DNA of 33,753 nt from Burkholderiales bacterium (GTDB lineage Bacteria; Pseudomonadota; Gammaproteobacteria; Burkholderiales; JAEUOS01), in the NCBI GenBank assembly GCA_947473125.1, contig CANJDH010000051.1, positions 1 through 33,753 on the forward strand. Reading direction: 5' to 3'. Every line of letters begins with the position of its first letter. Within the stretch, counting starts at the first letter, position 1. Shown here piece after piece: positions 1-33,753 of the stretch. The position numbers and the translations under genes were made by a program. Below the pieces are notes generated by a model that was given only the letters and a program-made list of their open reading frames with translations, was not told where the DNA came from and did not search any database.

Positions 1-1008
1 GCCAGCCAGACGCTGGCGCTGCCGGGTACGCTGCAGGGTTATGTGCAGGCGCCGATCGCGGCGCGCGCCAGCGGCTACGTCAGGCGCTGGACCAAGGACA
101 TCGGCAGCCGCGTCGAGAAGGGAGAACTGCTCGCCGAGATCGAAACGCCGGAACTCGACCAGCAGCTCTCGCAAGGTGCGGCGGCGCGCGCGCAGGCTGC
201 ATCCAGCCTGGCCTTGGCCAACAGCACCATGGAGCGCTGGGAAGCACTGCGCAAAAAGGACGCAGTATCGCAGCAGGAGCTCGACGAGCGCCGCAGCAAT
301 GACGCCCAGGCGCGCGCCAACCTCGGTGCGGCCGACGCCAACGTCGATCGCCTGCGCCAGCTCGCCGGTTTCAAGCGCATCGTCGCGCCGTTCTCCGGCG
401 TAATCATGCGCCGCAATGTCGATGTCGGCGACCTGATCGACGCTGGCGGCAGCCGGCCGCTGTTTCTGCTCGCGCAGACCGACCCGCTGCGCATTTATGT
501 CAATGTGCCGCAGACCTATACGCAAATGATCAAGGTCGGGCAGCAGGTCACGGTAACCCAGGCCGAACTGGTCGGGCAAAAATTCCGCGGCGAGGTGGCG
601 CGCACGGCCGGTGCCATTGATACCGCCACGCGCACCATGCAGGTGGAGGTCAACCTGCCCAACAAAGAGGGTCTGCTGCTACCCGGTGCCTATGTGCAAG
701 TTGCATTGCCGCTCGCCCCCAGCCAGGCGCTCACCATCCCTGCCAACGCACTGATGATCCGCGGTGACGGCATGCGCGTCGCCGTCGTCGATGCGGCGGG
801 CGCGATCCGCTTGCGCACGGTCAAGATCGGCCGCAACTATGGCGAAGCGGTCGAACTGCTCGACGGCGTCACAGTCAAGGACCAGCTCGTGCTCAACCCG
901 GCCGATTCGCTCAGCGACGGTGACAAGGTCATTGTCACCGCAGACAAACCGGCCGCAAAAGGCCTGGCCCCCGCGAAAGGCGATGCGGGACCGAAGGAAA
1001 AATCGTGA
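1..1008 (+). CDS. RND efflux periplasmic adaptor (HlyD/MFP family), 5' truncated by window edge
   Basis: The reading frame is open from base 1, so the true start and any signal peptide lie outside the window; 335 codons remain. The visible part begins at the first beta-barrel/lipoyl region (APIAARASGYV, then ELLAEIETPELDQQL), passes through an alpha-helical hairpin rich in Ala, Gln and Arg, returns to the second lipoyl half (IVAPFSGVIMRRNVDVGDLI) and ends in the beta-barrel and membrane-proximal domains. This is the usual membrane-fusion-protein order. Such proteins bridge an inner-membrane RND pump and an outer-membrane channel in the periplasm. The C-terminus is a short Lys/Ala/Gly-rich tail. 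The stop overlaps the GTG start of the outer-membrane factor gene, so the two are translationally coupled. The cognate RND permease would be expected upstream of the window or elsewhere; substrate unknown. Confidence 0.93.
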   Translation, partial: ASQTLALPGTLQGYVQAPIAARASGYVRRWTKDIGSRVEKGELLAEIETPELDQQLSQGAAARAQAASSLALANSTMERWEALRKKDAVSQQELDERRSNDAQARANLGAADANVDRLRQLAGFKRIVAPFSGVIMRRNVDVGDLIDAGGSRPLFLLAQTDPLRIYVNVPQTYTQMIKVGQQVTVTQAELVGQKFRGEVARTAGAIDTATRTMQVEVNLPNKEGLLLPGAYVQVALPLAPSQALTIPANALMIRGDGMRVAVVDAAGAIRLRTVKIGRNYGEAVELLDGVTVKDQLVLNPADSLSDGDKVIVTADKPAAKGLAPAKGDAGPKEKS

Positions 1009-2453
1009 GCTTCGCGATGTGGCGCCTGCGCGGCGCATTGTTACCGGCATTTCTGCCATGCATTCTGGCTGGCTGCGCGACCCAGGAATACACCAAACCG
1101 GCGCTGGATATGCCGGCCGCCTGGAAAGTCGAGGCGCCGTGGCGCGTCGGCCAGCCCAGCGACACGGCACCCAAAGGCCCGTGGTGGCAGCGCTTTGGCG
1201 ACGCACAGCTCAATGCCCTGCAAGAGCGCGCCGTGGCCGGCAGCCCCACTCTGGCGATTGCCGGCGCGCGGCTCGCCCAGTCGCGCGCGATCGTCGACGC
1301 AGCATCGGCCGGACGTTATCCGCAGCTCGGCTTCGGGGTGCGCGACGCGCGCGCCACGATTTCGGCAAATCGCCCGCTCAACAACAACAACGCGCCCAAC
1401 TTCACCACCACCCAGAACGACTACGTGGTGTCCTTGTCCGCGAGCTATGAAGCCGACTTGTCGGGTCGCGTCGAGAGTTCGATAGCCGGCGCGGTGGCTT
1501 CGGCGGAACAATCCGCCGCAGACTTCGAAAATGTGCGCCTGGTGTTGACCGCAGACCTGGCCACCGCCTACTTCAACTTGCGCGCGATCGACGTCGAGCT
1601 CGATGTGCTTGCGCGCGCCATTGCGTTGCAGCGGCGCTCGCTGGGCATTGCCCAGACACGGCGCGAACTGGGCGCGGCCTCCGGCCTTGATGTGGCACAA
1701 CCGCAGGCGCTTCTCGACAGCACCCTGACCCAGGTAGACCTGCTGCGCCGGCAGCGTGCGCAGTTCGAACACGCCATCGCCACCCTCACCGGCACCCCGG
1801 CGCCCCAGTTTGCGCTGGCGCCACAAATCAACGCCTTGGCGCCGCCCTCGATACCACTGGGCTTGCCATCCGACCTGCTTGAGCGCCGCCCGGATGTGGC
1901 TTCTGCCGAACGCGCCATGGCCGCTGCCAACGCCCAGGTCGGCGTTGCCACTGCGGCCTTCTACCCAAGCATCCTGCTCGGCGGCACTTATGGCAGCGAG
2001 AGCCGGCTCCTGGCAACGCTGTTCGCCACGCCCAGCACGATCTGGTCGCTCGGCTACACGCTGGCGCAAACCCTGTTCGACGCGGGCCGCACGCGCGCCA
2101 ACGTTGCCGGCGCAAAGGCGGGTTATGAAGCGACGGTCGCCAACTACCGCCGCGTCGTACTGACCGCGATGCAGGAAGCCGAAGACGGCATCATCGGCGC
2201 GGCAGCGCTGGAGCGAGCGCACACCCAGGCACAAGTCGCGGTAACCAGCGCAGCCCGGGTTCTGGAGCTGGCCACGGTCAGATACGAGGGGGGCATTGCC
2301 ACCACGCTTGACGTGATCTTTGCGCAGCAGGGACTGCTCAACAGCGAGCGCCTTGCCGCCCAACTGCTGGGGCAACGATTGCTGACCTCGGTGTTCCTGA
2401 TCAAGGCCCTGGGCGGCGACTGGGAAGGGCCCAGCAAGATGGCCAAGCAATAG
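1005..2453 (+). CDS. Outer-membrane efflux lipoprotein, NodT/OprM type (RND outer-membrane factor)
   Basis: This 482-residue protein starts with GTG inside the stop region of the adaptor gene (GTGA overlap). The N-terminus is a lipoprotein signal peptide with a lipobox ending LAGC, so the mature protein should be a lipidated trimeric outer-membrane channel. After the tether CATQEYTKPAL come two internally similar OEP halves: the first with ALQERAVAGSPTLAIAGARL and a periplasmic helix pair, the second with LLERRPDVASAERAMAAANA, a signature of the NodT family. Length matches the family (about 460-500). It completes a tripartite drug/solvent exporter with the preceding adaptor and could also serve the second RND pump in this window, which lacks an outer-membrane factor of its own. 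Confidence 0.95.
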   Translation: MSFAMWRLRGALLPAFLPCILAGCATQEYTKPALDMPAAWKVEAPWRVGQPSDTAPKGPWWQRFGDAQLNALQERAVAGSPTLAIAGARLAQSRAIVDAASAGRYPQLGFGVRDARATISANRPLNNNNAPNFTTTQNDYVVSLSASYEADLSGRVESSIAGAVASAEQSAADFENVRLVLTADLATAYFNLRAIDVELDVLARAIALQRRSLGIAQTRRELGAASGLDVAQPQALLDSTLTQVDLLRRQRAQFEHAIATLTGTPAPQFALAPQINALAPPSIPLGLPSDLLERRPDVASAERAMAAANAQVGVATAAFYPSILLGGTYGSESRLLATLFATPSTIWSLGYTLAQTLFDAGRTRANVAGAKAGYEATVANYRRVVLTAMQEAEDGIIGAAALERAHTQAQVAVTSAARVLELATVRYEGGIATTLDVIFAQQGLLNSERLAAQLLGQRLLTSVFLIKALGGDWEGPSKMAKQ

Positions 2454-2471
2454 GCTTGCGTCCTTGCTTGG
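2443..2471. terminator. Inverted repeat at convergent gene ends (possible bidirectional terminator)
   Basis: CCAAGCAA (2443-2450) pairs perfectly with TTGCTTGG (2464-2471) around a 13-base loop that contains the TAG stop of the outer-membrane factor gene. The convergent ABC permease gene ends at 2480. A second perfect 8-bp stem with a 3-base loop, GCGCTGGC/GCCAGCGC (2483-2501), lies in the last codons of the permease gene. No clear U-tract follows either, so termination is an inference from position and symmetry. Confidence 0.45.
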
Positions 2472-2479
2472 GCTCGCGT

Positions 2480-3322
2480 CTAGCGCTGGCCGCGCCAGCG
2501 CAGCAAGCGCGTTTCCAGCTTTTTCAAACCCGCATTGAGAATGATGCCGGTGGCGGCGAGCACCGCCAACCCGGCGAATACCCCTGCGGTATCAAACAGG
2601 CCCGACGCCTGCCCGATCAAAAAACCAATGCCGCGGTTGGACGAAATAAGTTCACCGACCACTGCCCCGATAAGCGCATACGGCACCGACACTTTGAGCC
2701 CGGTCAACACCCAGGCTGCCGCCGACGGAAAAATCACCAGCCGCAATTGCTGCAGCGACGATGCGCCCATGATGCCGGTCACGTGCAGATACAGCGGGTT
2801 GACGTCGCGCACCCCCGAGAAGGTGTTGAGGAACACCAGAAAAAACACAATCAGCGCCGACATGGCCACTTTTGATTCGATGCCGATGCCGAACCACAGG
2901 ATCAGTAGCGGCGCGAGCGCGATCTTGGGCATGCAATAGAGCGCCGTAATGTAGGGGTCAAACAATCGCGCAAGCAGGTCGGAGCGCCCGAGGACAAAGC
3001 CGGTCGCAAACCCGGCAAGGCTGCCGATCACGAAGCCGAGCATCATCGCCTTGAAGGTGTAGGTAAACGCATTCCACAGGGTGCCATCCGCAGTCCAGGT
3101 CCACAACTTGATCGCCACGGCATCCGGGGAGCTGATGAAAAACGGATCAATCCAGCGCCCCGACACGACATGCCAAACCAGCAGCAGCAACGCACCGATG
3201 CCAACCTGCCCGGCGCGGATCGCGAGCCCGAAATGTGCGTCGCCGGCGCGCCCCGCCGCCAGCGCTTCTGCGCCTTCCGGGCCGATCAAGGCGCCCGCCG
3301 CTTCCTTGGTCGGCAAGTTCAT
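2480..3322 (-). CDS. ABC transporter permease, NitT/TauT (SsuC/TauC-like) family
   Basis: A 280-residue inner-membrane protein with about six hydrophobic segments, starting near residue 32 (VGIGALLLLVWHVVSG). It carries the BPD-type permease fold, including the cytoplasmic coupling region GASSLQQLRLVIFPSAAAWV that docks on the ATPase, and the SsuC/TauC-like segment around ALIGAVVGELISSNRGIG. Members import sulfonates, nitrate, taurine, pyrimidines or aromatic acids; substrate cannot be read from the permease. Its ATG overlaps the stop of the ATPase gene by four bases (ATGA), showing tight coupling. No periplasmic substrate-binding protein gene is adjacent, which is unusual for this family. 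Confidence 0.93.
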   Translation of the reverse strand: MNLPTKEAAGALIGPEGAEALAAGRAGDAHFGLAIRAGQVGIGALLLLVWHVVSGRWIDPFFISSPDAVAIKLWTWTADGTLWNAFTYTFKAMMLGFVIGSLAGFATGFVLGRSDLLARLFDPYITALYCMPKIALAPLLILWFGIGIESKVAMSALIVFFLVFLNTFSGVRDVNPLYLHVTGIMGASSLQQLRLVIFPSAAAWVLTGLKVSVPYALIGAVVGELISSNRGIGFLIGQASGLFDTAGVFAGLAVLAATGIILNAGLKKLETRLLRWRGQR

Positions 3323-4101
3323 GCGAGCGCCTCGTTTCGCGCCAGTTCGATCTCGGGGGCCAGCGCATCCCAGAGGGATTGGTGCAGTTCGCGAAATCCG
3401 GCATCAAACTGGATCTTGAGCGGGTCCCGCGGGCGCGGCAGGTCGATGCGGCGAATCTCCTTGATGCGCCCGGGCCGGCTGGAGAACACCACAACGCGAT
3501 CCGACAGGGTAATCGCCTCGGTCAGGTCGTGCGTGACAAACACGATGGTCTTGCGGTCGCTCTCCCAGATGCGCATCAGCTCGGCCTGCATCAAGAGCTT
3601 GAGCTGGGCATCGAGCGCGCCGAACGGTTCGTCGAGCAGCAGCGTTCCGGGGTTGTAGGCCAGGCACTGTGCGAGGGCCACGCGCTTGCGCATGCCGCCG
3701 GACAACTCTGCAGGATAGTGGCCGCCAAAATTGTGCAGCCCCACCAGCGCCAGCATCTGGCTGACGCGCGCCACGATTGCGGACTTGGGCACGCCGCGAA
3801 TCACCAGCGGCAGGGCAATGTTCTCGCTTGCGGTGCGCCAGGGCAACAGGCTGTCCTGCTGCGTCATGTAACCGGCCTGGGTATTCGGGCCGGCAATGGG
3901 GCGCGCGTCATGTTCGATGGCACCCGCGGAGACCGGCACGATGCCGGCGATCATGTTGAGCAGGGTCGATTTGCCGCAGCCGGAGGGGCCGATCAACGAG
4001 ACAAACTCGCCGTTCCCGATTTCAAGGTCGACCGGACTCAACGCCACGGTGATGCGCCCGCCCGTACGGAACGTCTTGCCGGCAGCCTTGATCCTGATCA
4101 T
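3319..4101 (-). CDS. ABC transporter ATP-binding protein, NitT/TauT (SsuB/TauB-like) family
   Basis: ATP-binding subunit that powers the permease encoded immediately downstream. Walker A is GPSGCGKST, the Q-loop lies at YMTQQDSLLPWRT, the ABC signature is LSGGMRKRVALAQ, Walker B is TLLLDEPFGALD, and the switch His is in VFVTHDLTEAI; the C-terminus matches SsuB/TauB. I place the start at the ATG of MIRIKAAGKTF (4101), giving 260 residues, the usual family length. A GTG at 4140 would add 13 residues lacking family character. Neither start has a convincing ribosome-binding site. About 60 bases separate it from the SUMF1-domain gene upstream on the same strand, so co-transcription with the response-regulator pair is possible. 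Confidence 0.94.
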   Translation of the reverse strand: MIRIKAAGKTFRTGGRITVALSPVDLEIGNGEFVSLIGPSGCGKSTLLNMIAGIVPVSAGAIEHDARPIAGPNTQAGYMTQQDSLLPWRTASENIALPLVIRGVPKSAIVARVSQMLALVGLHNFGGHYPAELSGGMRKRVALAQCLAYNPGTLLLDEPFGALDAQLKLLMQAELMRIWESDRKTIVFVTHDLTEAITLSDRVVVFSSRPGRIKEIRRIDLPRPRDPLKIQFDAGFRELHQSLWDALAPEIELARNEALA

Positions 4102-4162
4102 CGGCGTAGTGTAAGGGGTCTGCGTTGCGGCTTGAAACACGCGGGCATTGCTTTACGCAAAC

Positions 4163-4951
4163 TTATCTGGCGCAACGAAAACCGATGTTGTGGTGCCCGG
4201 CCCGCGGTGCGCGCGACAGGGTGCGCCCGCGGTATGTGGTGGTCAGCTCGCCCGGTCCCGAATCGTGCCCGCCGCCGCGGGTGCCGCGCACGCCGTCCGA
4301 CGCGGCGTCCTCGCGGCCGTCATCAACCCGGTAGGGATAGGGCCGATACAGGCTCGACACCCACTCCCACTGGTTGCCCGCCATGTCCAGAACGCCGTAC
4401 GGGCTCGCACCCGCTGGGTAGGCGTCGGCCGGCGCCGTATCGGTCCAGCCGGCGCCGAACCTGGCACGCGTTGCGTCGGGGGCGGCATCACCCCAGGGAT
4501 AACGCCGGGCATCGGCGCCGCGCGCAGCCTTCTCCCATTCGGCCTCGGTCGGCAGGCGCTTGCCCTTCCAGGCGCAGTAGTCGCGTGCGCCGGGCCATGA
4601 CACTTCGTTGACCGGATGCCGCTCAAGGCCGGCGTCGGCGCGCCAGCGGCCATCGAGCTGATGGATGCGTGCATCGCCGTCGTCATGGTCGTAGCGCCGG
4701 TAGCGACGCATGCCGTTCACGCCTTCCGGGCCCTGCGCACCAAGGAAGGCGGCGAATTCGGCGTGGGTGACGGGCAGGCGGTCTATGGCAAAGCCCGCCA
4801 GTTCGATGCGATGCGTGGGCTTCTCGTCGTCCGGGCCGTGGTTGCTGCCCATGGTGAAAGGGCCGGCGGGAATCTCGATCATGCAGGGCGCCTGACCCAA
4901 AGCCGCAACGCCGCAGAGCATGAGCGCCACGCCGAGGCCAATCCGCCTCAC
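4163..4951 (-). CDS. Secreted SUMF1/FGE-sulfatase-domain protein
   Basis: The start is GTG at 4951, overlapping the stop of the response-regulator gene (GTGA). It gives a signal peptide, roughly MRRIGLGVALMLCGVAALGQA, followed by the formylglycine-generating-enzyme-like fold. Family landmarks are IPAGPFTMGSNHGPDDEKP near the mature N-terminus, LPVTHAEFAAFL, HPVNEVSWPGARDYCAWKGK, RLPTEAEWEKAARG, GVLDMAGNQWEWVSSLY and the terminal IGFRCAR. Length is 262 residues. The C-terminal segment corresponding to the FGE copper/cysteine site (RTLSRAPRAGHHNIGFRCAR) has only the terminal-motif Cys and lacks the catalytic Cys pair, so I infer a structural or binding role rather than sulfatase activation. Larger frames extending upstream of 4951 run into the neighbouring gene and are not supported. 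Confidence 0.88.
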   Translation of the reverse strand: MRRIGLGVALMLCGVAALGQAPCMIEIPAGPFTMGSNHGPDDEKPTHRIELAGFAIDRLPVTHAEFAAFLGAQGPEGVNGMRRYRRYDHDDGDARIHQLDGRWRADAGLERHPVNEVSWPGARDYCAWKGKRLPTEAEWEKAARGADARRYPWGDAAPDATRARFGAGWTDTAPADAYPAGASPYGVLDMAGNQWEWVSSLYRPYPYRVDDGREDAASDGVRGTRGGGHDSGPGELTTTYRGRTLSRAPRAGHHNIGFRCAR

Positions 4952-5847
4952 TCGAGGTTCAGCGCCTTGCGAATCGCGCGTTGCAAGGTGGCCGGCGTGT
5001 ACGGTTTGGTCACATAGCCGTTGGCCCCGAGCATGACGCCTTGTGCGATGTCGGCTTGCGACGAGCGCGAGGTGAGCATCACCACGCACAACCTCGCGTA
5101 TTCCGCCTTCGAGCGAAGCGACTCGAGCTCGGTAAAGCCGTTGCCGTCGGGCAGGTCCACATCAAGCAGCACCAGGTCCGGCTTGAGCTGGGCGCGCAGC
5201 GCGCCGCGAAACGCCACCAGGCTGTGTGCCACGGCGGTGATGTAGCCGTCCTTGCTGGCAATCAGGTTGGCCATCTGGGTTTCGAGCTGGTCGTCCTGCA
5301 CGATCAGGATGCGGAATTCAGATGGTTTGCCTTTGCCGTCGGCACGACGCGACGGATAGGCAAAAAAGCCGTGCAGGGTGATGTTGCGCGTGGTGTTGAG
5401 CGCCTCGATGGCAACCAGGCGCGCGGTTTGCGCGGTCACGAAGCGCGGGGTCTCGGGCTCGGTTTTCTCAGGCATCGGCTGGGTGCGGTCCAGGGCGACG
5501 CAGATTTGCTCGACCACGTCGGAGAATTCCGGGTCGCGCTCGAACTCGATGCCGCCGGTATAGGCAAAGCCAGCTTCAATCGCCTTCTGGTCGATGCGCT
5601 CGATCAGCTTGAGCCGGGTCAGCTCCTCGCACCAGATCACAAGGTCCTGGATCGTCAGGTAGGTGAGCTGGCCCTGGATCGACTGCAGGGTTTGCTTGCC
5701 GTCGAGTACCGCCAGCAAACGCAAAAAGCCGCGCGATACGCGCCCGTTCGGGTGATCCCGCGCCTCGCGCCCGTCGCCTGTAAGGCGATAGATGCGCAAT
5801 TCGGGGAGATCCTGCTGCAGGTTAGGGTTGCGTTCGTCGTTGCCCAT
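4948..5847 (-). CDS. Response regulator with unclassified N-terminal region and C-terminal receiver domain
   Basis: A 299-residue cytoplasmic protein. Residues about 178-299 form a receiver domain with the acidic pair D185/D186, phospho-acceptor D229 in LVLLDVDLPDGNGF, T259 in VVMLTS and K281 in VTKPYTP, so it should be phosphorylatable. The first 175 residues match no domain I can name; residues 18-85 look like a small winged-helix-type module (VSRGFLRLLAVLDG, then IQDLVIWCEELTRLKLIERI). The order is inverted from usual regulators, and there is no recognisable DNA-binding or enzymatic output domain after the receiver. No histidine kinase is in the window. The gene overlaps the downstream SUMF1 gene by four bases. 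A -10-like TATAGT ends seven bases before the ATG, suggesting a leaderless mRNA. Confidence 0.88.
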   Translation of the reverse strand: MGNDERNPNLQQDLPELRIYRLTGDGREARDHPNGRVSRGFLRLLAVLDGKQTLQSIQGQLTYLTIQDLVIWCEELTRLKLIERIDQKAIEAGFAYTGGIEFERDPEFSDVVEQICVALDRTQPMPEKTEPETPRFVTAQTARLVAIEALNTTRNITLHGFFAYPSRRADGKGKPSEFRILIVQDDQLETQMANLIASKDGYITAVAHSLVAFRGALRAQLKPDLVLLDVDLPDGNGFTELESLRSKAEYARLCVVMLTSRSSQADIAQGVMLGANGYVTKPYTPATLQRAIRKALNLE

Positions 5848-5854
5848 GCCCGAG

Positions 5855-5883
5855 ACTATACGCCGATGTCATTGGCATGTTCA
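5855..5883 (-). promoter_or_regulatory. Candidate sigma-70 promoter for the response regulator (leaderless geometry)
   Basis: On the minus strand TGAACA (5883-5878, four of six matches to TTGACA), a 17-base spacer and TATAGT (5860-5855, five of six matches to TATAAT) precede the ATG at 5847 by only seven bases. The predicted transcription start falls at or next to the A of the start codon, and there is no room for a ribosome-binding site. Promoter calls by eye are uncertain. Confidence 0.45.
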
Positions 5884-5901
5884 GTCCGGTAGCGCACCGA
5901 A

Positions 5902-6396
5902 TCAGATCGGATAGATCAGCGAATTGGGCACCAGCTCACTATCGTAAATGCACAGCTTCTGGCGGAACTTGAGGGTGCCCTCGACCTCGACGATCTCGTC
6001 GAGATAGCGGCCCACGTTGAACACGTCGGTCAAGGCGTTGCGCTTGGTGCGAAACACCGCGTAGTTGGCTTCGGCGTGCAGGCTGCCATCGGGATTGCGG
6101 TTGACCATCAGGCCGCTTACGATGTGGCGCTGGTAGTAGGGCTGGTGGTACAGCGTGGTCGTGATGCCGAACACGCGGTCCACAAGCATGGCATGGCTCT
6201 CGAACATCATCAGGGCGAGCGGCAGGCCCCGATCGTAGTTTTCGCGCGCTTGCAACTTGTAAACGCAGTCTTTCGTAAAGAAACCGGGCCACTGATCAAA
6301 CGCGCCGTCGTCAAGGCACTTTACATAGCGCGCGTAGAGTTCCTCGACTGCGGCACGGGTATCCAGGGAGATCGATGAAGCAGGCAACGTCGACAT
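5902..6396 (-). CDS. Aromatic-ring-hydroxylating dioxygenase beta (small) subunit, NagH-like
   Basis: A 164-residue protein of the ring-hydroxylating beta-subunit family (SnoaL/NTF2-like fold). Features include the N-terminal helix AVEELYARYVKCLDDGAFDQ, FFTKDCVYKLQARENYDRGLPL, the MLVDRVFGI region, and the closing strand RQKLCIYDSELVPNSLIYPI. These subunits have no metal centre and stabilise the hexameric oxygenase. Its ATG overlaps the TGA of the alpha-subunit gene by one base (TGATG), the normal alpha-then-beta order. By neighbour similarity the complex is closest to salicylate 5-hydroxylase (NagGH), but small subunits are poorly diagnostic of substrate. Confidence 0.88.
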   Translation of the reverse strand: MSTLPASSISLDTRAAVEELYARYVKCLDDGAFDQWPGFFTKDCVYKLQARENYDRGLPLALMMFESHAMLVDRVFGITTTLYHQPYYQRHIVSGLMVNRNPDGSLHAEANYAVFRTKRNALTDVFNVGRYLDEIVEVEGTLKFRQKLCIYDSELVPNSLIYPI

Positions 6397-7697
6397 CAGA
6401 TTTCCATGACTTTGCGATAGTAGCCGTACATGCTTCGGATCAGGGTTTCGGTGACGTTATGCGGCGCACCGCCCTGCCCGGTGCCGTCAAGCTCGCACAC
6501 CGTGGCGTTGTCGGCGCTTTGGCGGAAGCCGTCCTGCGACAGTTCTATCACTTCGCCATCGTCGGCCGACACGTAGCCCGACGGGCCGAACAGGTTGGCC
6601 TGGCGCAGGCGCCGCTGCGTCATCTCAGCCGTGTCATCGGCAAAACCGAAGTGGGTCCAGATGAAATCGAAGGCATGCGGGCCGACCGGGATGATCTGCC
6701 GCGTCGAGATCGAATTGACGTTGTGCTGGATGATCAGGTTGGGAAAAATGGTTTGCATGCAAGCTGAAGGGGGTGCGCCCGGCTCACCTTGCGGGTGTGC
6801 CCACCACGCTTCGGGGACGACGTCGAGCACGCGTTCGTCCTGGAGGGTCATGCCCTCCTTGAAGCTCGTCACGCCCTGCGTCACCTCGCCCTTGCCACCG
6901 GCATTCTTCCAGCCCACCATGGCGGCGTGGCGCCCATGTGCATCGGTGATCATCTGCGCGCGCTGGTCGTTGCGCCACAGGCCGAACGTGACGAACCAGG
7001 TATGCAGCAAGCCCGGGTGGTACGGGTCCTTGATGTTTTCCTGCATCAGCTTCCAGTTGCCGGGGATGCGCTGCCGCGAATAGCCCAGCAGCGTGAGTTT
7101 GCGGCCGTTGAAGGCGCGCTCGAACCAGGGCCGCACTGCACCGAGGTAGCTGTCCAGGTCTTCGACGTCGTGGTCGAACGACGCAAATATCACGCCGCCC
7201 TTGACCGCGACCTTCAGCTTGGTCAGGCCGTTTTCCTCAAGCTTGAAGTCGGCCGGCATGCCGCCATTGACCTGCACCTTGCCGGCTTCATCACGCACCT
7301 TCACCCCGCGCCGGAACGGCAGCCCGGTCAGGTTGCCCTTGAGGTCGTAGTTCCACTGGTGATACGGGCAGGTGAAGTCTTTCGCATTGCCATGCTTTTC
7401 CTGGCAGAACACCACGCCGCGATGGGCGCAGCGGTTCTCGACCACCTGCACGCTGCCATCCGCGGCGCGCACAAGGATGACCTCGCGCTCTCCGATTGCG
7501 GTGCGCTTGAAATCGCCCGGGTTCGGAATCTCGGCCTCGAGCCCTGCATAACACCAGTGGCCGGTATAGAAAAAACGGTCCAGCTCGCGTCGATAGAGTT
7601 CTTCATCGGTATACACCCGGTACGGCACGCGCGACGCGGTGCCGCGCGCCCAGTGAACCGGGCTCGCCGCCGCAGGCAGCTGTTCAGGAGCATTCAT
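6396..7697 (-). CDS. Rieske aromatic-ring-hydroxylating oxygenase alpha subunit, salicylate 5-hydroxylase (NagG)-like
   Basis: A 433-residue catalytic subunit that uses electrons from a reductase/ferredoxin chain and O2 to hydroxylate an aromatic ring. The Rieske 2Fe-2S ligands are C90 and H92 (CAHRG) and C110 and H113 (CPYHQW). The mononuclear iron site is in ENIKDPYHPGLLHTW, with D224 bridging to the Rieske centre and H227 and H232 as ligands; the third carboxylate ligand is probably D379 or D380 in VSADDGEVI. Segments such as HWCYAGLEAEIPNPGDFKRT and YSRQRIPGNWKLMQENIKDP resemble NagG as I remember it, so salicylate or a similar hydroxybenzoate is the best substrate guess. The beta gene follows directly. 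No reductase or separate ferredoxin gene is nearby. The preceding cyclase/ferredoxin fusion gene ends 32 bases upstream. Confidence 0.9.
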   Translation of the reverse strand: MNAPEQLPAAASPVHWARGTASRVPYRVYTDEELYRRELDRFFYTGHWCYAGLEAEIPNPGDFKRTAIGEREVILVRAADGSVQVVENRCAHRGVVFCQEKHGNAKDFTCPYHQWNYDLKGNLTGLPFRRGVKVRDEAGKVQVNGGMPADFKLEENGLTKLKVAVKGGVIFASFDHDVEDLDSYLGAVRPWFERAFNGRKLTLLGYSRQRIPGNWKLMQENIKDPYHPGLLHTWFVTFGLWRNDQRAQMITDAHGRHAAMVGWKNAGGKGEVTQGVTSFKEGMTLQDERVLDVVPEAWWAHPQGEPGAPPSACMQTIFPNLIIQHNVNSISTRQIIPVGPHAFDFIWTHFGFADDTAEMTQRRLRQANLFGPSGYVSADDGEVIELSQDGFRQSADNATVCELDGTGQGGAPHNVTETLIRSMYGYYRKVMEI

Positions 7698-7728
7698 CTC
7701 GGGCTCTCATCAATCACTCTGGAGCAAT

Positions 7729-7757
7729 ACTATAGCGCCGCGGCGACGTGCCGTGCA
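7729..7757 (-). promoter_or_regulatory. Candidate promoter upstream of the Rieske oxygenase genes
   Basis: On the minus strand TGCACG (7757-7752), 17 bases and TATAGT (7734-7729) precede the ATG at 7697, predicting a leader of about 25 bases containing the weak purine-rich site GAGCCCGAG just before the start. The -35 matches the consensus at only three positions and the site overlaps the end of the upstream gene, so read-through from the MATE/cyclase genes is equally plausible. Confidence 0.3.
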
Positions 7758-9313
7758 TCTGCCGACACCAGCACCATGGTGGTCGCCGCCTCGGGACTGG
7801 CCTGCATCTGTTGCACAACCTCTACGGCCTCGCCAAGTGCCACTATCGCGCGCACCTCACCCTGACCGATTTCACCAACGATGGCGTGGCCGGCATGGAT
7901 GCAGATACGCAGGCCAACCCCGCAGCCAAACTCACGCTCAAGGCGCGTGTTCAATTGGACAATTCGCATCTCAATGCCATCTGCTGCATCAAGCGCCTGC
8001 CGGCCTGCCTCGGGCAGCGGGCAGGCCATACCGAAAATCGCCATGATGCTGTCGCCACGTTGCAAATTGGTCAGGCCCCGGTGCTGGGCAACAACCGCAC
8101 AAATTGTTTCGCTGAAGCGCGCCAGAAGATAGAGGCGGTCCTGCGGCAGTTGGCTCGCGGCAACAGCATTCCAGTCATGCCAGTCGACCAGCATGATCGC
8201 TACGTCGCGATCGATCGCGTCGGCCGCGCCGTTGCGCACCGAAACGGAGCCCGCCGCCAGAAGCGGAATCAGCGCAATCTCACCGGTGGGGCGCAATTGG
8301 CAGGCGAGGCGCACATCAGGTGGCGCGCCAATCCGCTCCAGGGTGCGCATTTCGTCTTCAGCCGGCGCAGGACAATGGGCCGCCCCGGCGGTCACGCGCA
8401 CCCTGCAGGTGGAGCAGCGCGCGCGCGCCCCGCACACCGATTGATGCGCGATGTGGTGGCTGCGGCTCGCCTCGAGCACCGTCCAGCCGCGCGGCACCGC
8501 CACGCTGCGGCCGGGATAGGCGATGTGCACCAGCTTGCCGCGTTGTCGTTCCCAGGCGTCGCGCAGGGCGCGTGCCACAAACACGGCGCCGATCGCCCCG
8601 AAATAGGCCGCCAGCAAGGCGTCGCGTATGCGCAGCAGCGCGATGCGCTGGGCCGCCTCGATCGGCGCGGCATTCGCGGCGATCCAGGCCAGGTCTGCAG
8701 CGCGCGCAGCCAGTTCCTTGCCCATCGCAAAAAAACCGACCGCGGAGAGCACCGGCAGCAGCAGTGCCAGCGCGAACCATGCCAGGCGCCAGCGCATGAA
8801 CCACTCGCGCCGGTTGAACGCGTAATACACCCCGAGGCAACCGTGCAGCCAGCCCGGCGCCAGCAGCGCGAGCTGGCGCCCTTCGTTGTCGGACATCCAC
8901 AGGTTCCAGACAATGCGCGTGTAAGTCGGCAGATGGCCGTACATGTCGAACGCAAGCCGGGTTGCTGCCGCGTGGCCGATCAGCAGAGTCGGGATCGCCA
9001 GGCCCAGTGCAATACGCAACACGTCGAGCGGCGGAATGCGCAAGGTGCGGCGCTGGTAGATCGACTGCAGCGCCAGCGCCACGTGGATCGCTGCGGCGCC
9101 GTACAGCAGCACGCTGCCGGGCAGGCTGTGCCAGAGCGCCACCGAGACGCGCAAGGCGCGCTCGGCCAGGCCCACCGAGTGCAGGCCGGCTGCATGCGTC
9201 GCCATGTGGCTCGCGACGTAAACAAACAAGGTCAGGCCAGAACCCAGGCGCAGGTCGCGCCGCGTCAGCCGCCAGGCCAGGCCCGGTTTCAGCTGCGCGC
9301 GGCCGGTCGCCAT
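7730..9313 (-). CDS. Membrane-anchored 2Fe-2S ferredoxin / class III adenylate-cyclase-like fusion protein
   Basis: The ATG at 9313 (inside the 3' end of the MATE gene, 25-base overlap) gives 527 residues in three modules. Residues about 25-250 contain six hydrophobic segments with several membrane histidines (H36, H40, H62, H77, H114, H157), like the succinate-dehydrogenase-type heme anchor of CyaC-class cyclases. Residues about 262-352 are a plant-type ferredoxin with C294-x5-C300-x2-C303 and C338. Residues about 368-527 resemble a class III nucleotidyl cyclase: the two metal Asp positions seem present (D377 in MLVDWHDW, D421 in RGDSIMAIFG), but the segment equivalent to VNxAxRL reads VEVVQQM, replacing the transition-state Asn and Arg with E498 and Q502. 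I infer a redox or heme sensor whose cyclase domain is inactive, altered or regulatory. Confidence 0.85.
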   Translation of the reverse strand: MATGRAQLKPGLAWRLTRRDLRLGSGLTLFVYVASHMATHAAGLHSVGLAERALRVSVALWHSLPGSVLLYGAAAIHVALALQSIYQRRTLRIPPLDVLRIALGLAIPTLLIGHAAATRLAFDMYGHLPTYTRIVWNLWMSDNEGRQLALLAPGWLHGCLGVYYAFNRREWFMRWRLAWFALALLLPVLSAVGFFAMGKELAARAADLAWIAANAAPIEAAQRIALLRIRDALLAAYFGAIGAVFVARALRDAWERQRGKLVHIAYPGRSVAVPRGWTVLEASRSHHIAHQSVCGARARCSTCRVRVTAGAAHCPAPAEDEMRTLERIGAPPDVRLACQLRPTGEIALIPLLAAGSVSVRNGAADAIDRDVAIMLVDWHDWNAVAASQLPQDRLYLLARFSETICAVVAQHRGLTNLQRGDSIMAIFGMACPLPEAGRQALDAADGIEMRIVQLNTRLEREFGCGVGLRICIHAGHAIVGEIGQGEVRAIVALGEAVEVVQQMQASPEAATTMVLVSADARHVAAAL

Positions 9314-10641
9314 GACACCAGTTTCACGGCGAGCGCCGTCAACGCCGCCCAGGTCACGAGCCCCGCCGCAATGCACATGAACACCACATCGACACCGGCG
9401 CCGAGACGCACGGCGAGCCAGCCGCCGCCGGCAGCGACGATCAGGCGTGCAGTGCCGGCCAGCACCGGCCAGCCGACACGCTTCGGGCCTTGCGAGGCAA
9501 AGTACAGCGCAACGGCAATGCCGGCGCAGATGTAAAACGGTGCGACGATGCGCAGGTACGCGGCGCCGGTAGCGTGCACGTTGGCGTCGCGCGTGAACAG
9601 GTCCATCCACAACTGCGGAAACAGCGCCACCGTCAGGCCGATCAGCGCTGCGATCGCCGCCGCCATGCCAGCACCGGTCCAGGCGATGCGCTTGGCACGC
9701 TCGTACATGCCGGCACCCACATGCGTACCGGTCAGCGGCACCAGCGCGGCGCCCACCGCAAAGGTGAGCGGAACGAGCAGCAGTTCGAGGCGCACGCCGA
9801 CGCCATAGCCGGCCAGGGCATCGGTACCAAAGCGCGCCACCACGCCGGTCAGGATCAGCGCCGAGAGCACGGTCTGGACGGCCGACAACGACGACAACAG
9901 GCCGACGCCGAGGATGTCGCCGAAATGGCGCCGCTGCCAGCGCATGCCCAATAGCCGCAGGCGCATCGTGCCGGCGCCGCGCGCCAGCATCACCAGCATC
10001 ATGCCGCAGCCCACCGAAAATGCCGCAACGTAGGCCCAGGCCGTGCCGCGCACGCCCCACAGCGGTGTGAGCAGGGCCGTGAGCGGGATATGCACGATGG
10101 CCGCAGCCGAGAGCATCAACGAAGGCCGCAGCGTGTTGCCCTGGCCGCGCAATGCGTTGGCGCTGAAGTTCGCGACCCACACCGCCGGCGACCCCATGAA
10201 GAGGATGGTGGAGTACGCAATCGCATGGTCGAGCACCGCATCGCGCCCGCCGAGCAGGTGATACAGCGTCGGCCCGGCCAGCAACATGAGAAGACCGAAT
10301 ACGCTGCCCAGCACCAGCCCCAACACCAGTGCGTGCGCCAGCAGCGCTTCGGCGCGCGGTGTATCGCCGGCGCCGATGGCGCGCGCAATTGCAGACGACA
10401 CACCGCCGCCGATGGCGCCGGCCGAGAGCATCTGCATCATCATCACGAAGGGAAACACCAGCGCCAGACCGGCCAGGGGCGCCGTACCGATCCGCCCCAC
10501 ATAGTGCGTGTCGGCGATGCTCACCGCCGACTGGAACAGCACCAGCACCACGCCCGGCCAGGCGAGACGCCATACCGTCGGCAGGATCGGCGCCGAGAGC
10601 AGCGGCGAACGGAGCGGCGCCGGGCCGGGTGCGGGCGTCAA
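9289..10641 (-). CDS. MATE family multidrug/sodium antiporter
   Basis: An inner-membrane exporter with twelve hydrophobic segments in two related halves. Family features include ILPTVWRLAWPGVVLVLFQS at the first helix, the signature region VSIADTHYVGRIGTAPLAGL, and the mid-protein repeat starting GMRWQRRHFGDILGVGLLSS. I place the start at a TTG (10641), giving 450 residues and about 18 before the first helix, normal for NorM-like proteins. The only in-frame ATG is at 10803; it would overlap the RND permease gene by 58 bases and add 54 residues, including a translated copy of the palindromic repeat described here. Neither start has a good ribosome-binding site. The 3' end overlaps the ferredoxin/cyclase gene, so the exporter and the sensor-like protein are probably co-translated. 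Confidence 0.9.
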   Translation of the reverse strand: MTPAPGPAPLRSPLLSAPILPTVWRLAWPGVVLVLFQSAVSIADTHYVGRIGTAPLAGLALVFPFVMMMQMLSAGAIGGGVSSAIARAIGAGDTPRAEALLAHALVLGLVLGSVFGLLMLLAGPTLYHLLGGRDAVLDHAIAYSTILFMGSPAVWVANFSANALRGQGNTLRPSLMLSAAAIVHIPLTALLTPLWGVRGTAWAYVAAFSVGCGMMLVMLARGAGTMRLRLLGMRWQRRHFGDILGVGLLSSLSAVQTVLSALILTGVVARFGTDALAGYGVGVRLELLLVPLTFAVGAALVPLTGTHVGAGMYERAKRIAWTGAGMAAAIAALIGLTVALFPQLWMDLFTRDANVHATGAAYLRIVAPFYICAGIAVALYFASQGPKRVGWPVLAGTARLIVAAGGGWLAVRLGAGVDVVFMCIAAGLVTWAALTALAVKLVSWRPAARS

Positions 10642-10684
10642 GCGCGCATCGGGCGGCGTGCCACAAAAACCCCTGCGCCCGACA

Positions 10685-10740
10685 CCATGCCCCGAAGAAC
10701 CTTGTCCACCAACGGTTTCAGGCGCATTGTCGGGAGCCCC
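10685..10740 (-). repeat. Palindromic repeat, copy A (between RND permease and MATE genes)
   Basis: Read on the minus strand, this 56-base stretch matches copy B in rsmA across the core CTGAAACCGTTGGTGG and the flanks GCTCC-x-GAC-x-ATGC and GGTTCTTC-x-GG-CATGG, with one inserted base and a few substitutions. It forms an imperfect hairpin with arms around ATGC/GCAT and ACC/GGT. The frame open into the MATE gene would read APDNAPETVGGQGSSG, nearly the peptide encoded by copy B. It lies just past the RND permease stop (10746-10748). Confidence 0.8.
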
Positions 10741-10745
10741 CGGAT

Positions 10746-13700
10746 TCAGCCTGCGACCGCGGGAGTGATGCCTGTCGACTTCTTGCCGAACGAACCCAGC
10801 CATTTGGTGAAACGGTCCATGTACAGGTAGATCACCGGGGTCAGATACAGGGTCAGGAACTGCGACACCACCAGGCCGCCGACCACCGCCATGCCGAGCG
10901 GTACGCGCGTCTCACCACCGTCGCCGTAGCCGATCGCCACCGGGAAAATGCCGGCCAGCGCCGCCATGGTGGTCATCATGATCGGGCGGAAGCGGATCAC
11001 GCAGGCCTGGTAAATCGCCTCTGCCGGCGCGGTCCCCTCGCCACGCTCTTTTTCGACCGCGAAATCGATCATCATGATGGCGTTCTTCTTGACGATGCCG
11101 ATCAGCATGATGATGCCAACGAAGGCATAGAGCGACAAATCGATTTTGAACAGGTAGAGGGTCAGCAGGGCACCCATGCCGGCCGAGGGCAGGCCCGACA
11201 AGATCGTCAGCGGGTGGATAAAGCTCTCGTACAAAATGCCGAGCACGATGTAGATCACCAGCACCGCCACCAGCAGCAGCACGCCCATGCCCTGCAGCGA
11301 ATCCTGGAACGCCTGTGCGGTGCCCTGGAAGTAGCCGTTCATCGAAGCCGGCATGCCCATCTCACGCTCGGCGGCGCGGATTCGATTGACGGCGTCGCCC
11401 AGCGCCACGCCTTCGGACAGGTTGAACGAAATCGTCACCGACGGCAGTTGCCCCGAGTGGTTGACCGTGAGCACCTGGTTCTTGCGCGTCACGCGCGCGA
11501 CGGCATCGAGCGGCACCAGCTTGCCCTGGGATGAGCGCACGTAGATCTTCGACAGGGAAGCCGGGTCGTTCTGGAATTCGGGCGCCACTTCCAGGATCAC
11601 CTGGTATTGCGCCGTGGCGCCGTAAATGGTCGACACCTGGCGTGTCGAGAACGAGCTGGTCAGTGCTTCCTGCACCTGACCCACCGTGAGGCCGAGTTGC
11701 GGCAGCTTGTCACGATCGATGTCGAGCGAAACCGTCGGGCTGTTGTTGAACAGGTTGGAGCTGACGTCCTGCAGGCCCTCGATACGGCGAAAGCGCGTCA
11801 GGAACTTGCCGGACCAGTCGTAGAGTTCGTCGAGGTCGCTACCTTGCAGGGTGTATTGGTACTGCGCCGAAGTGAACAGGCCGCCGATGCGGATCGGCGG
11901 CGGATTCTGGAACGATACGCGGATGCCCGGGATGCCCGCCACCTTGCCGCGCAACCGCCCGATGATTTCGGCCGGCTTGGCGCGCCGCTCGCTGGACGGC
12001 TTGAGGCGGATGAACATCGATCCGTTATTGGAAGTGGCGCGCGGCCCACCCGCGCCCACGGTCGAATTGACCGCCGATACATCCGGGTCCTGCGCCACGA
12101 TCTCGGCCACGCGCATCTGGCGCTGCGCCATCGCGCCAAATGAACTGTCCTGCCCGCCTTCGGTAAAGGCCTGGATGAATCCGGTGTCGCCGGAAGGCAG
12201 GAATTCCTTGGGCACCTGGGTGTAGAGCCATGCGGTGGCGCCGAAGGTGCCAAAAAACACCAGCATGACAACGCGGTGGTTGCGCAAGGCCCACTTCAGC
12301 GAGGCGTCGTAGGCATTGAACACGGCGTCGTAGCCGCGCTCGAACAGGTTGAACAAGTAGCCGTGCTTTTCACCCTTGTGCGAGCGTACGTAGCGGCTGC
12401 ACATCATCGGTGTCAGCGTGAGCGAGACGAAGGCCGACACCAGGATCGCCGCGCAGATCGTGACCGCAAACTCGTGCAGCAGGCGGCCGACGATGCCGCT
12501 CATGAACATCACCGGAATGAACACGGCCACCAAAGACAGGGTCATCGAGATGATGGTGAAGCCGATTTCCTTGGATCCCTTCAGCGACGCCTCCAGCGGC
12601 GTCATGCCTTCCTCGATGTGGCGCACGATGTTTTCCAGCATGACGATCGCGTCATCCACCACAAAACCCACCGCGAGCGTCAGCGCCAACAGCGAAAGGT
12701 TGTCCAGGCTGTAGCCGAGTGCCTGCATCAACGCAAACGTGCCGATCACCGATATCGGCAGGGCGGCAGCCGGGATCAGGGTTGCCGACAGGTTGCGCAG
12801 GAACAGGAAGATCACCAGCACCACCAGCGCGGCGGCCAGGATCAGGGTGAACTTGACGTCGGCGATCGCGGCGCGGATCGACAGGGTACGGTCGAAAAAG
12901 ATCTCGATCTTGATCGCTGGCGGCAGCTTGGCCTGGAATGCCGGCAGGATGCGCTTGATCGCGTCGACGGTCTCGACCGTGTTGGTACCGGGTTGCCGGT
13001 AAATCGCCAGCACGATGGCGCGCTTGCCGTTGAACCAGCTGGCCACGCGGGTGTTTTCGACGCTGTCGACCAGGTTGGCCACCGCTTCGAGCTTGAGCGG
13101 TGCGCCGTTGCGATAGACCACCGTCAGGCCGCGGTAGGCGGCCGCCGTTTCGAGCTGGCCATTGGAGCGCACCGCCAGCACCTGGCGCGCGCCTTCCATG
13201 ATGCCGGTCGGCTTGTTGACGTTGCCCTGCACGATGGCCTGCTGCACTTCATCAAGGCCGACGCCGGCGGCGGCCAGCTTGTTCGGGTCGACCTGCACCC
13301 GCACCGCATATTTTTGCGAGCCGAACACATTGACCTGGGCAACCCCCGAGATGGTCGAGAGCCGCTGCGCCAGTTGCGTCTCGGCATATTCATTGACCAC
13401 CGACAGCGGCATGGTCTCGGAGCTGAGCGCGAGGAAGAATATCGGCGCATCGGCCGGGTTGACCTTGCGGAACGAGGGCGGCACCAGCATTTCCGCCGGC
13501 ATGCGGCGCTGCGCCACCGCAAGCGCCGATTGCACGTCCTGCGCCGCGGCGTCGATGTCGCGCGATAGCGCGAACGACAGCGTGATCGAGGTGACGCCCT
13601 GGGCGCTCACCGAATTCATCGCTTCGAGACCGGCGATGGTGGCAAACTGGCCTTGCAGCGGCGTCGCCACCGCAGCGGCCATGGTTTCAGGGGAAGCGCC

Positions 13701-13856
13701 CGGCAGCTGTGCGGTGACCTGGATGGTGGGGAACTCGACGCTCGGCAATTCCGACACCGGCAGGTTGAGGTAGGCGATCACCCCGAACACCACGCACGCC
13801 GCCATCAGCAGCGTGGTCATCACCGGGCGGCGGATGCACAGTTCGGGGAGGTTCAT
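10746..13856 (-). CDS. RND multidrug efflux permease, HAE1 (AcrB/MdtB-MdtC-like) family
   Basis: A 1036-residue proton-driven inner-membrane pump of standard family length. The N-terminus MNLPELCIRRPVMTTLL is typical and precedes the first transmembrane helix. The proton-relay Asp pair is in LALTLAVGFVVDDAIVMLEN (helix 4), and the helix-10 lysine is in GIVKKNAIMMIDFAV. Two large periplasmic loops lie after helices 1 and 7. The start is the ATG at 13856, four bases past the adaptor stop and preceded by AAAGGAT; a longer frame to 13985 overlaps the adaptor and is not supported. Sequence style (PVSELPSVEFPTIQVTAQLP) is nearest to the MdtB/MdtC/MuxB subgroup; substrates are unknown. No outer-membrane factor follows; the factor at 1005-2453 is one possible partner. 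Confidence 0.96.
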   Translation of the reverse strand: MNLPELCIRRPVMTTLLMAACVVFGVIAYLNLPVSELPSVEFPTIQVTAQLPGASPETMAAAVATPLQGQFATIAGLEAMNSVSAQGVTSITLSFALSRDIDAAAQDVQSALAVAQRRMPAEMLVPPSFRKVNPADAPIFFLALSSETMPLSVVNEYAETQLAQRLSTISGVAQVNVFGSQKYAVRVQVDPNKLAAAGVGLDEVQQAIVQGNVNKPTGIMEGARQVLAVRSNGQLETAAAYRGLTVVYRNGAPLKLEAVANLVDSVENTRVASWFNGKRAIVLAIYRQPGTNTVETVDAIKRILPAFQAKLPPAIKIEIFFDRTLSIRAAIADVKFTLILAAALVVLVIFLFLRNLSATLIPAAALPISVIGTFALMQALGYSLDNLSLLALTLAVGFVVDDAIVMLENIVRHIEEGMTPLEASLKGSKEIGFTIISMTLSLVAVFIPVMFMSGIVGRLLHEFAVTICAAILVSAFVSLTLTPMMCSRYVRSHKGEKHGYLFNLFERGYDAVFNAYDASLKWALRNHRVVMLVFFGTFGATAWLYTQVPKEFLPSGDTGFIQAFTEGGQDSSFGAMAQRQMRVAEIVAQDPDVSAVNSTVGAGGPRATSNNGSMFIRLKPSSERRAKPAEIIGRLRGKVAGIPGIRVSFQNPPPIRIGGLFTSAQYQYTLQGSDLDELYDWSGKFLTRFRRIEGLQDVSSNLFNNSPTVSLDIDRDKLPQLGLTVGQVQEALTSSFSTRQVSTIYGATAQYQVILEVAPEFQNDPASLSKIYVRSSQGKLVPLDAVARVTRKNQVLTVNHSGQLPSVTISFNLSEGVALGDAVNRIRAAEREMGMPASMNGYFQGTAQAFQDSLQGMGVLLLVAVLVIYIVLGILYESFIHPLTILSGLPSAGMGALLTLYLFKIDLSLYAFVGIIMLIGIVKKNAIMMIDFAVEKERGEGTAPAEAIYQACVIRFRPIMMTTMAALAGIFPVAIGYGDGGETRVPLGMAVVGGLVVSQFLTLYLTPVIYLYMDRFTKWLGSFGKKSTGITPAVAG

Positions 13857-13860
13857 CGCG

Positions 13861-15141
13861 TCATCCTTTCGCCGCTGCGGGTGGTTTCGGAGCGTCTTTT
13901 GGCGCACCATCTTTCGCGGCTCCATCCTTGCCGGCTTTGCCACCGCCTTCTTTGGAGGCATCGCCCTTGCCGGATGCACCACCACCGCCGGACGCCGTGC
14001 GCACTTCGTATTTCGCCCCGGGTGTGAGGCGTAACTGTCCGTCGGTGATCACCTTTTCACCGGGTTTGAGGCCCTTCTCCACGATCAGCAACTGGCGGTC
14101 GGAGGGGATGGTTTGCACCATGCGCAACTCGACCGTGTTGTCCGGTTTGGCGACGTAGACAAAGTTGCCGTTCGGTCCGGCCTGCAATGCCTCGGACGGG
14201 ATCAGCAATGCGCCGGGCAGGTTGCGCACCGTCATCGCCACTTCGACAAATTGGCCGGGCGTGAGCTTTTCGTCGGCGTTGTCGAGCCGCGCCTTGAGCA
14301 AGATGGTGCCGGTGGCGGCGTCGACGGTGTTGTCGATGAAAGACAATTCACCCGTCGATCCGGTGCCGGCAGCACCCGGCGTGCGCACGTCGACCTTGAG
14401 CTTGCCCGAAGCGCTGTCGCGGCTGATTTCCTTCAACTGGCTTTCCGGCAGGGAAAACGTGACATAGAGCGGATTGACCTGGTTGATCACCACCAGCGGC
14501 GTGTCGTTGGCTTTGACGCTGCCGCCGGGAAACGCCAGCACCGCGCCGGCAATGCCGTTCATCGGCGCGGCCATCACGGTGTAGGACAGATTGACCTTGG
14601 CGAGGTCGAGTGCAGCAAGGTCGGCATTCACGGTGGCTTCGAGGGTTTGCACCGTCGCCTTGAATCCCTCCAGCGTGGCTGCTGAAATGAAACCCTTGCC
14701 GAGCAGGTCGGTCTGCCGCGAGAGATCGGATTTGGCCTTGTCAAGTTGGGCGCGGTCGCGTGCCAGATTGGCCACGCCCTGCTCGACCTGGGCGCGCAGG
14801 GCACGGTCGTCGAGCGTCACCATCGGCTGGCCCTTTTTGACCTGTTGCCCGGCCCTGTAGTGCACGTTGAGGATCTGGCCGTCGACGCGAGCGCGCATGG
14901 TCACGGTGGAGAAGGCTTCGGTGCGTCCGGCCACATTGATTTTCAGGGGCACGTCGCGCTGGTCCACCACGGCAATCGTCACCGGCGCACCGCGCTGCGC
15001 GGCACCGCCGGCCTTGCCGGCATCACCCTTGGCCGGCAACGCGGCATTGGCCGCCTGGGTCTGGCGCTGCTGGTAGTACACACCGGCACCTATCGCCAGC
15101 GCCACGAACACTATTGCCACAACGGTGCTTCGACTGCTCAT
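13861..15141 (-). CDS. RND efflux periplasmic adaptor (MdtA/AcrA-like)
   Basis: The ATG at 15141 gives 426 residues: a short cytosolic Ser/Arg start, one N-terminal membrane anchor (VVAIVFVALAIGAGVYY), a linker, then the lipoyl/hairpin/lipoyl order (RARVDGQILNVHYRAGQQVK, a coiled hairpin, VMAAPMNGIAGAVLAFPGGS) and the beta-barrel domain (VNPLYVTFSLPESQLKEI). AAAGG lies about 11 bases upstream of this ATG. An ATG at 15195 would add 18 residues, but it sits inside the 18-bp palindrome that carries the probable -10. The last 45 or so residues form an unusual Gly/Lys/Ala/Asp-rich low-complexity tail. The stop is four bases from the permease start, so both are made together. The adaptor links the pump to an outer-membrane channel. 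Confidence 0.92.
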   Translation of the reverse strand: MSSRSTVVAIVFVALAIGAGVYYQQRQTQAANAALPAKGDAGKAGGAAQRGAPVTIAVVDQRDVPLKINVAGRTEAFSTVTMRARVDGQILNVHYRAGQQVKKGQPMVTLDDRALRAQVEQGVANLARDRAQLDKAKSDLSRQTDLLGKGFISAATLEGFKATVQTLEATVNADLAALDLAKVNLSYTVMAAPMNGIAGAVLAFPGGSVKANDTPLVVINQVNPLYVTFSLPESQLKEISRDSASGKLKVDVRTPGAAGTGSTGELSFIDNTVDAATGTILLKARLDNADEKLTPGQFVEVAMTVRNLPGALLIPSEALQAGPNGNFVYVAKPDNTVELRMVQTIPSDRQLLIVEKGLKPGEKVITDGQLRLTPGAKYEVRTASGGGGASGKGDASKEGGGKAGKDGAAKDGAPKDAPKPPAAAKG

Positions 15142-15172
15142 GGACGCGGCTGCCTTTATAGACTCGGTAGAC

Positions 15173-15206
15173 TCGGAATGGGTCCGGGGGTTCATTATAA
15201 TGAACC
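15173..15206. promoter_or_regulatory. Divergent promoter/operator region with an 18-bp perfect palindrome
   Basis: GGTTCATTATAATGAACC (15189-15206) is a perfect palindrome between rsmA and the RND operon. Its centre reads TATAAT on both strands (plus 15196-15201, minus 15199-15194), so each strand has a consensus -10. On the plus strand TCGGAA (15173-15178) lies 17 bases upstream as a weak -35 for rsmA. On the minus strand no good -35 is visible. A palindrome overlapping an efflux promoter suggests a dimeric repressor site, but no regulator gene is adjacent. Confidence 0.55.
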
Positions 15207-15233
15207 TAATTAATCAAGCGCTTAACAACCCTG

Positions 15234-16064
15234 TTGCAACGCACACACACCCCGCGCAAACGATTTGGCCAGCATTTCCTGACCGACGCGGGGGTGATCG
15301 ACGCCATCGTCGCGGCGATCCATCCGCAGCAGGACGACCTGATGGTCGAAATCGGCCCCGGGCTCGGCGCCCTGACCGGTCCGGTGCTGCAAAAACTGCG
15401 CCACCTGCACGCCGTCGAAATCGATCGTGACGTCATCGCGCGCCTGCACAAGCGCTTTGTCCCGGAACGCCTCACGATCCACCAGGGCGACGCCCTGTCG
15501 TTCGACTTCGGCAACCTGGCCGCTCCTGACGATGCCTCTGAAACCGTTGGTGGTGGCGGTTCTTCAGGCATGGCCCGGAACCTGCGCGTGATCGGCAACC
15601 TGCCCTACAACATCTCAACGCCGCTGCTGTTCCACCTCGCACAATTTGCCGAACGCATCATCGACTGCCACTTCATGCTGCAAAAAGAGGTGGTCGAGCG
15701 CATGGTGTCGGCGCCGGGCCGGAAGGATTTCGGCCGCCTCTCGGTGATGCTGCAATATCGTTTCGAGATGGAGCTGGTGCTCGATGTGCCGCCTGAGGCG
15801 TTCGACCCTCCGCCCAAAGTCGACTCGGCGGTGGTGCGCATGGTCCCCAAGCCCGCCTGCGCGCGCAACGCGCACGATGAGAAATCACTGGGCGAACTGG
15901 TGACGCAGGCATTCGGCCAGCGCCGCAAGACGCTGCGCAATACGCTCAAAGGCAGGGTCACGGATGCGCAGCTGCAAGCGGCGGGCATCGACCCGGGCGC
16001 GCGCGCCGAGGAAATCGACGTGGCGCGCTACGTGGCGCTGGCAAACCTGATCGGGCCAACCTGA
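15234..16064 (+). CDS. rsmA: 16S rRNA dimethyladenosine transferase RsmA/KsgA with a repeat-encoded insertion
   Basis: A SAM-dependent enzyme that dimethylates two adjacent adenosines near the 3' end of 16S rRNA during small-subunit assembly. Landmarks are [10 protein letters not shown] at the N-terminus, the SAM-binding motif [11 protein letters not shown], the acidic residue of [13 protein letters not shown], and the catalytic motif NLPYNIS. The C-terminal domain contains [14 protein letters not shown]. The start is a TTG (15234), as no ATG is in frame; there is no clear ribosome-binding site. Length is 276 residues. Residues about 97-113, just before the catalytic NLPY, are encoded by copy B of the palindromic repeat and have no counterpart in E. 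coli KsgA as I recall it, where LAEKMGQPLRV leads directly to NLPY. The frame and all motifs remain intact, so the protein is probably functional. Confidence 0.96.
15522..15573 (+). repeat. Palindromic repeat, copy B (in frame within rsmA)
   Basis: This is the cleanest copy. ATGCCT (15532-15537) pairs with AGGCAT (15566-15571), and AACCG (15542-15546) with CGGTT (15557-15561), leaving a four-base internal bulge on each side and a ten-base loop TTGGTGGTGG. The flank starts GCTCCTGAC and ends CATGG. Translated in the rsmA frame it gives [17 protein letters not shown]. The core CTGAAACCGTTGGTGG is identical in copy A. Confidence 0.85.
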
Positions 16065-16080
16065 GCGCGCCAGGCGCTCA
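16062..16080. terminator. Inverted repeat shared by the convergent stops of rsmA and gloA
   Basis: TGAGCGC (16062-16068) and GCGCTCA (16074-16080) are a perfect 7-bp inverted repeat with a five-base loop. The rsmA TGA is the first three bases and the gloA TGA (minus strand) is the last three, so one hairpin carries both stops. No U-tract is seen. A bidirectional terminator is the likely role. Confidence 0.5.
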
Positions 16081-16464
16081 AGCGCTTTCGATCAACTCGA
16101 TCTTGTAGCCATCAGGATCGGTGACGAACGCAATCACGGTGGTGCCGCCTTTGACCGGGCCGGCCTCGCGCGTGACGTTGCCGCCCGCGGCCTTCACCTG
16201 CGCACAGGTCTTGTAGGCATCATCAACGCCGACGGCAATGTGGCCGAAGGCCGACCCGAGGTCGTATTTGTCGACGCCGTAGTTATAGGTCAGCTCGATC
16301 ACCGAGGTGTTGTCTTCGGTGTCGTAGCCGACAAACGCGAGCGAATATTTCTGGTCGGGGCGATCGGTCTGGCGCAGCAGCTTCATGCCCATGACCTTGG
16401 TGTAGAAATCGATCGAGCGCTGCAGCTCGCCGACGCGCAGCATGGTGTGGAGCATTCGTGGCAT
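16078..16464 (-). CDS. gloA: Lactoylglutathione lyase (glyoxalase I)
   Basis: A 128-residue enzyme that isomerises the methylglyoxal-glutathione hemithioacetal to S-lactoylglutathione in the cytosol. The compact two-module glyoxalase fold is complete, with the expected metal ligands: His in MLHTMLRVG, Glu in [10 protein letters not shown], His in FGHIAVGV and Glu in YKIELIE. Family-typical stretches include [16 protein letters not shown] and [13 protein letters not shown]. The short length and the gap between modules suggest the Ni-type bacterial form. It is the last gene of the operon that starts at ilvE, 18 bases after the metallopeptidase gene. Confidence 0.96.
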
Positions 16465-16482
16465 GGTGATTCCCCTGTGCGA

Positions 16483-17313
16483 TTAGATGTTGGGCAGTTC
16501 AAGTGTGCGCCGCCTGATCTCATCGCGCGCATCGGCATAGTCAGGATACAGCTTTGCCACCGCGCTCCAAAAACGCGGGCCGTGGTGCATGTGCTTGATG
16601 TGGGCGATCTCGTGGGCGACGACATAATCGATCAGGCGGCCCTCGAAGTGGATCATGCGCCAGTTGAGCGAGACCCGGTGCGCGCCATCACGATCGCGCG
16701 CGCACGAACCCCAGCGCGTGACGGCCTGCGAAATACGCAGGGTCGGTGTATCGACGCCATAGCGAAGTGCGTAATGCCCGAGGCGCCCGGCAAACCAGGC
16801 GCGCGCCTCGGCCTTGAGGGCATCGCGCAGCCTGGCGCGCACCACGGCTTCGTCATCGGGCTTGGGCACCGTCAGGATCAAGGCATCGTCAAATTTCGCA
16901 AGCCCCGCCCTGCCTTGTGCAATGCGCAACGGCCGAACGCTGCCGAGCAAGGCGATCGGATCGCCGGGAGCCCAGGCGCGTGCCGCCTGGTATTCGGGAC
17001 GCTGCCATTCGCGCAGCTTGGCCAGGATCCACGCCGTGTTCGACAGAATCAGCCGGTCGATCTCGGCCTGCCGCGCCTTGAGGGGCGCCGCCACGCGCAA
17101 GCCGCGCGTATCAATCTGCAAGCCGAGGCTGCGCCGTCGCGCCGAACGCCGCACCACATAGCGAATCTCCTGCCCGCCGCACGCTATGGTGCGCGGCTCT
17201 TCCGGAATGCTTCCCGACGGCCGTTGACTCGAGCCGCTCCTGGCCCCATTGCCTTTGTCAGGGGCCGGCTTGGTCCAGAAAAAGGGCAATTCAAGCTGGG
17301 GCAGGCCAAACAT
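16483..17313 (-). CDS. YgjP/DUF45-family zinc metallopeptidase
   Basis: A 276-residue protein with no signal peptide. The N-terminal 45 residues are low-complexity and poorly conserved in style; the conserved part begins near IRYVVRRSARRRSLGLQID. Near the C-terminus are the RWGSC motif (residues 200-204), then the zinc site HEIAH (234-238) with third ligand H244 in HHGPRFW, the arrangement of the YgjP-like family (also called DUF45, related to SprT/M48 gluzincins). Physiological substrates are not established; it is presumed cytosolic. It lies 21 bases after plsC and 18 before gloA in the same operon. Confidence 0.92.
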   Translation of the reverse strand: MFGLPQLELPFFWTKPAPDKGNGARSGSSQRPSGSIPEEPRTIACGGQEIRYVVRRSARRRSLGLQIDTRGLRVAAPLKARQAEIDRLILSNTAWILAKLREWQRPEYQAARAWAPGDPIALLGSVRPLRIAQGRAGLAKFDDALILTVPKPDDEAVVRARLRDALKAEARAWFAGRLGHYALRYGVDTPTLRISQAVTRWGSCARDRDGAHRVSLNWRMIHFEGRLIDYVVAHEIAHIKHMHHGPRFWSAVAKLYPDYADARDEIRRRTLELPNI

Positions 17314-17334
17314 GGCGTCAGGCCGGGTGGCGCA

Positions 17335-18081
17335 TCATGCCGCCGCCGCACCGGCGTACTGGTGCCCAAAGCTGGCGCGCATCTCGGCTTCGATCCAGGC
17401 TTCGACCTTGGCCATCTGCTGCTCGGCGTTCATCTCGCCCGGGTGGATCGGCGCGCCGATGACGACCGTCACGGTGCCGGGCTTCTTGATCCACTTGCCG
17501 CGCGGCCAGAAATCGCCGGCGTTGTGGGCGATCGGCACCACCGGCACGCGCGTCGCGATTGAAAGATAAGTGCCGCCGATCTTGTAGCGCTTCTTCTGGC
17601 CCGGGTCGACGCGCGTGCCTTCCGGGAACATCACCATGTTCCAGCCTTCGTGCAGCTTTTTGCCGCCGACCCGCGCCACCTGATCGAGCGCTTCCTTGCC
17701 ACGGGCGCGGTCGATCGGGATCATGTCGCACAACGCGATGCCCCAGCCGAAAAACGGCACCCAGTGCAGCTCGCGCTTGTACACGTAGCACATGTACTTG
17801 AACAGGGTGCGGAACAGGAGAGTCTCGTAGCGCGACTGGTGCTTGGCGAGAAAGATCACCCCGCCCTCCTTGGCGCGGTCCGGCACGTTCTCGAGGCCGA
17901 TCACGCGGTAGTCGATGCCGACGATGTGCTTCGCGCCCCACACCGCGATGGTGGTCCAGAAGGTAATCAGGTGGTAGCGGCGCGGCATCGGCAGTGGAAA
18001 CGCCAGGCACGACATCATCCCCCACGGCGCCACCGTGATGAACAGGAACAACAAGAACACAACAGAGCGCAGCAGCAGCAT
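17335..18081 (-). CDS. plsC: 1-acyl-sn-glycerol-3-phosphate acyltransferase (PlsC family)
   Basis: A 248-residue inner-membrane enzyme that transfers an acyl chain to lysophosphatidic acid to make phosphatidic acid. An N-terminal hydrophobic segment (about residues 3-30) is followed by the acyltransferase motifs: HQSRYE at 81-86, corresponding to HX4D with Glu in place of Asp as in the HQSxxET subgroup, a region around PIDRARGKEAL, and FPEGTR at 152-157. In this operon it follows gmhB by ten bases, a grouping common in betaproteobacteria and consistent with envelope lipid supply. The subgroup could also include lyso-ornithine or other acyltransferases, but PlsC is the best call. Confidence 0.9.
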   Translation of the reverse strand: MLLLRSVVFLLFLFITVAPWGMMSCLAFPLPMPRRYHLITFWTTIAVWGAKHIVGIDYRVIGLENVPDRAKEGGVIFLAKHQSRYETLLFRTLFKYMCYVYKRELHWVPFFGWGIALCDMIPIDRARGKEALDQVARVGGKKLHEGWNMVMFPEGTRVDPGQKKRYKIGGTYLSIATRVPVVPIAHNAGDFWPRGKWIKKPGTVTVVIGAPIHPGEMNAEQQMAKVEAWIEAEMRASFGHQYAGAAAA

Positions 18082-18091
18082 CAGGAGAACG

Positions 18092-18640
18092 TTATGCGCA
18101 GTAGTGCGCGGCTACGGCAGCGAGGTCGTCGAACACCCGCGTGCCGGCCGGCAGGTTGCCGGCAGCCAGGGTCTTCATGCCCTTGCCGGTCTTGACCAGC
18201 ACCAGTTCGCAGCCGGCCTCGGCACCGGCCTGCATGTCGCGGATCGCATCACCGACGCAAGGCACGCCCTTGAGGCTGCGGTTGAAGCGCCGCGCAATCT
18301 CCTGCAGCATGCCGGCCTTGGGCTTGCGGCAGGTGCAATGGTCGTCGTCCTTGTGCGGGCAGTAAAACACCGCATCGATGCGCCCGCCCGCCTGCGCCAC
18401 CACCTTGTGCATCTTTTCATGCATCAGGTTGAGCGTTGCCATGTCGAACAGGCCGCGCCCGACACCGCTCTGGTTGGTTGCCACCACTACCCGGTAACCG
18501 GCATGGTTGAGCCGCGCGATCGCTTCCGCCGAACCCTTGAGCGGGCGCCATTCGGCAACGCTCTTGATGTAGAGGTCGGAATCCTCGTTGATGACGCCGT
18601 CGCGGTCGAGAATGATCAGTTTCAACGAGGATTCCGGCAT
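18092..18640 (-). CDS. gmhB: D-glycero-beta-D-manno-heptose 1,7-bisphosphate 7-phosphatase
   Basis: A 182-residue HAD-superfamily phosphatase that removes the 7-phosphate in ADP-heptose synthesis for the lipopolysaccharide core. The HAD nucleophile and acid/base are D12 and D14 in LDRDGVINED. Motif II is VVVATNQSGVGRG, and motif III/IV lies around RKPKAGM and CVGDAIRDMQAG. The GmhB-specific structural zinc site is visible as C94-x-H96 and C102-x-C104. Length is normal. It lies between the CHCC zinc-finger gene (13 bases upstream) and plsC. Confidence 0.95.
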   Translation of the reverse strand: MPESSLKLIILDRDGVINEDSDLYIKSVAEWRPLKGSAEAIARLNHAGYRVVVATNQSGVGRGLFDMATLNLMHEKMHKVVAQAGGRIDAVFYCPHKDDDHCTCRKPKAGMLQEIARRFNRSLKGVPCVGDAIRDMQAGAEAGCELVLVKTGKGMKTLAAGNLPAGTRVFDDLAAVAAHYCA

Positions 18641-18653
18641 GCCTTAGTCAGCC

Positions 18654-18860
18654 CTAGTGCCCGTGCTGCGCTGCACCGCCCTTGAGCCGGTAGATCGTGC
18701 TGCAGTAGGGGCAGGCTGCCTCGCCGGTGGTCGCGACATCGAGGAACACCTTGGGGTGCTGGTTCCACAAGGCCATGGTCTTGTTCGGGCAAAACGCCGG
18801 CAGGTCCTGCGCGTCGAGCATGACAACGGGCATTTCCTGGGTGGCCGATCCGGTGCTCAT
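18654..18860 (-). CDS. Small CHCC-type zinc-finger protein (NDUFS6-like domain)
   Basis: A 68-residue protein with the zf-CHCC pattern: C24 in PAFCPNK, H35 in WNQHPKVFLDV, and C50-x2-C53 in ACPYCSTIYRL. The domain also occurs in mitochondrial complex I subunit NDUFS6; in betaproteobacteria this free-standing gene is typically beside ilvE, as here. Its biochemical role is not known. It starts nine bases after the ilvE stop and ends 13 before gmhB, so it belongs to the same transcript. Confidence 0.9.
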   Translation of the reverse strand: MSTGSATQEMPVVMLDAQDLPAFCPNKTMALWNQHPKVFLDVATTGEAACPYCSTIYRLKGGAAQHGH

Positions 18861-18869
18861 GTCGGGCTC

Positions 18870-19859
18870 CTACTTTTTGGCTTTGGCTTTTTTGGCCGGC
18901 GCCGCCTTGGGCTTGGCCGATGGCTTGCCGGTCAATTTGCCGACCGGGGTCAGCCACTTCGCGTATTTTTTGCTCTTGCCGGCAACCACGTCGAAAAAAG
19001 CCTTCTGGATCTTCGCGGTAATCGGGCCGCGGCGCCCGGCGCCAATGTTGCGGCCGTCGAGCTCGCGGATCGGTGTGACTTCGGCAGCGGTGCCGGTGAA
19101 GAAGGCCTCGTCGGCGATGTAGATGTCGTCGCGCGTCATGCGCCGTGCGTGCACCTTGAGGCCGAGGTCGCGGGCCAGCTCGATCACCGAGGCACGCGTG
19201 ATGCCGATCAGGGCCGAGCCCATTTCCGGCTCGATCAGGGCGCCGTCCTTGACGATGAACAGGTTCTCGCCCGCGCCTTCGGCGACAAAGCCGTCGACGT
19301 CGAGCAGCAGCGCCTCGTCGTAGCCGTGCATCACCGCTTCGCGATTGGCGAGGATCGAGTTGGCATAGGTACCGGAGAATTTGGCGCGCGCCATGTTGAC
19401 GTTGACATGGTGCCGCGTGTAGCTGGAAGTCTTGACGCGAATCCCTTTTTCGAGGCCGTCTTCGCCGAGGTACGCACCCCAAGGCCAGGCAGCGATCGCC
19501 ACATGCACCTTGGCACCGACCGGCGAGACGCCCATTTTCTCGGAGCCGTAAAACGCGATCGGCCGCAGGTAGCAGGACTCGAGCTTGTTGGCGCGCACCA
19601 CTTCCTTTTGCGCTTCCATCAATTCTTCCTTGCCGTAGGGCAGGTCCATCATGTAGATCTTGGACGAATTGAGCCAGCGCTGGGTGTGGTCGGCGAGCCG
19701 GAAAATTTGCGTCCCCGAGGTGGTGTTGTAGGCGCGCACACCCTCAAACGTGGCCAGGCCATAGTGCAGGGAATGGGTCAGCACATGGGTGGTGGCTTCG
19801 CGCCAGGGCACGAGCTTGCCGTCGAACCAGATAAAACCATCGCGGTCGGCCATCGACAT
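18870..19859 (-). CDS. ilvE: Branched-chain amino acid aminotransferase
   Basis: A PLP enzyme (fold type IV) that makes the final transamination of Leu, Ile and Val with glutamate. I choose the ATG at 19859 (MSMADRDGFIWFDG) because GGAGAG lies six bases upstream; an ATG at 19883 lacks a site. Length is 329 residues. Landmarks: THVLTHSLHYGLATFEGVRAY, the Schiff-base Lys probably in ARAKFSGTYANSIL, and VDGFVAEGAGENLFIVKDG. The C-terminus carries an extra tail of about 22 residues made almost only of Lys, Ala and Pro (from KPSAKPKAAPAKK), absent from typical IlvE. It is the first gene of the six-gene operon ending at gloA. A TAAAAT at 19907-19902 on the minus strand is a possible -10. Confidence 0.95.
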   Translation of the reverse strand: MSMADRDGFIWFDGKLVPWREATTHVLTHSLHYGLATFEGVRAYNTTSGTQIFRLADHTQRWLNSSKIYMMDLPYGKEELMEAQKEVVRANKLESCYLRPIAFYGSEKMGVSPVGAKVHVAIAAWPWGAYLGEDGLEKGIRVKTSSYTRHHVNVNMARAKFSGTYANSILANREAVMHGYDEALLLDVDGFVAEGAGENLFIVKDGALIEPEMGSALIGITRASVIELARDLGLKVHARRMTRDDIYIADEAFFTGTAAEVTPIRELDGRNIGAGRRGPITAKIQKAFFDVVAGKSKKYAKWLTPVGKLTGKPSAKPKAAPAKKAKAKK

Positions 19860-19972
19860 CTTGATCTCTCCGAGTGAATGCATTGATCTATTGAAGGTGC
19901 AATTTTAGCGCGGATTGCGCGCAGCGACGCTCTACAATCGGGGCAACCCCTGCTTCGACGCAACCCGACCCC

Positions 19973-20767
19973 ATGTTTGAAGCCTGCCCGAAGTGCGGCC
20001 ACGCGCCGCTGCCGGAAAAACAGGAATTCCCGGCCGCATGCCCGGCCTGCAGCCTGGTGCTGGCGAAGTTCAAGGCTGTCGCCGCGCGCAAAGACCTCGA
20101 GATTACCCAGCAATTGGCCGACGATGCGCCAGCCGCCGCCACTGTGGCTGGCCGGGTCACCGGCATGCTGTCGCATGTGCCGCCACGCGTGGCGCGCCTC
20201 AACTGGCAGGGACGCATTGCACTGCTGGTGCTGTTCTCGCTCTGGAGCATCTGGATCTTCAAGGACTACAGCATCATCGAGGGCCACCCCGGCAGCCGCT
20301 TCCTGCACCTCGTGCTCACACCCTTTCATGAAGCCGGGCACTACGCGATCTTCCGCTGGTTCGGGCAATTCATCATGATCCTCGGCGGCACGCTCGGCCA
20401 GCACCTGATGCCAATCGTGCTCGGCGGCGCACTGTTGTTCAAACGCCGCGACCCGTTCGGTGCGGCACTGTTCTTCTGGCTGCTCGGCTTTTCGGTGGCC
20501 GACATGGGCATCTACATGTACGACGCCTTCGACCCGCAGTTGATGCTGCTCGACGGCCGCACCGGCGCCGACAGCGACGGACACGATTGGCAGAATATCT
20601 TCGGCGACCTGGGCCTGCTCAAGCGTGCGCACGCCATCGGCATCTGTTCGGGCTGGCTGGGTCGCGCCCTGATGCTTGTGGGCCTAGCCTGGGCTGGATG
20701 GATGCTATGGCTGCAACACGCCCGCCTCTCCGATTCTTTGTTCGCTGAAGACAACGATGGGCAGTAG
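19973..20767 (+). CDS. Zinc-ribbon membrane protein with HEAGH (possible M50-like metalloprotease)
   Basis: A 264-residue protein I cannot assign to a named family. Residues 5-26 form a rubredoxin-like zinc ribbon (C5PKC8 and C23PAC26). A linker follows, then about five hydrophobic segments starting at residue 81. HEAGH (119-123) lies within a hydrophobic stretch (LTPFHEAGHYAIFRWFG), the geometry of membrane-embedded site-2-type proteases; H204/D205 in GHDWQNIF or D177 could supply a third ligand, but no NPDG-type motif is present. A candidate -10 TACAAT lies at 19933-19938; no ribosome-binding site is obvious before the ATG. The stop overlaps the next gene's start by 11 bases, so the two products probably act together. 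Confidence 0.8.
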   Translation: MFEACPKCGHAPLPEKQEFPAACPACSLVLAKFKAVAARKDLEITQQLADDAPAAATVAGRVTGMLSHVPPRVARLNWQGRIALLVLFSLWSIWIFKDYSIIEGHPGSRFLHLVLTPFHEAGHYAIFRWFGQFIMILGGTLGQHLMPIVLGGALLFKRRDPFGAALFFWLLGFSVADMGIYMYDAFDPQLMLLDGRTGADSDGHDWQNIFGDLGLLKRAHAIGICSGWLGRALMLVGLAWAGWMLWLQHARLSDSLFAEDNDGQ

Positions 20768-21713
20768 CCGCACTGCATGGCTGCTGGCCAGCGCATTGCT
20801 CGGTGCGCAAGGTGTCGGGGCGCACGCCCAAGGCGCTGCGCGCTGGTGGCCCGGGTTCATCGATACCCGCGGCAAGGCCTTCCTGGAATTGCCAGATGAC
20901 GCCAGACTTTGCGCACTGGCGCGCGACGCCGTACGCAAAGCCGCAGTTGCATCCGGCCGCGTCGTGGTGCTTCCGCACAAGGCCGAGGCCCTGGTGCCTG
21001 CCGGCGCGCGGCTGGTATTTGGCGTGGTCGATGCGGCCAACAGCGCCTCGGAGCGGGTCTTCACCCGCATCGTCACGATTGCGCGCGGCAGCGACAAGGG
21101 TGCGTGCGCCTATCTTGCCGAAGCCGGCGCCGAGGCCGCCGGTGCGGCTATTGAAGAAGACCGCAGCGCGATCGGCGTTTACCCGCCGCGCCGCGTGTCG
21201 GTCAAAACGCCCGATGAAAGCTGGAGAAGCTACGGACTGGCCAATACCGGCGGCACCGCGACCGATGCGCGCTTTGCACCGCCCGGGGACGCGCCTGCTG
21301 TATGGCGCGCGCGCATCGTGCCCTTGCTCGGGGAACCGGCGGAACTGTTCGGCCATGCATTTCACGCAGTGCTCGCGCCGGGCCGACCCCCGACCGCGCT
21401 GGCTCTGATCGGCGCCATCGCCAACAGTGCGGCGCCGGGCCCGACTTACAATACCGTCAACCTGATCGTAGCCGCGACGGCCGAAGGTGTGGCGGCAGGA
21501 ACGTTGTATCAGTCCGGCCCATCGGGCGGCATCGAGCGCAACCGCAGCGGCAGTTTTGCCGCGCAAGTGATGCTGGTCGCCGACCTCGACGGCGACGGCG
21601 TCGATGAAGTGATACTGTCTGCGCGCTATTACGCCGGCGGCAACCTGAAAGTGCTCAAATTCGCCAACGGCAAATTCACCGAAGTGCGCCAGACCGCGTA
21701 TGAAGGCGAATGA
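20757..21713 (+). CDS. Secreted protein of unknown function with a VCBS/FG-GAP-like C-terminal motif
   Basis: A 318-residue protein with a signal peptide ending near GAHAQ (about residue 25). The mature part has no family I can name; a region rich in Ala/Gly with two conserved-looking Trp (ARWWPGFIDTRGKAFLELP) opens it. Near the C-terminus ADLDGDGVDEVILSARYYAG is a calcium-binding-type loop as in FG-GAP/VCBS repeats, followed by GGNLKVLKFANGKF. Such motifs occur in surface or periplasmic beta-propeller proteins, but here only one repeat is clear. The ATG lies within the last codons of the HEAGH membrane protein gene, suggesting translational coupling and a shared envelope role. Confidence 0.72.
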   Translation: MGSSRTAWLLASALLGAQGVGAHAQGAARWWPGFIDTRGKAFLELPDDARLCALARDAVRKAAVASGRVVVLPHKAEALVPAGARLVFGVVDAANSASERVFTRIVTIARGSDKGACAYLAEAGAEAAGAAIEEDRSAIGVYPPRRVSVKTPDESWRSYGLANTGGTATDARFAPPGDAPAVWRARIVPLLGEPAELFGHAFHAVLAPGRPPTALALIGAIANSAAPGPTYNTVNLIVAATAEGVAAGTLYQSGPSGGIERNRSGSFAAQVMLVADLDGDGVDEVILSARYYAGGNLKVLKFANGKFTEVRQTAYEGE

Positions 21714-21777
21714 GGCGCCCCTCCAAGACTCGTTCCCACCAAGGCTTTCCAGCCAATTTCACCCGAAAGAACTCACC

Positions 21778-22980
21778 GTGACCGACGCAGTGCAGCAAGC
21801 CGACGACCCCAAACGCAACATCTTCCTGCTGGTCGCGTGCCAGGCGCTGCTGTTCACCAACAACGTCTCGATGATCGCGATCAACGGCCTCGCGGGCCTG
21901 GCGCTGGCGCCGAATGCGGCGATGGCCACCGTGCCGGTGACCTCCTACGTGATCGGCTCGGCGCTCGCCTCGGCGCCGATCGCCAAGATGATGCGGCGCT
22001 ACGGGCGCCGTGTCGGCTTTTCGGTCGGCACCCTGTTCGGCATGCTCGGCGTGCTGGTGGCGGCGCTTGGCGCGTACCACAAGATGTTCTATCTTTTGTG
22101 CCTGGGCACGATGCTGGTCGGGGTCTATAACGCCTGCGGCCAGTTGTACCGCTTCGCCGCGACCGAGGTGTCGCCGCCACAGTGGAAGGAGCGCGCGATT
22201 TCCTGGGTGCTCGCCGGCGGCGTGATCGGCGGCGTGATCGGCCCCAATCTCACCAAATATTCGATCGACGCGCTGTCCGTCAGCTTCGCCGGCACCTACG
22301 CGTCGCTGGTGGTGTTTGCGGTGCTGTCGCTGATCGTGATCCAGTTCGTGCGCTTTCCGGCGCCGACCGTGTCCGAGCAAAAGGGCAGCGGCCGCCCGTT
22401 GCGCGAAATCATGGCGCAGCCGGTGTTCATCGTCGCGGCGCTCGGTGCAGTAGTCGGCTACGGCGTGATGAACCTGTTGATGACGGCAACGCCGATCGCA
22501 ATGGTGAAAATTTGCCAGCATCCGTTTTCCGCCGCGGCGCTGGTGCTCGAATGGCATGTGATCGGCATGTTCGCACCGTCGTTTTTCACCGGCCACCTGA
22601 TCCGGCGCTTCGGTGTGCTCACCATCATGTTCGTAGGCAGCGTGCTGATGTTCGTGTGCGTCGGCGTGGCCTTGGCCGGTGTCGACATCATGAATTTCCT
22701 GATCGCCCTGTTCACGCTCGGCGTCGGCTGGAACTTCCTGTTCATCGGCGGCACCACCCTGCTCACCGAAACCTACCGCCCGGAAGAAAAGAACAAGGCC
22801 CAGGGCGCCAACGACTTCCTGATTTTCATGACGATGGCGCTGTCCTCGTTTTCGTCCGGCGCGCTGGTCACCACGCGCGGCTGGGAGCTGCTCAACTACG
22901 GCTCGCTGCCGTTCCTGGTGCTGGTGGCCTGTGCGATCCTGTGGCTCGCCGCGCGGCGCCGGCGGCCCGCGGCGGCGTGA
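21778..22980 (+). CDS. Major facilitator superfamily transporter
   Basis: An inner-membrane protein of 400 residues with twelve hydrophobic segments. I choose the GTG at 21778 (VTDAVQQADDPKRN), which has AAAGAA a short distance upstream; an in-frame ATG at 21700 lies inside the previous gene. The loop between helices 2 and 3 has the MFS-type basic motif (KMMRRYGRRVGF), and the central loop separates two six-helix halves. Substrate cannot be told from the sequence. Its stop TGA overlaps the azlC GTG start, so it is probably co-transcribed with the AzlCD branched-chain amino acid exporter, perhaps as a second exporter. Confidence 0.88.
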   Translation: MTDAVQQADDPKRNIFLLVACQALLFTNNVSMIAINGLAGLALAPNAAMATVPVTSYVIGSALASAPIAKMMRRYGRRVGFSVGTLFGMLGVLVAALGAYHKMFYLLCLGTMLVGVYNACGQLYRFAATEVSPPQWKERAISWVLAGGVIGGVIGPNLTKYSIDALSVSFAGTYASLVVFAVLSLIVIQFVRFPAPTVSEQKGSGRPLREIMAQPVFIVAALGAVVGYGVMNLLMTATPIAMVKICQHPFSAAALVLEWHVIGMFAPSFFTGHLIRRFGVLTIMFVGSVLMFVCVGVALAGVDIMNFLIALFTLGVGWNFLFIGGTTLLTETYRPEEKNKAQGANDFLIFMTMALSSFSSGALVTTRGWELLNYGSLPFLVLVACAILWLAARRRRPAAA

Positions 22981-23696
22981 CCGTCAGGGAGGACAACGAA
23001 ACCGACACCCCGCGCAGCGCGCTGCTCGCGGGAGCCCGGTCGGTAGCGCCGTTTCTGGCCGGCACCATCCCCTTCGGCATGGTCACTGGCATTGCCACCA
23101 AGGCCGCCGGCCTGTCGGCCGAAGCGGCGATTGCCATGACGCTCATGGTGTTTGCCGGCACCGCGCAAATATCGGCGCTGCCGCTGCTCACGGCGGGTGC
23201 GCCGGTGCTGGTAATCCTGCTCACCGCGTTCATCGTCAATCTGCGCTTCGTGATCTACAGCGCCACCGTGGCCCCTTACTTCAAGCACCTGCCGTTTCGT
23301 TGGCGCCTGCTGCTAGGCTACTTTGTCACCGACACCGGCTTTGCCATGTTCATGCGCCGCATCCAGGACAAGCCCGATTGGGCGTTGCGCCACTGGTTCT
23401 TTCTGGGCGGCGGCATGATCCTCGCAGTCGTGTGGTGCCTGTCGGCCGTATTGGGCGTGCTGGCCGGCACCCAGGTGCCGCCGGCCTGGCGCCTGGAGTT
23501 TGCTGCCACCCTGGGCATCCTCGCGCTGGTGGCGCCGGTGGTGCGTTCGCGCGGCGAGTTCGCCGCGGCACTGGTCGGCGGCGGCGTGGCGCTGGCTGCC
23601 TCGCCCATGCCGATGAAGCTGGGCCTGGTGCTGGGCGCGGTGGCCGGGATTGTCAGCGGCGCACTGGTTGACCATTTCGCGAAGAGGCATGCATGA
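22977..23696 (+). CDS. azlC: AzlC family branched-chain amino acid export permease, large subunit
   Basis: A 239-residue membrane protein of the AzlC/YgaZ family. The GTG at 22977 overlaps the MFS stop (GTGA) and gives VTVREDNETD before the conserved ARSVAPFLAGTIPFGMVTG. Other landmarks are AMTLMVFAGTAQISALPLL and TAFIVNLRFVIYSATVAPYF, both typical. The large subunit works with the small AzlD subunit to export branched-chain amino acids or analogues. Frames extending upstream of 22977 run through the MFS gene and are shadows. The stop overlaps azlD by four bases. Confidence 0.93.
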   Translation: MTVREDNETDTPRSALLAGARSVAPFLAGTIPFGMVTGIATKAAGLSAEAAIAMTLMVFAGTAQISALPLLTAGAPVLVILLTAFIVNLRFVIYSATVAPYFKHLPFRWRLLLGYFVTDTGFAMFMRRIQDKPDWALRHWFFLGGGMILAVVWCLSAVLGVLAGTQVPPAWRLEFAATLGILALVAPVVRSRGEFAAALVGGGVALAASPMPMKLGLVLGAVAGIVSGALVDHFAKRHA

Positions 23697-24025
23697 GCAT
23701 CGGCGGTTGGTACCTGTGGCTGGTGGTGGCCGGGATGGCGCTGGTGACCATCGTCAACCGCGCCACGCTGATCGTCTTCGCGGGGCGCTTCAACCTGCCA
23801 CCGATCGTGCAGAACTCGCTGCGCTACGCGCCCGCGGCAGCGCTCGCCGCGATCGCCGTACCCGAACTGTTCATCACCAACGGTGCCATCGATGTGTCGA
23901 TCCACAACGCCAAACTGATTGCCGGCATGGTCAGTTTCGGGGTCGCCCTGGTGTGGCGCAGCACCATCCTGGCGATTGTCGGCGGCATGCTGGTGCTGCA
24001 CGCGCTGGAGTGGCTGCTGAAATAG
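23693..24025 (+). CDS. azlD: AzlD family branched-chain amino acid export permease, small subunit
   Basis: A 110-residue, highly hydrophobic partner of AzlC with three to four membrane segments. Typical elements are VVAGMALVTIVNRATLIVFA near the start, FNLPPIVQNSLRYAPAAALA in the middle and the C-terminal pair of helices ending HALEWLLK. The ATG overlaps the azlC TGA (ATGA), the normal arrangement for the pair. It ends at the TAG in a hairpin shared with the convergent cupin gene. Confidence 0.93.
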   Translation: MSIGGWYLWLVVAGMALVTIVNRATLIVFAGRFNLPPIVQNSLRYAPAAALAAIAVPELFITNGAIDVSIHNAKLIAGMVSFGVALVWRSTILAIVGGMLVLHALEWLLK

Positions 24026-24046
24026 CGCCTCTCCAAGGTGGCGCTA
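24023..24046. terminator. Inverted repeat shared by the convergent stops of azlD and the cupin gene
   Basis: TAGCGCC (24023-24029) and GGCGCTA (24040-24046) are a perfect 7-bp inverted repeat with a ten-base loop. The azlD TAG is the first three bases and the cupin TAG on the minus strand is the last three. No U-tract follows. A bidirectional terminator is the simplest reading. Confidence 0.5.
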
Positions 24047-24340
24047 GCGCAGCTCGATTTCCACAAACGCGATCGGGTGCGCCGAACCGTTCACCACGTT
24101 GTGCTCCACCCCGGCCTTGCGCGCATACGACTGCCCGGCGACCAGCGCAAACGGCTGGCTGGTGTCGCCGTTTTCAATCAGCAGCGTGCCGTCAACCACG
24201 GGTACCACCACATAGTCCATCTCATGGCGGTGCCAGCCGGTTTCGGCCCCCGGGGCGAACGACCATCTGGTCACGCGCAGGCGTTCGCTATCGACCTGCA
24301 CTTCGGGCGTGGCTTGGGGGCGCTGGGGTGGGGTGGTCAT
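24044..24340 (-). CDS. Small single-domain cupin protein
   Basis: A 98-residue beta-barrel protein of the cupin superfamily. The first cupin motif gives GWHRHEMDYVVVPVVDGTL with the metal-binding His pair, and the second gives KAGVEHNVVNGSAHP with a third His. The enzymatic role cannot be inferred; small cupins include dioxygenases, isomerases and sugar- or metal-binding proteins. AGAGGAG lies about 11 bases before the ATG. It is transcribed divergently from the GMC oxidoreductase gene. Confidence 0.85.
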   Translation of the reverse strand: MTTPPQRPQATPEVQVDSERLRVTRWSFAPGAETGWHRHEMDYVVVPVVDGTLLIENGDTSQPFALVAGQSYARKAGVEHNVVNGSAHPIAFVEIELR

Positions 24341-24391
24341 GGCGGGATGAACTCCTCTGGAGTGAATGCGTCAATGAAGGGTGGAGGAAAG

Positions 24392-24397
24392 ACTATA
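24392..24397 (-). promoter_or_regulatory. Candidate -10 element for the cupin gene
   Basis: TATAGT on the minus strand lies about 45 bases upstream of the AGAGGAG site and ATG of the cupin gene, in the divergent gap with the GMC gene. The same -10 hexamer precedes the Rieske and response-regulator genes. No convincing -35 is visible 16-18 bases upstream, so confidence is low. Confidence 0.3.
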
Positions 24398-24456
24398 GCG
24401 CTCGCGCGCGACTGAAGCACAAGGGGGAATGGCCAGCTGGAATACTATTTGTCTCC

Positions 24457-26073
24457 ATGCGTCAAGAATCGTACGACTACATCGTCATTGGTGCCGGCAC
24501 CGCCGGTTGCGTGGTGGCCGGGCGCCTTTCTGAGCGCGGCAAATACAGCGTCTGCGTGCTTGAAGCCGGGCCGCCTGATCGCAACCCCTTCATCCACATT
24601 CCGGCGGGCGTGCTCTACACCTTGCGCAACCCGGACATCAACTGGATGTACCCCGGTGTTGCCAGCCCCGGCTTGAACGGGCGCGCCATCACCCACGCAC
24701 GCGGCAAGACCCTCGGCGGTTCCGGTTCGATCAACGGCCACATCTACAACCGCGGCCAGCGTAGCGATTTTGACGGCTGGGCCGATGCCGGGAACCGCGG
24801 CTGGGGCTATGACGACGTGCTGCCGTACTTCATGAAAAGTGAGCGCAAAATCGGCGCAGCCGACGCCGGCTATCACGGCAGCGACGGCCCTTTCACGGTC
24901 ACCGACATTGAGGAGGCCGACCCGCTGTGTGATGCCTTCATGCGCGGCGCCCAGTCGCTCGGCATTCCGCACAACCCCGATTACAACGGTCGCGCGCAAG
25001 AAGGCATCGCCTACGCGCAGCGCAGCGTGTTTCGCGGCCGCCGGGTCGGCCCGGCGCGCGCGTTTCTGTACCCGGCAATGCAGCGCGGCAACACGCGCGT
25101 GATCACCAATGCCCGGGTTGAGCGCATCCTGGTTGAAGACAAAGAGGCCAGGGGTGTTTGCTTCAAAGTCGGCGGCCGCGACACGCCAAGCCGCGTGGTC
25201 AGGGCCCGTCGCGAGGTGATCCTCAGCGCTGGCGCGATCGCCTCACCGCAGATTTTGCAGCTTTCCGGTATCGGCAGTGCTGCGCATCTGCAATCGATCG
25301 GCGCGCCGGTCGTTCACAACTTGCCTGGCGTCGGCAAGAACTTTCGCGATCACTACGCGGTGCGCTCGGTGGTGCGCATTCAGGACATGGCCACCATCAA
25401 TGGCCGTGTGCGCGGCCTGCCGCTGGTGCGCGAAGTACTCAACTACGCCTTGACGCGGCGCGGCGCCCTGGCGCTCACGCCCACGCTGGTGTACTGCTTC
25501 TGGAAATCCGCCGAGAACCTGGAGCACGGCGACATCCAGCTCACCTTCACGCCGGCGAGTTATCCCGACGGGGTGCAATCGGGCCTGGACCGCTTTCCTG
25601 GAGCGACGGTGGCATGCTGGCAGCAACGGCCAATCAGCGCCGGGTACGTGCGCGCCACCTCGATTGACCCATTCGTGCCGCCCGAGATTCAAGGCAATTA
25701 TTTGGGCGAGGAAGAAGACCACCGCGTCCTGCTCGCCGCGATGCGCTGGAGCCGCCGCATCCTGCACAGCGAACCGTTCAAACCCTACGTGGCCGAGGAA
25801 CGCTGGCCCGGCGCAGACCGACAGACCGATGAAGAGTTGCTCGACCATGCCCGGCGCACTGGCAACACCGCCTATCACCCGATGGGCACATGCCGCATGG
25901 GTGCCGCGTCCCGGACGGACTCGGTCGTGGACGACCAATTGCGGGTGCACGGCGTTGCGCGGCTGCGCATCGCCGACGCCTCCATCATGCCGATGATTCC
26001 ATCTGCCAACCTCAATGCCAGCATCTTGATGATCGGCGAAAAAGCAGCGGACATGATCGCTGCAGCGGCCTAA
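24457..26073 (+). CDS. GMC family FAD-dependent oxidoreductase (choline/alcohol dehydrogenase-like)
   Basis: A 538-residue flavoprotein. The dinucleotide fold is at the N-terminus (YIVIGAGTAGCVVAGRLSE), followed by the GMC signatures HARGKTLGGSGSINGHIY and LSAGAIASPQILQLSGIG. The catalytic region has the His in YHPMGTCRMG and the Asn of SANLNASILMIGEKAADMI. Relatives oxidise choline, alcohols, polyethylene glycol or sugars; the sequence does not decide the substrate, and no betaine aldehyde dehydrogenase or BetI-like regulator is adjacent. The ATG at 24457 starts directly at the FAD-fold; the longer frame from 23650 runs through azlC/azlD. No ribosome-binding site is evident; TACTAT (24443-24448) could be a -10 of a near-leaderless transcript. 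Confidence 0.92.
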   Translation: MRQESYDYIVIGAGTAGCVVAGRLSERGKYSVCVLEAGPPDRNPFIHIPAGVLYTLRNPDINWMYPGVASPGLNGRAITHARGKTLGGSGSINGHIYNRGQRSDFDGWADAGNRGWGYDDVLPYFMKSERKIGAADAGYHGSDGPFTVTDIEEADPLCDAFMRGAQSLGIPHNPDYNGRAQEGIAYAQRSVFRGRRVGPARAFLYPAMQRGNTRVITNARVERILVEDKEARGVCFKVGGRDTPSRVVRARREVILSAGAIASPQILQLSGIGSAAHLQSIGAPVVHNLPGVGKNFRDHYAVRSVVRIQDMATINGRVRGLPLVREVLNYALTRRGALALTPTLVYCFWKSAENLEHGDIQLTFTPASYPDGVQSGLDRFPGATVACWQQRPISAGYVRATSIDPFVPPEIQGNYLGEEEDHRVLLAAMRWSRRILHSEPFKPYVAEERWPGADRQTDEELLDHARRTGNTAYHPMGTCRMGAASRTDSVVDDQLRVHGVARLRIADASIMPMIPSANLNASILMIGEKAADMIAAAA

Positions 26074-26167
26074 GCCCGGTTCAAGCAGCGAGGGGGGTCT
26101 GGAAACGGGGGCGGAACGTGCTGCAGGCGGCTCCAATTGCCATCAACCGACCGATGCGCCCATCGCG
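26074..26167. other. Convergent intergenic gap between GMC oxidoreductase and glnE
   Basis: This 94-base gap separates the convergent stops. Unlike the three other convergent junctions, I see no strong stem-loop here; only a weak 6-bp pairing, CGCTGC (26058-26063) with GCAGCG (26085-26090), across a 21-base loop. No ORF or repeat is evident. Confidence 0.4.
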
Positions 26168-28810
26168 CTAGGTTATGCGCGCTCCCACCACCGCAGCCCA
26201 AAGTACCAGCACGGCCGCCACCTCTTCTGCCACCGCCTCCTGCGGCAGCCGCGCATATTCCTGATTGTTGAGGCGCAGCGCATGCTGGTGCTTGCGGTAG
26301 GTGCGGTAGGCATCGGCCGCGCCCTGCGCTACCGCCTTGTCGATCAGGCCGGTCTCGCCAGCACGCAACAACAGCGCAATGTTGCCCTTGTTGTCGATCA
26401 ACGGCGCATGGGTGCGCGCATGCTCGAGCACCAGCGCCTGCACGCAGAATTCGATGTCGACCATGCCGCCGGCGTCGTGCTTCAAGTCGAACAATTGGGA
26501 TTTATTGGGGTGGCCGTCGTGCATTTTCTGGCGCATCGCGTTGACTTCTTCGATCAGCTTGGCGTGCTCGCGCGGCAGGGTGAGGATGTGTTTGCGCACT
26601 TCTTCGAACGCGGCGCCGATGGCGGCATCGCCCGCACAGAAGCGTGCGCGTGTGAGGGCCTGGTGTTCCCAAAGCCAGGCGCGTTTTTCCTGATAGTCGC
26701 GAAAGGCGACCAGGCTGGTGACGAGCAATCCGCTGTCGCCGTCGGGGCGCAGGCGGGTGTCGGTTTCGAACAGGCGGCCTGCGGTGGTGCGGGTTTCCAT
26801 GAAGGTGAGCAGGCGCTGCGCGAGGCGGGCGTAGATTTCGGCCGCGCGTTCATGCGTGTCGTCGTAGATGAAGACGAGGTCTAGGTCTGAGGCGTAGCCG
26901 AGTTCCTTGCCGCCCAGTTTGCCGTAGGCGATGATGGTGAATTGCGGTACCGGCTGGTGCTTTTCCTTCAACGCAAACCAGCATGCGTCGAGCGCCAGTT
27001 GCAGGGTGCGGTCGGCCAGCTCCGAAAGATGGTCGGCCAGCACTTCGACCGTGAGCAAGCCCTGCAGGTCTTGTGCGAGCAGCCGAAACGCCTGCGCCTG
27101 GTGGGCTTCGCGCAGGACATTCATTTGCGCTTCGAGGTCGCCCCGCTGGGCCTGCAATTGCGCGCTGGCAAACGCGCTCCACGCCGCAAAATCGGGGGCT
27201 GCATTGAGCATGCGCTCGTCGAGCAGTTCGTCGAGCAGGATCGGGTGCGTGGTGAGGTATTGCGCGGCCCATTCGGACGCAGCCAGCAACTTGGCGAGGC
27301 GCAGCAGCGCCGCGCGCGACTGGATCAGCAGCGCGAGGTAGCTTGCGCGTGAGGCGATGGCTTCGAGGAAATGGAGCAGGCGCTTCAAGGCAACGTCCGG
27401 CGCGTCGGTGGCGCGCGCCGCATCCACCGCGTGCGGCAGCAGTTGCACGAAGCGTTCGCGACTGGCGCCGGCAAGGCGCTTGATCTTGCTGCCTTCCTGC
27501 GTTGCCCTGATCAGGCGATTCAATTCGTCACTGTCCGCAAAGCCCTGTCCCACAAGGGTTTCAGAAGCATGCTCTCCAGAGCCGTTGGTGGGAGCGGGTT
27601 CCACGGCATCGCCCAAAATAAAATCGAAGTGGCGGCTGACGTTGGCGCGCTGCGCGTCGAGCACCCCCATGAACGCGGGCCAGTCCGCGCAGCCCATCGC
27701 CACGGCCAGGCGCGCGCGCGCTTCGTCGTGCTGCGGCAGCGTGTGGGTCTGCTGGTCTTCGGCATATTGCAGGCGGTGTTCGACGCGACGCAGGAAGTCG
27801 TAGGCTTCGCACAACTGGTCGACCACATCGCGCGGCAACAGGCCGAGGTCGGCCAGGGTGATGAGCGTGGGCACGGTGGGCCGCGAGCGCAGCCGCGCCT
27901 CGCGCCCACCGCGAATCATCTGCAGCGCCTGGGCCACGAACTCGATCTCGCGAATGCCGCCGGGGCCGAGCTTGACGTGGTCGGACAGGTCGCGGCGTGC
28001 TACCTCGCGGCGAATCTCGGCGTGCAGCCCCTTGAGCGACTCGACTGCGCCGAAATCGAGATAACGGCGAAACACAAACGGCGTCACCGTCTTCATCAAC
28101 CCGTCGCCACAATCACCAGTCAGGACCCGCGCCTTGATCCAGGCATAGCGCTCCCAGTCGCGGCCGTGGGCAACGAAGTAGTTTTCGAGCGCGTCGAAAC
28201 TCATCGCCAGCGGCCCGTCTCCCCAGGGGCGCAGGCGCATGTCGACGCGAAACACGTAGCCGTTGGCGTCGACATTCGACAGGCGTTGGATCAGGCGTTT
28301 TCCCAGTTCGTTGAAGTACTGCTGGTTAGACACTGCGACGCTGCCCCCCCGTGTGGCGCCCTCTTCGGGGTAGAGAAAGATCAGGTCGATGTCTGACGAC
28401 ACATTGAGCTCGCCGCCGCCGAGCTTGCCCATGCCAACCACGTGCAGGCGCTGCACCGCGCCGGTTTCGCCGTACGGCACCCCGAAACGCGGGGCAATCT
28501 CGGCCTCGATGACGGCGATGCTGGCCGCGATGGTTTCTTCGGCCAGCTCGGTCATTGCCTGCGTCACTTCGCCAAGTGACGCCAGGCCCGCCAAATCACG
28601 CTCCATCACGGTGAGGAGCACGTCGCGGCGCAGCTCGCGCATGGTGCGGTCAAGCGTCGCTTCGGTGGCTGTGGCGAGGCGTTGCGTCATCACCTCACGC
28701 CGAAAGGGCGCCAGCGCCCAAGCCGCCAGCCGCGGCGCCCAATCAGGGGTCGCCGCGAGGCGGGAGCGGGCATAAGCGCTGAAAGCGGCGCAGCAGGGTT
28801 CTGAAGTCAT
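26168..28810 (-). CDS. glnE: Bifunctional glutamine synthetase adenylyltransferase/adenylyl-removing enzyme
   Basis: An 880-residue cytosolic regulator that adds AMP to, and removes it from, glutamine synthetase in response to PII and glutamine. Both nucleotidyltransferase domains are intact: the N-terminal removing domain with GMGKLGGGELNVSSDIDLIF and the C-terminal transferase domain with YGKLGGKELGYASDLDLVFI. A PII/GlnB-responsive helical region separates them. It is shorter at the N-terminus than E. coli GlnE (about 946 residues) but begins in a plausible helical region. Residues about 401-426, in the linker after the first domain (around PTNGSGEHASETLVGQGFAD), are encoded by copy C of the palindromic repeat. 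It diverges from the yhdP-like gene across an 81-base gap. Confidence 0.96.
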   Translation of the reverse strand: MTSEPCCAAFSAYARSRLAATPDWAPRLAAWALAPFRREVMTQRLATATEATLDRTMRELRRDVLLTVMERDLAGLASLGEVTQAMTELAEETIAASIAVIEAEIAPRFGVPYGETGAVQRLHVVGMGKLGGGELNVSSDIDLIFLYPEEGATRGGSVAVSNQQYFNELGKRLIQRLSNVDANGYVFRVDMRLRPWGDGPLAMSFDALENYFVAHGRDWERYAWIKARVLTGDCGDGLMKTVTPFVFRRYLDFGAVESLKGLHAEIRREVARRDLSDHVKLGPGGIREIEFVAQALQMIRGGREARLRSRPTVPTLITLADLGLLPRDVVDQLCEAYDFLRRVEHRLQYAEDQQTHTLPQHDEARARLAVAMGCADWPAFMGVLDAQRANVSRHFDFILGDAVEPAPTNGSGEHASETLVGQGFADSDELNRLIRATQEGSKIKRLAGASRERFVQLLPHAVDAARATDAPDVALKRLLHFLEAIASRASYLALLIQSRAALLRLAKLLAASEWAAQYLTTHPILLDELLDERMLNAAPDFAAWSAFASAQLQAQRGDLEAQMNVLREAHQAQAFRLLAQDLQGLLTVEVLADHLSELADRTLQLALDACWFALKEKHQPVPQFTIIAYGKLGGKELGYASDLDLVFIYDDTHERAAEIYARLAQRLLTFMETRTTAGRLFETDTRLRPDGDSGLLVTSLVAFRDYQEKRAWLWEHQALTRARFCAGDAAIGAAFEEVRKHILTLPREHAKLIEEVNAMRQKMHDGHPNKSQLFDLKHDAGGMVDIEFCVQALVLEHARTHAPLIDNKGNIALLLRAGETGLIDKAVAQGAADAYRTYRKHQHALRLNNQEYARLPQEAVAEEVAAVLVLWAAVVGARIT
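27534..27608. repeat. Palindromic repeat, copy C: head-to-head pair within glnE
   Basis: Two diverged units meet at the self-complementary AGCATGCT (27566-27573). The minus-strand unit reads from there CTGAAACCCTTGTGGGACAG, like the core of copies A and B; the plus-strand unit reads CCGTTGGTGGGAGCGGGTTC then ends GGCAT, also as in copy B. The minus unit is in the glnE frame and encodes HASETLVGQGF, matching the [10 protein letters not shown] of copy B. The larger unit pair forms an imperfect palindrome of about 60 bases. Confidence 0.7.
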
Positions 28811-28891
28811 TGTTTCCAGATGTAAACCCGCGTCGGCACCAGCTTCGGCGAGGGCGTTTCGGGGACGTTCCTATGCTACATTGGATAGCTC
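28811..28891. promoter_or_regulatory. Divergent intergenic region between glnE and the yhdP-like gene
   Basis: This 81-base gap must hold promoters for both genes. TATGCT, 19-14 bases before the yhdP-like ATG, is a possible -10, without a good -35. On the glnE side the sequence just before its ATG is AT-rich with TGGAAACA as a weak ribosome-binding site. Nothing stronger is visible by eye. Confidence 0.3.
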
Positions 28892-31800
28892 ATGGCTGCG
28901 TCTCATCTTTCCTACGGCGGCCCGTTGACTGTGCGCGCCGTGCGTTTCGTGCGCGGCACCCTGATCTGGGTCGAGCGCCTCGCGTGGACGGTGTTTTTCC
29001 TGTTTGCGCTGACCGTGCTGGCACTGCGCTATGCGGTGCTGCCGCAAGTCGAAAATTACCGCCCCGACATCGAGGCAGCGTTGACCCGCGCCACCGGCCT
29101 GAAGGTGTCGATCGGCAGCGTGCAGGCCGGCTGGGACGGCCTGCGCCCGGACCTCGATTTGCGCGCCGTCCAGGTATACGACGCCAAGGGGCGCACCGCG
29201 CTGACCCTGCCTTATGTCTCGGTCACCCTGTCGTGGCTGTCGATCCCGTTCGGCGAGCTGCGCCTGCACGAGCTCGACATCGCCAACGCCGACCTCGACA
29301 TTCGCCGCGACCGTCGCGGCAAGCTTTCCGTCGGCGGCATCGAACTCAAGGAAGACGGCAGCCCGGATCAGATATCGGACTGGATCCTCGGCCAGCGGCG
29401 CATCGTGGTGCGCGAGTCGCGATTGCGCTGGAACGACGAACTGCGCGCCGCGCCGGAACTGGCGCTCGCCAACATCCACCTGGACGCGCGCAACAACGGC
29501 GACCGGCATCGCATCGCCCTCAAAGGCACGCCGCCACGACGCCTCGGCGGCACCCTCGATGTGCGCGCCGACGTGCGCGGTGAGTCGCTCAATCGGCTGG
29601 CAGAGTGGCGCGGCGAGGTCTATTCCGACCTGACTGGCATCGACATCGCCGCCTGGCGCGCCTGGATCGATTACCCGGCCGACATCCGCAGTGGCGTCGG
29701 CAGCCTGCGCACCTGGGCCGGATTCAGCGGCAGCCACCTGACCCAATTTACCGCCGACGTCTCGCTCAACAACGCCCGGGTCAGGCTGCGCCGCGATCTG
29801 GCGCCGCTGGAACTGTCCAACCTGCAGGGGCGCATCGGCGCCCGCGAACTGCGCAATCCCGGGATCGGCTTCAGCTTCCTGCGCTTTGGCGCCAAGCGGG
29901 TTACCGGTTTTGAAGTCAGCGGCAAGCAGGTGGCGCTCACCACCAATGACGGCGTGCGTCTGGCGCCGGCCGATTTCACGTTCCAGACAATCGCCCCGAA
30001 CATCGCCCCGGTGATCGGGGCCGGCCGGGAAATTCCTGGCGAGATCAAGCTGCAGGCCAACGCCCTGAGCCTCGAACCGATCGTGAAGATCGCGGAGCTT
30101 CTGCCGCTCGACGCGCAACTGCGCAAGCTGCTGCTCGACATCGACCCGCGCGGCACGCTGCATGATTTCCAGATTGACTGGAAGGGCGACTTCGACAAGC
30201 CGGCCGGCTACCGCGCGCGCGGCAGGTTCACCGACCTGGCGCTCAATGCCTACCAGCAGATCCCGGGTTTCAGCGGCCTGTCGGGCACGCTCGATGCCAC
30301 CGAAAAAGGCGGCTCGCTCAATCTTGCCAGCAAGGACAGCGCTGTATTGTTGCCGCTGGTGTTCGACGACCCGCGCCTGGCGCTCGATACGCTCGACGCC
30401 CAGATGAGCTGGGGCTTCCCGAACGGCCAGCTTGAATTGAAAGTTGACCAGCTCGCCTTCGCCAACACCGACGCGGCCGGCAGCGCCAGCGCCTCGTTCC
30501 GCGCGGCACCCGGCACACCGGGCCTAATCGACCTGAACGGCCGCCTGACGCGCGCCAATGCCACCGCGGTGCACCGTTACATGCCCCGGAATCTGTCAGT
30601 CGGCCTGCGTGAATGGGTCAAGAGCGGCGTCGAAGCCGGCCAATCGACGGATGTGCGCTTCAAACTGCGCGGCAACCTGTTCGACTTTCCCTACATCGAC
30701 CCCAAGTCGGGCGATTTCCAGGTGGCAATCAAGCTCGAGGGCGGACGCCTGTTTTATGCGGACAGCTGGCCGCGCGCCAGCGACATCAAGGGCGACCTGG
30801 TATTCGAGCGCAACGGCATGTGGTTCAAGAGCGCCGCAGCGGGCACGCTGGTGGGGGCCCGGGTCGGCCGCCTCGACCTGAAAATTGCCGATTTCGCGGT
30901 TCGGCCAACCCTGCTCGAACTGACCGGCAACGCCGAAGGGTCGACGGCGGAGTTCCTGAAGTTCATCGAGCAAAGCCCGATAAGCGGCTACATTGACCAC
31001 TTCACCTCGTCGATGCGCGGTATCGGCCCCGGCAAGCTCGCCCTGACGCTGGCGTTGCCGCTCGGCCCCGCGCCGGTGCCTGCCCCTGAAGCGACACGCA
31101 CCCCGATCATTACGGTTGGGCCGGTGGCACCTGTCGCGCCTGCAGCGAAACCGGCGCGCTTCAGCGGCCAGTACCAGTTCGTCAACAACGACCTCCTGCT
31201 TGACGACGGCCTGCCCAAGATGGACCGGGTCAACGGCGTGCTGGCTTTTTCGGAGCGCGGTTTCGAGTTTCGCAACGTGCGCGGCGAAGGCCTGGGCGGT
31301 GCGTTTACCCTCGCCGGCGGCAGCCGGCCGAACGGCACGATCGCCGTGACCACGCAGGGCAACTTCACGGTGCCGGGCCTTGCCGCCTGGCTCAAGGACC
31401 CGGTGTTCGCAGCGATGTCAGGCGGGTCTGCCTGGCGCGCCAGCATCAACGTCAACGCCCGCGGCGGCGAGGTCGCCGTCGACTCGACGCTGGCCGGCCT
31501 CGCGATCAACCTGCCCGCACCTCTCAACAAGCCGGCGGCAGAGGCCTGGCCGATGCGTTTCGTCAAGACCCCCGGTAGCGTACGCACCGAGGATGAATGG
31601 AATTTCACGCTCGGCCGGGTGGTGACGGCGCGCCTGCAGCGCCGCGAAGAAATCGATGCGATGCGCATCGTGCGTGCCGCAGTCGGCATCAACGAGGCAA
31701 TGCCTGCACTGCCGCGCGTCGGCCTCGCCGTCAACGCGGCGGCCGCGCTGGTCGACGTCGACGACTGGCGCCAGCGCGCATTCGGCGCACGTCCGGCCGG

Positions 31801-33025
31801 TCCCGCGACAGCCGCCGTTTCCACGGGTGTGGCTGCCGGGGCCAGCGTGGCCAGCTTGCCCCCTCCCTGGCAGATCCAGGTGCGCGCCGACACCCTCACC
31901 GCATTCGGCCGCAAGCTGCAGCAGGTGCGCGTCAACCTGGCGCAGGAGACCACCAGCTGGGTTGCCAACCTCGCCTCCAGCGAAGCCAATGGCACGCTCG
32001 CGTTCCGCCCCGCAACTGCGGCGATGCAAGGGCGTTTTGCCGCGCGCATGCGCAACCTGATCATCCCCGCGAGCCATGCGCAGGCCGAAGACACGCCGTT
32101 CGACCGCATCGGCGAAGACATGCCGGGTGTCGACCTGCTGGTCGATGAATTTCAGCTTGGCGACAAGAAGCTTGGCAAGCTCGAGTTCCTCGCCAACAAC
32201 ATTGCCGGCGAGTGGCGCATCCAGAAGCTCAACCTGGCCAATCCGGACGGTACGCTGGCCGCAACCGGGGCCTGGCGGCGACCGGTGCAGGCCAACCCCG
32301 CCGCCGTTGCGCGGCGCCCGATCCAGCTCGACTTCACGCTCGACACGCCTGATTCGGGCAAACTTCTTGACCGGCTCGGCTTCGCCAACACGGTGCGCGC
32401 CGGCAGCGGCTACCTGAAAGGCAACATCGGCTGGGAAGGCTCGCCGACCAGCATCGACTATGCCTCGCTGCGCGGCGACCTGGAGTTGCGCGTCGAGAAA
32501 GGCCAGTTCCTCAAGGCCGACCCGGGCGTCGGCAAGCTCCTCGGCATCATGAGCCTGCAGGCCCTGCCACGCCGCCTGACACTTGATTTTCGCGACGTGT
32601 TCAGCGAAGGCTTTGCCTACGACCTGGTGTCGGCATCGAGCAAGATCGAGCGCGGCATGTTATCCACTACCGACTTCAAGATGACCAGCGTCTCGGCGGC
32701 GGTGCTGATGAGCGGCGAGACCGACCTCGCCAAGGAAACGCAAAACCTCAAGGTGGTGGTGCTGCCGGATCTCTCCGGTGGCATGGTCTCGGTGGTCGGC
32801 GTGATCACCGGCGCCCTTAACCCGGTAGGCGCCTTGATCGGCTACCTGGCGCAGCGCATGCTCAAGGACCCGATCTCCAAGGCGTTCTCGTTCGAGTATG
32901 CGGTGACCGGCTCCTGGGCCGACCCGAAAATCGCGCGCATCCAGACACTGCCGCAAGCGCAGGCTGACGGCAGCGTGCCGCAGCCTGCGGCGGGCAACAC
33001 GCCGCCGGCGCGCCCCGGCGGCTGA
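28892..33025 (+). CDS. YhdP-family AsmA-like envelope protein (TIGR02099)
   Basis: A 1377-residue protein with one N-terminal membrane anchor (about residues 29-50, WTVFFLFALTVLALRYAVL) and a very long periplasmic part built of repeated beta-strand modules; the start resembles YhdP (PQVENYRPDIEAALTRATGL, then VSIGSVQAGWDGLRPDLDLR). The C-terminus is the AsmA-like region, with GMVSVVGVITGALNPVGALI before LAQRMLKDPISKAFSFEYAV. In E. coli, YhdP, TamB and YdbH are bridge-like lipid-transfer proteins that carry phospholipids toward the outer membrane; that role is an inference here. Alanine/Pro-rich linkers near residues 730-750 and 970-990 are low in complexity. The nitrilase gene begins 11 bases downstream, forming a common betaproteobacterial pair. 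Confidence 0.93.
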   Translation: MAASHLSYGGPLTVRAVRFVRGTLIWVERLAWTVFFLFALTVLALRYAVLPQVENYRPDIEAALTRATGLKVSIGSVQAGWDGLRPDLDLRAVQVYDAKGRTALTLPYVSVTLSWLSIPFGELRLHELDIANADLDIRRDRRGKLSVGGIELKEDGSPDQISDWILGQRRIVVRESRLRWNDELRAAPELALANIHLDARNNGDRHRIALKGTPPRRLGGTLDVRADVRGESLNRLAEWRGEVYSDLTGIDIAAWRAWIDYPADIRSGVGSLRTWAGFSGSHLTQFTADVSLNNARVRLRRDLAPLELSNLQGRIGARELRNPGIGFSFLRFGAKRVTGFEVSGKQVALTTNDGVRLAPADFTFQTIAPNIAPVIGAGREIPGEIKLQANALSLEPIVKIAELLPLDAQLRKLLLDIDPRGTLHDFQIDWKGDFDKPAGYRARGRFTDLALNAYQQIPGFSGLSGTLDATEKGGSLNLASKDSAVLLPLVFDDPRLALDTLDAQMSWGFPNGQLELKVDQLAFANTDAAGSASASFRAAPGTPGLIDLNGRLTRANATAVHRYMPRNLSVGLREWVKSGVEAGQSTDVRFKLRGNLFDFPYIDPKSGDFQVAIKLEGGRLFYADSWPRASDIKGDLVFERNGMWFKSAAAGTLVGARVGRLDLKIADFAVRPTLLELTGNAEGSTAEFLKFIEQSPISGYIDHFTSSMRGIGPGKLALTLALPLGPAPVPAPEATRTPIITVGPVAPVAPAAKPARFSGQYQFVNNDLLLDDGLPKMDRVNGVLAFSERGFEFRNVRGEGLGGAFTLAGGSRPNGTIAVTTQGNFTVPGLAAWLKDPVFAAMSGGSAWRASINVNARGGEVAVDSTLAGLAINLPAPLNKPAAEAWPMRFVKTPGSVRTEDEWNFTLGRVVTARLQRREEIDAMRIVRAAVGINEAMPALPRVGLAVNAAAALVDVDDWRQRAFGARPAGPATAAVSTGVAAGASVASLPPPWQIQVRADTLTAFGRKLQQVRVNLAQETTSWVANLASSEANGTLAFRPATAAMQGRFAARMRNLIIPASHAQAEDTPFDRIGEDMPGVDLLVDEFQLGDKKLGKLEFLANNIAGEWRIQKLNLANPDGTLAATGAWRRPVQANPAAVARRPIQLDFTLDTPDSGKLLDRLGFANTVRAGSGYLKGNIGWEGSPTSIDYASLRGDLELRVEKGQFLKADPGVGKLLGIMSLQALPRRLTLDFRDVFSEGFAYDLVSASSKIERGMLSTTDFKMTSVSAAVLMSGETDLAKETQNLKVVVLPDLSGGMVSVVGVITGALNPVGALIGYLAQRMLKDPISKAFSFEYAVTGSWADPKIARIQTLPQAQADGSVPQPAAGNTPPARPGG

Positions 33026-33036
33026 AGAAACCTGCC

Positions 33037-33753
33037 ATGAAACAAACCTACAAGATCGCAGCGATCCAGACGCTATCGAACCACATCGTCGCCGACAACC
33101 TCAAGGCGGCGGGCGAGTTGATCGCGCAGGCGGCCGGCGCGGGCGCCGAACTGGTGGCCCTACCCGAGTATTTTTGCATCATGGGCCAGAAAGAAACCGA
33201 CAAGGTCGATGCGCGCGAGCCGTTTGCCCTAGCCGCGGACTTGCGCGGCCAGTCGACACCGATCCAGGATTTCCTCGCCGCGGCCGCCGCGCGCCACAAG
33301 GTATGGCTGGTCGGCGGGACGATCCCGATCGACTGCGGTTCGACCGAGAAAATCCTCAATACCTCGCTGGTATTTGACAGCAGCGGCACTTGCGTGGCGC
33401 GCTACGACAAGATCCATTTGTTCGGCTTTCGCAAGACCCACGAGGACGGCCGCGTCGAGCAATTCGACGAGGCGCGCACCATCCGCCATGGCAGCAACGC
33501 GCCGGTCACGCTCGATTCCCCGTTCGGCAAGCTCGGCCTGTCGGTCTGCTACGACCTGCGCTTTCCCGAACTGTACCGGGCGCTGTCGCCGAAAAACGCG
33601 CCATGCGACGTGATTTTTGTTCCATCGGCGTTCACGGCCACCACCGGAAAGGCGCACTGGGAGCCACTCTTGAGGGCACGTGCGATCGAAAACCTGGCCT
33701 ACGTACTGGCGCCGGCGCAGGGCGGCAAGCACAGCAACGGGCGCCGCACCCAC
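33037..33753 (+). CDS. Carbon-nitrogen hydrolase (nitrilase superfamily, Nit1/omega-amidase-like), 3' truncated
   Basis: The ATG at 33037 opens a frame without a stop to the window edge (239 codons visible). All three members of the catalytic triad are visible: Glu in ALPEYFCIM, Lys in YDKIHLFGF and Cys in LSVCYDLRFPELYRALS. The style matches the Nit1/NitFhit branch, including bacterial deaminated-glutathione amidase and omega-amidase, which repair or recycle damaged metabolites in the cytosol. A missing C-terminal end of about 30 residues is expected beyond the window. It follows the yhdP-like gene by 11 bases; in relatives tldD usually comes next. Confidence 0.93.
   Translation, partial: MKQTYKIAAIQTLSNHIVADNLKAAGELIAQAAGAGAELVALPEYFCIMGQKETDKVDAREPFALAADLRGQSTPIQDFLAAAAARHKVWLVGGTIPIDCGSTEKILNTSLVFDSSGTCVARYDKIHLFGFRKTHEDGRVEQFDEARTIRHGSNAPVTLDSPFGKLGLSVCYDLRFPELYRALSPKNAPCDVIFVPSAFTATTGKAHWEPLLRARAIENLAYVLAPAQGGKHSNGRRTH

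Follow-up and report, generated by a model that had tools for sequence, protein, structure and literature searches.

Uptake signals (USS and DUS) are, to our knowledge, known from two bacterial families. Redfield et al. (2006, PMC1626085) showed by a gap test that genic copies of the Haemophilus USS arise by substitution and not by insertion, with alignments of USS-bearing proteins having gaps in 24% and most of these gaps lying outside the core. Graded mismatch loads have been described for uptake signals (PMC1939737), and recombination has also been argued to establish DUS (PMC2397512). The core of uptake signals has A/T-rich flanking segments (PMC7811141), dyad-paired DUS variants occur in Simonsiella and a CTG core is common to all DUS dialects (both PMC3630211), and 65% of USS lie in ORFs of a genome that is about 86% coding, hence an intergenic excess (PMC2346458). 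Two further systems are close enough to require comparison. REP/BIME elements (PMC3733652) are 20-40 bp long with a dyad, have downstream and convergent placement, occur in paired copies and are in some cases genic, as reported for several species; the majority of GTAG REP families include subfamilies whose stems differ yet stay complementary, and the elements are associated with RAYTs. Rickettsia palindromic elements (RPEs) lie in unrelated protein genes, where they are translated as in-frame insertions about 150 bp long, according to the review PMC10969869.

The motif analysed here, which is about 40 bp long with a consensus of about AATGCCCTGAAACCGTTGGTGGGAGCGGTTCTC-GG, was studied from a stretch of 33,753 nucleotides of a Burkholderiales bacterium (the window) and in the remainder of the same genome. 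It resembles USS and DUS in having hundreds of copies on both strands and in several reading frames, in having a core likewise flanked by A/T-rich segments, and, as for USS, in showing an intergenic excess in its own genome. The size, dyad, downstream and convergent placement, paired copies and occasional genic position of REP/BIME elements are shared by the motif as well, and like RPEs it sits in unrelated protein genes and is translated there.

The sequence-only reading of the window had reported a shared core at the rsmA, MATE and glnE loci. That core, CTGAAACC-N-TTGGTGG, was confirmed by pattern matching in the window, being exact at 10706-10721 (minus strand) and 15538-15553 (plus strand) and having two mismatches at 27549-27564 (minus strand). 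When the whole window was searched with a profile, four clear copies were found, so that the presence of the repeat stood while the set of copies changed, with the unit originally named at the third locus, glnE, proving weak. The first clear copy (10686..10731, minus strand, 32.5 bits) is non-coding and lies between an RND efflux gene (10746-13856, minus strand, a gene call with an ACR_tran domain) and the MATE gene (9289-10641, minus strand, a gene call with a MatE domain). It had been read in a frame open into the MATE gene, but the RND gene ends at 10746 and the start of the MATE gene is called at 10641, making the copy intergenic; in the longer ORF at this locus the first MatE domain begins only at residue 85. 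The second copy (15529..15573, plus strand, 28.9 bits) lies in frame within rsmA, encoding the 16S rRNA dimethyladenosine transferase (15234..16064, plus strand, RrnaAD at 221 bits), where it gives a 16-residue peptide and forms an insertion in a loop of variable length. A third (21715..21760, minus strand, 27.8 bits), absent from the earlier reading, is located between a gene at 20757-21713 and an MFS transporter gene at 21778-22980, both on the plus strand. The fourth (27572..27610, plus strand, 17.4 bits) lies within glnE, encoding the glutamine synthetase adenylyltransferase (26168..28690, minus strand, GlnE at 411 bits and GlnD_UR_UTase at 140 bits), antisense to the gene, with the peptide DAVEPAPTNGSGE in a variable linker without insertion. 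Head to head with it is the weak partial copy (27553..27573, minus strand) that provides the HASETLVGQG unit, scoring 8.1 bits and thus below the maximum of 10.8 bits found in DNA of relatives. The in-frame reading of the rsmA and glnE units was borne out.

The genome as a whole comprises 4,877,126 bases in 209 contigs and is 97.15% complete. The 16-base core was found in it 291 times with at most two mismatches, compared to 9 for a reversed control pattern, and 152 times with at most one mismatch, compared to 0 for the control, so that 139 copies have exactly two mismatches, a graded mismatch load. Forty other genomes were compared, four of the same family and 36 of the same order, with none of the same genus; here the core with at most one mismatch occurred 0-3 times per genome, in total 22 times versus 10 for the controls, and not at all in the four family members. 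A pattern with 19 fixed bases gave three isolated exact matches in genome_contigs, a set from which the own genome's records may be missing, a search of viral_contigs with one pattern gave none, and three plasmid matches had E of about 4. A related motif was also sought in the sister genus G001, where a k-mer search of 329 kb gave different repeats, and a literature search with the letters of the motif returned unrelated matches only. For the profile, which was iterated, we used a sample of the window plus 59 systematic stretches of 20 kb, 1,213,753 bases altogether, and this sample held 120 copies at 12 bits or more and 113 at 14 bits or more, with only one and none, respectively, in its reversed DNA. 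Relatives gave no score above 10.8 bits in 579 kb, and eleven further stretches of their DNA (about 210 kb) had no profile match with E of 1 or less. The extrapolated total is 446-482 copies, or about one per 10 kb, with Poisson-like counts per 20 kb (variance 1.89, mean 1.85) and no regular spacing.

These searches showed the motif to be private to its own lineage as far as searched. The profile search had been proposed in the sequence-only reading together with a threshold of about ten copies, and the count is far above that number, establishing a high-copy, lineage-specific and partly coding family. An origin by chance, as ordinary conserved protein or through an artefact of assembly is refuted where copies score more than about 12 bits and is, as a general account, exceedingly improbable. 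Some sites do start from similar segments, an example being LKPLIDKL, already present in the RsmI-like protein of G001, but the absence of reversed matches at 14 bits, the low maximum in relatives and, at seven sites treated below, aligned DNA of relatives scoring far below that of the own genome all contradict it.

The profile holds about 31 bits (31.4) over approximately positions -2 to 30/31, or some 34 positions, which differs from the 9-12 bp cores of USS and DUS. A/T-rich columns near -6, 3-5, 13, 23-25, 33-34 and 45 recur about every 10 bp, a recurrence that is suggestive. Covariation between the arms, which had been described as those of a hairpin palindrome, was measured over 111 copies of at least 16 bits. 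Complementarity of the arms was near the expectation from column composition and no diagonal of pairs stood out: along the dyad the z values sum to 3.1, 2.5 and 1.7 over 19-21 pairs, and the sums for the remaining diagonals range from -8.1 to 5.0. There may be a weak excess of outer pairs (for example -5 with 33, 0.33 versus 0.26), and there is some mutual information between position -6 and positions 33/34. Mean mutual information was 0.051 compared to 0.043 in permutations, and the largest excesses were between neighbouring columns, chiefly owing to an AGC/CAA variant at 17-19. The dyad is mainly a property of the consensus, like in many protein-binding sites, and the hairpin claim found no clear support in this analysis. 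An RNA or hairpin element was likewise rejected, with no clear covariation and no match of the window to Rfam at gathering thresholds.

Eleven pairs of copies were less than 150 bp apart, nine of them in head-to-tail order with a spacing of 40 or 41 bp, the other two inverted (tail to tail) at 69 bp. The tandem units had a mean identity of 0.572, compared to 0.563 (sd 0.080) for random pairs; as they are no more alike than random pairs, recent duplication does not explain the 40/41-bp spacing, and in-phase binding of a protein would. This arrangement bears on the possibility that the motif is bound by an abundant protein with an architectural, segregation or regulatory role, phased at about four helical turns and with each copy kept by selection, a reading that we regard as rather unlikely. 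It would accord with a column-wise profile lacking clear arm covariation, with the tandem pairs and with the A/T-rich columns, and it fits the profile equally well as sequence-biased uptake does, but it does not readily fit the over-conservation of the motif, as 31 bits are present where about 14 would locate about 450 sites. Altering conserved codons in MurE, Tex and others would also need a strong benefit per site, and the counts per 20 kb have the Poisson-like character, devoid of regular spacing, given above. Strand skew was unclear (45 versus 55 by stretch, 48 versus 65 by local GC skew), although neighbouring pairs more than 150 bp apart had the same orientation in 33 of 50 cases (p=0.033). 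A replication-oriented signal thus found no clear backing in the skew. The core TTGGTGG is close to the E. coli Chi sequence; the motif differs from Chi in being a constrained stretch of 40 bp without clear strand skew.

Our own gene calling in the sample gave 1105 genes and 88.6% coding sequence. Sixty of the 120 copies were intergenic, 23 were at gene edges and 37 were inside 36 genes, compared to about 106 inside genes expected from the coding share. Among the 79 intergenic or edge copies of at least 14 bits, convergent gaps held 25 (18% expected by length, p=0.003) and divergent gaps 9 (27% expected, p=0.001). Inside genes the sense orientation was found for 22 of 34 copies (p=0.12). With regard to reading frame, the 32 genic copies of at least 16 bits comprised 17 in the sense frame giving LKPLVGA, four in that giving SETVGG, and four, four and three in the antisense frames, whereas the sense frame with TGA in the consensus was used by none of them; one genic copy of 15.5 bits uses this TGA-bearing frame without a stop. 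The earlier proposals of a similar peptide at every copy and of one consistent frame therefore do not hold in the sample, with SETVGG found in just 4 of 32 genic copies against 17 of 32 for LKPLVGA, and with the copies spread over two sense and three antisense frames.

To distinguish insertion from substitution, the gap test that had been used for USS was applied, comparing proteins with those of relatives or with solved structures. Twenty-one of the 36 copy-bearing genes were compared and 17 were clear, leaving out RNase R (two copies) and QueG, in which the motif lies outside the aligned part, and the ambiguous ROK kinase and acyl-CoA dehydrogenase. Fourteen of the 17 had no insertion, one had 3 aa and two had an insertion of unit length. 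The RsmA insertion measures 14 aa (42 nt) relative to two family members and 13 and 15 aa relative to the other two, and it is missing from all 28 aligned relatives; GlcF has 13 aa relative to three family members, in a loop that is also extended in one order-level relative. The view of the RsmA copy as an inserted element is thereby upheld, with GlcF as a second such case. An IorAB-like protein has 3 aa more than that of G001 inside the motif. At the one comparable intergenic site, the copy at 21715..21760, the own genome exceeds the relative G004 by about 64 bp in the distance separating the conserved parts of the two flanking genes. GlnE is without insertion against 27 loci of 26 relatives, and is 1-2 aa shorter than in two family members. 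No gap within the motif was seen in the best alignments, with solved structures, of MurE, Tex, the HIBADH-type dehydrogenase, the M48 peptidase, gamma-glutamyltranspeptidase (Ggt) and FrnE/DsbA. The alpha/beta hydrolase, the DUF2944 protein, the Mur ligase and an AMP-binding enzyme (only 36% identical) had no insertion compared to G001, and neither did UreF, GlcE and the RsmI-like protein compared to relatives; the UreF loop is variable, being equal in length in two family members, 3 aa longer in one and 2-5 aa shorter in four order-level relatives.

At seven of the insertion-free sites, 87 base differences were toward the consensus, 19 away from it and 35 neither; as the sites were chosen for matching, only the size of this rewrite and not its sign is evidence. 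Protein identity at these sites was 43/100 aa in the motif compared to 334/541 in the flanks, and the aligned DNA of relatives scored -34.6 to 6.9 bits where the own genome scored 21.3 to 37.9. The alignments suggest that both modes exist, with substitution apparently prevailing in the genes compared, and mobile insertion as a general mode finds no support in the 14 of 17 clear genic copies that lie in ancestral protein without insertion. The sequence-only reading had held that orthologues with the same peptides at the same places would point to ordinary conserved protein; the protein segments are indeed ancestral, but it is only in this lineage that the DNA encoding them has moved toward the motif. 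In-frame insertion in 2/17 clear genes, together with some 450 copies of about 40 bp that are mainly intergenic, also separates the motif from RPEs. Overwriting from a single-stranded donor of endogenous origin, or ectopic conversion between copies, in which a patch of 40 nt would anneal to similar sites and replace or insert a unit, would cover the unit-length insertions as well as the rewrites that leave the length unchanged over about 30 nt. It is nonetheless a highly unlikely account, for no donor is known, and any two copies differ at about 44% of their positions, with non-consensus bases retained here and there.

The spread of the motif by a RAYT-like transposase had also been suggested. 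Only one Y1 transposase (Y1_Tnp) gene was found in the genome, scoring 64 bits against the NCBIfam RAYT cut-off of 80, and of the profile matches in a surrounding stretch of 17.8 kb, the closest above 12 bits is at a distance of 6.9 kb and a doubtful one of 11.2 bits at 0.8 kb; taken together this speaks against such spread. The segment GTGGGAGCGG presumably resembles Pseudomonas REPs. A derived REP-like element or small mobile palindrome, its transposase lost or encoded elsewhere and its insertion-free copies explained as insertion plus a matching deletion, would be compatible with the imperfect consensus dyad and the weak excess of outer-arm pairs, the surplus of intergenic copies close to gene 3' ends and in convergent gaps (25/79), the head-to-tail and inverted pairs, the unit-length insertions in RsmA and GlcF with the longer gap at one intergenic copy, the doubtful match near the Y1 gene, and the REPs inside genes that are reported in PMC3733652. 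We nevertheless consider it unlikely, since there are no clear compensatory changes in the arms, the single Y1 gene is below the RAYT cut-off, and the 14 of 17 genic copies without insertion contradict it for most genic copies compared. The motif departs from REP/BIME elements on these same three points, the arms, the transposase and the mostly uninserted genic copies. All in all, it is probably a DNA recognition motif carried by substitution and not a mobile palindrome.

Which process would drive such a motif is less certain. We tentatively favour, at somewhat less than even chances, a lineage-specific sequence of the USS/DUS kind with an uptake-type drive, because sequence-biased DNA uptake is the best-known cause of such a pattern. 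This reading is backed by the copy counts, the graded mismatches, the insertion-free genic copies, the lack of clear covariation and the dissimilarity of the tandem units. The motif would build up in genes mainly by base substitution in existing sequence, sometimes by gain of a whole unit, and a protein would bind it as double-stranded DNA, probably also in phased arrays, and its spread would come from drive or selection acting on the DNA itself. A putative surface receptor would favour motif-bearing DNA during natural transformation, and recombination of the imported pieces would bring motif alleles into the chromosome. Pure point mutation is opposed by the gains of 14 aa in RsmA, 13 aa in GlcF, 3 aa in the IorAB-like protein and about 64 bp at the intergenic site, and the two unit-length gene insertions also set the motif apart from USS and DUS.

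Several observations argue against the uptake reading itself. The density is some ten times sparser than that of the H. influenzae USS (about one per 1 kb, compared to about one per 10 kb for the motif), 83/120 copies are between or at the edge of genes despite 89% coding sequence, and the constrained stretch exceeds the 9-12 bp cores of known signals. There is some likeness between the left arm, AATGCC-CTGAA, and AT-DUS, given as ATGCCGTCTGAA in PMC3630211, but the CTG positions are variable (C 73%, T 50% and G 68% over 111 copies), and membership among the Neisseriaceae DUS was rejected because the likeness of the left arm is not borne out by the CTG core. The 10-mer DUS occurred once in the sample and its reverse twice. 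As for competence genes, DprA is present, and a whole-protein search located ComEC in the form of its two end pieces, each at the end of a contig, with an assembly gap dividing the gene. That no more of ComEC than these pieces is visible also weighs against uptake; loss of competence was rejected, the negative Pfam search for ComEC in this genome being ascribed to the gap. ComEC adjoins an AGXT gene in G001 and in the relative G003, and another gene is found there in the own genome. This neighbour we take to be FabI-like. ComEC was present in 10/10 other genomes searched, each with 0 or 1 motif match, and with ComEC and DprA so widespread the competence genes lend modest support to uptake.

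Whether the motif represents a third, independent bacterial self-recognition signal, with a dyad-like unit of 40 bp, arrays at 40/41 bp and spread by point change together with unit gain, also in essential genes, is a possibility against which we would still place the odds. A limited literature search found no uptake-sequence work on metagenome-assembled genomes. If a third kind of uptake signal with a long motif does exist here, the debate on drive versus benefit could be examined in another lineage, and the motif would show how a signal at the DNA level can rewrite conserved proteins. If it is not an uptake signal, some 450 places in the genome would be binding sites for a protein yet to be named, and the demand for these sites would override protein conservation.

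The left arm of the motif, AATGCC-CTGAA (profile positions -6 to 4), resembles the Neisseria AT-DUS, ATGCCGTCTGAA. Against this likeness, however, the CTG is not fixed in the motif, and CCTGAA was present in only 24 of the 111 copies. Within the sample stretches (L032-L091), the same orientation was seen in 33 of the 50 neighbouring pairs of copies lying more than 150 bp apart (p=0.033). As for comEC, the gene was found divided between two contig ends of the host assembly (G000:C170:1-1026 and G000:C151:3-473, pieces L193 and L194), from which its middle part is missing; the domain search had given a false negative for comEC because the gene is split and its middle unassembled.

The only Y1 transposase-like gene found in the host genome (L031:1159-1866) encodes a protein scoring under the NCBIfam RAYT cut-off, and an inverted repeat, AAATGGGGTCTGACCCCATTT, is located immediately past the 3' end of the gene (L031, about 1113-1133). 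The sister-genus genome G001 has a repeated palindrome of its own, AAGTA-N6-TACTT, with 11 sites in 329 kb (stretches L152-L171), the majority embedded in longer palindromes; this palindrome is unrelated in sequence to the host motif. A TGAGG tandem array was also present in these stretches.

One motif copy in the SETVGG frame, the sense reading frame giving that peptide, lies within a glycine-rich repetitive region of an open frame of 3404 aa (L074:2-10213), the product of which looks like a large surface protein. At profile positions 16-20, finally, the motif occurs as the variants GGGAGCGG and GGACAAGG, which differ as a block (mutual information, columns 17-19) and possibly represent two dialects or two binding modes of the motif.
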